NCBI GenBank assembly: GCA_963575645.1
Contig: OY754465.1
Coordinates: 6,324,001-6,388,000, forward strand
DNA length: 64,000 bases
Direction of reading: 5' to 3'
From: Xanthostigma xanthostigma
Lineage: Eukaryota; Arthropoda; Insecta; Raphidioptera; Raphidiidae
Every line of letters starts with the position of its first letter. Within the stretch, counting starts at the first letter, position 1. Below the pieces are notes generated by a model. That model searched no databases and was not told the origin of the DNA. It worked only from the letters and a program-made list of their open reading frames with translations. Shown piece after piece: positions 1 to 64,000 of this stretch. Both the position numbers and the translations under genes were made by a program.

Positions 1-258
1 AAGCCGACTCCCGGTAATTAAAAAAAAAGGCGCATAAGAAACATTTATGATACAATGTGACATAAGGCACAGATTGTGGCGACATATATAGCATACAGGA
101 GACGGTACTACACAATGATCTCAAGAGCAAAATATGTGATATAATTACTGTTTAGGTACAATAACTATAATTAAAAATTTGTTTCTGTATTTTTGAAGTG
201 AAAACTTCTTTAGCGGCGTTGTACACTTTTTTTGTAATGGGTAAAAACTGTTAAACTT

Positions 259-297
259 GCGTCAGATCTGACGCGTCAGGGTCACGTGACCCTGACG
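259..297. promoter_or_regulatory. Two abutting perfect palindromes with a CACGTG core
   Basis: A 16-bp perfect palindrome (GCGTCAGATCTGACGC, 259-274) overlaps by one base a 24-bp perfect palindrome (274-297) whose half-site is CGTCAGGGTCAC. The centre of the second is the E-box CACGTG at 283-288. Both share the GTCAG/CTGAC word. This could be a bHLH-type binding site or the tip of a degraded transposon; no flanking gene start supports a promoter role. Confidence 0.3.
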
Positions 298-332
298 AGT
301 TGTTGAGACGGTCTACCGTACTTGCTTCGGCA

Positions 333-632
333 GTACATATACTAAAATTCGCTAGATGTCAGTAGCAATATAAGTTACATGCAGTGCAAAAAATTATAAG
401 CTATAAGCTTTAACAAAACCTTAAGAGATGTCGCCATGTACTCAGGTTTCGTAAAACTACAAATTTAAAAAATTACATCCAGTGACTGGCTGCATGTAAT
501 TTTATAAATGTGTAGTTTAACGAAACCTGGATGCATAGCGACATCTCTTAATGTTTTGTCAAAGCTTATAGCTTATAATTTTTTGCACTGCATGTAACTT
601 ATATTGCTAGCAGCAAAATTTAGTTTAAGTAC
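333..632. mobile_element. Palindromic MITE
   Basis: About 300 bp forming one long imperfect inverted repeat. The left arm (333 to about 470) contains GTTACATGCAGTGC and GCTATAAGCTTT, and the right arm carries the reverse complements to 632. A small inner hairpin (TTACAT / ATGTAA) sits at the centre near 492. No coding capacity. Target duplication not clear. Confidence 0.7.
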
Positions 633-2805
633 ATCTAGGTTTTCACTTCCGCCGGCACTCCCGGAGTGCAACCCGTCTTTTTTATATACTGAAAATGTGG
701 TTCGTTAAATAGAAGTACATTTGTACACAAAATCATTAAACAGAAGTTCGCAGAAAAATAGTTTCCCTGTATTTATATGTTTGATACGTTTATTCTCGAA
801 CAATTTGAAATGATTATTCAAGCTGTTAAAATTGAAGTAGAAATGTATTTGCTAAGAAGCATTTCAACACAAAATATGTTACGGTTAAAGTTACCTGAAT
901 ATACATAAACCCCGTTGTACTAACGCGCGATTTCACTTAGGATTATTTAATCTACTGGCTTTATCTGTAACATGTAAATGAAAATATTCGTATTACATTT
1001 TATTATGGGTGTCTGTAAAATATGCGAAGAAAATTTGCATAAACGCTATCACTGCTGAAACAATCTTAGAGCTGTACGTTTTTGCAATAATTTTAAGATC
1101 TATCATAAGAACACTAAATTTTTAATTACAAAAGTAATTAAAGTCGAATGCATTAAGCTCTGCGACTAATACAGTTCTTTTTTATGTGAAGAAGGTTTCT
1201 AAGTGCACCGTCTGCGTTTATCGCGAACAATTGAACGTAAATATTAAAAATAATGCATGAAAATTGATTTACTTTCGGACTAGTGTAAAATAACTTAACC
1301 TACTGTTCTTGTGTTGCATGAACATGGTGTCGGTTCAGGCATCGCAATAGGTTTCGATTTAAGTAGGCGTTTATGGAATTAATGCAAGTTTCATGAAACA
1401 TAGAGTCGATGCCTGCATCGCAGCTTGTATCAAGGTGTGTAGGCCTCTTAACAATCCCGAGTACCCCCACTCTACTAGACAGTGTGGTGTGATGGGAAGA
1501 AAGCCGTTAGCCGGCATCAGTAGCAAAGCTGCCGCCACAAGAGTAGGTCGTTAGCCGTCATCAGTGGCTGAAGTAGTACTGAGTAAATGATATCAATAAT
1601 CAATTTGAAATGAAACAAGCCAAATCAAAACTTGCATTAATGAAAATTATCGTTAACTTTATCAGTTTATTTTAAAAAGTGGTAAACCTTTTATGTGTAT
1701 TGTTTAACGAGATTAAATAATAAATTATTAGTATCGAGTCCCGTGTTTATTTGTAATGAACCCTGAGACGTTGCAAAGTTCAAGTTTGACACGTGTGCCC
1801 GGTCTTTTATTATCAAACCGGGTTACCGCATAGCAAAATAATTAAATCCCAATTGAATTCGGAACGGCAGAGCTGATTTCACCTGGTCTGCTGGATGATT
1901 TTGTCTACGGCAGCCTGTATACATGATAACCAGTGTTCGTGGGCAGCCATCCCACTTTCTGGAATTACTTTTCTAATACGATTTGTGATTTCACGGAAGA
2001 TTAAGCACTAGCTGAATTGTTTGAAAAATGACAAATGGAAGTCCAAGTTTTTCGCATACGTAGTACAGACTAGGGTATACATGTAAATAATCAGTTTCTG
2101 AATGGTTCTAGACTTATACTGTAAAATATGTTAAAATTATTTATGTCTTCATTGACGTGTGTTTTATTTAGTTGTTCTGTGCTATCGTGGCGATTTTTAA
2201 TACGATTTTAGGCTATTGAAGGAAACTTTAACTTTAGGAAATTACATCGAAGAAAGAGACGCAGATATATTTTCGATACACTTTGTTGCCATCGCTCACC
2301 GCACATTGAGTAGATAGACGATGATTCACATACTAAATTATTAAATATATGGTCACCATGAAGCAGTTTGAATTGTTTAAATATTTTAAAAGACCCCGGC
2401 ATGAGATAGGAATTCCAATTGGCTGGTAACTGGTGTGGTAACTCAATCGACGCTCCCTATTATGTTCGCATAGTAGAAATTATTAATACCCAGGACTGAA
2501 AACTTCAAAACAAAAAATCATCATTTGGAGAGCTTTAATAGCAATCCACCATACTTTGTTGTATTGCATTATTAGCTTGTTAGTCAGTAATTTTTCAACT
2601 GATATAAATTTTCTTTTATTTTGCACTTTTAAAGCTAATTCTTTCTCCTTCATTCTTTGCATTTGTTGTCCGCATTTTTTGTTTAGAAAAGAACAGGGTA
2701 TAAATATAAATCTTGTAATCAGACGTAATCCCAATCTGAATCATTTGGTATATTAGAACCTTTTGTGATATTAGTATTCTAAAATAAATTGATTGAGTAA
2801 CTTAC
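633..2805 (-). other. Intron sequence, no recognised feature
   Basis: AT-rich intron downstream of the 2806-3057 exon. There is a weak local repeat of GTTAGCC(G)NCATCAGT at about 1506 and 1551. No open frame resembles a receptor exon or a transposase. Confidence 0.5.
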
Positions 2806-3057
2806 CAACAAACCACGGATTGCGTTGGTTATTTTCAACAGTTAATCCTAAGAAGTATTCCTCGAAGCCCCGCACTGGATTTGCTTGCGGCTGAACAGAA
2901 AGAGTTCCTTCCACTTCAGCTTCGTTCCCGTCCGACACCAGCGATCTGGCGCTCCAGCCGTCCGATCCGATCCACGAAAAACTTCCGGTTGCGTTACTCC
3001 GACGTACAGCTCGCATTACTCCGGCCACTTCCTGATCTGAACCGAAGATTATCGCTC
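2806..3057 (-). CDS. mtt: mGluR-family receptor, downstream exon (ligand-binding lobe)
   Basis: An 84-codon internal exon read on the minus strand. The acceptor is TTATTTATTCCAG just above 3057 and the donor GTAAG is at 2805-2801, both introns being phase 1. It begins with AIIFGSDQEVAGVMRAVRRS (first codon shared with the previous exon), continues through an NAT N-glycosylation sequon and FSWIGSDGWSAR, and ends with NNQRNPWFV. The Asp of GSDGW aligns with the glutamate-binding Asp318 of mGlu1, and NPWF is a family signature near the end of the ANF-receptor fold. In class C GPCRs this extracellular Venus-flytrap domain binds an amino-acid ligand. The next exon (expected to start with an E-F/Y-W motif) is not visible below 2800, so it must lie outside the window. 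The mtt/mXR subtype is a judgement from memory; membership of the mGluR family is secure. Confidence 0.93.
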
Positions 3058-3163
3058 CTGGAATAAATAAGTACAAAGAATTATAAACTCTTCTACACGT
3101 GTTGAAAATTTACACAGGGTGGTGAACTGCTCAGGTGTAAGTAGGGATTTAACATGTTAACTG

Positions 3164-3479
3164 TATAATACGCGCCACGAATTTAAAAGGCTCGGAAGTT
3201 AGATGCCAATGCGGGCTTGCGCTTATACAGTCTGTTGAAAAACTACAAACTCGCAACTCAATAAAACTAAAATAGCAATAACAACTTGATAATAGCGTAC
3301 TCGACTGTACTTTAAAGCAAGTGACAAAGGCAACGAGCGATCACGGCCAATCACCGACGAGCGCACATTCCGTGCATGTAGTTGGGAGGTGGTGAGAGTA
3401 TCAACGGCTCTAAAATTTGCCTTTGCAACGCTGTTTGTGACTAACTTCCGAACCTTTTAGATCCGTGGCGTGTATTATA
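3164..3479. mobile_element. TA-flanked MITE, TATAATACGCGCC family
   Basis: Inverted ends of about 40 bp: TATAATACGCGCCACG at the left and its complement ending GTGTATTATA at the right. A second copy lies in the opposite orientation at 43876-44201 with the same ends and interior. No coding capacity. TA at both tips suggests a Tc1/mariner-type target, but the superfamily is not certain. Confidence 0.75.
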
Positions 3480-3981
3480 CAGTCAGAAATATGCAATTTC
3501 CTGCGTTCATGATTTTTTTAGAGCAAAAATGCATTGAATTAAAAATGACCACTGTTAAATTACCTACATGATGCATTACTTAGTAATAACGCAAATAATT
3601 TTTATACAGTGTGGTTAAAAAAGTGTACTACCTACATTTATTGCGTTTTGATTATTATATTAGTAAAAAATGCTCTATTACCTAAAATGAGTTATTTAGA
3701 ATCGATATGTAGCTCTTCTCGTAAACGGAAGGGTGATGAACGTTCAAAATGATAAATAAAGAGGCCTGGCTGACTCATCAACAAATCAAATCAAAATTTT
3801 AAACTTAACATTTTTAGAGAATTCTCCAAGATGTTTATTCTCATTTTCTTTCTACTCCTCTAAATAAGGGTAGCTTACTGATGAACCAAAATAGAAAATT
3901 ACGAAATTCTCGAAATAGGTTCAAACTATTACCATCACGCACTAGATACCTACATTACCGACTAATATTTGAACTATAATA

Positions 3982-4422
3982 CAGTGTAATAGCGACATTT
4001 AAGGGACTGTGCACTTTGTGGCAATATTGAGAGTTGTTGTTAAAAGGAGAGAAGAAATAATCCATTAATATTTTTTTACTATAATAATATGTACCTATAA
4101 TTTACGCATAATATTATATAAAATTTACAACTGACCAACAAACATTTATACTATCACAAATTACAGCTGAGCTAAACATATGAAAGATAATCCCAACAAA
4201 CAAAAGAACGAATTTCTTAGAATCTTCGGTAGGCATGATGCCGACAACAAAGCAAAAAAATAACAAACAAGTACTGTTTATTGCTTAACGATGACATATT
4301 TTTGTCGTTATTTAGAGTGTATCATTGTATGACCAATAAGGTAAACCAACTAGAGTTATGTAATTTCGACGTTTTAAGGAGTTTGTCGTTATATCGAGTG
4401 ACGTTAAATGGAGTTTACACTG
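3982..4422. mobile_element. Pogo/Tigger-like MITE
   Basis: A 441-bp element bounded by CAGTGTAATAGCGAC at the left and GGAGTTTACACTG at the right, each flanked by TA (3980-3981 and 4423-4424). The CAGTGTAAACT end and TA target fit pogo/Tigger-type elements. The interior is non-coding. A second copy starts at 63598 and runs off the window. Confidence 0.7.
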
Positions 4423-4881
4423 TACTAGTTCATATTTTTCTGGAAGTTGGTTGTTTTTACTAAGAAATCTTAATACTACTGCTGGCATTTAACGATTATG
4501 TATGCTTAATAGTAATCTAAGTATATTTTTTATTTTAGAAGGCATTTAGATGTTTAAAAAGCAGTTTTTTTTTGTTGCAAAGCAAACTTCATGTTTTGTT
4601 GAGTCTCTTATCTAATGTTACATTCTAACTAAAAAAAGAAGTATAAAGTAAAAGTAAAAAAAAAACTGCGTTAGCTATTTACCGCTGTCTACAATATGCT
4701 TTTTATGTTTTAATATTCAAGATAATGTAATGGCATAATAATTCTTGTTTATGAAATCTAACATTATGTACAAAAGAAATGCATTTGCTCCATAGAGATA
4801 TTATACTAGACTACGCGAATGAGCCGTGAAAGTATCTGCAATTCATAGAGAGAAAAGTTCCTTATCTCTGTGGTAACTAAT

Positions 4882-5456
4882 TGTTGCGTGTTCTGATGGG
4901 ACGCCTATGGAATTCGGTAGAAACTACTAGAACCAACAACAATGGAAACAGGTCAAAACACCCGACCTTGGAGACACACATACATTTAAAGGAAAGGAAC
5001 TCGGTGCGCAAAGCAGGTGGCGATTTCTTAGAATCGCTTGGAGAGAACAATAGAAGAAATCTCGATTCGTCCAGAACATTCGATAGAAGCGGGGGACGAA
5101 ACCATATAAGCAGAGTGAACAAGTCAGTCAGTCAGTATTCGAGCTGTTTGTGATACAGTGCTCTGGCATTACGACATAAATTATACTGTGGAAATAAATT
5201 ATAACTCTAGTGAGTGGTTTTAAATAAATGACTTATAGTTAATAGACAAGTGTGCTGATAAACTTTGTGTTGTGTTCCTGTGTGTTGTAAATATTTCTTT
5301 GTACATAATTTAGAACTATTCGTTTTGTTTCTGTTAACGTTATTATTTCTGTTAAGCTAAAGAAGTACGCTTTCGTTTGTGTGTTTAACCGTTTTGTTAA
5401 ACATTTATTCTTGTAAATAAATAATTTCCGCCACGGACTACAGCAGTTTTGTTACA
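4882..5456. mobile_element. Solo LTR (LTR retrotransposon, probably Ty3/gypsy-like)
   Basis: 575 bp beginning TGTTGCGTG and ending TGTTACA, flanked by a perfect 4-bp duplication TAAT (4878-4881, 5457-5460). A TATA-like box near 5105 is followed by a TCAGTCAGTCAGT start-like motif at 5124-5136, and AATAAA repeats lie near the 3' end. No internal region is attached, so this is a solo LTR left by recombination. A relative is at 31139-31771. The intact target duplication suggests moderate age. Confidence 0.85.
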
Positions 5457-5488
5457 TAATGATACAAAACAATGCTGATTTGAGTAAA

Positions 5489-5605
5489 CATATATCTGGT
5501 TTTCTGGACCCGCTGCAGCGTTCTCTCTCTCAACTGAGGAAACTTTCACTTATGGCAAGCATACGAACTAGCGAACTCTAGTTACTTATATCTCTATGAT
5601 TTGCT
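5489..5605 (-). repeat. Fragment shared with the 55.5-kb foldback
   Basis: This segment (containing AAGCATACGAACTAG and TTACTTATATCTCTATG) is the reverse complement of the left arm of the foldback element at 55495-56467, over about 100 bp. It is therefore a solitary fragment of that family. Confidence 0.6.
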
Positions 5606-5876
5606 CAGTTCAACATTTATACAAATAAATGCTAATAAAATGTCCATGCACTAGTGGAGTGGAGTGAAGTTAAAGAATAACTTTATATGTAAAATAAGTT
5701 GAAGTACCCCAACCTACTGTTGCTGATATCAAAGTCTATTTTAACTTGACGGCAAATAAAAGAAATCTACTAGCATTCTATTCGAACGGTTTGTGAACAT
5801 TTAAGACACAAATTCTAAAGAACTAAATAATCTATACTTGTATATAAATGTTAGCTTAAAATAATAACTGAAAAAT

Positions 5877-6047
5877 TGCGTAGTGGTGAGAGCACTAGAC
5901 TCGCATTCGGAAGGATCGGGTTCGATCCCGCCGGGGGCAGATGTGGCTGGGACTTTTTCCTGCTGCCTCTCGCCGAGAAACGGTAATTCCTGTACCGGCC
6001 ATCTTATTCGGGAATTATCGGGCTCGAATCCCGATGGGGGCAGATGG
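5877..6047 (+). mobile_element. tRNA-derived SINE, truncated and rearranged
   Basis: The head has a pol III A box-like GCGTAGTGGTGAGAGC at 5879 and a B box GGTTCGATCCC at 5919-5929. It is followed by TTTTTCCTGCTGCCTCTCG and TACCGGCCATCTT, a body shared with the SINE at 56953. The 5' end is truncated. A second B-box-like GGGCTCGAATCCC with GGGGGCAGATGG recurs at about 6020-6047, so two copies or a template switch are fused. Confidence 0.7.
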
Positions 6048-6224
6048 AAACATAGTTTCCAGAAAAACGCGTCATCTAATCGATTTTTTTTTGCATTTTT
6101 TTGTAGTATGATGTTTCGAAAATATTCCCTGAAAATTTCAAGTGAATGGAATGAATAGTTTCCGAGATAATTATTATATGGCCCAAGGAATCAGATGACG
6201 CGTTTTTCTCGAAACTATGTTTTC
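6043..6224. repeat. Inverted repeat around a 115-bp spacer
   Basis: The arms 6049-6076 and 6191-6219 (AAAAACGCGTCATCT and its complement, with CATAGTTTC at the outer end) form a hairpin directly abutting the SINE. Probably a small MITE remnant. Confidence 0.5.
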
Positions 6225-8210
6225 GAAGTCTGTGACCACTGAAATTAAAGAACCACTTGATGGATTTAAATGAAATTTTTACAGCTTATTGTAGGCATAA
6301 AAAACAAGGACTTGAAGAAAGGATTTTTGTTTTCGTTGAAAACTTCGGCTTTTATAACAATCTGTCCTTGCAAATTCGGGTGTAAGCTTTTAGATGCCGC
6401 CATTTTATTAATTTTCAAAAAAAAAAATCTTCGATTAAGTCCTAGATTTACTATTAAAGTAAAGACTTTTCTTTGTTTTATCGATTTTGGATGAACAAAG
6501 TTATGATGGTCACCGCAAAGCATTATGGCTATAACTTTGTCCAAATTTATTATTTTTTTTTTTGAAAATTTAGTGAAGTCAAGTTGAAATATTATTAGTT
6601 TTATAAAATAAATTTTTTTTAAATTTTTTCTTGCCTCTAGCAACTAGCCCCTTAAACAATATAAATCATTCGTTCCCCGCCCCAAAATGTTTCTGATTTT
6701 CAATAATATAAAAAAACTAAATTAAAAAAAATCATTAAAATCGGAGCTGTCTCTGCGAAGTTTGAAGTTTTGCCTGTTTTATATACCTATTCATTGACGC
6801 GAATATAAGGCCGAAATGAACTTTTCGACCTGATCCCAAAATTTCGATATATACAATACATTTTGATGATTCCTATATGATGATGAAACTGATAATAACG
6901 GGTATAGGAATCGTACTCTTGAATTTTTTTTTATTTGACGTCATCAATGAAATCAGAATGTATCTTGTCACGTGGTGCCATAGCACCGCGACAATTTTTT
7001 AATATTAGCATAAAAATTATTATAATAAAATAAATAAATAAGGAAATCAAATCACTAAATTCGCGGGTATTAGCATGCGCGGTACGATTTGGATCGCGTG
7101 GCTTGGACATATAAACATAAGTGTGTCTATCGTGTGATCCAGTCGTCTGACTCTAAATACGCGGTATCTGTGATTTTCAAAAAGTGAAAAAGTGACAAAC
7201 AATAGTTGTTAGGTGTGAAATAATTAAAATCAATATTGATTAGTTACGGAAAAATAACAAACATTAAGTTGTTTTCCGCGATTCGTGTGGTCGCATGAAA
7301 AGGACGCTCATGGAATAAACCACAGAATCATCTTCAAGCTTCTTCTCCAAACCGAATTTAGACTTCATGGTACTACCATGAAGCGCCTAAATACCCGTAG
7401 TCACTCACGAATTTTGTAAAGTATTCCTAGAATAAGTAGTGTTCAAGTGTAAGTAAGTACTCTTCAGAAAAAGGTATGACGCTCACGCCTAGTTTTCTTT
7501 TCCTCTTTCACGTTTTATTTTTTTTTTTTAATTTAAGCAACCTTATTAAATGTACTTCCCTAGATAATTAAGTGATCACCTCGTCAGGGTTCTACCCCCA
7601 GTTTCTAATTGTCAATCATGATCAAATGATATTGTTAATATTAAGAATGTACTTGTAAATCAGATTTCTTTGTACCTTGTCACCGACACGTTTTTTGAAG
7701 TGATTATGAAATATAATTGTTATCGACCCACTGCATATTCTTTTCTTTGTTACATTTCTGCACAAGTTTCTCAGAACAGTAGAAGAAGTGGAGCTGTACC
7801 CTCTCTGATCACTATGGGCCCAAAATAACACCGGTATAGCCCAAACAATCCACCGTTTTGAGAAATCTGTCCGTCTTTTTTCTTTTATTTATTCACAGGT
7901 GGGAATGGACCTACGTTACCAGAAATCCTTCCACTGCCGTGCTATAATCTATTAAAAATCTATCAGAATTTATTCTGTCTCACTAGATAAAAAATTCATC
8001 CACTAAACGAAGGTCTCGATCTACCAGATTTAGTGGAAGTTCTACTAACGTAGCAACCTTGTTTCTATCTGTATATAACAACACTCGATACTTCATGGAT
8101 TCAGTTTGTGAATGGATGTGTGAAAAATTGTAAAGATATGGAATGAGAAACTACAGAAGCATCAGAGGCTCAGTGTCGTGTGCAAAATGGCGGTGATGTC
8201 AAAGCTACAT
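6225..8210 (-). other. Intron sequence with unassigned repeat debris
   Basis: AT-rich DNA with long T/A runs and no convincing gene. The only clear structure is a small hairpin CTTCATGGTA / TACCATGAAG near 7364. The wording of 6265-6640 looks like interior DNA of a degraded transposon, but no termini are visible. Confidence 0.4.
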
Positions 8211-8575
8211 ATTATAAAAAACACGCTTTATATCGAACTAAAAAGTAAAAAATATTTTTTTTAAAATAAGCTTAAAACAATAATGAATAAAAAATACTAG
8301 TGTTATTGTGAAAAAAGCGTGGGGCACTTTGTTCCACATTTTCGTACATCGAGCGCCCCACGCTTTTTTCACAATAATACTAGTATTTTTTATTCATTAT
8401 TGTTTTAAGCTTATTTTAAAAAAAAAATATTTTTTACTTTTTAGTTCGATATAAAGAGTGTTTTTTAGTTTTTTTTAAACTATATTTATTTTTCACTTTT
8501 TAGTTTGATATAAAGCGTGTTTTTTAGTTTTTTTTAAGCTATAATTTTATTTTCCACTTTTTAGTTCGATTTATT
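8211..8575. repeat. Palindromic MITE with a duplicated end
   Basis: A near-perfect palindrome covers about 8211-8465, centred near 8338 on GTGGGGCACTT, with a shared GAACTAAAAAGTAAAAA terminus. The right terminus is repeated twice more (TTTTTAGTT plus CGATATAAAGNGTG, units of about 60-70 bp) to about 8570. Related terminal words occur in the palindrome at 53203-53448. Confidence 0.65.
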
Positions 8576-8585
8576 GTCAAAAATT

Positions 8586-8680
8586 TGCCGGCGTGGACGG
8601 GATTAGAACCCACGACCCGTGATTCCGAGAGTTGACGTCAGCGAAGACCCGTGCTTTAGACCGCACGGCTACCCACTGTA
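8586..8680 (-). mobile_element. tRNA-like sequence (Leu/Ser type), SINE head
   Basis: On the minus strand GGTAGCCGTGCGGTCTAA resembles the D arm of class II tRNAs. It is followed by a long middle with GTCAACTCTCGGAATCACGG and a B box GGGTTCTAATCCC (plus 8599-8611), then CACGCCGGCA. The acceptor stem does not pair convincingly, so this is not a working tRNA gene. It is most likely the head of a SINE or an old tRNA pseudogene. Confidence 0.55.
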
Positions 8681-8744
8681 GTTACAGTGCTGGCATATTA
8701 TACCACTACATAAACCACTTGCTGTAGTCCAAATGGAGGTTACA

Positions 8745-8772
8745 AACAAACATACATACATACATACATACA
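8745..8772. repeat. Microsatellite (CATA)n
   Basis: About six uninterrupted CATA units. Confidence 0.9.
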
Positions 8773-8989
8773 AGCAGCCTAGTGTGACCCGCGCTATAGG
8801 CGAGTAAACCATCACGTACCACGTGGTTTATGGTCGATGATGTAGTGACCGAATTGGCAGCCACTACTCGCAGTAGACTAGCGAGTAGCAGCCGTAGTGT
8901 GACCGGGCTGCCCGCCGCTGCTTGCTGGTGCTACTCTCGGCCGCTGATCAGCAGCGGCTGACAAGCAGCCTAGTGTGACCCGCGCTTTA
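8773..8989. repeat. GC-rich block bounded by a direct repeat
   Basis: ACAAGCAGCCTAGTGTGACC followed by CGCGCT occurs at about 8771 and again at about 8961. A diverged third copy, GCAGCCGTAGTGTGACCGGG, lies at about 8889. The block is far more GC-rich than its surroundings and contains several short palindromes (for example ACCACGTGGT). No open frame. Probably the ends of a compact DNA transposon, class unknown. Confidence 0.5.
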
Positions 8990-9460
8990 GTAAATGTTTC
9001 GTAAACACAATATGTTGTTTTATTTTACTTTAAATCTTAAACGCACTTATTTTATTGTTCACTTGGATAGAATAACTAAGAATTTTAAATTCATTGCTCA
9101 ATTTTTACATTCAAACTCATAAAAAGTTGAAAATAATATTAAATCCTATAATACACTTTTATGGTGGGCAGCGGACGCCGCGCCTCGCTGGTTACAAGGG
9201 ATAACTAAGAATACACTATTGTCTTTTTTTACCGGAGTCTTTCAGGATTCAGTGACATTTGTATAATATGTACTTAACAAAACGGTATCATTTTAAAATA
9301 TATTGTTTCGGCTATTTTATGCAATAAATAAAGAATAATTTAAAAAATATCCATTTAATTAATTACCGAATTCCTAAATTGCTGAATTAATTTTTCAAAA
9401 TAATATTAAAAAACAAAAGAAGTTTCAAAATTTGGTATAATGATGAGCTAATATATTTTT
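8990..9460 (-). other. Intron sequence, nothing recognised
   Basis: AT-rich, no open frame, no clear repeat. Confidence 0.4.
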
Positions 9461-10030
9461 GACGTGATAACGTCTTATAAATTGATGAATAACCAATCTT
9501 ATAAATTGATAAAACACCGGCTGCATGCACGAAAAAGTGTAACGTTTCTAACGTTCCGCCTGACCCTGTGCGTGCTTTTCTCGAAAATGGCCCTAACGAT
9601 TTGGATGAAATTTACTGAAAAGGGATTTTGGGGGGCAAAAAATCGTTTTAGCTAGGTCTCATCTCTCGAAAAAATCGTTTTCATACAAATTTTATCATTA
9701 TAAAAATCAATTTTTTGACGTATGAAAATACTTAAATATTGTAAGTAGGTTTTGGAATTTTATATAAACAGTGAAACAATTGTTTTCAAAATATTATGAC
9801 AGCTAATCTTTGAGACTTAAAATAAATACGAAAGAAAGAAAGTTAAAAAAAAACAATTATATTATAGGTGGTGAGTAATTTTAATAAATAAAATTAACCT
9901 AAATTTGAAGCGAAAGATGCAATATCATAGATTCGAATTATTAAAATTATTATATAAATTTAGGTTATGTATTACGGAATACGTTATCACGTAAAACTAT
10001 CGTCCGTAAACCGACTTTACAGACAACCAA
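9461..10030 (-). mobile_element. X family element, full length
   Basis: Starts GACGTGATAACGTC and ends GACTTTACAGACAACCAA, flanked by T runs on both sides. The subterminal word ACGTGATAACGT occurs at both ends in inverted orientation, at the tip on one side and about 38 bp inside on the other. The interior differs from the other copies and includes CTCGAAAATGGCCCTAACGA. No coding capacity. T-run flanks, inverted subterminal repeats and an internal tandem repeat in some copies recall Helentron-derived elements, but the class is not proven. Confidence 0.65.
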
Positions 10031-10126
10031 TTTTTTTTTAAATACAATAGGTTCCGATTATAACCAATCGATAATAACAGGTGCTTAAATATTTTTTTTA
10101 TTTTTTCTTTCTCTTTCAAATTTTTT

Positions 10127-10324
10127 GACGTGATAACATCTTATAAATTGATGAAACACCGGTTGCATGCACGAAAAAGTGTCACGTTCCGAAATGTGTC
10201 ACGCTCCGAAATGTGTCACGTTCCGAAATGTGTCACGTTCCGATGTATTATTAAATATAATATTCGAGCGGAATACGTTATCACGTAAAACTATCGTCCG
10301 TAAACCGACTTTACAGACAACCAA
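10127..10324 (-). mobile_element. X family element, short form with 17-bp tandem repeat
   Basis: Same ends as the 9461 copy, but only about 200 bp long. It contains nearly four copies of the 17-bp unit GAAATGTGTCACGTTCC between about 10180 and 10245. Flanked by T runs. Confidence 0.7.
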
Positions 10325-10361
10325 TTTTTTTCTAAAAAATGGGTTTTTACTATAAAAAGAA

Positions 10362-11570
10362 TATTCAAAGCAATGGCACGTTAATCCGGTGTCGGAGAGG
10401 CAACCGGATGGCGAGTGGTAATCTGGGCCTATGAGTGGTGCAGAACCCCCTGGTAGCGGCCAAAGTGACCCCAAATGGATGGGGGCGGCGATATGGGGGT
10501 GGGGCAAAATCGAAAAATGTTTGAAAAGGCAACCGGATAAAAATGCGGTTGCATTGAAGGAAATACCCTAATTATATAATAAATTTTTTTTGCCATCCGA
10601 ACCACGCGGGCCGTTTTTGCACTAGCGAATAAAAAAAAAATAAAAAAAAAACTGAAAAGGCAACCGCTTCAAAATTAGTGAGCATACTTATTGACAACAC
10701 CAAACGTTGGAAAAAAATTGCCATCCGATCCTGATGGGCAGTTTCGGAGAAACAACCCCTCAAAGTCGCCGAAAAACCCTTTTTTTCGATTTTTTCAACA
10801 ATAAGTAAAATAAACACACTAAAAATTATTCAAATCGGATGGCATTCGAAATTTATACTGTCCTAAGTACAAATAATAGTGTGTATCAATGCCATCCGAT
10901 TTTGATTAAATTTACCCCTATTTAGCTAACCCCCAAAACTCAATAACAATAAAAATAATGCCATACTCTGCATAAAATTGTTGTTTTCATGAGTTTTGGG
11001 GGGTGGCTAAATAGGGGTAAATTTAATCGAAATCGGATGGCATTGATACACACCATTATTTGTACTTAGGACGGTATAAATTTCGAATGCCATCCGATTT
11101 GAACAATTATTAGTGTGTTTTTTTAACTTATTGTTGAAAAAATCGAAAAAAAGGGTTTTTCGGCGACTTTGAAGGGTTGTTTCTCCGAAACTGCCCATCA
11201 GGATCGGATGGCAATTTTTTTCCAACGTTTGGTGGTGTCAATAAGTATGCTCACTAATTTTGAAGCGGTTGCCTTTTCAGTTTTTTTTTAATTTTTTTTT
11301 CATTCGCTAGTGCAAAAACGGCCCGCGTGGTTCGGATGGCAAAAAAAATTTATTATATAATTAGGGTATTTCCTTCAATGCAACCGCATTTTTATCCGGT
11401 TGCCTTTTCAAACATTTTTCGATTTTGCCCCACCTCCATATCGCCGCCCCCGTCCATTTGGGGTCACTTTGGCCGCTACCAGGGGGTTCTGCACCACTCA
11501 TAGGCCCAGATTACCACTCGCCATCCGGTTGCCTCTCCGACACCGGATTGACGTGCCATTGCTTTGAATA
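10362..11570. repeat. Giant 1.2-kb palindrome
   Basis: Two arms of about 580 bp (10362-10942 and 10990-11570) are near-identical inverted copies around a spacer of about 47 bp. Terminal words are TATTCAAAGCAATGGCACG and the complement. Each arm is itself built of roughly 130-bp degenerate units: GGCAACCG recurs at 10399, 10528 and 10659, and GCCATCCG at 10592 and 10720. No target duplication or known transposon end is obvious, and there is no coding frame beyond chance. Transcribed as intron of the receptor, it would fold into very long double-stranded RNA. Confidence 0.85.
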
Positions 11571-11599
11571 GAAGAATTAAAACAAGAGAAAACAAGTGT

Positions 11600-11690
11600 C
11601 CTACCGAAATTTCGGTTTCGGCCTAGTTTCGGCTTAGTTTCGGTTTCGGCTGCCCATGCGGCCGAAACCGAACTACATTCGGGAGATTTC
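11600..11690. repeat. TTTCGG-rich repeat
   Basis: Several copies of TTTCGGTTTCGGC-type words followed by the complement GGCCGAAACCGAA. Possibly the edge of a degraded element. Confidence 0.4.
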
Positions 11691-11849
11691 GCGCTGAAAT
11701 GCGGTGTAGTTGCAAGCGACGAAGTATCTTTTATGCCTCCGCGCTACGCGTTTTTTGCAGTTTGAGAGAAAACTCTTTTTATGTTTTTTTGATACTTTTG
11801 ATTAAACAGACAGATAGACGGCTTATAAAAAAGACATTTTTTATCTTAC

Positions 11850-11994
11850 CTCGAGCCCGCGGCTTCGTTAGTAGCTTCTGGACAATATTATCGTAGGCGA
11901 TTTCTTCTGCCACACCGGAATCTTTGACGAGTTTTTCTTTGACGGCTATGCAGATATTATGTTTTGAAAGTAGGTCTTCAAGTTCTTCGAAAGC
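11850..11994 (-). CDS. mtt: mGluR-family receptor, middle exon
   Basis: A 145-bp exon: 48 codons plus one base. Acceptor TTACAG lies just above 11994 (phase 0) and donor GTAAG at 11849-11845 (phase 1). It reads AFEELEDLLSKHNICIAVKE, then EKLVKDSGVAEEIAYDN and ends LLTKPRAR plus a G. That G joins the GA opening the 2806-3057 exon to make Gly, giving the continuous family motif KPRARGAIIFG. This is the inter-lobe part of the ligand-binding domain. The exon sits about 280 bp from the end of a 1.2-kb palindrome (10362-11570) yet shows no damage, which argues that the gene is functional. The downstream intron is about 8.8 kb and the upstream one about 14.4 kb, both made largely of mobile elements. 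Confidence 0.93.
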
Positions 11995-12044
11995 CTGTAA
12001 CAAAAGTTACTCAACTATTTAAAATGAACTAGTAATAGTCTTAT

Positions 12045-12173
12045 AATAAATAAAATTATCGACCAATTTTTCAGACAAATATATTAACAAAAAATGTTTG
12101 TATTTTTTGTTAATATTTTTGTCTGAAAAATTGAATATTGAAGAGTTCTAATCAGACGTTAATCAAAGATTTG
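12045..12173 (+). mobile_element. Y family palindromic retroposon, internally deleted
   Basis: Short arms (ATTATCGACCAATTTTTCAG and complement, the latter slightly diverged) are followed by the family tail TTGAAGAGTTCTAATCAGAC ... AATCAAAGATTT. The hammerhead-like centre is absent. No target duplication found. Related to 15779, 21776 and 61575. Confidence 0.65.
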
Positions 12174-13073
12174 AATAATGTTATCAATTCAAATAAAAAA
12201 GTAACATTTTGAATTTTTGTATTTGAGACATTTTAGAACAGATAATATGTACATTTGAAGAAATGTTTAATCAAGGATTTTTTACTCGACTGCGGCGAAG
12301 CCAAAAGGAAGGGTTATAAGTTTAGCAGTCTATGTATGTTTGTATTTATGGATGTTCCACCGTAGCGCCTAAACTATTCATCCGATTTTGATAAATAAGG
12401 TGTCAATCGATTCGTTATTATGGCCCGGGTAACATAGGCTAATTTATTTATAAAATTTTGTCCCATGCCAGATTCAATTTTTAAGCGCCGTGACAGCGTT
12501 TTTTCATAAACAAATCAGCTATTACAAGGGCCGTGTCAAAACACCACCTTCATTTTTTTCTGAAAGAAGGTTTGACATCTATTTTCTGCATAAAAAAATG
12601 TTTTATACTATGAATAAAAAAAAAATAATAACAAATGAAGTCTGACAAATTTATTAACAAAAATTGTCAGCCAGACAAGTTGTATTAGATAGTAGAGATC
12701 TTAAACTTTATTTAAAAAAAAATTCAAGGAGGTGGTATGAAATGTATTTTCATAAAAAAAATAATTTATAACAAATGAAGTCTGACAAATTTATTAACAA
12801 AAATTGTCAGCCAGACAAATTTTTTTCAAAAATGGTTCATTATTTACTACAAATTGTATAAATTTCAAACAGGTGTTGTGGAAAGTAAAATCATGTTTTT
12901 TTTTTTAAATTCAAAAATTCATAAAAAATAACAATTAACAAATTTTTACTAGTCTGGCGGGCGTAACATGTTTCTTACATGTTTTTCAGCTATTTTCACT
13001 TTATAATTTTGAGGTGTTCGTAGGGGTAACTTTTTCTGTCATGGGAGCTTGGTCTATAACTTTTAGGTAAAAA
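12174..13073 (-). other. Intron with transposon debris and a direct repeat
   Basis: A segment near 12290-12440 (GGCGAAGCC, then CCGATTTTGATAAAT and TCAATCGATTCG) has the wording of widespread insect repeat families. A direct repeat of about 70 bp (ACAAATGAAGTCTGACAAAT ... TTGTCAGCCAGACAA) lies at about 12630 and 12770. No gene seen. Confidence 0.45.
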
Positions 13074-13645
13074 TTGGTTGTCTGTAAAGTCGGTTTACGG
13101 ACAATAGTTTTACGTGATAACGTATTCCGTAATACATAACCTAAACCTCCCAAAATTTGGTTTCAATCCGCTTATCCTTGGTGTCGGAATGATAAGAAAT
13201 GTCAAAAGTGACGTTTGCAACTGTCAAAGTATTATGTTCTAATAATAATTAGTTATTCCAATACTTAACTTAGAAGGCGTTGCATTTCACAAAATACTAA
13301 TGTCAAAAATTGAATTAAACATTAGAAATGCAGCCGTTTTCATGTTGCATTTATACAGCTATTTTTCTATATAAATTTGTATAAAAAAACTGTTTAGGCA
13401 AATTCTGTTATACGAAATCTATGTAAAATGTTCTCCTCTTCCGTTTAAGACTGGTTTCAAACCGATCTGATTTAAATTGAGCGAGAAATTAGCAAAAAGC
13501 ACGCACAGGGTCAGGCGGAACGTTACGCGTTACGAACGTTAGGAACGTTAGGATTTAGGAACGTTACACTTTTTCGTGCGTGCAGCCGGTGTTTTATCAA
13601 TTTATAAGATTGGTGATTCATCAATTTATAAGACGTTATCACGTC
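13074..13645 (+). mobile_element. X family element, full length
   Basis: Starts TTGGTTGTCTGTAAAGTCGG and ends GACGTTATCACGTC, next to A/T runs. The interior matches the 37197 and 38958 copies (TTTGGTTTCAATCCGCTTAT; GGTCAGGCGGAACGTTACGC). It contains short CG-rich AACGTTAGG-type repeats. Non-coding. Confidence 0.7.
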
Positions 13646-14882
13646 AAAAAGTCTCATTTTTGGAGTGAGGAGGTAAGCTGAAAACACGGTTTCTCTATTG
13701 TTTTGTATTGCAACACAATGTTGCATGGATCAGAGAGCATCTTTTGTATGCAATCAAACGGGCCGCGTGAACATTTCTATTGTTGTGTGTGGCAGCCTAG
13801 AATTCCTCGCTCCCAGATTTTTGCCACAACAAGAGAGAATTATGTTCCCACTGTTCCCAGCTGTAATTACATATTAATAACCACGCTGTTATATCAATCA
13901 AAGAACCCCCGCAATTATTATAATTAAATTCGGTAGCCACAGGGAACGCATTAGTCGACTTTAAGTCAGGTTATCTCTAAAAGCACAATTACAGAAAATA
14001 CTGACACATAGCTAGCTCGAAGGGTCAAAGGATTTTAAATGACATCTAAAATATTAAAGGCACGCAATTTAGTTGAAATGCGGAAACGCTGTAAATTCTA
14101 AAACATTTAATTGGTCATCTAATAAAACCAGCGGCGACACATGAACCTTTTGAATCGGTGTTCTGTATATTTAGAAATGTTTAATAGAACACAATGTTGT
14201 TTTGAAATTTTTGCTTTATAACAAACTATCGATCCCGCCCGGTTTCACCCGGGTGCAAAAGAACGAATGGAGGGACGTTCATCTTAGTTTACCGAGAGGA
14301 ATGTTGTGTCCAAATTTCATGATGATCGGAGTTACTGTTCAAAAGTTTTTGTCGGACGGACAAATTTTGAGTTACATTTTTCATTGCTCTCCGCCTCTAT
14401 TGGTCGTAGCGTGATAAGTATTATATAGCCTATAGCTTTCCTCGATAAATGGACTATCCAACAATTTTTTTTTCAATTAGACCAATAGTGCCTGAGATTA
14501 GCGCGTTCAACCAAACAAACAAACTCTTCAGCTTTATATATTAGTACCTATAGATTAGACTAATAGATGAGATCAATTAAATTAAATGTTAAATTTTTAG
14601 TTACCATAAATTGCACTTATAAATTAACAAATTAACAAAAAATAATAAATTAAATAAACTATACTCGGCTGGTCTATATAAAAAGAAAAGAGTAGGGTAC
14701 TACTTAACTTTTTTTATAATTGTTGGGTGTCTACCAGTTCCCAAACAACAGCTTTTAATTAAATAAGAAATAATTAGGAAAATTAAATCAACAAAATTAC
14801 TAGTACATATTTAGATGACTATAAAAACTTGTTTAACAGAACATTTTGCTTCCAACTTAAACTAAAAATTTCTTTCGTATTT
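13646..14882 (-). other. Intron sequence with one repeat-like patch
   Basis: Around 14230-14400, GGTTTCACCCGGGTG and CAAATTTCATGATGATCGG resemble non-coding ends of common insect retroposons. Otherwise AT-rich with no supported feature. Confidence 0.4.
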
Positions 14883-14894
14883 ATAAACTATTAT

Positions 14895-15096
14895 CTTCAG
14901 TATAAAGTAGTGTTGATCCAATAGAATGTTAAGATGAAGGAAGGTTTTGGTTGAGGATCATAAAATAAGCTTTACCAGTGTTTCGCTAGTGGCCAACGTT
15001 TCGAAAAATTTATTTTCATCTTCATTTTTGAAACATTGGCCACTAGCGAAACACTGGTAAAGCTTATTTTATGATCCTCAACCTTCCTTCATCTTA
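14895..15096 (-). mobile_element. Palindromic Penelope-like retroposon (site A)
   Basis: A 12-bp target duplication ATAAACTATTAT flanks it (14883-14894, 15097-15108). A 34-nt unpaired tail (14895-14928) is followed by a palindrome (14929-15096) with ends TTAAGATGAAGG. The apex holds TGAAGA, a short helix and CGAAACGTTGG, a hammerhead-like arrangement on the minus strand. Part of one arm recurs at 49985-50040. No coding capacity. Confidence 0.75.
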
Positions 15097-15108
15097 ATAA
15101 ACTATTAT

Positions 15109-15764
15109 GTTTTTTTTGTTATCTAGCGCACGGATTGATTTCTCGAGTTCTCTAGGCGTTGAGTTTTTTTCCGTCTCGACTAAAGACAAATTTCTCGAGA
15201 ATGTCTCGCCTCGAAAATTCTCGGGCAGAAATCTGATCTGCCACTGAATGAAACTAAAATGTTATATAACAACCTCCCAAAATGTAATATACAAGCTTCC
15301 TGTCGCGGCTTCGCCCTTTTGGTTTGATATCGAATTTTGATTGTCAGCAATAATTAGAGTGATACCTAGTTCACTAAATCAGCGATATTTATGCTAGTCC
15401 AAAGTTATAAATAGCGATGAATATGTTGTAATTCATAATTATGTTGCGATATGATTTTGACTGGCCGGTGGCGTTGAAATGTGGTTAAAAGGCTCGCATT
15501 CGCATGGCTGCCAGAGGCGCCCATTTGGCCGATAGCATATTTTATAATTATATTGTTAAGTATAAATTTAAAACTCTACATGTAAAAAAATATATAAATG
15601 TACTAGTTTCACCCGGTTGCGATAGATTTAATTCTGCAAAATGTATTTCGTTTGCGTCTGAACTAATAGGTTTGAGCAAATTCTACCAGATTTGTTTCTG
15701 AACTAATAGTTTTGAGCGAATTATAACAGATGTCACTACTTGGTACAAAAACAGATGTAGTCAA
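15109..15764 (-). other. Intron sequence, nothing firm
   Basis: It contains TCTCGAG-rich wording (15130-15230) and GGCTTCGCCCTTTTGG near 15310, a word also seen inverted near 12295. Likely old repeat debris. Confidence 0.35.
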
Positions 15765-15778
15765 GTTTAACTGTTTAA

Positions 15779-16046
15779 TAAATAAAATTATCGATCAATT
15801 TTTCAGACAATATATTAACAAAAAATATAATTAATACATTAACGTTTCGATCCGGGTTTGGATCTTCTTCAGAACGGATCTAAAAATTAATTATTTTTTA
15901 TATTTTTTAGATCCGTTCTGAAGAAGATTCAAACCCGGATCGAAACGTTAATATATTTATTATATTTTTTGTTAATATATTGTCTAAAAAATTGGTCGAT
16001 AATTTTATTTATTGAAGAGTTCTAATCAGACGTTAATCAAAGATTT
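15779..16046 (+). mobile_element. Palindromic Penelope-like retroposon (Y family, site B)
   Basis: A 14-bp duplication GTTTAACTGTTTAA flanks it (15765-15778, 16047-16060). A palindrome (15779-16011) is followed by a 35-nt one-sided tail ending AATCAAAGATTT. Each arm carries CTGAAGA, a helix-forming AGAT(T/C)C...GGATC and GAAAC, in opposite orientations. This matches the hammerhead core consensus CUGANGA / helix II / GAAA. No coding capacity. The 35-nt tail and variable target duplications are typical of Penelope-like elements. Confidence 0.8.
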
Positions 16047-16053
16047 GTTTAAC

Positions 16054-16790
16054 TGTTTAAATTTTTTTCCATTTTAAACCGTCATAACGTCTAAACTAAT
16101 CGAGATACGACTTTGTGCTTAGGCCTAATCGATTCAGCGTACTTTTTTCTATAAGTCACGTCAACATTAAGCATATCGAGAATATAGTTTTCATGCGTTT
16201 TGTAAATGTGCAACTTTTTAAGACACTAAACGATTTTTGGCCTGTTTTATATTAACCGAACTTGTAGAAAAAGTCAAGCTGAATCGATTCCGACAATCAC
16301 TTTTAGTTTCGGAGATATGAGCGTTTATTCATATTATTAGAGAAAAACTTAAAAACGCACTAACTTCTAAACGACTAAAGATACCAAAGTGGGAGTGGTC
16401 GGAATCGATTCAGCGAGATTTTTTCTATAAGAACAACCTCAGCTGTAAGTCGTATATTAATAATATCTGAAGGATTTCTCGGTTTTTTAAAAACAGAAAA
16501 AGTAAGAAGGGGAGACCCTTCTTTCAAAATTGAAAAATTTTTGAAAAATAGTTGGCTCTGTTTCGTTTCATATTTTGCATAGAAAAAGTCATTATGAATC
16601 GATTCCGACCATCCGCAACCATGTATCTTTTGTAGTATCGAAGATATAGGTAATTTTAAGTGTTTAAATTTTTATCCATTTTAAACCGTCATAGCATCTA
16701 AACTAATCGAGATACGACTTTGTGCTTAGGCCTAATCGATTCAGCGTCAATATTAAGCATTTCGAGAATTTTATAAAAAAAATAACCATT
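16054..16790. repeat. Direct duplication of about 120 bp, 610 bp apart
   Basis: The segment beginning TTTAAATTTTTTTCCATT and containing AATCGAGATACGACTTTGTG and CCTAATCGATTCAGCGT occurs at 16058-16190 and again at 16663-16770 with few differences. The DNA between reads like the interior of the same repeat. Confidence 0.65.
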
Positions 16791-17569
16791 TAAATTTAAA
16801 ATTTCACCTTCGGCTTATTTCCATACAAAGACTCAGAGCTACTAAACGAGCAGAAAAACAAAACTTTAGTTTATCAGTTCTTCGATTTGGCGATTTTTCT
16901 GAAAATGTTGTTTTTTTGGATTTGTCAAGTTTTGCAAACGAGCTCCTCAATTATAAGTACACATTTTTTTTTAATTAATAACATTTTTCTGTTGCCACCA
17001 ATTTTTCCCATAATTTAATTATAGATTGCAAAGTATGGCATATGGCATAACAATTTAAAGAATAGGTATATCAATTTCATTTTCCGCCCATGTGATTTCT
17101 TATCAAAGTCAGTGTCTTTTCATTTGATTTTATACTTTTAGTTCTGCTTATTTCCGTCAACATTGAACCAAGCGGAAATATCAATCTATAAAAATACCTT
17201 TTCATTTGTCATCCGATAGCGCTGTGAAAAAGTTGCATTTAATGTCTAAAATAAATCAAAGGTAAAATGCCGGTGACATTTTCCGATAGAGAAGTGATAT
17301 TCACTACGTAGTATACAGGGTTGGTAAAAATCAATAAAATATACGAACAAATACTTCTATTTAACGAAAAACTCTTTAAAACGAAGAAATTTCTGAGGTT
17401 CGTTTCGTTTACATTGTAGCCTGTAGATTGAAACTCTATATAGCGTAACAATCACTCTCAATAGCAAAACATTACGTCATTATTTAGTTATGTAAATTTT
17501 TTTCACTTAATTTTGTCAAAATTGAAACCACTTATTCGTAATAATTATATTGATTTTTTTACTCTCCGT
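16791..17569 (-). other. Intron sequence, nothing recognised
   Basis: AT-rich; no open frame or clear repeat. Confidence 0.35.
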
Positions 17570-17573
17570 TTAA

Positions 17574-17993
17574 GAGTATTCGTCCCTGCAAATACCCCCT
17601 GCACCCTTCATCTCAAATCTTTTCCCCTCGCCTAAAAACGGTTCGCGATCTCCCGACGCTATTTTTAAAGCTAGAGGGTTCTGGTAAACGCCAAATGAAA
17701 GACAAAGAATCAGACTACAGATCCTTCAGGCGAATTTTTTGAAAAACAGTTTCGCGTACGTGTGAAATATTACGTAACTTATTATTTTTTTCAAAAGGTT
17801 GTAAGTTTTTTCAGGAATTTTTTTTCAAAAAATTCGCCTGAAGGATCTGTATTCTGATTCTTTGTCTTTCATTTGGCGTTTACCAGAACCCTCTAGCTTT
17901 AAAAATAGCGTCGGGAGAGCGCGAACCGTTTTTAGGCGAGGGGAAAAGATTTGAGATGAAGGGTGCAGGGGGTATTTGCAGGGACGAATACTC
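17574..17993. mobile_element. TTAA-flanked palindromic MITE, copy 1
   Basis: A 420-bp near-perfect palindrome with termini GAGTATTCGTCCCTGC, flanked by TTAA on each side (17570-17573, 17994-17997). Copy 2 is at 24618-25038. TTAA is the piggyBac target, but the tip is not a classical piggyBac CCYT end, so the superfamily is uncertain. The target itself lies inside older pogo-like DNA. Confidence 0.8.
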
Positions 17994-17999
17994 TTAACG

Positions 18000-18062
18000 A
18001 AAACTCTTTATAACGCAATACAATACCCGGTCCCTTCAATTTCGCTATATCGAGTTTACAGT
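18000..18062. mobile_element. Pogo/Tigger-like right end
   Basis: CGCTATATCGAGTTTACAGTG followed by TA closely resembles the right end of the 3982-4422 MITE. Only this end is clear because a TTAA palindrome is inserted just to its left. Confidence 0.5.
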
Positions 18063-18076
18063 GTATACCTATATCT

Positions 18077-18103
18077 ACGTTTTTTCGGATTATAAGACGT
18101 ACA
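18077..18103. repeat. Left member of a distant inverted pair
   Basis: ACGTTTTTTCGGATTATAAG is matched in inverted form at 21290-21318 (CTTATAGTCCGAAAAACACG). The pair encloses 3.2 kb that includes both minisatellites. It could be the terminal repeats of one element or two unrelated fragments. Confidence 0.4.
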
Positions 18104-18339
18104 TTTTTAGGCGCGAATAGCGTAAGCTAAAGCGCCTATATGTACTCGCTTTGTCTGTACGTCTGTGAATCTGTGAATCTGTGAATCTGTACGTCCCACT
18201 TTTTTGTGTCACGCGTACAGCCCAAACGCCTTGACCGATTTTAAAAAACTTTTTTTTGATCGATTCGTCTCCGGGTAACTTAGATCCTAACGTCGCCCGA
18301 TTTTTGAATTTTGGCCCCAGAGGGGAGAAATTTAGGAAA

Positions 18340-18820
18340 AACGAAGTTTTTTGCTTATAGCTCGCTCATTTTAAATCGGATCGGCTCGAAACCTGTCTTA
18401 AACGAAAGAGGAGAAAATTTTACATAAGTTTCGTACAACAGAAAATGCCCAAACAGTTTTTTTATACACATTTATATAGAAATAAATTCAATTTGATATA
18501 ACCGATGGCAAACATCTTTCGGTTATCTCTCTCTGTTGCACGGTTTAACATGGCAATTTAAAAATTGCGTATGTTCTGTCTTCAAATAAAATTGGTCGAT
18601 AATATTATTTATTACAATAATGAAATTAAAAGATAGCATTTGTTCAAAAACGGATGCCGTTTCGAATATTTGTGAAAAGCAACGCCTTCTGAGTTAACAA
18701 TTTGAATAACTAATTATTAGAACATAGGTAATACTTTGACAGAATATGCAAACGTCACTTTTGACATTTTTTACCATTCTGACACCACGGATGATCGGAT
18801 TGAAACCAAATTTTGGGATG
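18340..18820 (-). mobile_element. X family interior fragment
   Basis: Shares GGATCGGCTCGAAACCTGTC, the TTTTTTTATACACATTTATA stretch and the GGATTGAAACCAAATTTTGG end of the X interior, but lacks both X termini. A Y-family scrap (AAATTGGTCGATAATATTAT) lies at about 18585. Confidence 0.55.
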
Positions 18821-18864
18821 ATGTTTGATATGCAAATATGAAGTGGCCTATTGATTTTGGGGAA

Positions 18865-19295
18865 CATCGGCGCATGCGTAAAAGAATATATCTCTTATAA
18901 TGTTGTTTTATATAATAATAATATAGTTTTTAAAACGGTTTATTCTTCTATCTATTTTTAATAGAAATTTTTGTAAATTTTTTGGGGAAAATCGGCGCAT
19001 GCGCAAGAGATATATGCCGTCGTTGTTTTTTTTTTTTAATAATAGCGGTGTACTTTTAATAATAGTTTTTTATTCTATTTTACAAGACAGTTTTGTAAAA
19101 TGTTTTTTTTGAGGGAAAGTCGGCGCATGCGCAGAAGAGATATAAGTTATAAAGTTGTTTGTATATAAGAATGGTATACTTTTCATAACGGTTTTTTATT
19201 CGATCTATTTTTTCAAGAGTTTTGTATAATTTTTGGGAAAAATCGGCGCATGCGCAAAAGTGATACATGCCATAGTTGTTTTTATAGGGGAATTA
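18865..19295. repeat. Minisatellite, 4 units of about 125 bp
   Basis: CGGCGCATGCG recurs at 18868, 18993, 19121 and 19243. Between them are TTTTTATTCTATCT-like and TTTGTAAAATTTTT-like segments, about 70-80 percent alike by eye. An inverted relative with TTTGCGCATGCGCCGAT lies near 46722. Confidence 0.75.
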
Positions 19296-19489
19296 TAAAA
19301 CGATCGAATAAAAAAAAAACTTGGTGACTGATGATGAGATACTGTTTTAATAATTTGAGATATTAAAATATATAATAGTTGTGTGACTAAATTAATAAGT
19401 GAGCGACTGAATTACTAAGTGACTGACTAGAATGCCTTCGGTAATTTTGAAGCAGATATCTTCAACCGATTGAAATGAAGATTTGTATA

Positions 19490-20520
19490 CACATATAGTT
19501 TGGATGACAATGCATGGTTAGCTGTGTGACGTCACTCTAAATCCAATATGGCGGACTTCTAAATATGGCGGACTAATTTTATTATGCTTTCCTACAATAT
19601 GGGTATCAAATGAAAGGGCTTGCTGAGAATAACTCGAAAAATAAAGTGACGTCACTCTAAATCCAGTATGGCGGACTTCCAAAGATGGCGGACTAAGTTT
19701 TTTATGCTTTCCTACAATATGGGTATCAAATGAAAAGGCTTACTGAAACTAACTCAAAAAAAAAGTGACGTCACTCTAAATCAAATATGGCGGACTTCTA
19801 AAGATGGCGGACAAAGTTTTTTATGCTTTCCTACAATATGGGTATCAAATGAAAGGGCTTACTGAAACTAACTCAAAAAATAAAGTGACGTCACTCTAAA
19901 TCAAATATGGCGGACTTCTAAAGATGACGGACTAATTTTATTAGGCTTTCCTACAATATGGGTATCAAATGAAAGAGCTTGCTGAGAATAACTCGAAAAA
20001 TAAAGTGACGTCACTCTAAATCCAATATGGCGGACTTCTAAAGATGGCGGGCTAATTTTATTATGCTTTCCTACAATATGGGTATCAAATGATAGAGCTT
20101 GCTGAGAATAACTCGAAAAATAAAGTGACGTCAGTCTAAATCCAATATGGCGGACTTCTAAAGATGGCGGATTAAGTTTATTATGCTTTCCTACAATATG
20201 GGTATCAAATGAAAGAGCTTGCTGAGAATAACTCGAAAAATAAAGTGACGTCACTCTAAATCCAATATGGCGGACTTCTAAAGATGGCGGACTAAGTTTT
20301 TTATGCCTTCCTACAATATGGGTATCAAATAAAAGGGCTAACTGAAAACAACTCGAAATAAAAGTGACGTTACTCTAAATTCAATATGGCGGTCTAAGTT
20401 TTTATGCTTTCCTACAATATGGGTATCAAATGTAAGGGCTTGCTGAGAACAACTCGAAAAATACAGTGACGTCATTCTAAATTTAATATGGCGGACTTCT
20501 AAAGATGGTGGACTTAGTTT
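19490..20520. repeat. Minisatellite, 9 units of 119-120 bp
   Basis: GTGACGTCA recurs at 19526, 19646, 19765, 19885, 20005, 20125, 20245, 20364 and 20466. Each unit contains CAATATGGCGGACTTCTAAA and CTACAATATGGGTATCAAAT. The 120-bp period equals 40 codons, so one minus-strand frame stays open as a repeating 40-residue pattern. This is a by-product of the period, not a gene. Confidence 0.9.
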
Positions 20521-20705
20521 TTTACCCCGGAATTGTTTTTTTAAAAACTCCACATTTGCCCCTTCCCGTTTCACTGCGAGACAATTCGCATTCCCCTTTA
20601 TCGTTCACCCCGGAATTACAATTCGCATACCCGTTTATCGTTCACCTCGGAATTATTTTTTTAAAAACTCCACCTCTGCCCCATCGCGTTTCACTGCATA
20701 TATGC
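20521..20705. repeat. Two-copy CCCCGGAATT repeat
   Basis: CCCGGAATTGTTTTTTTAAA ... TTTCACTGCG occurs twice about 120 bp apart (20524 and 20645), with a partial third at 20610. The plan resembles the CCCCGTAATTG repeats at 26826 and 34326. Confidence 0.6.
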
Positions 20706-21460
20706 TTTAAAGTTGTGTTTATATAATAATTGGGTAGTTTTCATTAGTTTATTTTTTTATCTGTTTTTACAAGAAAGTTATGAATTTTTTTTTCTAAACT
20801 CATAATTTCAGAAATATTTTGAAAAAAAAATCTGTTGTTCTTTTGTTCTGAAGATGTTAGTTAGGTAGTTCTTTGTTTAATTTTTGCATGACATAATAAC
20901 ATATTACATAGAGAACCATGAAATTATTAAAATTATTTTTTTCCTTTCTGTGTTTCATTATTTTCAACTGTTATTTTTTTCTTATAAGTAATTTAAGTTA
21001 TATTATTAAGCTCCAAGTGTCGTTAAATATATACACCGATTTTCAAACAAAACACCAGGGTATATGCTGTAAAATTTCGCGCCTTGTAATTCTTGAATTA
21101 CTTGGGCATATACTCCCACTGGTTACATAGAAAAATTGACTCAAATTTGCGTCTTATCGTCCAAACGTAACATTAAAATATTTTTTTCAATAAATCGTCT
21201 TTAAATTTATATTAACAATAAATAAAAATTATGATCCGAAAGTAACATTAAAATATATTTTTCTAAAAATATCATCTTATAAATTTGAGGTGCGTCTTAT
21301 AGTCCGAAAAACACGGTATGCGAAATGTCAATATTTTTAATGTTGGAACGGTCCTGTTGCCCCAATAGCTGGAATTTTTTTAACAAATCGCTAAAAAAGT
21401 TACCCACCAAATATCAATATGACGTTGCACAAACCGATTTCATACAATGACCGCTATTAC
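20706..21460 (-). other. Intron sequence, AT-rich
   Basis: Only the GTCTTATAGTCCGAAAAACA word at about 21294 (inverted pair with 18077) stands out. Confidence 0.35.
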
Positions 21461-22060
21461 CAATCCATATGTTACGGTCAATGTCCGGTATACGAGCAAT
21501 GTCGACATTGACCGGACAATGTCGACAATGCCCGAGCCACATCGGGCAATGTCCGAAATCGGACAAGGTTCAAAAAATAGATTTTTTATAAACATGAAAC
21601 GCTGACATTTGATTGTTTCTTTATCATTATAAGTTATCATTAACGCTTTATGGAATTTTTATCACTGATAACAACTTTTGAAGAATATATTTTTCATCTT
21701 TCTATTACAATTATTGATGATTAAAAACACGTATAATTTATTTATTATTTATATGATATGAGCAATAAACAATATGATAAATAAAATTATCGACCAATTT
21801 TTCAGACAATATATTAACACAAAATATCAATAATACATTAACGTTTCGATCCGGATTTGGATCTTCTTCAGAACGGATCTAAAAATATAAAAAAATAATT
21901 AAGTTTTATTACGTAGTCATGGAAATAATTGTGAGCACCTATAAAGAAAGAAAAATTATTAAAAACAATATTATTTCAAAATAATATTATATATATTACA
22001 TAAATTTTCCGTATCTAATTGAGCATTGAGAGAATTTTTATTTGATTTTATATGTAACAT

Positions 22061-22248
22061 TTCCGAAATATTTCTTTTAAAAAAATTAGTTTCATTATCT
22101 AAAATTTTTATATCATCCCAATTAATTTTGTGGTCAAGTTCTAATTTGTGTTTAAATTAGAACTTGACCACAAAATTAATTGGGATGATATAAAAATTTT
22201 AGATAATGAAACTAATTTTTTTAAAAGAAAAATATTCGGAAATTCCAA
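22061..22248. repeat. Palindrome inside the Y element
   Basis: Near-perfect arms (ATTAGTTTCATTATCTAAAA; GGTCAAGTTCTAATTT and complements) meet at about 22155. Confidence 0.75.
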
Positions 22249-22301
22249 TATTAAAAAAATCTTTCACGAATTACATTAAAAATAAATAGAAACTAATAGT
22301 A

Positions 22302-23193
22302 CAGTCAATCTGGCAAAAACCTCAACAAAACCAACCAAAAAGGTGAAACTTGGTGAGTCGTTAGAGAATGATGAAAAAAAGGTTACCTGGCAATGGCCAC
22401 CTGGTACCTGTTCAAATACCTGTTCAAATAGTCAAAAAAAACTCAAAAATATTTTGAAATGCATTTTTCTCGAAAACTATCCATTTTACAGAAAAATTTA
22501 TTGAACAAAAAATGTAGAGGGCATCGTTATCTACAATTAATGTCATTGGTGCTATGTTGTACAACAAAAAATGTGCGCAGTAGGTGGCGCTTAAGTGCCA
22601 AAAAAAGTGTTTTTCCACTTTTTTGCCCTAAAATTTTCATTTTTCAGTTACGATTCAAATAGAAAAATTGTTCCATTTTATTTTATAAACAACTTTTATT
22701 TCAACATTTTTTTCATACAACTTACCGTTTCAGAGCTGCAGCTTGTTGAAGTGAAAATAAGTTGTATGAAAAGTAAGTTGTATGAAAAAAATGTTGAAAT
22801 AAAAGTTGTTTATAAAATAAAAAAAACAATTTTTCCATTTGAATCGTAACTGAAAAATGAAAATTTCAGGGCAAAAAAGTGGAAAAACACTTTTTTTGGC
22901 ACTTAAGCGCCACCTACTGCGCACATTTTTTGTTGTACAACATAGCACCAATGACATTAATTGTAGATAACGATGCCCTCTACATTTTTTGTTCAATAAA
23001 TTTTTCTGTAAAATGGATAGTTTTCGAGAAAAATGCATTTCAAAATATTTTTGAGTTTTTTTTGACTATTTGAACAGGTACCAGGTGGCCATTGCCAGGT
23101 AACCTTTTTTTCATCATTCTCTAACGACTCACCAAGTTTCACCTTTTTGGGTGTTTTTGATACGAAATGATTTTTTTTTCGCCAGATTGATTG
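22302..23193. mobile_element. TA-flanked long palindrome (Tc1/mariner-like MITE)
   Basis: 892 bp with ends CAGTCAATCTGGC and GCCAGATTGATTG, each flanked by TA (22300-22301, 23194-23195). The two halves are inverted copies, so the same 64-residue chance frame appears twice on opposite strands (22424-22618 and 22879-23073). Innermost level of the nest. Confidence 0.8.
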
Positions 23194-23555
23194 TACTATA
23201 ATTATTAATTATTTTTTTATATTTTTAGATCCGTTCTGAAGAAGATCCAAATCCGGATCGAAACGTTAATGTATTCTTGATATTTTTTGTTAACATATTG
23301 TCTGAAAAATTGGTCGATAATTTTATTTATTGAAGAGTTCTAATCAGACGTTAATCAAAGATTTGAATAAACAATATATCTCAATGCATTAAATTTCAGA
23401 ACTCATATTTATTCCAGCAATAAAAATAAAAATCAAAACTACGGATAATTTATTTTCACACATTTTATTTTAATAAATGAAATTATGTTTATTGCTCTCT
23501 TAAGCTAATCTACTCATAATCTTCTTATTACTCAAATACAAAAACCTTCCATTTA

Positions 23556-23744
23556 TTACAAATTTCGGCTCTTTAAGACGTTGGTAAGTTCTAGCGCTGT
23601 CATTCTTTTTAGAATTCTCGTAATAGTCGGTCGATTTTCAGTAAGTTTCAACTGCATTTCATTCAAGTGCTTACAAAATATTTTGTTCAAATTCGAGTTA
23701 TTCAAGACACGATTTGAAAGCTGAAAAATATATTCTTCAATATA
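23556..23744 (-). pseudogene. C-terminal frame of an unknown transposon protein
   Basis: A stop-free stretch of about 60 codons ends in a TAA at 23558-23556. It contains FQLSNRVLNNSNLNKIFCKH, MQLKLTENRPTITRILKRM and TALELTNVLKSRNL. It lies just inside the right arm of the outer foldback, where a transposase C-terminus would be expected. A TTTTTCAG acceptor-like string precedes QLSNR. I do not recognise the family, and the frame could be chance. Confidence 0.35.
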
Positions 23745-23925
23745 TCAGTGATAAAAATTCCATAAAGTGTTAATGATAACTTATCATGATAAAGATACAA
23801 TCAAATGTCAGCGTTTCATGTTTATAAAAATCCATTTTTTGAACCTTGTTCGATTTCGGACATTGCCCGATGTGGCTCGGGCATTGTCGTCATTGCCCGT
23901 ATTCCGGACATTGACCGTAACACAT

Positions 23926-24613
23926 ATATTAGAATCCGAGAGATTTATATAATGTGATCGGGAGCTGAATTCACGAAAGAAATGGTGTTCTGTGAGCTTT
24001 TGTCACTAAAAAACCAATCGTTCGTGAGCATACGAGTTGGATACGAGCTGTTTACACTCTGTTTTACTTTGAAGGCTGATATAAATTATTTATGAATGAG
24101 ACACATATAACTGGAAACGTTCACGTATATAAAATGAATTTAAAGACCACCTGCAGGCTTATTTTAATGTGAATACATATTGCGTTTGCACAGCGTACAG
24201 AGCTCTGCCTTCGCGACGCCCTCTTCCCATCTTTATTTCTTGGCGCCCCTTCGTGAATTATTAAAATATTTACCTGTATGTCGCAGCTATTTTTGGAAAA
24301 TCGCGAAATTCGCATTTTCAAGATTGCTTCCGCAAAATTTTAATCTTTACGGTTACGTTTGTAAATCAGATTTGCCATATTAAGTCTTTGGCTTAAATTA
24401 CAGCCGAAATTAGTGTCATATACACGACGTTATAGGTTTGTCTAATACAAATCTCGAGATTCCAGGAAATAAATTGTTAGAAGAAAAAACTTTTTAAAGA
24501 AATGTTTTTATTGAAATGTGCTAAAAATAAAAAAAAATATTTTTTTTAATAATTTCGGTTCATAATTCTATAATACAAATTTTTGATTGCTCTTCAATAA
24601 ATAAAATCGCGCT
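23926..24613 (-). other. Intron sequence, nothing recognised
   Basis: No supported feature; short chance frames on both strands. Confidence 0.4.
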
Positions 24614-24617
24614 TTAA

Positions 24618-25038
24618 GAGTATTCGTCCCTGCAAATACCCCCTGCACCCTTCATCTCAAATCTTTTCCCCTCGCCTAAAAACGGTTCGCGCTCTCCCGA
24701 CGCTATTTTTAAAGCTAGAGGGTTCTGGTAAACGCCAAATGAAAGACAAAGAATCAGACTACAGATCCTTCAGGCGAATTTTTTGAAAAAAAAATTCCTA
24801 AAAAAACTTACAACCTTTTGAAAAAAATAATAAGTTACGTAATATTTCACACGTAGGCGAAATTGTTTTTCAAAAAATTCGCCTGAAGGATCTGTAGTCT
24901 GATTTTTTATCTTTCATTTGGCGTTTACCAGAACCCTCTAGCTTTAAAAATAGCGTCGGGAGAGCGCGAACCGTTTTTAGGCGAGGGGAAAAGATTTGAG
25001 ATGAAAGGTGCAGGGGGTATTTGCAGGGACGAATACTC
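24618..25038. mobile_element. TTAA-flanked palindromic MITE, copy 2
   Basis: The same family as 17574-17993: GAGTATTCGTCCCTGC ends, TTAA flanks (24614-24617, 25039-25042), near-perfect palindrome. The two copies are about 95 percent alike by eye, suggesting recent spread. Confidence 0.8.
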
Positions 25039-25042
25039 TTAA

Positions 25043-25865
25043 AGAGTAAATATGAAGGAACGTCATTCCTAGCGAGTAGCGGCAATAATATTTAAAAATA
25101 TAAATTGGTATCAGATTACCTTGACCTAATACCAATTTATTTTAAATGTAAATAAAAAAAGAGATTGTTTTGTTTAAATCAAAATCACATCCGGTTATAA
25201 ACTGCGAGCAATCAAATAATTTTCAAAAATTGTAAATTAAAAATAAAAGCATAAAAATGATTTAGTAAATGAGAAGGATATTTCAAAAAATGATTTAATG
25301 CAGGCCATTAATGTTTTCAGTTAAACGGAAAATATACCAGGTATATGCTATGTCATTTTTTATAATATGTTTTGCTCATTTTTCATTTCAAATACAAAAG
25401 AAAGTCATGTAATATATCGTGAATACAAGCACAAATGGCATTATTGATGAATAACCATACAATAGAGTTGGACCACTGATTTGGCATAATATCGGAAACT
25501 CACTTCGCACCGCAATGCATTGCAAAATTTATCAGGAAACTAATTATTATTACTTTATTTATTTTGCTATCATAAAATTACACGTATGAGTATTACAAAA
25601 AAAACTAAATTCGTGCATTTATTAATATTATTAGAATACAAATTAAATAGTTGTTCAAATATATCATTTTAATTGCACTGAAAGAAGAAATACATACTTT
25701 CTTAGTCATTAATATTTTTTGCATAATCCGGTATAAAATAGCAGCTTTAATGCCTGCATAGCGGTTGTAAAATGACCTATTTCGAACTAGCCCGTAGAGT
25801 AAAATAAAAAGAATGCAAAACGTGGTCGTACTACCATTTATTATATTTCTCTTAATAGCGCTATT
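25043..25865 (-). other. Intron sequence with one small hairpin
   Basis: A hairpin AAATTGGTAT / ATACCAATTT with a spacer of about 17 nt lies at about 25103-25140. Otherwise nothing recognised. Confidence 0.4.
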
Positions 25866-26115
25866 TTCTGCGATTTGAGCAAAGCTTTTGACACAATAGG
25901 CTGTTAATTAAAATTTAACATCTTAGAATCCGTGGTCAGGATTTTAAATTGATTTCTTCAGAGGCGAAACAGATAGAGTGTGGTGTCCCACAAGGCTCTG
26001 TGCTTGGTCCAATTTTATTTGTACTCTAAGTAAATGATTTACCTAGTTGATGATTTTTAATATTAATTTTATTACTTTGACGACACCTTCTGTATTTAGC
26101 TTATGGTTAATAAAT
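25866..26115 (+). pseudogene. LINE reverse-transcriptase relic (Jockey/CR1-like)
   Basis: One frame reads FCDLSKAFDTIGC (25866-25904). After a deletion and frame change, a second reads EAKQIECGVPQGSVLGPILF and then VL, a TAA stop at 26027-26029, and VNDLP. A degenerate YFDDT follows near 26077. These are the DLSKAFD, PQGSVLGP and YADD blocks of non-LTR reverse transcriptase. The spacing between the first two blocks is about 50 bp short. It is dead, and inserted in the intron opposite to the receptor gene. Clade assignment is only by general wording. Confidence 0.8.
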
Positions 26116-26409
26116 TTGATTTGATTTAGTAAAAGTTTGGAAATCAAACGCAACCTGCAATTTGAACTGTCAAAATTTTGTGAAAATCTGCAATTTTAGA
26201 GGATTACGTGCAAAAAAAACAAAATGTCTCTTATTCGTGATGATAATATGGGTTATGCTACTGTTAAAACTTCGCTGTCACTCGTTTTTGACAAAATATT
26301 ACATTCGCTAGAATATATGTTATCACGCACTAGAAACATAACCTTGTAGTTTCAACGGAATTAGATTTTGTGGAGTTGCCTTTCTATGTTTGAAGTTGTA
26401 TATTCTTAC

Positions 26410-26580
26410 CTTAATTCCGTAATTGGATTCTTCGTAAATGATGGAAACGTAACTCCAGTTCATGAGTTTGACGATGTCTACCATTGCTTTGACTTGGTAA
26501 TGGTCTGATGGAATGGTACGCGAGAAATATTCGAACCTCTGCTTGTTGCTCAGCTCTGGACTCGTTGAAAAGAAGGACAC
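26410..26580 (-). CDS. mtt: mGluR-family receptor, upstream exon
   Basis: A 57-codon exon, phase 0 at both ends. The acceptor is TTTGTTTCAG just above 26580 and the donor GTAAGA starts at 26409. It reads VSFFSTSPELSNKQRFEYFS, then RTIPSDHYQVKAMVDIVK and NWSYVSIIYEESNYGIK. Residues aligned to the mGlu1 alpha-amino-acid binding site are present: Thr at exon residue 6 (Thr188), Asp at 26 (Asp208) and Tyr at 54 (Tyr236). NWS is a possible N-glycosylation site. After Tyr the sequence is GIK rather than the GES/GE of most mGluRs, which fits my memory of insect mXR (mangetout) receptors, reported to have lost glutamate selectivity. It splices in frame to AFEELED at 11994. The preceding exon, expected to end near a FNIPQ-type motif, was not found between 26.6 and 64 kb. 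Confidence 0.93.
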
Positions 26581-26736
26581 CTGAAACAAATTAAAATAAT
26601 TGTATTACTTGCGACCATTATTATTGTCATCTGGGTCCAGTTCGATAACAAGATTTGCCCAAATTTTGACTTTTTTTGTCATAGAAACAGCTAAAAAAAA
26701 ACGTTGCGGATTATTCACAAAATTCCTAAAAATTCA

Positions 26737-26935
26737 CTGTCATTTTTGAATTTAACCAATCAGATATCACATATACACGTTATAGCAACTGGTGGAGAAA
26801 TTACTGTATAACTATCTCACTTTGTATACACGATCCCGTAATTGTTTTTTAAAGAACTCTCTCTAAACGCCCTCCTCTTTTCACTGCGTAAAAAACGCCA
26901 TCGCATCGACACGACCCCGTAATTGTTTTTTATAC
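26737..26935. repeat. CCCGTAATTG repeat, shorter copy
   Basis: Matches 34236-34560: AACCAATCAGA, CACATATACACG, then ACGA(T/C)CCCGTAATTGTTTT ... CTTTTCACTGCG and ACGCCATCGCATCGACACG, with about one and a half units. Confidence 0.65.
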
Positions 26936-27315
26936 ACGGCAAAGTAATTCCAATTCGAAACGTTCCTAGGAATATTAAATATTAAAGTTTAACAAAAAGT
27001 TTTTTTCATATGATATTTTTATATTGGCTGTTTGTGGTTTTTGTGTTAAGTTAATATATTTTTTTCTGATTTATTACTACTGTAGAAAATTTCAAAACTC
27101 AGATAAAACGATTAACAACATTCTAAAATCAAACAATTTTAATAATTCCAAACGTGTACCTACACGCTTTATTAAATACTAATCGCCTTTTTCAAAAATA
27201 TTCACGAACTTATCGTGTTGCGTAATATTACTTCATTAGATTTGATGCTATATTACAGAGGTCAATTTCAAAGTATAGGTACAGCGGTTCGAAATAGGTG
27301 GATTTTCCCACACTA
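26936..27315. other. No recognised feature
   Basis: AT-rich. Upstream of the receptor exon at 26580, so intron if the gene extends further. Confidence 0.35.
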
Positions 27316-27921
27316 TCACTATTATATTAATACGCTACGGTTAAAGATGTTTGCCTCCCTTTTTAGAAAAAAACCTCACAATTTCTCCACATAAATTATT
27401 TATAAGTATATCATTTTACAGATAGTTGCTTGCTCTACTGACATCGACAACTAAAAAATTTATTATTGCTTTTGTTTTTGTAAATTAATTAAAATACAGC
27501 AACGCTGAACAACGTCTGCCATCTGACGGCTTTAATTTTGAAACAACGTCAACACTTCGATCTGTCATTTGACCTTCATATTGTAATACAACAGACACAA
27601 TACTGCATACTGCCATCTGACGGTTTTAATTTTGAAACAGCGAGCAACGCTGAACAACGTCACAGCAATGCTGCATGATGCTATCTGACGGCTTAGCTCA
27701 ACGTTTTTGCTACTTGCGCCTCTATATGACAATTTTAGTAAAATATTTCTTCGATCTGTCATCTGAGCTTCATATTGTAATACAACAAAAAGAAGAACGT
27801 TATAAGCAGTGTGCAAAATTAGAAACGAATTGAATACCTGCAATCATATTTAAAAAATAATTTTGTAAAGTGATAATTATTATACTTATTTAGTGCGAAT
27901 AATTCGCACAGATCACACTAG
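27316..27921 (+). mobile_element. Non-autonomous Helitron, copy 1
   Basis: Starts TC after an A, with TATTAATACGCTACGG just inside. Ends in the hairpin GTGCGAA-TAA-TTCGCAC (27893-27909) followed 8 nt later by CTAG and then T. This is the canonical Helitron plan (A|TC ... hairpin ... CTRR|T). The interior has CTGCCATCTGACGG repeats. No Rep/helicase coding. Relatives at 32083 and 50858. Confidence 0.88.
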
Positions 27922-28038
27922 TCTATATTTATACATATAATCCTTCACTTCGAGTGAAATACCACAATTCGAATAAACATAGTAAAATCTCAAAAAGAGC
28001 AGTAAAATTACAGCCTATCTTTCTAATGAACAATACTG

Positions 28039-28268
28039 CCCTAAAAAGGCAAAGGGCAGTAAGTGACATTTGTTGACAAAATGAGTTCATACTGAAGCCA
28101 ACGACAGCAGTAAGTGCTGCAGCAATAATTTTATTGTCTTTAAAAAATGTTTCCTCCATGTTTTGGTTTCCATAATCTAAAATTCTGGACGGAAAAGACA
28201 TTTTTAGTAAATCTTGATTTACTCAAATTCATAAGTTGGTCACTTACTGCCTTTTGCCTTTTTACGGC
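28039..28268. repeat. Inverted pair GGCAGTAAGTGAC
   Basis: Imperfect arms at 28039-28068 and 28240-28268 (AGGCAAAGGGCAGTAAGTGA and complement). Possibly a small MITE. A 90-codon frame on the minus strand across it resembles nothing I know. Confidence 0.4.
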
Positions 28269-28697
28269 AGAATACTCGTATACAAATATCTTATCATTTC
28301 ATTACGTAAAAATAATCTTCCAAACCGTATGAATGAACTAATTTTTTAGGTTTCGTCATTTTTCAACATCAATTTGCATCGCCATTAATTCTTCCACATA
28401 GAGAATTGCCCACGTAGTTTGGGCACACCTTAGATTGCCGTGTTCAGAGTCACGTGATGTTTCAGCGAATCAATTAATGTCAGAAGAATCTGTTTGAAAA
28501 CGGCAAGTAAATAGATTTAAACATATTATGTAAACATAAAGGTCTACTTCTACTGCATGATTTGCCTTTTAAGTCGCTATTGTGTACGTACATAAAGCCC
28601 GGATTAATAAGCAGTCGGAGCTAATACCAGTGAAATCATTAAAAGAGAGGCTGGTTTCCAACCACTCACCTGCGGTAAACCCAGGGACGGATAGTAT

Positions 28698-29232
28698 GAG
28701 TGATGTGCCGGATATCCGTATCCGTATCCGCGGATATCCGAAGGAGAAGAAAGATCCGTATCCGTTAGTTTTTGGCGGATCTTTTACCTTATTAATTTTC
28801 AATTCATAGATGAAATTTTATATATAATTATATAGGTGATTAGGTAATAATGAAAAACTGTTAAATTCCATTCAGATTATTTTTTATTTTTTAAAATCGT
28901 ATTTGGCACCTTTATATTGCAAACATTTTATCGTAGTGAGTACCATACCAATAGTTCATAGCTCAAAGGTACAAAAAAAATATCTTTATAATGAGATATT
29001 GCACATCGATCTTTGGAAAGAGACAATCTGTTATGAGAGTTAACTCTTAAAGAGGTCAATAACTTTTTCTCATAACAGATAGTCTCTTTCCAAAGGGCGA
29101 TGTGCAATATTTACCGCCGCGTACTCTAAGAAAGTTTAGATCCGTATCCGTATCTGCGGATTTTGAAACCAAAAATCCGTATTCAAATCCGTATCCGCGG
29201 ATATACATTTTTAACGATCCGGCACATCACCA
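28698..29232. mobile_element. hAT-type non-autonomous element with GGATATCCG repeats
   Basis: An 8-bp duplication GATAGTAT flanks it (28690-28697, 29233-29240). Inverted ends are GAGTGATGTGCCGGAT and ATCCGGCACATCACCA. It contains many copies of ATCCGTATCCG / GCGGATATCCG near both ends. The 8-bp duplication and (T)NGTGATG ends fit hAT. Confidence 0.8.
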
Positions 29233-29240
29233 GATAGTAT

Positions 29241-29978
29241 ATAAGAACCATGTCTTTTCAACTTTCAAGGCGTTTGACGCGGTGTCTGAATGCCAAATTT
29301 TGAACTGTCACTGCGCACGCACCTGAATTATTCACAAAACTAGCTTGAAAAGACGTCTCGTGTGAAGCGAGCACATAACAGCAATCAAGAAAATCAGCGC
29401 TATAGAAAAATAGTAGGCAAATTTAGCAAGGAATCTAGCAGCGTTTCTATAAGCCTCGTGTGCAGCGGCCTTAATTCCTACAGCGACAGTCGCTTGAGCT
29501 GAACATTTTTATTAAAAAAAATACTTTCAGCAAAATAGAAAAACACATTTTAGTATTGGAAAACGGCAGGACGTCTTTTAGTGTGCCATTATTTTTAAGC
29601 GGTCTAGTATTTACTTGTTCAGTTAAGAGGCTGTTACATTTATTATGTTTTGTACATACATAAATAATTTTGTATAATAACTTTATAACCGATAAACAGA
29701 TTTGGCAATACGGAACTATTTCGATTGATATCAACGACTTTAGCTCAGGGGATTTCCTAAAGCCGCACCACATTTTGTGATGACGCTATATTTGTTTTTT
29801 ATTTTTTTTCTACAAATTTTGACGCTTGTTTAGGAGATAGATTGCCATTTACTGTTTTTTTTACTAATGGCCATATTAACCGAACGTAAGTATTTATTTA
29901 TTCGATTCATTTCTTCTTCAGGTAGCTATTCCTCTGAATAAATAGCGATAATTCAATTCACCAAACATAATTATGTTT
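29241..29978. other. No recognised feature
   Basis: Unassigned AT-rich DNA. A minus-strand 100-codon frame (29471-29773) resembles no known family. Confidence 0.35.
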
Positions 29979-30687
29979 ACTGCAGGTATAAATCTATCTT
30001 ACTTCAAGGCTATAGATATTTATTCGCCTGATAAAACAATAATGGCCGCCACATAGATCATAATACCTACCTATAAACGTGGAGTATTATATCTACAGTT
30101 GCTCTTGTGAATTTATTTATTTGTCGTTTATTAACCTTTTGTGAAGTGTATAGTTGTAAAACATTAAAGTTAGTGGAAGTTTTGTGTACAATAAAACATT
30201 ATTATTTTGTGAATTTTTTTTGACGTTTACACTAACAGTCGGTTTTTGGGATTAACGTCAAAATATTCAACAAAAAGGGCAAGGAATATAATGCAGTGTA
30301 TATTTATTCTTTAACATAATTGAATTTTAAAGGGTAATCTAGGACTACTTAGTGTAGTTAATTATTTATTCCACCAACGTTTCGATCGATATTCTATCTT
30401 TTTCAAGGTTCTAAAAAGTCAATTGAAAAAGAACCTTGAAAAAGATCTAATATCGATCGAAACGTTGGTGGAATAAATAATTAACTGCACTAAGTAGACC
30501 TAGATTACCCTTTAAAATTCAATTATATTATTTAACGGACGTAGAACATAACATATTTATTCTTTAACTAACTTTTCTACCTGTTATTTTGCTTGGTGAA
30601 TTGAAAGTTTATTTTATTCTAACGAATAAATTTGTTCCAAGATTAGTAACTTCTATCTTTAATAGTGTTCGGTGAATATGGGCATAA
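29979..30687 (+). repeat. Z repeat, copy 1 (interrupted by a retroposon)
   Basis: Runs from ACTGCAGGTATAAATCTAT to GAATATGGGCATAA. The reverse complement is found at 50832-51870. It carries the palindromic element 30316-30552, which is absent from the other copy, and lacks the Helitron present there. Class unknown; non-coding. Confidence 0.7.
30316..30552 (+). mobile_element. Palindromic Penelope-like retroposon (site D)
   Basis: A 16-bp duplication ATATTTATTCTTTAAC flanks it (30300-30315, 30553-30568). The palindrome (30316-30526) carries CCAACGTTTCGATCGATA and its complement, with a CTTGAAAA / GATC...GATC / GAAAC hammerhead-like core. A 26-nt tail (30527-30552) lies on the right only. The 50.8-kb Z copy is an empty-site reference. 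Confidence 0.78.
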
Positions 30688-31134
30688 CTGAGATAGAATT
30701 TAAAAAAAATATACTTTTAATGAAAATATTAATTATTGTTACAAACATCTTCGTTTTTTAAAACACAAAAGTTGGAATGAAATAATAGAAACTTTTCATG
30801 AAAGTGGAAATATTTTTCTAAGGCCTTACTCATGCTTTTTGTTCAACGTAAAATTTAATAATATAGTGTGTCTAACGGAAAAGATGTATAACTCAAGGAG
30901 GGAAATGTGGGAGGATATTCAGAATCTAATTAGAGTTAGGAACTTCTAATTAAAACAAGTTTTAATAAAATTTTCTTTTTACATGCAAAGGAAACTTTAT
31001 TTACTAAAGGAAAGCCGAAATATTTAGCGAGTGAATATTAAAACAGATATCAGTCAGTAGTCTTGTTTTTTTTCGGTCTAGTCCTCTGGTTCAAAAAACT
31101 AGACGTAGATAAAGATTTCGTTACAGTTTTATAT
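30688..31134. other. No recognised feature
   Basis: AT-rich DNA without repeat termini or open frames of note. Confidence 0.35.
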
Positions 31135-31138
31135 ATAT

Positions 31139-31771
31139 TGTTGCGTGCTCCCTGTTGGGACGATACTGTGTTCCATAGAATGTTCCAGACCACGACAACA
31201 ACAACAATGGAAAGCAGGTAAAAACCCGACCTTCTTCGAATTGCCTGGAGAAGGCAATGCATGTAAAGAAAGGTTGAGATGCTTCTAGAACATTCTAAAG
31301 GCGGGGGACGAAGCTATAAAATGCGAGCGGAGTCAGTCAGTCAGTTGTTCGTGAGTTTGTTAATGTGATGAAACAAGAGCTCTGGCGTTGCGACATAAAT
31401 CATTCAGTTATACTGTAAAGATAAATAAACTTTGGTGTGTGCAAACTATTGAGTGCAATTATATAAATCTGGTTTTACATAAATAACTTTTTGTAAATAA
31501 TCGTTGTTAATATAGTTAATAGACAAGTGTGAATAAGTATACTAGATAAACTTTGTTGTGTTTTGTGTGTTGTTAATATTTTGTGTACATAATTTAGTGA
31601 CTCTATATTCTCTGTTACTTAGTCTTTTATTATTATTTGGGACTGTCATTATTTTGTTTCTGTTAACGTTAAAGAAGTACGCTTTCATTTGTGTGTTTAT
31701 TGTTTTGTTGAATGTTTATTAATATTATTGTAAATAAATAATTTCCACTACGGACTAGAACAGTTGTTTCA
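31139..31771. mobile_element. Solo LTR, same family as 4882-5456
   Basis: 633 bp, TGTTGCGTG to TGTTTCA, flanked by ATAT on both sides (31135-31138, 31772-31775). TATAAAA at 31315-31321 is followed by TCAGTCAGTCAG at 31333, as in the other LTR. The two share the GCGGGGGACGAA block, the TCAGTCAG start-like block and the AAATAATTTCC end, but are clearly diverged from each other. No internal region. Confidence 0.85.
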
Positions 31772-31775
31772 ATAT

Positions 31776-32082
31776 CATTGATTAAATATACGATTCTCTT
31801 GTTAAATTGAATAAAATAAGTTTTAGCAGAGAATGTAAAGATACAAAATAAGCATACTGAAAGAGAACGTTGTATTACAATACGTATAATATAAAAAATG
31901 ACTGTAATTTATATAATGAAAGACATAAAATAGATGTCTGGCTTGGCGTAAATCACGCGGGCTCATTGGAGTCAGTGGTAGCTCGAGCCATAAAGATTAA
32001 AACATTATATTTTGAATTTCTACTCATATGATTTTTAAATAAGTTGACTTCAAATAATTCGGGGGATCTCACAACAAAAAGA
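31776..32082. other. No recognised feature
   Basis: Short unassigned spacer between the LTR and a Helitron. Confidence 0.35.
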
Positions 32083-32482
32083 TCATATATATTAATACGC
32101 TAAGGTTAAAGATGCTTGCCTCCCTTTTTAGAAAAAACCTCACGATTTCTCCACATAAATTATATATCATTTTACAGATAATTGCTTGCTCTACTGACAT
32201 CGACAACTAAAAATATTATTATTGCTTTTGTTTTTGTAAATTAATTAAAATACAGCAGCGCTGAACAACGTCTGCCATCTGACGGCTTTAATTTTGAAAC
32301 AACGTCAACATTTCGATCTGTCATCTGAGCTTCATGTTGTAATACAACAAAAAGAATACGTTATAAGCAGTGTGCAAAATTAGAAACGAATTGAATACCT
32401 GCAATCATATTTAAAAAATAATTTTGTAAAGTGATAATTAATATACTTATTTAGTGCGAATAATTCGCACAGGTCACACTAG
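32083..32482 (+). mobile_element. Non-autonomous Helitron, copy 2 (internally deleted)
   Basis: A|TCATATATATTAATACGC start; end hairpin GTGCGAA-TAA-TTCGCAC, then CTAG|T. It is about 200 bp shorter than copies 1 and 3 because the second CTGCCATCTGACGG segment is missing. Confidence 0.88.
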
Positions 32483-32549
32483 TATTGTAAAATTATTAAA
32501 AGTGATTTTTGACCTAAACTAATGCCATTCCCCACTTGTGGGTTGGAAT

Positions 32550-33141
32550 TAGTGATGTGTCCACATGACTCTTTATTGGGAGCTGGCTCCGTGCGCTCCG
32601 CTCACTAGAAAGAGTCGCTCAGAGGGAGTCGTTCAAAGGAGCGACATTAGACAGTACGCACTACACAAGAGTGCAGACTGCAGAGATGTGAACCGTCATC
32701 ATACATGCTCAGGAGTCACGAAGCATTGCACAGCACAATACACACTCAGCTCTGAGTTCATTTTAATATGATTCTGATCTTATATTATTCGCATTTGGGA
32801 TAAACTATAAAGTATAATAAAACAATAATCATTTTTGTTGTTACAATATTATATCTATGTCAACGCCGTCAATGTGAATGGTTTAAGTCACTGTAAGCTT
32901 AGTACAGTGTGTCATTCAACATTAAATGATTTAGAAAAGATAACTCCGTACGTGCAAAATTTACTAATGCCTCTGTGGCCTGAGCTGTGTGCGCTCTGTA
33001 AATGTGCGAATGCAACAGTACAGAACGGCTCAGCACAGAGCAATGGCGCTGAGAGTGAGTCATTCACAAAAAAAGAGCGACTCGCTCCGCTTCGAGAAAG
33101 AAGTCGTTCATTACGACTCGCTCAAGAACGACACGTCACTA
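32550..33141. mobile_element. hAT-type non-autonomous element
   Basis: 592 bp with a perfect 8-bp duplication GTTGGAAT (32542-32549, 33142-33149) and inverted ends TAGTGATGTG / CACGTCACTA. Internal arms contain GAGTCGCTC-type words repeated and inverted near the ends. It is less AT-rich than its surroundings. No transposase. Confidence 0.85.
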
Positions 33142-33149
33142 GTTGGAAT

Positions 33150-34235
33150 AGTGAAAGTTGGGCTTTAAAGTAAATATTTCACTTAAAATTCTCTCTAGTT
33201 CACCTACTGCACTGGTTTCTATGCTTGGAATGTAATACGATGTAAAAACAGAAGTTTGATGGATTGAGCGAGGCTGTGATTTAGGGAACAGTGAACCATG
33301 CTGATGTCTTTTATGTTTTCGTCTGAAGTTCCCAAATACCGTAATTGTGAATATTCACTGCGAACATAATTACAGTTTATTATTGATCTAGACGTGTATC
33401 GAGATTTCAAGTCGGTCGTTTTACAAATGGCATATTCTGTACCTAAATAAACTATCTTTACACCCTTATGTTTAAAGTAGTGATGGAATTAACTAACACC
33501 GGGAAATAAGCGATTCCAAAAAGGGATTCAGTACGATAACTCTATGTGCTCAAATTTTGTTTTTTTTTTGTCTTATGTACCTTAACTTTTGTTAATGGCT
33601 ATGGTTAGTAATTAATGTTTATTTTCATAATTATTGTTTTGAATTTTTTATTGTACTTGAAAAAGTCTAAATCTATAGACGAAACGTCGTACATTAATAA
33701 ATCTAATTTTGTCCACAATCCTGCGATTTTTCTTATTAATTTATTATTATCTCGATGGACACGATATCTAATATATGTTATAGAAAACGCTAAATTTTGA
33801 CGTTCCAAAAAAGTAAACTTGGCGGATTATTCACACATTTCCTCAAAAATACATATAAGACTTATATTAATTCTTTAGGAATCAACAACATAAACTGTAT
33901 TGCGTTGCTCTGAAACAAAGTTTTTATTTTATTAATCCCAAATTATATTTACATTATTTACACAAAATCCTACTTGAAACAAAGAAACGACATTTAAAGC
34001 TTATAATTAAATGTTAATTCCAATATAATATTATTTAACTTTAAAAGAAATTTAAAACCAAACTGAAACATGCCAACTATAATATCTTTCGCTATTCTTG
34101 CCAATGACTTATCTAACCTTTTCCTTTTCTCTTAGGTAATCTTTATTTAATATTTACGATTACGCGTAGCGCGGCAAGATTTAAATTAAAAGAAGTACAC
34201 TTCTTTTACATACATAAAAACTCTTTGTCTTTCAC
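33150..34235. other. Mostly unassigned; one hammerhead-like motif
   Basis: At 33649-33696, GTAC ... TTGAAAA, AGTCTA-AATC-TATAGAC and GAAACGTC are followed by GTAC, so even a short stem I can form. It may be a solitary pseudo-LTR of a Penelope-like family. The rest of the interval shows nothing. Confidence 0.45.
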
Positions 34236-34560
34236 TGTATTTTTTTGAATCTAACCAATCAGAAGTCACATATACACGTCATAGCAACTGCTGTAGAATT
34301 ACTGTATTACTATCTCAATTTGAATACACGACCCCGTATTTGTTTTTTAAAGAACTCCCCCCAAACGCTCTCCCCTTTTCACTGCGTGAAAAAAACGCCA
34401 TCGCATCGACACGACCCCGTAATTGTTTTTAAAAGAACTCTCCTCAGACGCTTCCCCTTTTCACTGCGCTACAAAAAAACGCCATCGCATAGACCAGACA
34501 CCTTAATTGCTTTTTAAAGAACTCCCCCCAAATGCCTTCCCGTTTCCGCTGCGCAAAAAT
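34236..34560. repeat. Minisatellite, 3 units of about 84 bp
   Basis: CACGACCCCGTA / ACACCTTAATTGC headings recur at about 34326, 34411 and 34497. Each is followed by TTTTTAAAGAACTC..., CCCTTTTCACTGCG and AACGCCATCGCAT. Related to 26737-26935. Confidence 0.75.
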
Positions 34561-34843
34561 AATTAATTATAAAAAAAATTTCCGCACTTAAAACGGATAA
34601 TAACACTGTTATATGTTATATAAAATAATAATTGTGTTTTTCCAATGGATATTTTGTACATCGAGTTATCGCACTCTAAACGCAAAAAGAACAATACAAA
34701 AATTACACCGCCGTTATTAAAGGTTATTAAAGAGCTGTTACTTGATAACTGGTTATACGAGTATATCGATTATATTTCAGTCCTGTTACTAATTAATCGG
34801 ATATTAGTTTATTACTTAATAATAACGGGTTATTAAAGATCCT
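34561..34843. other. No recognised feature
   Basis: AT-rich; a 63-codon plus-strand frame (34645-34836) is not recognisable. Confidence 0.35.
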
Positions 34844-34847
34844 TTAA

Positions 34848-35248
34848 GGTAGTATGAGCACCAAGGCAATTTTAAATAAAAGGCTTAATTTTTTTTAATA
34901 TGAAGTTGGACTAAGTCTAAACCAATTCTGAAAAATTTAGCGGGGGTTGCCCGATTATTTAAATAAATAAACGACTTCAAAAGTAGCGATATTTAACATT
35001 GGCTTTATGGTAAAACGGTAAATGGATGATATGTTTTCATTGATTTCTCCAAAACTAGTCAGTGGAAATTAAAAAAAAACTATTTAAATTAAAGTTAAAA
35101 CCTTAATAAATTATTGAAAACAAAAAATAGTTTTTTTTTTAATTTCCACCGACTAGTTTTGGAGAAATAAATGAAAACATATCATCCATCTACCAAAATA
35201 TAAAAAAATAAGCCTTTTATTTAAAATTGCCTTGGTGCTCGTACTATC
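34848..35248. mobile_element. TTAA-flanked MITE, GGTAGTATGAGCACC family
   Basis: 401 bp; inverted ends GGTAGTATGAGCACCAAGG and CCTTGGTGCTCGTACTATC with TTAA on both sides (34844-34847, 35249-35252). The arms continue inward (GATGATATGTTTTCAT...). The GGTAGTA tip is shared with the larger TTAA element at 59132-61035. Confidence 0.8.
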
Positions 35249-35252
35249 TTAA

Positions 35253-35983
35253 CTACTATCAGCGTATTATTTTTTATAAATTCTTTATAACAGTTTGTTT
35301 TCAAATAAAAAACAGGTCAATGTGTATAAATTATTTATTTGCAAGGCTTAAAAGCAATACGAAACGTACGTAACAAAGTTGCAAAATAACAAAGGAAGGT
35401 TGAATATCAGACACAAAGAGCATCAAAATTTTGAAACAAGTAGATCTTATAATGTTTCAGCAATACATTTCTTGAGGCCAAAAGCTTTTGCAGTTTTTAT
35501 GGAAACATAACAGAGACATAGATTTACGTATATACTAGGAGCGCTCAATCTCTTTAGTGTATCTGCCATAGATAGATAGATAGATAAAGGTCTTTATTTA
35601 TTTGGTACAAATGTAGGTACATAAATAGCGTCAATATATCGTAAATACTTAGTTATAAAAATTCGTTCAAGTTGTAGTGAGCCTTAGCTAATAAGTATTT
35701 TTTCTAAACTTTTGTTTGGAATTTGCAACACTTATTTCAGTAGGTATATTATATGGCGCTATTAGCGTCGTCCTAGGCTATTTTAATAAAATCGGCCCGT
35801 CAGGACTGGACTTACAAATCTTGTGAAAGCGCTAACTATATTTAATTTGATGCAGGTGTTGGATTGATAGTAATATTGAGATTAACAAAAATATAATATT
35901 TTAAGGGACGCATTAAGGAATTTTTTGTATTTTGTCCAAAAACAAACTTAAGTTCACAGTGTTTGTATTAGCAAATATCCTAT
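35253..35983. other. No recognised feature apart from the GATA tract
   Basis: Unassigned AT-rich DNA. Confidence 0.3.
35571..35586. repeat. Microsatellite (GATA)n
   Basis: Four GATA units. Confidence 0.85.
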
Positions 35984-36380
35984 ACAGGCTGATTTTTAAG
36001 TTGATTCTTTTTTAGAAATCTTTGTAGAAATCAAATAGACGAACAAATGTTTTAAGCAACTATTTTATCAAAACTCAAAAATAAGAGAGAAGCAGCCGTT
36101 CAAAGTTTAATTAAATATTTTAAATTATATTTAATTAATTCAAAAGCCCGGTTAACGCACGCGAATAAATAATAATAGTACGAATCGGAAATGCATCCCA
36201 AATAATTCGCGGAAGACCCTTATCGCTACTACAAGCATGTACAGCTACAGCGCACGCTTTTTTGTGTCCAATAAAACGAGGACAACTTCAAACAATATCT
36301 GTGAATGCTTGATAATGACATAACATATTTCCATAGTGACATAACATAACTTTAAATATCATGTCTGCTACTATTGAATT
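35984..36380 (+). repeat. Dispersed repeat, direct relative of 49084-49570
   Basis: Shares CAAATAGACGAACAAATGTT, AAAACTCAAAAATAAGAGAG, CAAAAGCCCGGTTAAC, GGAAATGCATCCCAAATAAT and TAATGACATAACATATTTCC with the 49-kb copy in the same orientation. Starts near TACAGGCTGATTTTTAAG. Probably a MITE whose right end has decayed here. Confidence 0.65.
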
Positions 36381-36402
36381 TTGTCAACATTAAACCTCAG
36401 AT

Positions 36403-36612
36403 GAGGACAGCATGGTGTAATGGTCAGCGTGCTGGCCTTTGGATCGCACTGTCGTGGGTTCGAATCCCACCTCTGCTCATGGATATTTTGTGATACTGGC
36501 CAGATACCAAGACGTAGTGCCATCCCCAAGTGATATTCTCTTGTATATGTGCATATGCTCTATATATTTATGTGGATATATACAATTGGATATACCTTAA
36601 AAAAAAAAAAAA
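36403..36612 (+). mobile_element. tRNA-derived SINE with target duplication
   Basis: A 7-bp duplication CTCAGAT (36396-36402, 36613-36619) brackets a pol III head. The A-box region is TGGTGTAATGGTCAGCG, of tRNA-Gln type, and the B box GGTTCGAATCC is at 36457-36467. Then comes a short tRNA-unrelated body and a terminal A run at about 36598-36612. The anticodon stem does not pair properly, so this is a retroposon head rather than a tRNA gene. Well preserved, so fairly young. Confidence 0.85.
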
Positions 36613-36619
36613 CTCAGAT

Positions 36620-37196
36620 CTTTTTAGTCTCAATTTCTTATAGAACTAAAAAAAACATTAATTTGGTGGTGCATATTCAGTGCGAAATTTTTTTAATTTT
36701 TTTAAATTCAATTAGTTTTTTGGGTTGTACGCGAATTAATTTCTACATTTTTTTTTAATTCTCAAAGTATTTAATATTATGATGAATATTTAGATTTCTG
36801 ATTATAAGAGCCGGTTTCCCAAAATAAATCTTTGATAAAATATTTCGTTTGTCGATAGTTTTTGTTTAACAAAAATATATGCACTGAAAAGGTAACTCGA
36901 CAATCCCGGTTAAAAGCTACTATTATATAGGTTATGTTAATCAATTGTTCTGATGTATAAAACATCTGCCACCATACATTTGGTGCGCATGTGCATTCAG
37001 TTAGCATACGGAGAAACAACTAATTGGTTTTCGAGCAGTAATATCAATTACCGATCAATCAGTATCCACTTGTATCAGGATGCTATCTCGTTGCCGATAC
37101 ATCCCTATGTGTATAATATGTACATGATTCGGGAACTACGTAAAGGTATAGGCACGAATTTAAACAATACACGGGTTACACGGCTGACCATATTTT
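36620..37196. other. No recognised feature
   Basis: Unassigned AT-rich DNA. Confidence 0.35.
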
Positions 37197-37850
37197 GACG
37201 TGATAACGTCTTATAAATTGATGAATCACCAATCTTATAAATTGATAAAACACCGGCTGCCTGCACGAAAAAGTCTAACGATCGTAACGTTCCTAACGTT
37301 CGTAACGCGTAACGTTCCGCCTGACCCTGTGCGTGCTTTTTGCTAATTTCTCGCTCAATTTAAATCAGATCGGTTTGAAACCAGTCTTAAACGAGAGAGG
37401 AGAACATTTTACATAGATTTCGTATAACAGAATTTGCCTAAACAGTTTTTTTATACAAATTTATATAGAAAAATAGCTGTATAAAATATAAATGCAATGT
37501 TGTCTAATGCATGGCGCGACGCGGTCGGTCGTCTTTGTTTGCCGTACAAATTAGAAGATAACGTATGTCTTGTCTTAACATGAAAACGGCTGCATTTCTA
37601 ATGTTTAATTCAATTTTTTGACATTAGTATTTTGTGAAATGCAACGCCTTCTAAGTTAAGTATTGGAATAACTAATTATTATTAGAACATAATACTTTGA
37701 CAGTTGCAAACGTCACTTTTGACATTTCTTATCATTCCGACACCAAGGATAAGCGGATTGAAACCAAATTTTGGGAGGTTTAGGTTATGTATTACGGAAT
37801 CCGTTATCACGTAAAACTATCGTCCGTAAACCGACTTTACAGACAACCAA
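37197..37850 (-). mobile_element. X family element, longest copy
   Basis: GACGTGATAACGTC start to ACAGACAACCAA end, flanked by T runs. Contains AACGTTCGTAACGCG-type repeats and the GGTTTGAAACCAGTC / GATTGAAACCAAATTTTGG interior. With the 38958 copy it forms an inverted pair enclosing 1.1 kb. Confidence 0.75.
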
Positions 37851-37874
37851 TTTTTTTAAGAACATTCTTAAGTT

Positions 37875-38020
37875 CAATAAATAAAATTATCGACCAATTT
37901 TTCAGACAAATAATACCTATATTAACAAAAATATATATAAATTCAATACATTAACGCTTCGGTCCGGATTTGGACCTTCTTCAGAACTGATCTTAAAAAT
38001 ATAAAAATTAATTAATAATT
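37875..38020 (+). mobile_element. Single Y-family arm with covarying hammerhead helix
   Basis: ATAAATAAAATTATCGACC through AACGCTTCGGTCCGGATTTG to TTCTTCAGAACTGATCT: one arm only, no tail. On the minus strand it reads CTGAAGA, AGGTCC-AAAT-CCGGACC, GAAGC. Helix II is paired by G-C where other copies use A-T (GATCC/GGATC), a compensatory change. The box-2 motif is altered (GAAGC), so this copy is probably inactive. Confidence 0.6.
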
Positions 38021-38129
38021 AGTTTTTAATAAAATTCGCCTAAAGTTTTTTAATATCGAAATATTGAAAAAATAATAACAAACAATTTTTAATAAGTAGT
38101 CATGGATATAATATAATTAATAATATTTT

Positions 38130-38957
38130 TACAGAATGTTCCAAATTAGTGATGTTACGAATGTTAATTTTCAGACATTCGCAAATGCGAATGTGAATAT
38201 TCAATTTTCAAAAATCTGGCGTCATTTCTCCAAAGTCAAAATTTGACTGTTTAGCCTAGTCTAAAAGTGAAATTCATAAGAAAAATAGATCCAAGTCTCC
38301 AAAAATATGAGCAATAGCTTATTCGATTCGAAAAAAATATCCCGAAAAAGACGTTTTTTTATTTTTTTTTCGCCGACAAAAACTGCATTATTAACAAAAA
38401 ACGAAAAGACAAAAAAGCTTCTCAAATTTTTGGCAATTACTCAAAAACTATAAGCGATAGCAGACATTGAAAAAAAGATTCTTACAGAGGAAAAAAATTC
38501 CAATAATAAACTCCCACTCCCGGAATTTTGACAATATACAAGGAAAATACTGATGAAACAAAGTTTTTTAACTCTTTTTTAACAAGTTTCAGTCATCGCG
38601 CGAAGGTGCAATTTTGACAGACTGTGCATCATAATGTAGCAAGTTTTGTTACATTAACTCTCTCTCTCTCTCTTTTTTGTAATATTGTCAAAATTAGTTT
38701 TCCTTAGCTACGCTGGAAAAATGAATGTTGTTATTATTTTGGAAATATTTGAAAAAAGAGAGAGAGAATTAATGTAACAAAACTTGCTATAATATGTACT
38801 GTTGATATAAATTGGCATCCTTTTGCGATTGTGTCGAATTTTTAGGGTCAAATTCTCTTCATTTTACTGGCCTAATATTATTTTCACGTAAAAAATATGA
38901 TTTTTATTTTATTTTTGTCGGTTTTTTTTTGGTACCTAAGTATTTAATAAAAAAAAA
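38130..38957. repeat. Unassigned repeat debris with hAT-like start
   Basis: TAGTGATGTTACGAATG followed by CATTCGCAAATGCGAATG (38135-38195) looks like one hAT terminus; the other is not found. Inverted pieces TAGCAAGTTTTGTTACATTA (38637) and its complement (38772) enclose a CT-rich tract. Confidence 0.45.
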
Positions 38958-39566
38958 TTGGTTGTCTGTAAAGTCAGTTTACGGATGATAGTTTTACGTG
39001 ATAACGTATTCCGTAATACATAACCTAAACCTCCCAAAATTTGGTTTCAATCCGCTTATCCTTGGTGTCGGAATGATAAGAAATGTCAAAAGTGACGTTT
39101 GCAACTGTCAAAGTATTATGTTCTAATAATAATTAGTTATTCCAATACTTAACTTAGAAGACGTTGCATTTCACAAAATACTAATGTCAAAAAATTGAAT
39201 TAAACATGTACGGCAAACAAAGACGACCGACCGCGTCGCGCCATGCATTAGACAACATTGCATTTATACAACTATTTTTCTATATAAATTTGTATAAAAA
39301 AAACTGTTTAGGCAAATTCTGTTATACGAAATCTATGTAAAATGTTCTCCTCTTTCGTTTAAGACTGGTTTCAAACCGATCTGATTTAAATTGAGCGAGA
39401 AATTAGCAAAAAGCACGCACAGGGTCAGGCGGAACGTTACGCGTTACGCGTTAGGAACGTTACGCGTTACGGATTTAGGAACGTTACACTTTTTCGTGCA
39501 TGCAGCCGGTGTTTTATCAATTTATAAGATTGGTGATTCATCAATTTATAAGACGTTATCACGTCA
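38958..39566 (+). mobile_element. X family element
   Basis: TTGGTTGTCTGTAAAGTCAG start, GACGTTATCACGTC end, T/A-run flanks. Very similar to the 13074 and 37197 copies. It shares with 37197 the GACGACCGACCGCGTCGCGC insert that the 13074 copy lacks. Confidence 0.75.
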
Positions 39567-39719
39567 ATAAAATACTAGATATTATAAATCCATAAAATAT
39601 ACTAGTTAACATTTATAGACCCTAAAAATATTTCTACAGAAGGATTAGGTACTTTTTTCAAGTAGATATCAATTTTGTGCCAAAGAATATTCACTTTTTC
39701 GAATTTTCAGTATAACATT

Positions 39720-39930
39720 CGTATTTTAACACCACATCTTAAAAACCATTCCGCCACTGGTCTACTCTGGTGGTCATGTGAAGAAACAGAGGCAAGATGG
39801 CAGCGGAGCGTATGAACTAGAAAGTAGTGTTCATGTTAAAAAAAACTTAAATTAATAAATGTGTTGAATTAAATAATATTCATGTTACAAACTTCCGTTA
39901 ATAAATATGTTGTAGGTATAAAATAATAAT
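39720..39930 (+). repeat. Dispersed repeat, relative of 50040-50240
   Basis: TAACACCACATCTTAAAAA, GTGGTCATGTGAAGAAACAG, AGGCAAGATGGCAGCGGAGC and TAGTGTTCATGTTA recur in the 50-kb copy in the same orientation. Class unknown. Confidence 0.65.
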
Positions 39931-40316
39931 AATTGTTACTGTATGGTGCAAAAAACTGTTTAGCCGAGCCTATGTTGAAGTTCGCCTCTGGCGATGTGCC
40001 AAGTTTATGACAGATACAGAGAAAATAAAACGAAAAGTTAATGTACAAAATATGAAATATTCTATTTTCATGTCATATCGGTCAATCGGAAAATAACGTA
40101 TTGTTTTGAAAGAGGAATCAAATACAGATATCAATAAAATGTGCTGGATTTATATATTGAATATCGGCCCTGCTGTACGTCTGCACTATATTGCGTCCTT
40201 GATGCCTCTGAGGACTCGTATATCAATATCAATAATTAACCAATTTCTCGTGAAACGGCTTTTCTTAGGAATTCAATAAAATTGAAGTATAAAGTTAATA
40301 AGATGCCTTATCTATA

Positions 40317-41084
40317 CAGGGTGTCCCATTAAGAATGGGACATAGAACAACCGCAGATTCTCCAATTCAAAATAAAACGATTAAGCGAAATATGCTTAGA
40401 TAAAATGTTACTCTCTCTACCAGTGGCGTACGGCAGGAGTAAGTAATGCTTGTACCCCTTCTAAATGTTACGCCGCTGTCTAAATTTGAATTTTGACTAT
40501 AATTTTAATTTTTTTAATATTTTCTAAGTCAATAATGTACACTTGTTAGTTTGTTGTAAAGTCATTGGTTTTCGAGATATTCGCAGTTAAAGATAGATAG
40601 ACATGTACTTTTTATTTGTATTATTATTATTAATAGTATTCATTTTTACAATTTTGTCTTAAAAAAACTGCGAATATCTCGAAAACCAATGACTTTACAA
40701 CAAACTAACAAGTGTACATTATTGACTTAGAAAATATCAAAATAATTAAAATTATAGTCAAAATTAAAATTTAGACAGCGGCGTAACATTTAGAAGGGGT
40801 ACAAGCATTACTTACTCCTGCCGTACGCCACTGGTAGAGCGTACTGAACTAATTTTTTTATTGTTAGATGCATTTTATAATATTTAACAAGTGTGCCGAT
40901 TTGAGTAAAATTATACGGTGTATTAAAAAAATTATGGACAATAATAATTTTTCAGTTTTCAACTTCAACACCCCGTATTTCGGAAACGAGTAACATTTTA
41001 TCTAAGCATATTTCGCTTAATCGTTTTATTTTGAATTGGAGAATCTGCGGTTGTTCTATGTCCCATTGTTAATGGGACACTCTG
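40317..41084. mobile_element. TA-flanked long palindrome, CAGGGTGTCCCATT family
   Basis: 768 bp; ends CAGGGTGTCCCATTAAGAAT and TTAATGGGACACTCTG, TA on both sides (40315-40316, 41085-41086). Arms of about 300 bp share GTAAGTAATGCTTGTACCCC and CGAGATATTCGCAG. The termini are of the Tc1/mariner-related GGGTGTCCC type also seen at 44764. Confidence 0.82.
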
Positions 41085-41086
41085 TA

Positions 41087-43393
41087 TATTTAAAACACAA
41101 GCCCTAAATCTCTAGACAATCCGCCAGCCATTCCTACTAAACCGATTGACACAATTTTTTTTTTAAACTGAAGCCTTTAGTCCACAGATATGTTATCGCT
41201 ATTTTTGTTTTGGTGAAATTTCTTTAAAAGGGGTGATTTCAAGCGATAATAGTAAAAATGACGAGGGGGCAGCGGGGTGAAGAGGAACGTAAAGAGAGAA
41301 AATCCTTCGATGTTCACGAGACATGAGTGTGAGAGAAATGCAAATATTATGTACTTATGTCGGAGATTTTACAAACAGTTTGACAAGTCGACTTTGACAA
41401 TTGAAGTGTATATATTTTAAATTAGTTAGTTTTTTAGCGCAAATATTCCAAATATTAATAGACAAATAAATTTTATTTTATTTTCCAAACAATTTAAGAA
41501 CGTGTAAGTTCATATTAATTTAATGCCAAAATAGAGTTTTTAAATATTACGAGGACTGTACCAAGTCTAAAATTTGGTCTCAGATCAGAAAAAATAGTGA
41601 AAATCGTAAATGTATCAAATGAGGTTAGATTTTCTAAAAGTGAATTGTGACAGCTCTTGCGGGGTAACCATGACAACGATGAACAGATCTTATACATTTT
41701 CTTTGAATTTATAATCAATTAAATATGGAGACAACTTGATAGGTCAAGCTAAATCAAAAGAAAAATAACTGTAAATGGAAACTAATGAGGAATAAAATTA
41801 TTGTCTATAGGTCTGTGTTCACCGATTGTAAAATGAAATATTAACAATCAAAATGTGCATAATTAACATGCTGGACAGAGGCGTAGCTACCGCCGTATCT
41901 GCCGTATCAATTATACGGGGCCCCCGTAATAACGATAAACGCGAGCGAATCTGCGGACAAAATCGACGTTCGCGTAGGGAAAAGTTAGTAATGTTTAATA
42001 GTATATTACACCACAAGGGCCGAAAGTTTGCACTGCGCGCCATGACGCCCGAGAAGAAGCCGAGGCCATCATGACGCGCAGTGCAAGGATATCAAACTTT
42101 CGGCCAGTGTGGTCTATACTATTTTTCTAACATACCTCGGTCGTAAGTACGCTTACTAAATACATTAATTAATTAATTACATAAAAACACAAACAAATTC
42201 CAAGCAAGCCGCTTTGAGGTTATACGTAAAAATACGAATGACAGCTGTTTGCGACTATTAGCTAAAATGTAATAAAGTTGACAGGTGATTTTTCCTTTAT
42301 TGCCGCCCGAACGTACGTATTTTCCGCATCAGTGCGTGTAATCCCACCAATGCGTAAATGTTAGACTTTCTGCCTTACAATTGATGCCGAAAGTATGTAC
42401 TTTCGATCGAGGTATGAAGAAAAAATATTTCCTGAACAAAGTTTCAGGTGAGGACAAAGCATCACTACCAAAATATTATTTTTTCATTAAAAATGTTGTA
42501 CGAGTGTTATTAATTTTTACATAATTATAACCAAAGTCCGGGCGAAATCAGGCATGCAACTATTCGGAAGAAAGTAAAAAAAAAGCTTTTTTTCCGGAGT
42601 GAAAGCTGAGTGGCGATGTTGGAAGCTTTTTGTATAGGCAGGACGAGTTTTCATTCCACGTCGGTAATCATTCAAAATGTCCTGCGGCTTATTCTGCTCG
42701 CCTACTCTTCTCTGGCAAAGTACAGTACGCTTTTGGTGTTATGTGAAGGGGTGTGCTGTCACGTGCTCGTCGTTTAAAGGTCGATTCATATTTCTTTTAA
42801 GAAATCGAACAGTGCCAGATAAAACTGCCATTTATATTGATGTATATGACTAGTTCTTATTATAAAATAATAAAATATTTAGCGGAACATCATCAAAAGG
42901 ATAATAAAAAAATCTTTAATAAACCCAAATATTGTTTACGTAAATACTACAAGTGAGAAGTTGTCTGACCCGAACGGGTCTGAGGTCGACGAGATCTTCG
43001 TTACAACTATTTGATTGGCTGATTGGTGGCAGTTCAAACGCAATGAGTTCATTTCACCAAGATTCTGCAGAATTCTTTTAAAATTGTGCATTTTTTGAAT
43101 AATTAGTACAGTTTTTTTCTGTACAGATTTCCTTATAAAATTTAATGTTTAATTTAATTATCTAATATGGAGCAAATGACACGATTCACATAAAAATATC
43201 AAAGCAACTGTATTAACAGGTAAGTGTATCAGAAACTGGTAAAGCTAATTCTCTTAAAAATAATTTAGTTTCTTTAAAATGACACCATTGAATTAAAACT
43301 GGATGCGTTTGTACATTGGATAAAGGAGAAGGAAAAATATGTTATATTTAAACTGACCTTACTAAAACGTTATATGTAAATCATCCGTTTTTC
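41087..43393. other. Mostly unassigned; two small inverted repeats
   Basis: 42010-42110 holds inverted GGGCCGAAAGTTTGCACTGC / GCAGTGCAAGGATATCAAAC-type arms. 41893-41930 has GCCGTATCTGCCGTATC next to GGGGCCCCCG, a GC-rich fragment of repeat-like wording. 42560-43030 is closer to unique sequence in texture. No gene supported. Confidence 0.4.
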
Positions 43394-43547
43394 AGGCACA
43401 GTGGGACATTATGTGGTGTTAGATGATGGAAGGGGAGAAGTATGTATTTTTATTTCGCATCAGCTGCAGAAAGTTTCATTCAAAGAATTTCAGTATACAA
43501 AGGTAGTTACTGATTCAACTGAAATGCATATAGAAAACGCGTCCTAG
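43394..43547 (+). other. Orphan open frame after an acceptor-like site
   Basis: After CATCCGTTTTTCAG (ending 43395) a frame of 49 codons stays open to TAG at 43545-43547. It includes GHYVVLDDGRGEVCIFISHQ, LQKVSFKEFQ and VVTDSTEMHIENAS. No ATG precedes it. It could be a terminal exon of a small unknown gene, a transposon exon, or chance. A CAGGTAAGTG donor-like site lies upstream at about 43218. Confidence 0.25.
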
Positions 43548-43875
43548 AACTTACTTTAACTATGACTTTAGTAGTACAAGATCCCGATTTGGCTCGATCT
43601 TCATCCATCGAGTGTTCTAATGAAATTTAAATTTTGATAATATGTATTTGTAACGATTTTATATATATCCAGGCGTGGTGCTCAAATAAAAACAAGGTGT
43701 AATAAAGAGTGCAAATTTATTAAAGGGTTCTTATTGTTCCGTTTACGAAAAATGTCAACCATTATATATTTGTGAGTTTTTTTAAGTAATTTATCTCAAA
43801 CGTGGAGAGAGGGGGCGCCATTATCAAGTTTCTGCCCCGGTTCAAAAAAATCGTAGATCCAGGACTGGATGTAGG

Positions 43876-44201
43876 TATAATACGCGCCACGGATCTAAAG
43901 GTTCGCAAGTTAGTCACAAACAGCGTCGCAAAGGCACATTTTAGAGCCGTTGTGACTCCCACCACCTCCCAGCTACCTGCACGGAACGTGCGCTCGTCGG
44001 TGATTGGCCGTGATCGCTCGTTGCCTTTGTCACTTGTCGCTTTCCTACTTTAAAGTACATTCGAGTACGCTATTGTCAAGTTGTTATTGCTATTTTAGTT
44101 TTGTTGAATTGCGAGTTTGTAGTTTTTCAACAGACTGTACAAGCGCTAGCCCGCATTCGCATCTAACTTCCGAGCCTTTTAGATTCGTGGCGCGTATTAT
44201 A
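43876..44201. mobile_element. TA-flanked MITE, second copy of the 3164 family
   Basis: TATAATACGCGCCACGG start, GGCGCGTATTATA end. The interior is the reverse complement of the 3164-3479 copy (GTGATTGGCCGTGATCGCTC; AGTTTTTCAACAGACTGTAC). Confidence 0.78.
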
Positions 44202-44457
44202 CATACGAGATTAAAAAACACGTCTATTTGATAACTTGTGCCCTTTTTGAAGTTGGTTAGAAAGGGATTGTCCAGATGTTGCAACTTACATTGCAACATA
44301 AATTATAATTTTAAATAAGTTACATTTGACACGTTTATACAATTTTCAGTAAAAATCAGTCGTTTTTTTAAGAAAAATAGTAATTTTAACACCCGTTGAT
44401 GACATTTTTTATTTTAATTTATTTTTACATAACAACAATACTGACAAAAAAGACAGC

Positions 44458-44500
44458 ATTGATTCTCCGAAGATGGCATAAAGTTTGCCGAAATGTCAGA
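44458..44500 (+). ncRNA. Hammerhead-like core, solitary
   Basis: CCGAAGA, TGGC...GCC and GAAATGTC lie in the hammerhead order (box 1, helix II, box 2, cleavage-type GUC). Box 1 differs from CUGANGA by one base. No long palindrome or target duplication seen; likely a decayed single pseudo-LTR. Confidence 0.4.
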
Positions 44501-44697
44501 CAATAAAATGCAATAAAAAAACCTTCAGTATTTGCAAAGTTCATTGATCCTATGCCACCAGGTTTCATCCTTTAATCTTCAAATATTTTAACAGGATCAT
44601 CATCGCTCTAAATAATTAGAGTTATTTTTCACAATCAATTATAATATTGTTTTTGGTGTTTTATAAATTAAACCTTACAAAATTTACGTTTAGTGTA

Positions 44698-44698
44698 A

Positions 44699-44725
<27 letters not shown>
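44698..44725. repeat. Microsatellite (GA)n
   Basis: About 14 GA units. Confidence 0.95.
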
Positions 44726-44729
<4 letters not shown>

Positions 44730-44763
44730 TGTACATGTATCTAGATTGGTGTGCTTCGATATA

Positions 44764-45846
44764 CAGGGTGTCCCTAAAAGGTCTTTACAAAAGCCTACCA
44801 CATATTCTTCAGGCCAAAACAACTCGATACAAGCAAACTTAACTCAGTACAAAGCTGCTTAGTTTGGGCGCTAGACGACTCTTAAGTTACAATTTTCAAA
44901 TCGTTTTTGCTTTATAACTTTAAAACGACTCATGAGATTTTACTCAAATTTGGTACGTTGGCATAGCTTTATTGGGCAATAAAATCCATATCATAATAAT
45001 GATGAATATCATTCCATGGGCGTAGAACTTGATTTTTTCGATAATTAAACATCTAAAACTTCTACGCCAATGGAAAAAAATCAGTTTGAGTATGAAATCT
45101 GGATCACGCGACTTATTTACTACAAAAAAGGTATTCTTGATAAAATTCGATTACTCTCATAGTTTCGACAAAATTTTAATTTTAGTAATTTAGAGCATAA
45201 TTAATATAAGTACACACAAGACCCCTGTGAATACTGTAGAACAACTATGGCAACGTATCCAACAAGCAACAAATAATCTTACAGGCAATGAAGAAATTAT
45301 GCAAAAAGTACATTTTAATTTTTTGCGTCGTATACATTTTTGTATACGTGAAAATGGTGAACATTTTGAACAACTTTTATGAAATATCTGTTATTCGTTT
45401 TAATATTTAATTATGCTCTAAATTACTAAAATTAAAATTTTGTCGAAACTATGAGAGTAATAGAATTTTATCAAGAGTACCTTTTTTGTAGTAAATGAGT
45501 CGAGTGATCCAGATTTCATACTCAAACTAATTTTTTCCCATTGGCGTAGAAGTTTTAGATGCTTAATTATCGAAAAAATCAAGTTCTACGCCCATGGAAT
45601 GATATTCATCATTATTATGATATAGTTTTATTGCCCAATTAAACTATGCCAACGTACCAAATTTGAGTAAAATCTCATGAGTCCTTTTAAAGTTATAAAG
45701 CAAAAACGATTTGAAAATTGTAACTTAAGAGCTGTCTAGCGCCCAAACTAAGCAACTTTGTATTGAGGTAAGTTTGCTTGTATCGAGTTGTTTTGGCCTG
45801 AAGAATATGTGGTAGGCTTTTGTAAAGACCTTTTAGGGACACCATG
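44764..45846. mobile_element. Gutted mariner-type transposon with long inverted repeats
   Basis: Ends CAGGGTGTCCCTAAAAGG and CCTTTTAGGGACACCATG, with TA on both sides (44762-44763, 45847-45848). Inverted arms are about 440 bp each and about 97 percent alike by eye. The unpaired centre (about 45207-45400) holds the end of a transposase gene. This shows that it arose from an autonomous element by loss of most of the gene plus inverted duplication of the end. Confidence 0.88.
45221..45382 (+). pseudogene. Transposase C-terminus (IS630/Tc1-mariner superfamily)
   Basis: Open to TGA at 45380-45382: TPVNTVEQLWQRIQQATNNL, then NEEIMQKVHFNFLRRIHFCI and RENGEHFEQLL. The NFLRR.H.CI..NG.HFE.LL ending is typical of the insect mariner-related transposases that start with a DUF4817-type HTH. 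The catalytic DDE core is missing, so the fragment is inactive. It is the only coding part left in the 44764-45846 element. Confidence 0.82.
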
Positions 45847-46325
45847 TAAAAAGCTTAGTAAATACGACAGCTGTTGTGTAAGTGACGACCCGGAAACTAT
45901 GGCAGAAAACGGTCTTTCAAAGAAGCATTAAAATATCAAGTATGAAATGTCGTTGGTATGGAACACAGTGAATTTGTTTTATTTTTCGTCACAGTCTATC
46001 GATCTTTCTTTTTTTATAGATTATTGGTTTTTGACAGTTGCGTTTGAAACATAGTACTGACGTGTAAAGTACTATAATATATCATATAATCAATGAATGT
46101 ATTAAATGTGTATTTTCACGCCTAAAGCTGCTGGCGTTCGGTTAGGTGAAACGAGTGGGGTTAAGTTAGAAGAATAATTTCGAAATAGGTTATGTCATCT
46201 CTTTCCAGCAGGCATCATTTAGACAAAGTTTTTATAATTGATCAGGCCACTGCTTAATTAAAAATGGAGGTGTATTTGAACATTGGCTTTAATTTTTTAT
46301 GCTGTTTATTTCGTTTAATTGTTAT

Positions 46326-47172
46326 TAAAAATTCCAGCCAATTAGGCGACGGGACCATTCCAACTTCAAAAATGTTGACATTTGATTAAAAAAAAGAAAA
46401 TACAATATCTTATATCGCGTGAGGTGACGCGGGTAATGGCTCGTATTCAATATGATATTTGCTAATCGTTGCCATGGTTACCTACATAATATGTTCCACG
46501 TCATGTAAATATTAATCAAAACATTTCGAACTTGTTTATTTCTGACAGATCCATAAAACAAAAGAGCGGCTTATTTTTTTATTTTCAAAATATTTCCGAA
46601 ACTATAAAGTTAAGAAAAAAATTTTTTTAACGAAACTTTCTTGAAAAGATAAATAAAATAATAAGCCGTTATGAAAAGTATACCATTATTATATAAAAAA
46701 ACACCATTATAGCAAATATCTCATTTGCGCATGCGCCGATTATCCCCAAAAACAATAGGGCTCTTCATATTTGCATACCAAACATCCTCCCAAAATTTGG
46801 TTTCGATCCGCTCATCCGTTTGACCTGTATCATATTCTATTTATTTTTTCAAGAAAGTTTCGTTAAAATTTTTTTTTCAAAACTTTATAGTTTCGGTAAT
46901 ATTTTGAAAATAAACAAAAATCAGCCGCTCTTTTGCTTTATGGATCTGTCAGAAATAAACTAGTTCGGCATGCTTTGATAATTTTTACATGCCGTGGAAC
47001 ATATTATGCAGGTAACCACGGCAACGAATAGCAAATATCATATTGAATATTAGCCATTACCCGCGTCATCTCACACGATATCAGAAATTTTATTTTCTTT
47101 ATTATATAATCAAATGTCAACATTTTTGAAACTGGAATGATCCCGTCGCCCAAATGGCTGGAATTTTTGAAG
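46326..47172. mobile_element. Foldback element with about 300-bp arms
   Basis: Outer words TTCCAGCCAATTAGGCGACG and CGTCGCCCAAATGGCTGGAA, inner words ATCCATAAAACAAAAGAGCG and CGCTCTTTTGCTTTATGGAT. The arms face each other around 46640-46900. The spacer contains an inverted copy of the 18790-18900 unit (GCGCATGCGCCGAT). Confidence 0.7.
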
Positions 47173-47230
47173 TTGGAATAGTCCTGTCGGTCAAATGGCT
47201 TGATTTCTTTAAAATTTATCTAACAAGTGA

Positions 47231-47440
47231 ATGGAGTCTAGTAGGTACTCTAAAGACACAGCCTTCTGCCTTTTCAATAAACACCAGTTCGACGTGCAGT
47301 TGTTGAGAAATTACGGTTTACGCGAAATTAGCTATCACCGCACTGACTCATTTGGTTTCGCAGTGCCACGCTTCACTTCCTATAATGTTCAAACTTTCAT
47401 GAATACGCTTGTCGTTAAGCGCCGTTCTAATTCATTTTGA
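47231..47440 (+). other. Open frame of possible LINE 3' end origin
   Basis: A 69-codon frame with RNYGLREI ... FAVPRFTSYNVQTFMN is loosely reminiscent of the C-terminal VPR...-type tail of Jockey-like LINE proteins. No reverse-transcriptase motif is attached. Weak. Confidence 0.2.
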
Positions 47441-47489
47441 ACAGTGAACGTACGACACGATCATAATATACTGCGTCGCTTCTCTAACC

Positions 47490-48060
47490 CATTTGCTCCC
47501 CAGAGACAACTTAAAATTTTTATTCGACGATGAAAAAAAGTTGTACTTTTTTTAATTTCATCGAAAATATGGAAAAGTTCTAATTTTCAAATTAGTGGAA
47601 ACTGGGTTCGTCATTTTACTGATCTATTATGACAGAGAAGAAAGACTGTATAGAAGTTCAATCCTGTGTTATATTTGGCGATCTTCTAACCCTTTTTCTC
47701 CTCAGAGACAACTTGAAATTTTTATTCGACGATGAAAAAAAGTTGTACTTTTTTAAATTTCATCGAAAATATGGAAAAGTTCTTCTAATTTTCAAATTAG
47801 TGGAAACTGGGCTCTTTATTTTACTGGTCTATTATGACAGAGAAGAAAGACTGTATAGAAGTTCAATCCTGTGTTATATTTGGCGATCTTCTAACCCTTT
47901 TGCTCCCCAATCTAACTAAATATGGAAAAGTCCTTCTAATTTTCAAATTAGTGGAAACTGGGTTCGTCATTTTACTGGTCTGTTATGACAGAGAAGAAAG
48001 ACTGTCTAGAAGTTCAATCCTGTATTATATTTGGCGATCACCCCAAAGCGCAATTGTCAG
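47490..48060. repeat. Tandem repeat, about 202-bp unit
   Basis: AAATATGGAAAAGT starts units at about 47563, 47765 and 47917, the last interval shortened by about 50 bp. A partial unit lies at the front. Units share TGACAGAGAAGAAAGACTGT and CAATCCTGTGTTATATTTGG. Overlapping open frames here are repeat by-products. Confidence 0.8.
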
Positions 48061-49083
48061 ATGGCGATGCGGCGCACTCAAGGTTCGGAACCGCAACGCC
48101 AGGTGGTGACAATTAATAACTTCAGCTTCACACCTTAATTATTGTATTTTTCATTAATTTTTTAAAAAATCCGACAGAAATTGATGAATTTTTTATATTT
48201 ATTTTCTACGGTGTTTAGATAAACGCTTAAATTTACTTCTGAAGAAGAGAGATGGAAATATACGCCACGCATACTGACACTAAATCTCGATCGTTCTGTC
48301 ATCTAACAGGAACAAGATAAACTAAAATTTCTGGCCACACTGTTCCATTAGAAATAAACTTCTATACAGTATCTCTTCTCTGATTACGATCAGTCAAGTA
48401 ATTAGTAATTTTGGAATGATCGGGTTGTCCAATGGGCTGTAATTTTTTTACATGAGAAACAATAAGTTACCATGGAAACGAAAAATATGAATGTTTTGGA
48501 GCTCGAATGATCACGTCGCTGGCATTTTTTTTATGTCGGCTAAAAACTGAAAACTTTTTGAAAGAAAAACCAGCATTTCCAAGTTTATATTACAAAATTT
48601 AAAATCACCAAAAACAGTTTATTGGCAGAAAATTGAATCACGTAAGTTTACTATACTTCCAAAATAATTCAACTTGCTTGTAAAATTTGTATTCTGGATA
48701 CGAAATCAGTTTTTGTTTGTGAAAATTACATTTTATTGAAACTGGCGGTATCTCTGTAAAGAAATATAATACACAAAGGATGAAAACACAATCATTGACA
48801 CTCTATTTCCTTGGAGACTAAATAGTATTGGAAAAGATTTGTCAAGTGGTTTTAGTTTTTTTTTTTAAGTGAAACTTTTTAGCTTCTTCTGACGCATAAT
48901 TTTCTTCAACGGAAATGCTGGTAAATAACTGTCGTTCGCGCATGACACATCCATTTATTATTTATTTTATTATTTAGATAATACAATTAGAAATTTTTTT
49001 GATTTTCAAATCGCTGTATTATCGCGAAAAATTATCAGACTTAAAAAAAAAACCTCGGGTTTTTTCTTGAAGTTTTCACTCTC
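48061..49083. other. Unassigned repeat debris
   Basis: Scraps such as GGAATGATCGGGTTGTCCAA (48414) echo the arm of the 46326 foldback. No gene. Confidence 0.35.
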
Positions 49084-49570
49084 TACAGAATGATTTCTAA
49101 GTTTTTAACAGCGTGTACAAATAAAATAGACGAACAAATATTTTACGCAACTTTTTTATCAAAACTCAAAAATAAGAGAGAAACAACCATTCAAAGTTTA
49201 AATACATTTTTTAAAATTTCATTTAATTAATTCAAAAGCCCGGTTAACACACGCGAAGAAATGATAGCACGAATCGAAAATGCATCCCAAATAATTCGCG
49301 GAAGGCCTTTATCGCTACTTCAAGCATGGCTACGACGCATGTGTCCAATGTTCGAACAATTTCTATGACTACTTGATAATGACATAACATATTTCTATAG
49401 TGACATAACATAACCCCAGGACCGACCTCAAAATTCAATAAAATTTATTAAAACTTTGAAAGGGCGTTTCTCTTCAATTTTTGATTTTTGATAAAAAATC
49501 ACTTTAAATATTTGTTCGTCTATTTGATTTGCTAAGACAAACGAATTAACTTAAAAATCATTCTGCAGTT
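49084..49570 (+). mobile_element. MITE-like repeat with CTACAGAATGATT ends
   Basis: Outer inverted words CTACAGAATGATTTCTAAG and CTTAAAAATCATTCTGCAG, inner inverted words AAATAGACGAACAAATA and complement at 49505-49525. The middle matches 35984-36380 in direct orientation. Confidence 0.65.
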
Positions 49571-50039
49571 TCTGAATCAAAAATTTTTTTATCTCGTAGC
49601 GAGCAGTGAGAATTGAAAAAAGCAAAAACTTTTTATTTTTAAATAAACATGAAAATAGTGTTTTGACAATCATTGCACCTCCAAATGACAAAAAAATTAA
49701 AAAGTACCTACTCTTCCAATAAATTAAGAGTACTTGGATGTCATCTCACTATTTACTATTTAGAAGTCATTTTAACTTTAATCTTAACTGTTAATAGAAG
49801 TTTTGTTCCAAAATATGTATTGAAGGAGAAGTACAATATTTATTTTCATATTGGACCGAACAATTTTATTTAAAAACTGTGTTATGATATTTTTAAATTT
49901 AAAAACTGTGGAAATTCATAATAAATGATCATGTATATTACATTAATTTGTACAATTTACCATCTCAACTTGCATTGACGCCCTGAATATATATTTTTCG
50001 AAACGTTGGCCACAAGCGATACTCTGGTAAAGCTTATTT
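49571..50039. other. No firm feature; site A arm fragment at the end
   Basis: 49985-50040 (CGAAACGTTGGCCAC, CTGGTAAAGCTTATTTT) matches one arm of the 14895 retroposon. Confidence 0.45.
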
Positions 50040-50500
50040 TGTAACACCACGTCTTAAAAAGCCACGCCACCACTGGTGTACTTTGGTGGTCATGTAAAAA
50101 AACAGAGGCAAGATGGCAGTGGAGCGTATGAACTAGGAAGTAGTGTTCATGTTACAAAATTACGTTAATAAATGTGTTGAATTAAAAAATATTCATGTTA
50201 CAAACTTACGTTAATAAATATGTTGAATAAAATAATACAATTTTTCAACTGTTCCTCAAACAAATAAATCTCTTCAATTTAAACCTTAACATTTTGTAAG
50301 AATAGCCAAGCGTATGAACTAGGAAGTAGTGTTCATGTTACAAAATTACGTTAATAAATGTGTTGAATTAAAAAATATTCATGTTACAAACTTACGTTAA
50401 TAAATATGTTGAATAAAATAATACAATTTTTCAACTGTTCCTCAAACAAATAAATCTCTTCAATGTAATCTTAACATTTTGTAAGAATATGCTCCAAGAA
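50040..50500 (+). repeat. Repeat with a 186-bp tandem duplication
   Basis: Matches 39720-39930. GCGTATGAACTAGGAAGTAG starts at 50124 and again at 50310, and the whole following segment (to TTTTGTAAGAATA) is duplicated with few changes, so the duplication is recent. Confidence 0.75.
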
Positions 50501-50831
50501 CTTTAGCATCCTAGGTAACTCTGCATGTTCTACTAAGTCCCAGATCTTTAAGATCTTTAATTAGTAAGGAATTCACATGCTAATCTGTTTACGTTTATTG
50601 TAAACACACTGTATGGTGCGTTAGACAGGCGTAGATCCACGTAGACGTCGTTGGAGCTCGAGAGCTGCAATGTACAGATAACAAATACAAATCGGTGAGA
50701 AAGAAGGCAAACCCATTATAATCAAGGTGACTCGCAGCTCGCTCTATACGTATAGAAGATTCTTACGGGAGCCAGCAGCTAACGTCGCGTCGCATCAAAA
50801 TAACATACGCATCTATGCACTGTTGCCGGAC

Positions 50832-51870
50832 TTATGCCCATATTCACCAAACACTAATCATATATATTAATACGCTAAGGTTAAAGATGTTTGCCACCCT
50901 TTTTAGAAAAAAAATCACAATTTCTCCACATAAATTATATATCATTTTACAGATAATTGCTTGCACTACTGACATCGACTACTAAAAAATTTATTATTGC
51001 TTTTGTTTTTGTAAATTAATTAAAATACAGCAACGCTGAACAACGTCTGCCATCTGACGGCTTTAGTTTTGAAACAACGTCAACACTTCGATCTGTCATC
51101 TGACCTTCATATTGTAATACAACAGTCACAATGCTGTATACTGCCATCTGACGGCTTTAATTTTGAAACAGCGAGCAACGCTGAACAACGTCACAGCAAT
51201 GCTGCATGATGCCATCTGACGGATTAGCTCAACGCTTTTGCTACTTGCGCCTCTATATGACAATTTTAGTAAAATATTTCTTCGATCTGTCATCTGAGCT
51301 TCATATTGTAATACAACAAAAAGAAGAACGTTATAAGCAGTGCGCAAAATTAGAAACGAATTGAATACCTGCAATCATATTTAAAAAATAATTTTGTAAA
51401 GTGATAATTATTATACTTATTTAGTGCGAATAATTCGCACAGGTCACACTAGTAAAGATACTAATCTCGGAACAAATTTGTTCGTTAGATTAAAATTTAC
51501 TTTCAATTCATCAAACAAAATATCAGGTAGAAAAGTTAGTTAAAGAATAAATATACACTGTATTATACTCCTTGCTTTTTTTGTTGAATATTTTGACGTT
51601 CACCCAAAAAGCACTAGTGTAAATATCAAAAAAAGTTTCACAAAATAATAATGATTTATCCTAACCCAGTTGCACACAAAACCTTCTTTAACTTTAATGT
51701 TTGACACTTTGCAAAAGGTTAATAAGCAACACATAAATAAATTCACAAAAGCAACTGTAGAATATATAATACTCCACGATCATAAATCTATGTGGCGACC
51801 ATTATTATTTTATCAGGCGAATAAATATTTAGATCCTCGAAGTAAGACAGAATAGATTTATACCTGCAGT
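50832..51870 (-). repeat. Z repeat, copy 2 (contains a Helitron)
   Basis: Reverse complement of 29979-30687, from TTATGCCCATATTC to ATTTATACCTGCAGT. The Helitron 50858-51452 interrupts it. Outside that, the match resumes at AAAGATACTAATCTCGG. Confidence 0.75.
50858..51452 (+). mobile_element. Non-autonomous Helitron, copy 3, with paralogous empty site
   Basis: A|TCATATATATTAATACGC start, GTGCGAA-TAA-TTCGCAC hairpin (51424-51440), CTAG|T end. It lies inside Z copy 2. In Z copy 1 the flanks ACACTA and TAAAGAT are directly adjacent (minus strand, about 30662), which confirms both boundaries and the A-T insertion rule. Confidence 0.93.
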
Positions 51871-52272
51871 CGTGTATCCATTTGAGAAAATCTGCGCGTG
51901 AACAATTCTTGCGCATTTTTGGAACTGATCGTGTACTGTTTTCGTGTTCTGTTGATTTCAGGTTATTTATTGTTGACTTGAAAATCTAATTTCGATTCGA
52001 CTAGCTTGTCTTGAAGCTGGTAATTGTAAACAAAGTCTAATGAACATTAATATAGATATAGGTATTCTATTTACAGCTTCTAAATTTGTCGTTTTGTCGG
52101 TTGAATTCTAATTCATTACACGGTTCGAAATTCAAATCAAAGTTGTAGAAGTCGAGCATAGCCTGACATCACTTTCTTTTCGACTGAACTTTATTTACAA
52201 TATTAACGGTGGCATCATTATTTGAGTTGAACCAAATTTATTTATTTGTAAAGTGTCTAAGTACATAATATA
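51871..52272. other. No recognised feature
   Basis: Unassigned AT-rich DNA. Confidence 0.35.
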
Positions 52273-52841
52273 CAGTACTTATGTAAACACGTATAAGGTG
52301 CATATATGGAAATTAGCACTGGGAAAAAATACTTGGATCAGCGTTAGCCATGACTGCATTAATTGTTATTTCTATTGAATTATCGTGGTAATCTTGAGGA
52401 TTTCTATTTTATTTTGATTTATATTTATTTTACTCGGCTTTTTTAATAATAAAAAGCTCTTATAAATCATTATTTTAATTTTTTTGTTCAAAAATAAAAC
52501 AAAAAAACAACTCCATCTGTTTGGAAACATTTCATTCAAAAATTGTCTGACTGGTATGACGTATGCGCATTGGTAAATCAGTGACCCAATGTCTTTAGGT
52601 TCAACACGAATAGGCGGGGATATTTAATCTCGTACCATATTTAAGTATTTTTGGGAATTTAATGTCCCATTAATAAAAAAAGTCCGATTATGTTGTAATC
52701 ATTTGAATATTTTCTTCGGTAGTATACCTACACATTCATTTTGCAAAAGAATATTATCTGTCAAATTGAAAAACAAGATTTCAAGGCTCACTCTGATCCA
52801 GTCATTTTTTCTCTATGTGCACCTTACGTGTTTACATACTG
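52273..52841 (-). mobile_element. Mariner-type deletion derivative
   Basis: Ends CAGTACTTATGTAAACACG and CGTGTTTACATACTG flanked by TA (52271-52272, 52842-52843). The minus strand carries a transposase fragment at 52602-52513. The left 330 bp match 62615-62945 in direct orientation. Confidence 0.78.
52513..52602 (-). pseudogene. Transposase internal fragment
   Basis: 30 codons: EPKDIGSLIYQCAYVIPVRQ then FLNEMFPNRW. The PVRQFLNE.FPNRW block follows the catalytic HDGAPAH region in mariner-related insect transposases. Start, catalytic residues and C-terminus are all missing. Confidence 0.7.
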
Positions 52842-53202
52842 TATAAAGTTACCATAAAAAATTTGTATAAATTTGAGAGTAGTATATTTTTAAAAGAAAC
52901 TCAAAACATTGTGCTAATTAAACAAATGCCCGTTAGGTTTTAAACGAATTTCTTTTTTTAATACTTTTCACAAAGCTTTAATTAAATAAAGGTGCATAAA
53001 TTGCTATACAGAGTTGGTTTACTTATCATTAAATATCGTACTAAATCCACATTCAAAATCTAAAATATCAAAATTAGGTAGTATTCTAATTAAAAAATTT
53101 TCATTGACTCATTATAATAATTTGTACGGTAAGAATACGATTTAGTCTCAAAATTAATCTAATATGTAAAATAAAATAAATGATTTAAAAAAATCATTAG
53201 GT

Positions 53203-53448
53203 ACCTATATAACATTTTTAAAACGAACTAAAAAGTATAAAATAATTTTTTTTTACTTGTAGGATTTGAAACGAAATATGTGGGGAGTATTATTCGTTTT
53301 ATCTCATAAAGAGATTTTTTCATTAATAGCTACTCTCTACACTTCTTATATATAACTGTCGCATGCATCCCACGTTTTTCGTTTCAAATCCTACAAGTTA
53401 AAAACATTATTTTATACTTTTTAGTTCGTTTTAAAAACGTGGTACGTA
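53203..53448. repeat. Palindromic MITE
   Basis: GGTACCTATATAACATTT ... AACGAACTAAAAAGTATAAA with complementary right arm ending AACGTGGTACGTATA. The centre is an unpaired stretch of about 90 bp near 53330. It resembles the terminal wording of the 8211 palindrome. Confidence 0.65.
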
Positions 53449-53462
53449 TATTAAACATTTTT

Positions 53463-54700
53463 AACTTCCCGCTTTAAAAAAAAAAAATTTTTTTTTTCAA
53501 AAATCGGGAAGTTGTTGGTTTCACCCCGATTTTCGAAAATCGAGTTTTCGCCAGATCTCGACGTTTTGAGGTCCTGGGAAGCTATTAAAACTATTTTGGC
53601 GATGATGTCCGTAGGGCTGTATGTATGTGTGTGTGTGTATGTATGTATGTAAACCTTTTATATCTTTTGAACGGAGTGTCCGACTGAAACGCGGTTTGCG
53701 GCATCTGACGTGATCTTGGTGAACTTAGACTTCCTGAAAATTTGAAACGATTCGGCCCAAAAAATTTTGAGAAATCTTAAAAAAACAAGTTTCAAAAATT
53801 TTTTAAAATTTGTTTTTGTAAAATATTTTCAAAACTACTAAACCGAATAATTCCAAAATCTAATCAGCTCTTCTCCTTAACAAACTGCGTCGATTTCCGC
53901 AAACCGCATCAAAATCGGTTCATTTGTTCACGAGATACCGTGAACGAAAAAATCGTAAAAAAGTGTTTTTTTAAAATGATTCTTAAAATTGTTATCAGAT
54001 CGATTTTTTTGTAATAAATTACTTTCTTAGGCTAAAAAAACTGCGTCGATCGCCGCAAACCAGATCAAAATCGGTTCATTTGTTCATGAGATAACGTGAA
54101 CGAAAAATTAGGAGAAAAGTAATTTTTTATAAATAACGTAAAATTCTTATCAAATCGATTTTTTTGTAATAATTTACTTTCTTAGGTTAAAAAAACTGCG
54201 TCGATCGCCGCAAACCAGATCAAAATTGGTTCATTTGTTCATGAGATAACGTGAACGAAAAATTAGGAAAAAAGTAATTTTTTATAATTACTCGTAAAAT
54301 TCTTATCAAATCGATTTTTTTGTAATAATTTACTTTCTTAGGTTAAAAAAACTGCGTCGATCGACGCAAACCGCATCAAAATCGGCTCATTTGTTTGTTT
54401 TTTTTTAATTACTCGTAAAATTCCTATGAGATCGATTTTTCTGTAATAAATTACTTTTTTAGGATAAAAAATTGAGTCGACTGCCGCAAATCGCATCAAA
54501 ATCGGTTCATTTGTTCATGAGATATAGTGAACGAAAATTTCGTAACAAAGTGGTTTTTTTTTGAGCTCGAAGAGCTAAAAAATAAACTTCTTGCTATATT
54601 TTATATATTTTTGAGCGTTTTGAACTCGAAAATAGCGGGAAGTTATAGGGATGGCCTGCAGGATCAAACTTCTTTTCAAATTTTTTTATTTATTTTATTT
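53463..54700 (+). mobile_element. CTTCCCGC repeat, arm 1
   Basis: Begins AACTTCCCGCTTT, followed by a local foldback to TCGGGAAGTT, and runs to AGCGGGAAGTTATAGGGATG plus CCTGCAGGATCAAACTTC. It contains a (TG)n/(TATG)n tract at about 53620. Four to five tandem subrepeats are headed ACTGCGTCGAT (53886, 54051, 54196, 54352) and carry CAAAATCGGTTCATTTGTTC. The reverse complement lies at 59862-60947. No coding frame of note. Confidence 0.75.
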
Positions 54701-54734
54701 TTAAAAAACATACATCGTAAAAAAATTAAAATGT

Positions 54735-54812
54735 TATATGGGCCATGGGAGTCAAAATCGCAACCTTCGCTTTGATAGCACGGCGCTCTAACCAACTGAG
54801 CTACAGTCAATG
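54735..54812 (-). mobile_element. tRNA-Ile-like head (SINE or tRNA pseudogene)
   Basis: The minus strand reads TGTAGCTCAGTTGGTTAGAG, a perfect A box and D arm of tRNA-Ile type, then GCTATCAAAGCGAAGG and a damaged B box (GGTTGCGATTTTGACTCC). The anticodon and T arms do not fold properly, so not a functional tRNA. Confidence 0.6.
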
Positions 54813-55494
54813 ATTGGAAGGTGTGGTAAATAAGTAAGAATGAATTATATGTTTTTTTTTTAATTCCTTTATTTCTTTTATTATTTTCTTCATTATTTTA
54901 GTATTTTCTCGTATTGTCATCTAATTCTGAGTTGTGTTAAAAATTTCAAGTCTCTATCTCATCAGGAAGTTAGTTAAAAATCAATTAAAAAATTCCGCCC
55001 GACATACACGAAAAGCAAGTTAATATAAACGTGGTAAAATATTCGATTCCTTACAGTTTTTTACGTGTTCAGAATTTTTGTTTATATACCAGCATCACTC
55101 GAGAACGGCTGAATTGAATATAAAAATTTGTACGTCAAATTTTCAAATTCAACACACGGTACAACTTATTTCTCCGTGTAGTTATTTTCTTTTCTGGAAA
55201 GTGGCAACACTGAAAACTGTATCCACATTCATGCAATGTGGGCAGTGTCTACGTATGTATTATGGTCGAACGGTCAGCAAGTAATGATGTGTAAAAATTA
55301 GATTGTTCAATACGGTCTGACAATTTATTGTGAGGCTCGCAAAAAATACTGAAATTTATGTGCGGTCGTCTATTGGAAAAAATCTCTCTCGTGTTTGATG
55401 AGAGAAGGTCATGTTACATAAATTTTTTCAAGAAACTTCAACGAAAATCAATAGCCCTTTATTTCCAGTGACGACCGACCGCATTGTTTGTCTG
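54813..55494. other. No recognised feature
   Basis: AT-rich, several chance frames. Confidence 0.35.
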
Positions 55495-56467
55495 TCCGGA
55501 CCATAGAGATATAAGTAACTACAGTTCACTAGTTCGTATGCTTGCCATCAGTTGAGAAAGAGAACGCTGCAGAAAACCAGATATTTGTTTACTCAAACCA
55601 TAGATATATATATTTAATAGATTGCGGATACACTAGCGTCTCCTGTACCTTTTAGAAGCCATTTTGTACGTGGAAAACGCCGTAAAAAGCGCGCGAGATT
55701 CAAAAATATTCATTATTTTATAATATGATTTTATTGAGAAAAACAACAAAACTCACAGTAAACAGTGATATTTCCCTCCAAAACCTATTTTTATACTGAA
55801 ACGTTTCAAAAATTACAAAACTGAGCATAAATTAATGTTAAAGCTTAGAACATTTTACATTGTGAAATTGGCATCAATGCTTGTCAACCTTGATACCAAA
55901 TTGACAATGTAAAATGTTCTAAGCTTTTACATTATATTTATGTAAGAAAGGATGAATTATTTCGGAGAAGGCTATAAATGATTTCTAATGGTATATGCTG
56001 CCGACGTTTCGGAAAATATATTTCCTTCCTGAGGGCTTACATCTGTGAAATTACAGGTATTTTACAAAAGTGCATATAAAATCATTTATAGCCTTCTCCG
56101 AAATAATTCATCCTTTCTTATTAAACATAGGCTAAACTAATACACCTTACACATTATATTTATGCTTAATTTTGTAATTTTTAAAACGTTTCAGTATAAA
56201 AATAGGTTTTGGAGGGAAATATCACTGTTTACTGTGAGTTTTGTTGTTTTTCTCAATAAAATCATATTATAAAATAATGAATATTTTTGAATCTTGCGCG
56301 TTTTTTACGACGTTTTTCCACGTACAAAATGGCTTCTAATTGGAACCATTCCGCACAATGCTCAAGGATAGGCATCCGCTATCTATTAATATATGTATCT
56401 ATGACTCAAACCAGCATTGTTTCACAGCTTACTCGCGTACTCCAGTCTAATATCTCTATGGTCCGGA
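55495..56467. mobile_element. Foldback transposon with nested retroposon
   Basis: Outer inverted words TCCGGACCATAGAGAT and ATCTCTATGGTCCGGA; inner long arms AGAAGCCATTTTGTACGTGG (55657) and CCACGTACAAAATGGCTTCT (56318) extend about 170 bp. A hairpin (about 55838-55930) and the retroposon 55943-56150 sit in the middle. Part of its left arm is also at 5489-5605. Confidence 0.75.
55943..56150 (+). mobile_element. Palindromic Penelope-like retroposon (site E)
   Basis: A 14-bp duplication ACATTATATTTATG flanks it (55929-55942, 56151-56164). Arms TAAGAAAGGATGAATTATTT and complement (to 56120) surround a centre that on the minus strand has CAGGAAG, GGAAA...TTTCC and CGAAACGTC. A 30-nt tail (56121-56150) lies on the right only. 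Box 1 is a poor match to CUGANGA, so ribozyme activity is doubtful here. Confidence 0.75.
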
Positions 56468-56585
56468 GTTTTTGTTACGTATTATCCGAGAGTGCGCTGC
56501 GAATTTTACAAAATGTGGTTTAAATGAGATCGTAGGTCATTAGATAAAAATTTTATTGAGGGTAAAGAAATATTACGTATCAATA

Positions 56586-56640
56586 CAGAGTGAGGTGGCG
56601 TAGTGGTGAGACCAGGGGCAGACGTGACTGGGTAATATGG
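56586..56640 (+). mobile_element. SINE scrap with deleted head
   Basis: GAGGTGGCGTAGTGGTGAGA joins directly to GGGGCAGACGTGACTGGG. This is the A-box end and post-head part of the 56953 SINE with the anticodon and T-arm part missing. Confidence 0.65.
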
Positions 56641-56952
56641 TGGAAGTCTCGGTGTCGGTGGTGTGAGAACGTGTCTCGAATCGTTGTTACAAGCTTTGTA
56701 TATGTTACGGTCTATACCCGAATTTGGCCAATGACCGAAATAAATGCGCAAACTAGTTTTGACCAACGAATATTTACCAAACCCGAAATCTTGCATTACC
56801 CGGGTATTGAGTGTTATACTATGAGCAAAACTTGTTTTGCGCATTTTCAATTGGACAAAACTGAGGAGTTTACGATTTTATAATTATGAATCTAAATTTT
56901 TATATGAGTTTAGTGCGTTTTAGTTGAAAGCTTGTTTTTTTTTTAATAAAGA

Positions 56953-57190
56953 GCGGGGTGGCGTAGTGGTGAAAGCACTAGACTCGCATTCGGGAGGTAC
57001 CGGGTTCAAATCCCGGCGGGGGCAGATGGGACTGAAACTTTTTCCTGCTGCCTCTCGCCGAGAAACGATAATTCCTATACCGGCCATCTTGTTGAGGTTT
57101 TCCGTGGTTTCCCTCAATAATTCCAGATAAATATCGACATAGTTCCTTATTGAATGTCATGACCGATTACCTGTCAAATTCCTGTTCTCA
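56953..57190 (+). mobile_element. tRNA-derived SINE
   Basis: The head is GCGGGGTGGCGTAGTGG, then GCACTAGACTCGCATTCG and the B box GGTTCAAATCC at 57003-57013. The body has TTTTTCCTGCTGCCTCTCG and TACCGGCCATCTTG, and a 3' segment TTTTCCGTGGTTTCCCTCAA of a kind recurring in insect SINEs. Best-preserved copy of the family also present at 5877 and 56586. Confidence 0.8.
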
Positions 57191-57396
57191 AAATTTGGCT
57201 ACCTTATCCTTATGTCCTAAAATTCATTCATTCGCCCATTGCTATTAATTAGTTGAATTTAAAAATGTAGAAATTAACGGGAAGTGTGATAAATGGAAAA
57301 TAGTAATGGCGCGAATGGCGTCTGTTATGACATAAAATCGAGAAATGGATGTTAAACTCATTATTATTATCTATTTTTAATCGACTTAAAAAAAAT
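57191..57396. other. No recognised feature
   Basis: Short spacer; may include the SINE 3' end. Confidence 0.3.
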
Positions 57397-57646
57397 TGGT
57401 TGTCTGTAAAGTCGGTTTACGGACGATAGTTTTACGTGATAACGTATTCCGCTCGAATATCATATTTAATAATACATAACCTAAATTTTAGTAGCTGTCA
57501 GACTATATTTTTACCGACTCTCTATCCCTTATACTGCGCTCTCGCTTGCACGCACAGGGTCAGGCGGAACGTGATACTTTTCGGAACGTTACACTTTTTC
57601 GTGCATGCAGCCGATGTTTCATCAATTTATAAGACGTTATCACGTC
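57397..57646 (+). mobile_element. X family element, short form
   Basis: TTGGTTGTCTGTAAAGTCGG to GACGTTATCACGTC, A-run flanks. Only about 250 bp; like the 10127 copy it lacks most of the interior. Confidence 0.72.
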
Positions 57647-59032
57647 AAAAAATAATGTTCAGGCATAACATTGTAAATAACATATTATTATGCTTCTCTA
57701 AACTTTTTAACTCAATGTTTTTCAGTACCATCAGTGACAATGTTATAATATTTCTTTGTGAATTGTTTTCTTTCTTTTCAGTAGCGTTCATGATTTTCTA
57801 AAGAAAAGTCTTTCTTCTACACAACATGATATGAAAAAGTCTAAAACTGAAAAATTTGGTGGTTTGACTGATCAAAGAGTTTTCAATTGTGGAAAATTAT
57901 TTTTCAAAGAAAAATGTTTTTAAAAACGCTGTTTGCCTTCAGAATCCGCCTTACCATCATTAAAACTTCAAAGATCCGAGTAAAACACAAACGAAAAATG
58001 ATGTCATCTCTCTTAGTATTTTGAATCGGATTGTGTCGACACAATCGGTTCAATACAGTGCGGAATTTCGTTTATTCTTGCGGATTGCACATACAGCCAT
58101 ATGCATACCAACTATTTTATCCTAGGGGGACCAAATTTTCAACTCTACCTAGCATTACCATCTGCTACTTATACATAATTTGAAAACTGTTCATAGAAGC
58201 GAAATCGATCAACACGACTTTCCGGAGAAATTTCAACGCAAAGAAAATATGTAGATTAATCTTGTTGTTTGCTACCACATCGCCTTTGATAATGTCTACC
58301 GCAGTTGTAGACGAAACGTCAGGTAGTAATACCAATGGACCACGGCATACAAGCCCGGAAACCAAGAAGATTTGAATTTTAATTTTGAATAAAACAGATC
58401 TACTATGACGACGCGCGACATGAAGTGAACATTACGTGTTTTGTGGACCAACCTTTATGAAGTAATGTATACACCAGACATAGTCCAGTGTGTATTCATG
58501 CTTGTAAAGGGTTCAGATAATAATATTTATTTCTAAATGAATGACTTATAATTATAAAAAGGCAAAACCAACTCTCCGTGACATTTTTAGTTAAAAAATA
58601 CAGCTGAGCGAATGGTGAAAGCATTTCAGGAAAGCAAACAATTTATTTCATTAGCGTTTTGTAAAACTTGTAACCCAGCTAACAACCTTGTTTGCAAATG
58701 AAGTATTTAAATTAGGATATTTTGTGACTACATATTTTTTCTCGAAACATAGCTCATTTTATACAAGTATGCGTTGAGAGTCTGGGTGTGATTTCTTATT
58801 TTTACGACTTGTAAACTCCGTCGTGAAAGCGCTTTTTTAATCAGTGAATATGTTTTTTTTTAATTGGCTATTAATGGGTATTTATGTTATAATTGTGTTA
58901 TTGAGGTGAATATGTCTTTTTCTATAATACTTCTTTAAAAACAGGGGTATTAAACTCGTTTCCCTATGTAACGAAATTTGTCACGAAATTGTACTATTAT
59001 AGTGACCCTATATAAACAATGTTTCTTTACAA
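57647..59032. other. Mostly unassigned; one hammerhead-like motif
   Basis: 58284-58325 has TTGATAAT, GTCTAC-CGCAGTT-GTAGAC and GAAACGTC, the order of a hammerhead core with a six-pair helix II and a decayed box 1. The rest shows no supported feature. Confidence 0.4.
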
Positions 59033-59098
59033 GCATTAGTAGCTCAGTGGTAGAATGCTGGCATACCACGCGGCCGGCGTGGGTTCGGTTACTATGCA
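59033..59098 (+). mobile_element. tRNA-Gly-like sequence, decayed
   Basis: GCATTAGTAGCTCAGTGGTA, then TACCACGCGG and GGTTCGGTTACTATGCA closely follow tRNA-Gly. The T stem and part of the acceptor stem no longer pair, so tRNA pseudogene or SINE head. Confidence 0.6.
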
Positions 59099-59131
59099 CG
59101 GAATAATTTCTTTTTTTTTTATTTTTTTTAA

Positions 59132-60737
59132 GGTAGTACCTCCACAAATTCTATATTTTAGGAAGTCTTTGAAATTTGGTATATAAGTAATTAAATGCAT
59201 AATACACACTCTGTTAAAATTTGAAAACGATTTACCGTACCGAACATGAAATAATTGCAATTAAAAATGACATTTTTTATACATATAGCATAGGGAAAGC
59301 GTGAGAAAAGGACATTTTTTTTTTTGTTTTTAATTGAAGGACTTTCACCATCTTGATGAAAAACTAATATTTGTTAGAATAATATATTCCGAATAATTTA
59401 AAAAATATATAAACATTATTTACCACGTAGTTTTGATAAAAAATAAAAATGAAAAACATATTTAGACAAATATTTGCAGTGGAAGGATTGTGAGAACGGT
59501 CGCGTGGAAACTATGTGGCAACGATGTAACAAAAGAGAAAGGCGCTAAAATATGAAATGATTAAATTTTTTTAAGAAAAATTTTTGCCCTCGCATAGATT
59601 AGATTCGGCTGATCCAACATTATTTGTTGTTAAATTATTTGACTCTTTTTTCTCGCGTAGAGCTGTGGCAATTTTCAGTTTTTTATCAAACACTTTTTTT
59701 TATAAATCTTTCTTTATGACGTATACAAAAAATACTAAGAGTTTATATGTTTCCTCGATTTGGAAACTATGGAAATATGCGGTGATGTCAGATTTCTACA
59801 CAAAATAATATATCATAGTGTTTGTGTATTCATATAGAGGAGTACACTCACTTTAAAAAAATTTGAAAAGAAGTTTGACCCTGCAGGCCATCCCTGTAAC
59901 TTCCCGCTATTTTCAAGTTCAAAACGCTCAAAAATATATAAAATATAGCAAGAAGTTTATTTTTTAGCTCTTCGAAAACACTTTTTTACAAATTTTTCGT
60001 TCACGATATTGATGCGGTTTGCGTCGATCGATGCAGTTTTTTTAACCTAAGAAAGTAAATTATTACAAAAAAATCGATTTGATAAGAATTTTACAAGTAA
60101 TTATAAAAAATTACTTTTTTCCTAATTTTTCGTTCACGTTATCTCATGAACAAATGAACCAATTTTGATCTGGTTTGCGGCGATCGACGCAGTTTTTTTA
60201 ACCTAAGAAAGTAAATTATTACAAAAAAATCGATTTGATAAGAATTTTACGAGTAATTATAAAAAATTACTTTTCTCCTAATTTTTCGTTCACGTTATCT
60301 CATGAACAAATGAACCAATTTTGATCTGGTTTGCGGCGATCGACGCAGTTTTTTTAGCCTAAGAAAGTAATTTATTACAAAAAAATCGATCTGATAACAA
60401 TTTTAAGAATCATTTTAAAAAAACACTTTTTTACGATTTTTTCGTTCACGGTATCTCGTGAACAAATGAACCGATTTTGATGCGGTTTGCGGAAATCGAC
60501 GCAGTTTGTTAAGGAGAAGAGCTGATTAGATTTTGGAATTATTCGGTTTAGTAGTTTAGAAAATATTTTACAAAAACAAATTTTAAAAAATTTTTGAAAC
60601 TTGTTTTTTTAAGATTTCTCAAAATTTTTTGGGCCGAATCGTTCCAAATTTTCAGGAAGTCTAAGTTCACCAAGATCACGTCAGATGCCGCAAACCGCGT
60701 TTCAGTCGGACACTCCGTTCAAAAGATATAAAAGGTT

Positions 60738-60781
<44 letters not shown>

Positions 60782-61035
60782 TACAGCCCTACGGACATCA
60801 TCGCCAAAATAGTTTTAATAGCTTCCTAGGACCTCAAAACGTCGAGATTTGGCAAAAACTCGATTTTCGAAAATCGGGGTGAAACCAATAACTTCCCGAT
60901 TTTTGAAAAAAAAAAATTTTTTTTTTTTTTAAAGCGGGAAGTTAAAAAAATAGTCTGCTGTCTTAGTAACGATCATATCAGTAATGTGGGTATTAAGCGT
61001 AAACTTTTTAACTGGACAGTCGTGGAGGTACTACC
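59132..61035. mobile_element. TTAA-flanked element carrying the CTTCCCGC repeat
   Basis: Inverted ends GGTAGTACCTCCAC and GTGGAGGTACTACC with TTAA on both sides (59128-59131, 61036-61039). The tip GGTAGTA is shared with 34848-35248. No transposase frame. More than half of it is the CTTCCCGC repeat (59862-60947). Confidence 0.65.
59862..60947 (-). mobile_element. CTTCCCGC repeat, arm 2
   Basis: Reverse complement of 53463-54700, slightly shorter, with a longer (AC)n tract (about 60746-60774) and one fewer subrepeat. The match includes the CCTGCAGG flank beyond the CGGGAAGTTA word, so the repeat unit extends past the apparent inverted tips. Confidence 0.75.
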
Positions 61036-61039
61036 TTAA

Positions 61040-61561
61040 ATATACTTATTATAAATAAAATTTTCGACTAATTTATCAGAATAACACTTGAGCTGAAAAA
61101 ACAAAATTTGCAGTAAATTGTGAAAATAAAAAAAAAACAATGTTTACAGTAAACCTGCGAAAATTTTGTTGTCTGCTTGTGTTTTCTTATTTATTATTTG
61201 CAGTAAGCCTGCGAAAAAATTAAAAATGCGTTACGAGAACGCATTACAGAAGTGAAACTTCTAGTTGCAAATCATACGGTTGCATTTAAACAAGTGGAAA
61301 AAATGTGTTACGAGATAGTTTCACGTTCAGATTAATTTGTACAGACGAAATATTTGAGCGTGAAACTATCTCGTAACACATTTTTTCCAATTGTCCAAAT
61401 GTAAAGGTTTCCGCAGAATCCGAATATAAAATAAAAAAGTATGGTTCCCATTTAAAATTTCAAAGTTGAGCCCTACGGGACCCTTTTATTGTCATCGGGC
61501 CCGAAATCTAAATTTGCCATTCAATAGACAGGAAAAAATTATTAAAAAAAATCATTTTGAC
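61040..61561. repeat. Unassigned; palindrome at 61293-61400
   Basis: ATGTGTTACGAGATAGTTTC and complement with a short spacer; outer words CAAGTGGAAAAAAT / ATTTTTTCCAATTG. Possibly a small MITE. Confidence 0.5.
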
Positions 61562-61574
61562 ATTTTTAGTCCGG

Positions 61575-61902
61575 ATCTTTGATTAACGTCTGAATAGAAC
61601 TCTCCAAATAAATAAAATTGTCGACCAATTATTCTCAGACCATATTATATTGACAAAAAATAATAAAAATACAAATCAATATAACACAAGATGACGTTTG
61701 TTTCGATCCGGATTTGGATCTTCCTCAGAAATATTTAAAAAATATAAAAATTAATTAGTATTTAGTTACTTATTATCTAATAGAATGCACGAAAGATTGA
61801 AAGTTTGAATGATTCAAAAAATTGTGTTATATTGATTTGTATTTTTATTATTTTTTGTCAACATATGGTCTGAGAAAAATTGCTCGACAATTGTAGGTAT
61901 TT
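61575..61902 (-). mobile_element. Palindromic Penelope-like retroposon (Y family, site F)
   Basis: A 13-bp duplication ATTTTTAGTCCGG flanks it (61562-61574, 61903-61915). The family tail (31 nt, 61575-61605) is at the left, so it is inserted in reverse. The minus strand reads CTGAGGA, AGATCC-AAAT-CCGGATC, GAAAC, with box 1 a perfect CUGANGA. Arms begin AATAAATAAAATTGTCGACC. Confidence 0.8.
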
Positions 61903-62114
61903 ATTTTTAGTCCGGCTTACCCGATAAGAAATATTTAGCCGTTCCGGGACTTTTGAAACATCTGTAAATATTATAATACTTTTATATTACTCTTTTGACA
62001 CAAAATTAAAAGAAAAAGACCATTTTACGATCCAGTCAAAGATGTAGTGTTTATAAGTATTTTTTTTTTGAGTTTTTCTTTTTCTCATTCTAGAAATTTT
62101 ATATAGCGTTAATT

Positions 62115-62279
62115 AATAAAAAATTGAGAATAGTTACTTCTTACCACAACAAGTTTATTAGTGGATGTACATTTTGAGTAGCTCTCAAAATGTACATCCA
62201 CTAATAAACTTGTTGTGGTAAGAAGTAACTATTCTCAATTTTTTATTAGATTCAAACCACAGTGCTCCTAATATTTTTG
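62115..62279 (+). mobile_element. Perfect-hairpin retroposon (site G)
   Basis: A 16-bp duplication TTATATAGCGTTAATT flanks it (62099-62114, 62280-62295). A perfect 133-bp palindrome (62115-62247, arms of 64 bp or more, apex TAGCT) is followed by a 32-nt unpaired tail (62248-62279). It has the same plan as sites A-F but without a hammerhead core. Perfect arms and a perfect duplication point to a very recent insertion. Confidence 0.82.
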
Positions 62280-62295
62280 TTATATAGCGTTAATT

Positions 62296-62614
62296 GTAGA
62301 TAAAAATGCTATATAGTTCACATACGATTTTTTAAATTGTCTGTTTATTGAAAACAAACGAATGAAAAACATCAAAATTTGTTCAATTTGTTAATTAATA
62401 CAATTTGCGAAAGCTTAGTGAGCTGAGCTTTCAGCTTATTTTCATAAATATCCACAAAATAAATGTTATATGAAGCGAAAACAATTCCAAATAAACAAAT
62501 TTTTTTCCGTCAATTAAAATTATTGTTTATTCATTTTTTAAAAATTATTGCTGTGCGTTTACAAAAACAATCAACACAACTTATTACAAAATAGAAAGAC
62601 AATTATTTCATATA
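62296..62614. other. No recognised feature
   Basis: AT-rich spacer. Confidence 0.35.
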
Positions 62615-63237
62615 CAGTATGTAAACGCGTAAGGTGTACATAGGGAAATTAGCATTGGGAAAAAATACTTGGATCAGAGTTAGCCATGACTGCATTAATT
62701 ATTATTTCTATTGAATTATCGTGGTAATCTTGAAGATTTCTGTTTTATTTAGATTTATTTTTATTTTACTTGGCTTTTTTAATAATAATAATCTCTTATA
62801 AATCATTATTTTAATTTTTTGTACAAAAATTAACCAAAAAAACAACTCCATCTGTTTGGAAACATTTCATTCAAAAATTGTCTGACTGGTATGACGTATG
62901 CGCGTTGGTAAATCAGTGACCCAATGTCTTTAGGTTCAACACGAAATCAGCGTAAATTTGGTCTCCAATTTTGTAATTAAACACCTCACTGTCGATTCAT
63001 TTGGCGCATAATTGCGACCGAAAATTTTGACATAATTGGCGATCTGTTTTCGCAAAATTTTCACCATTTTTGTAATGTGTTTTTATAATAATTAAACGTT
63101 GTTCGTTTGAATACTTCTCCATATTTTTAAATCGCGTGGTCTGTACGTGACAACTGTCAAAAAAAAATCACCGTACAACTTGTATTAACAAAATGGCGGC
63201 AAATTTAAATCCGGCGCTCTTGTTGGGACAGCCTTTA
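62615..63237 (-). mobile_element. Mariner-type relic with N-terminal transposase piece
   Basis: The left end CAGTATGTAAACGCGTAAGG (after TA at 62613-62614) and the first 330 bp match 52273-52605. The right end reads, on the minus strand, GGCTGTCCCAACAAGAGCGC close to a TA, the GGTGTCCC-type end of this superfamily. The gene inside is broken by an internal deletion and a frameshift. Confidence 0.7.
62848..63122 (-). pseudogene. Broken transposase (DUF4817-type N-terminus plus internal piece)
   Basis: From an ATG at 63122: MEKYSNEQRLIIIKTHYKNG then ENFAKT. After a frame change come KIFGRNYAPNESTVRCLITK and LETKFTL. A large deletion follows, then EPKDIGSLIYQRAYVIPVRQ with FLNEMFPNRW (62937-62848). 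The N-terminus is the helix-turn-helix of mariner-related insect transposases; the DDE core is lost. Confidence 0.78.
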
Positions 63238-63597
63238 TAAGCAAAAATGAGGCCTCGATTCTAGTGATGCTTTAGGTTAGCCATACACGGTCTGCTTCAA
63301 GGATTCGAAACTGACTGTTTCAAGCAGTCAGCTGGAATATTTTCCATGGAATTTGTTGTATATATATTCCACTAACTTCTGGAAGCACTTCATTTCGACT
63401 GGTAGAAGTAGTTAAATCATCGAAGTTTAAGGAGTGCAAGCTAAATGCCGCAGAAAGAGAAGATGATAAAGTTGAGGTATATTCCGTCCTCGTTCAACAA
63501 CAAGTAGAGCTGCTGATGGAACAAAGCCAACAAGAAAACGTCAGAAAAAGACATAAGAGACATGCATAATATATATATTATATATAGTACCTATATA
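63238..63597 (+). other. Unrecognised 84-codon open frame
   Basis: A stop-free plus frame runs 63315-63569, with FRLVEVVKSSKFKECKLNAA, VEVYSVLVQQQVELLMEQ and a basic end VRKRHKRHA. No upstream ATG in frame. A GGTTAGCCATACACGG word before it (63273) is of a type seen at PIF/Harbinger-like termini. It could be a fragment of such an element or chance. Confidence 0.25.
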
Positions 63598-64000
63598 CAG
63601 TGTAAACTTTATATAAGGAACTGTGCACTTTGTGGCGTTTTTGAGAGTTCTAGTTAAACGGAGAGAAAAAATTATCCATTAATATTTATTTACTATAATA
63701 TGAATTTACTTATAATAATATTATAACAACTGACCAACAAACATACTACCACAAATTACAGATGAGCTAAACATATGAAAGATAATCCCAACAAACAAAA
63801 GAACAAATTTCTTAGATTCTTCGGTATGCATGATGCCGACAACAAAGCAACAAAATAACAAATAACTACTGTTTTTTTTTTTGCTTAATGATGACGTATT
63901 GTTGTCGTTGTTTAGAGTGGGCGTGTCGTTATTTAGAGTGTATCATTGTATTAGCAACAAGGTAAACCAACTAAAGTTAAGTAATTTCGACGTTTTAAGG
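63598..64000. mobile_element. Pogo/Tigger-like MITE, cut by window end
   Basis: CAGTGTAAACTTTATATAAG after TA (63596-63597), then the same interior as 3982-4422 in direct orientation (GAAAGATAATCCCAACAAAC; GTAATTTCGACGTTTTAAGG). The right end lies beyond 64000. A 25-bp TCGTT(G/A)TTTAGAGTG duplication is unique to this copy. Confidence 0.75.

Follow-up and report, generated by a model that had tools for sequence, protein, structure and literature searches.

Penelope-like elements of Adineta vaga and Drosophila virilis have been described (PMC3846280) as carrying inverted pseudo-LTRs, one of which bears a 31-bp tail, together with short target duplications of 8-10 bp, 5' truncation, and palindromes at inverted junctions. 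In the Poseidon element PAc of Anolis carolinensis (PMC11167929), a hammerhead is followed by internal start sites with the tail lying between them; in vitro, the purified protein cuts and extends both strands of AT-rich targets and initiates at two adjacent internal sites bounding the tail, 111-118 nt into an ORF beginning at stem II. According to this 2024 paper, further steps of the insertion are yet to be validated. Metazoan retrozymes (PMC7229834) are small elements with a hammerhead and devoid of an ORF, described as direct tandem repeats of ~300 bp, with type I ribozymes of the canonical form and a circular RNA.

Here, I show that a stretch of 64,000 nt of the Xanthostigma xanthostigma genome, hereafter the window, contains eight palindromic insertions with a one-sided tail, the features of which support a Penelope-like origin. 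Elements of this kind are already known; yet those of A. vaga and D. virilis are described as keeping their ORF or long fragments, whereas the present copies mostly end within the pseudo-LTR and are flanked by longer duplications (12-16 bp).

Palindromes with a one-sided tail

Independently of the seven sites listed in an initial annotation of the window, inverted repeats were enumerated by BLAST (E ≤ 1e-6, arms less than 4 kb apart), which yielded 39, some of them overlapping or nested. An exact direct repeat of at least 12 bp flanks seven of the 39, and these are exactly the sites named before (S1 to S7); around the remaining 32 the longest direct repeat is 11 bp or less. All seven also display an unpaired stretch of 26-35 nt on one side. 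Under a dinucleotide-Markov null, a flanking repeat of at least 12 bp arose in 59 of 20,000 trials (0.00295; binomial p ~3e-11 for 7 of 39), while a cruder null built on random pairs of window positions, which is inflated by tandem and inverted repeats, gave 57 of 1500 and a binomial p of 0.0006. The target duplications are AT-rich (17.5% GC vs 32.4%). A tandem-repeat run was made across all eight insertions, and an ARAGORN run used the bacterial code. Other palindromes resembling MITEs are present in the window too.

The anatomy of the insertions is directly visible. S1 (14895-15096, minus strand) has its 35-nt tail at the left (14895-14929) within a 12-bp repeat (14883-14894 and 15097-15108). 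On the plus strand, the tail is at the right in S2 (15779-16046; 35 nt; 14-bp repeat 15765-15778 and 16047-16060), S3 (21776-23365; 35 nt; 12-bp repeat 21764-21775 and 23366-23377), S4 (30316-30552; 26 nt; 16-bp repeat 30300-30315 and 30553-30568), S5 (55943-56150; 30 nt; 14-bp repeat 55929-55942 and 56151-56164) and S7 (62115-62279; 31 nt; arms of 65 nt; 16-bp repeat 62099-62114 and 62280-62295). S6 (61575-61902, minus strand) bears a 31-nt tail at the left, within a 13-bp repeat (61562-61574 and 61903-61915). Palindromes, tails and repeats are thus all present as first annotated, the repeats at precisely the lengths given; the tails, measured from arm alignments with boundaries ambiguous by 1-2 nt, agree from S2 to S6 and depart by one nucleotide in S1 (35 instead of 34) and S7 (31 instead of 32).

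The list of seven was incomplete, for an eighth palindrome, P0 (12047-12173, plus strand), had been overlooked. Its arms measure ~49 nt, the right one having lost sequence at its outer end, and its 35-nt tail lies at the right (12139-12173). The direct repeat of P0 has decayed (12034-12046 and 12174-12186, 10 of 13 bp), and a comparable score was reached in 167 of 20,000 random flanks.

Single-copy "empty" relatives of the target were found inside the window for three of the eight insertions: at 16642-16747 for S2 (98 of 106 columns), at 51455-51659 on the minus strand for S4 (185 of 210 columns) and, for S5, in its own host repeat: with S5 and a single copy of the duplication removed, what is left aligns as one inverted repeat (440 of 469 columns). 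By this comparison, which the initial annotation had proposed as a check, the direct repeats of S2, S4 and S5 are real target duplications.

Arm lengths within a single family

The seven named sites fall into five families, in keeping with the earlier count of at least five; not all sites are unrelated, since S2, S3 and the diverged S6 belong, with P0, to one family (A). Within it the duplication varies in length, being 14 bp in S2, 12 bp in S3 and 13 bp in S6.

The outer ends of the four palindromic copies of family A agree, while their inner ends and centres differ in all four. The arms measure ~49 nt in P0, 81 and at least 167 nt in S6, 111 and ~126 nt in S2, and 372 and ~10 nt less in S3. 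S3, the longest copy, is a more complex palindrome: a ~0.9 kb palindromic insert lies in its right arm, which also lacks part of the left-arm sequence. Sequence differences between S2 and S3 group by insertion at three sites and by side at none, a small count (3:0), a further seven being private to one arm. The differing centres and the grouping by insertion argue for truncation at each new insertion; 5' truncation upon insertion, as known from Penelope-like elements, is accordingly seen in family A, in these four palindromic copies only. Each of the families of S1, S4, S5 and S7 is represented in the window by a single palindromic copy.

Either arm may be the longer: the tail-less one in S5 and, slightly, in S3, the tail-bearing one in S6, S2 and S1. 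Such alternation points to two separately made cDNAs. The palindrome is not the sole outcome of insertion, as indicated by C37 (37873-38112, minus strand), a single family A arm with no tail and no palindrome, and by hammerhead-like motifs found without a palindrome at 33680, 49999 and 58312. Short traces of family A at 18588-18613, 24590-24607 and 61051-61080 were omitted from the counts because of their small length.

Ribozyme-like motifs and an apparent ORF end

A hammerhead-like motif, located in the right arm of S2 at 15902-15955 (plus strand), has equivalents in S1, S3, S4, S5 and S6. Its distance from the palindrome end is 69-74 nt in eight arms of five insertions, representing four of the five families; in S1 the motif appears as CGAAACG at 74 nt. 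In S6 it is placed outside this range, at 100 nt, and in S7 it was not found. The CUGANGA box is intact in family A alone, and C37 shows a compensatory change in the putative stem II, yet has GAAG in place of GAAA. As to the chance background, a stem of at least 5 bp can be formed at 204 of 3249 random positions. From stem II to the tail end the distance is ~109-129 nt in S1 to S5, to be compared with start sites at 111-118 nt in PAc (PMC11167929).

No Rfam hammerhead model matched. A permissive Rfam scan of 15700-16100 alone returned 35 matches, all below gathering scores and none of them a hammerhead; many of these sub-threshold matches are microRNA precursors, as expected of a long hairpin. 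The hammerhead pattern had no match in a search outside eukaryotic sequence collections. A looser pattern retrieved two viral stretches and 52 from prokaryote collections, with a stem of at least 4 bp possible at six of the 54 loci, and these were taken as chance.

In S3, both arms reach beyond the pseudo-LTR into what appears to be the end of an ORF. In the left arm this is an open frame of 61 residues that ends in a stop (21974-22156, minus strand) and that, from a sequence motif, appears to be the C-terminus of a Penelope-type ORF. Searches with the frame found no relative in Pfam, none in PDB, where the best match (E 0.66) was unrelated, and none in viral contigs, where a protein query gave four pattern matches, none confirmed; neither an RT nor a GIY-YIG domain was found in Pfam scans covering six other ORFs besides the S3 frame, and a literature text search for the peptide strings had no match.

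A probable Penelope-like origin

Taken together, the anatomy, the hammerhead-like motif at a nearly fixed distance, the variable AT-rich duplications and the apparent ORF end, itself without a database match, support the Penelope-like origin that had been suggested at the outset for these insertions. An inverted pseudo-LTR with an optional one-sided tail of 30-40 nt, typical of Penelope-like elements, is found in S1 to S7 and P0, the 26 nt of S4 being shorter, and so is a variable duplication at AT-rich sites (12-16 bp, with three empty sites). The resemblance of the tail geometry to that of the purified enzyme (PMC11167929) lends further support.

How such a shape could arise is, on balance, best explained by 5'-truncated insertions of several Penelope-like families in which both target strands prime from two start sites. 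An element-encoded enzyme would cut both strands of an AT-rich target with an offset of 12-16 bp, leaving overhangs that I presume to be 3', and each overhang would serve as a primer for reverse transcribing the element RNA. From one of them, synthesis would begin at a distal internal start site, corresponding to the tail end, and from the other at a proximal one lying 26-35 nt further upstream, corresponding to the palindrome end; each cDNA would halt at an arbitrary upstream point and the two would be joined head to head, in a manner likewise conjectured here, to give a palindrome with a one-sided tail inside a duplication of 12-16 bp. In L1 twin priming, a further cDNA is primed on the RNA by the other target strand, resulting in an inverted segment within the target duplication, and different stretches of the RNA are joined. 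Unlike in L1, the two cDNAs here would start 26-35 nt apart, hence a palindrome.

PAc offers a precedent for cutting and extension of both strands, yet its account (PMC11167929) concerns one protein in vitro and, in the portion available, makes no mention of palindromic insertions or of a start site specific to each strand; it reports that top and bottom strands did not apparently differ in start site, and it treats the tail as optional, so that one start site per strand at each insertion is a step I infer. A stronger version, namely an obligate twin priming in which each target strand has its dedicated RNA start site, 26-35 nt apart, can be advanced tentatively, at somewhat less than even chances: the palindrome with a one-sided tail would be the standard product of cDNAs that terminate early, and the classic inverted pseudo-LTR would differ from it solely in having one long arm. 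Among the papers accessible to a literature search, none was seen to propose a two-strand, two-start-site mechanism.

Self-priming, in which one cDNA or antisense template folds back and gets copied, was put forward by Arkhipova et al. 2013 for inverted Penelope ends on the basis of palindromes at inverted junctions (PMC3846280), and the loops of 5-6 nt at the centres of P0, S3 and S7 could well be hairpin loops. A fold-back copy should nonetheless share the outer end of its template, whereas the tail is borne by the shorter arm in S3 and S5 and is missing from their longer arm, in S6 the tail is on the longer arm, and the tail-less arm would have to end 26-35 nt early every time; the published idea thus suits the observed junctions less well than two-strand priming and is unlikely. 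More doubtful still is the notion of miniature non-autonomous Penelope-like families, each copied whole from the transcript of a palindromic source element. Except for S3, the seven named sites are indeed all below 350 bp, and a fixed form is conceivable for S1, S4, S5 and S7, with their one palindromic copy each; yet in family A, where the suggested whole class of miniature elements can be put to the proof, it finds no support, for the copies break off at different points, the four palindromes differing in centre and arm length, the S2/S3 differences falling by insertion and not by side, and the longest copy reaching the apparent ORF end.

Little probability can be granted to either of two other kinds of element. 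Short, AT-rich palindromes, in a window where MITE-like ones occur besides, might suggest MITE-type DNA transposons with terminal inverted repeats; instead of such repeats at both ends and a short duplication of fixed length, one end runs 26-35 nt beyond the palindrome, the direct repeats of 12-16 bp are unequal in length within family A, and the insertions contain a hammerhead-like motif and an apparent ORF end, while the other 32 inverted repeats are without a direct repeat of at least 12 bp. Equally improbable are retrozymes, small non-autonomous hammerhead elements spreading via circular RNA, with which the insertions share size and a hammerhead-like motif, and for which Penelope-like elements have been suggested as helpers (PMC7761336). 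Whereas a retrozyme would repeat its hammerhead-bearing unit directly in tandem, these insertions are inverted repeats: the tandem-repeat run gave no array at P0, S1, S2 or S4 to S7, its rows in S3 falling solely within the insert, and canonical ribozymes of the kind described (PMC7229834) would sit poorly with the silence of the Rfam hammerhead models.

Conclusions

Tailed palindromes with separately truncated arms would represent a genomic footprint linking the two-strand, two-start activity known in vitro to real insertions. A genome-wide count of the tail state (on one arm, both or neither) and of the longer arm could decide between two-strand priming and self-priming. Such short palindromes may mislead annotators into calling MITEs or new miniature families. 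The shape of the insertions hints at the integration route of the little-understood Penelope-like elements, their inverted ends and optional tail included.

Results

Inverted repeats in the window (64 kb, 32.4% GC) were enumerated independently of the initial annotation, which had chosen seven insertions for their common plan, namely a palindrome with an unpaired tail of 26-35 nt on one side, set between direct repeats. The enumeration gave 39 inverted repeats, part of them overlapping, and the flanks of all 39 were scanned for exact direct repeats, a tail not being demanded by the count. Repeats of at least 12 bp flank 7 of the 39, which are exactly the insertions so named: S1 (14895-15096), S2 (15779-16046), S3 (21776-23365), S4 (30316-30552), S5 (55943-56150), S6 (61575-61902) and S7 (62115-62279); at the other 32 the flanking repeat does not exceed 11 bp. 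A null built on dinucleotide-Markov sequence, with the geometry unchanged, yields repeats of this length at a rate of 0.00295 (p ~3e-11 for 7/39), and among random pairs of window positions, a null that contains genuine tandem and inverted repeats, they occur in 57 of 1500 (p 0.0006). In all seven insertions one palindrome end abuts the direct repeat to within 1-2 nt, and 26-35 nt separate the opposite end from it; were the start site random at each end, seven mixed pairs out of seven would be expected with a chance of 0.008. No tail-less palindrome with a repeat of at least 12 bp was present among the 39 inverted repeats, though the flank search was able to detect them. Within the flank windows scanned, no direct repeat reaching 8 bp borders the 1.2 kb inverted repeat at 10362-11570 (96% BLAST identity).

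S2, S3 and S6 have arms (palindrome halves) and tail in common and form family A; the arms of S1, S4, S5 and S7 are common neither to it nor to one another, S1 and S5 matching over 24 nt around a hammerhead-like motif. P0 (12047-12173), one more palindrome of family A, had been overlooked; it carries the family tail at the right, has suffered a loss near the outer end of its right arm, and is flanked by a decayed 13-bp repeat (10/13), a score comparable to those reached in 167 of 20,000 random-flank trials. Two other palindromes, 17570-17997 and 24612-25044, have identical ends (TTAAGAGTATTCGTCCC) and probably represent one MITE-like family, the latter adjoining a short family A fragment (24590-24607).

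For each of these eight insertions, the flanks were joined with one repeat copy kept and compared with the window, and in three cases (S2, S4 and S5) a relative spanning the junction was found. That of S4 (51455-51659, minus strand) is identical in 185 of 210 columns and has the 16-bp target once. S5 sits inside a larger palindromic repeat; since this host, minus S5 and one repeat copy, pairs as an inverted repeat over 440 of 469 columns, its other arm represents the empty site. The relative of S2 (16642-16747) agrees in 98 of 106 columns, the match left of the target extending just 12 nt. The reading of the direct repeats as target duplications thus holds at these three sites, where the duplications are real; P0, S1, S3, S6 and S7 had no junction-spanning relative within the window. 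The duplications have 17.5% GC, versus 32.4% for the window.

Eight arms, belonging to S1, S2, S3, S4 and S5 (four families), have the sequence CGAAACG at a distance of 69-74 nt from the end of the palindrome, and S6 has CGAAACA at 100 nt. Among the remaining seven of the 16 arms, five (both of P0, both of S7, the left one of S6) end before or near the position of the motif, the left arm of S1 bears a variant missing the first C, and in the right arm of S5 it is absent. In family A the motif comprises CUGARGA, an extra A, a 5-bp stem and GAAAC. The single-arm family A copy C37 (37873-38112, minus strand) has the stem GGUCC/GGACC versus GAUCC/GGAUC, a compensatory change, and also GAAG for GAAA. 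An automatic scan gave stems of 3-6 bp in S1, S4 and S5, with a degenerate CUGANGA box, and the S1-family relative at 49984-50040 has a 3-bp stem. Since 204 of 3249 random positions also give a stem of at least 5 bp, one such stem is little proof, and none of the Rfam hammerhead models matched. Such motifs also lie outside any palindrome at 33680, 49999 (in that S1-family stretch) and 58312 (plus strand). A minimal type I hammerhead is a reported feature of Penelope-like elements (PMC7761336).

Beyond the pseudo-LTR, S3 extends into an open frame of 61 residues closing in a stop. As a lead, this frame is read as the putative end of a Penelope ORF; it matched no Pfam family, its best PDB hit was an unrelated enzyme (E 0.66), and no relative was found among viral contigs.

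Elsewhere in the window, an ORF at 2771-3109 (minus strand), apparently an exon, has a hit to ANF_receptor, a receptor ligand-binding family (E 3.9e-06; 26.6 bits against a cut-off of 25.4), which makes an animal source likely; it resembles a metabotropic glutamate receptor. By eye, 25920-26025 (plus strand) looks like a piece of a LINE reverse transcriptase. A tRNA-like stretch at 56958-57017 (plus strand), which scores 31.6 bits in Rfam, more than the gathering threshold, and is not called by ARAGORN, could be a tRNA-derived repeat. The tandem arrays at 53882-54395 and 60009-60507 have 156-bp units, apparently reverse complements of each other, and that at 19526-20524 (120-bp units) retains an open minus-strand frame of 157 residues, for which Pfam matches were weak and all below cut-off.

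Discussion

The shared plan had been read as a class of miniature non-autonomous Penelope-like elements, a reading that family A does not support. Its four palindromes agree at their outer ends and differ at their inner ends: the arms measure about 49 nt in P0, 81 and at least 167 nt in S6 (216 if the entire unpaired centre is assigned to the longer arm), 111 and about 126 nt in S2, and 372 nt and some 10 less in S3, the last taken from the sequence and from inverted-repeat and family matches, the automatic alignment having been misled by an inserted repeat. When the arms of S2 and S3 are compared, three differing columns set one insertion against the other; no column follows the side or a crosswise pattern, and seven carry a change confined to a single arm. 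Given these differing inner ends and the grouping by insertion, it seems that each insertion builds its palindrome afresh. On present evidence the insertions are real and of a known kind, Penelope-like and truncated, not a new miniature class.

Their best explanation, which I regard as reasonably probable, is that they are 5'-truncated Penelope-like insertions in which both target strands served as primers. According to passages of Frangieh et al. 2024 (PMC11167929), a purified Penelope-like protein cuts and extends both target strands and favours AT-rich DNA, a preference which the AT-rich duplications fit; there are two neighbouring internal start sites for reverse transcription, and the stretch they enclose corresponds to the genomic tail. 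In that element the ORF opens at hammerhead stem II, and reverse transcription most often starts 111-118 nt into the ORF; in the present insertions stem II and the tail end are about 109-129 nt apart in S1-S5, and in S6 146 nt. One target strand would start at the distal site and the other at the proximal one, 3' overhangs of 12-16 nt, as the duplications suggest, serving as primers; if both cDNAs stopped early, a palindrome with a one-sided tail would result, as observed. That each strand has its own start site is inferred more tentatively and is somewhat doubtful, for the same passages describe no apparent start-site difference between strands and term the tail optional, and it is further weakened by single-arm copies such as C37, which is tail-less. 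No proposal of two-strand priming for Penelope-like elements was found in titles or abstract openings among the literature matches listed, which does not establish priority. Inverted pseudo-LTRs and short 3' extensions are described for individual copies in a portion of PMC8969392.

Alternatively, one cDNA might be copied back on itself: self-priming was proposed in the relevant part of Arkhipova et al. 2013 (PMC3846280), where one of the inverted pseudo-LTRs bears a 31-bp tail. The junctions of S3, S5 and S6 speak against a single cDNA of this sort: in S5 the tail is on the shorter arm, the longer one, with the hammerhead-like motif, being tail-less; S6 is the reverse, its tail lying on the longer arm; and S3 has a tail-less arm that exceeds the other by a few nt, with the reading frame kept. 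The value of these insertions lies in the footprint they offer, which renders the insertion mechanism testable.
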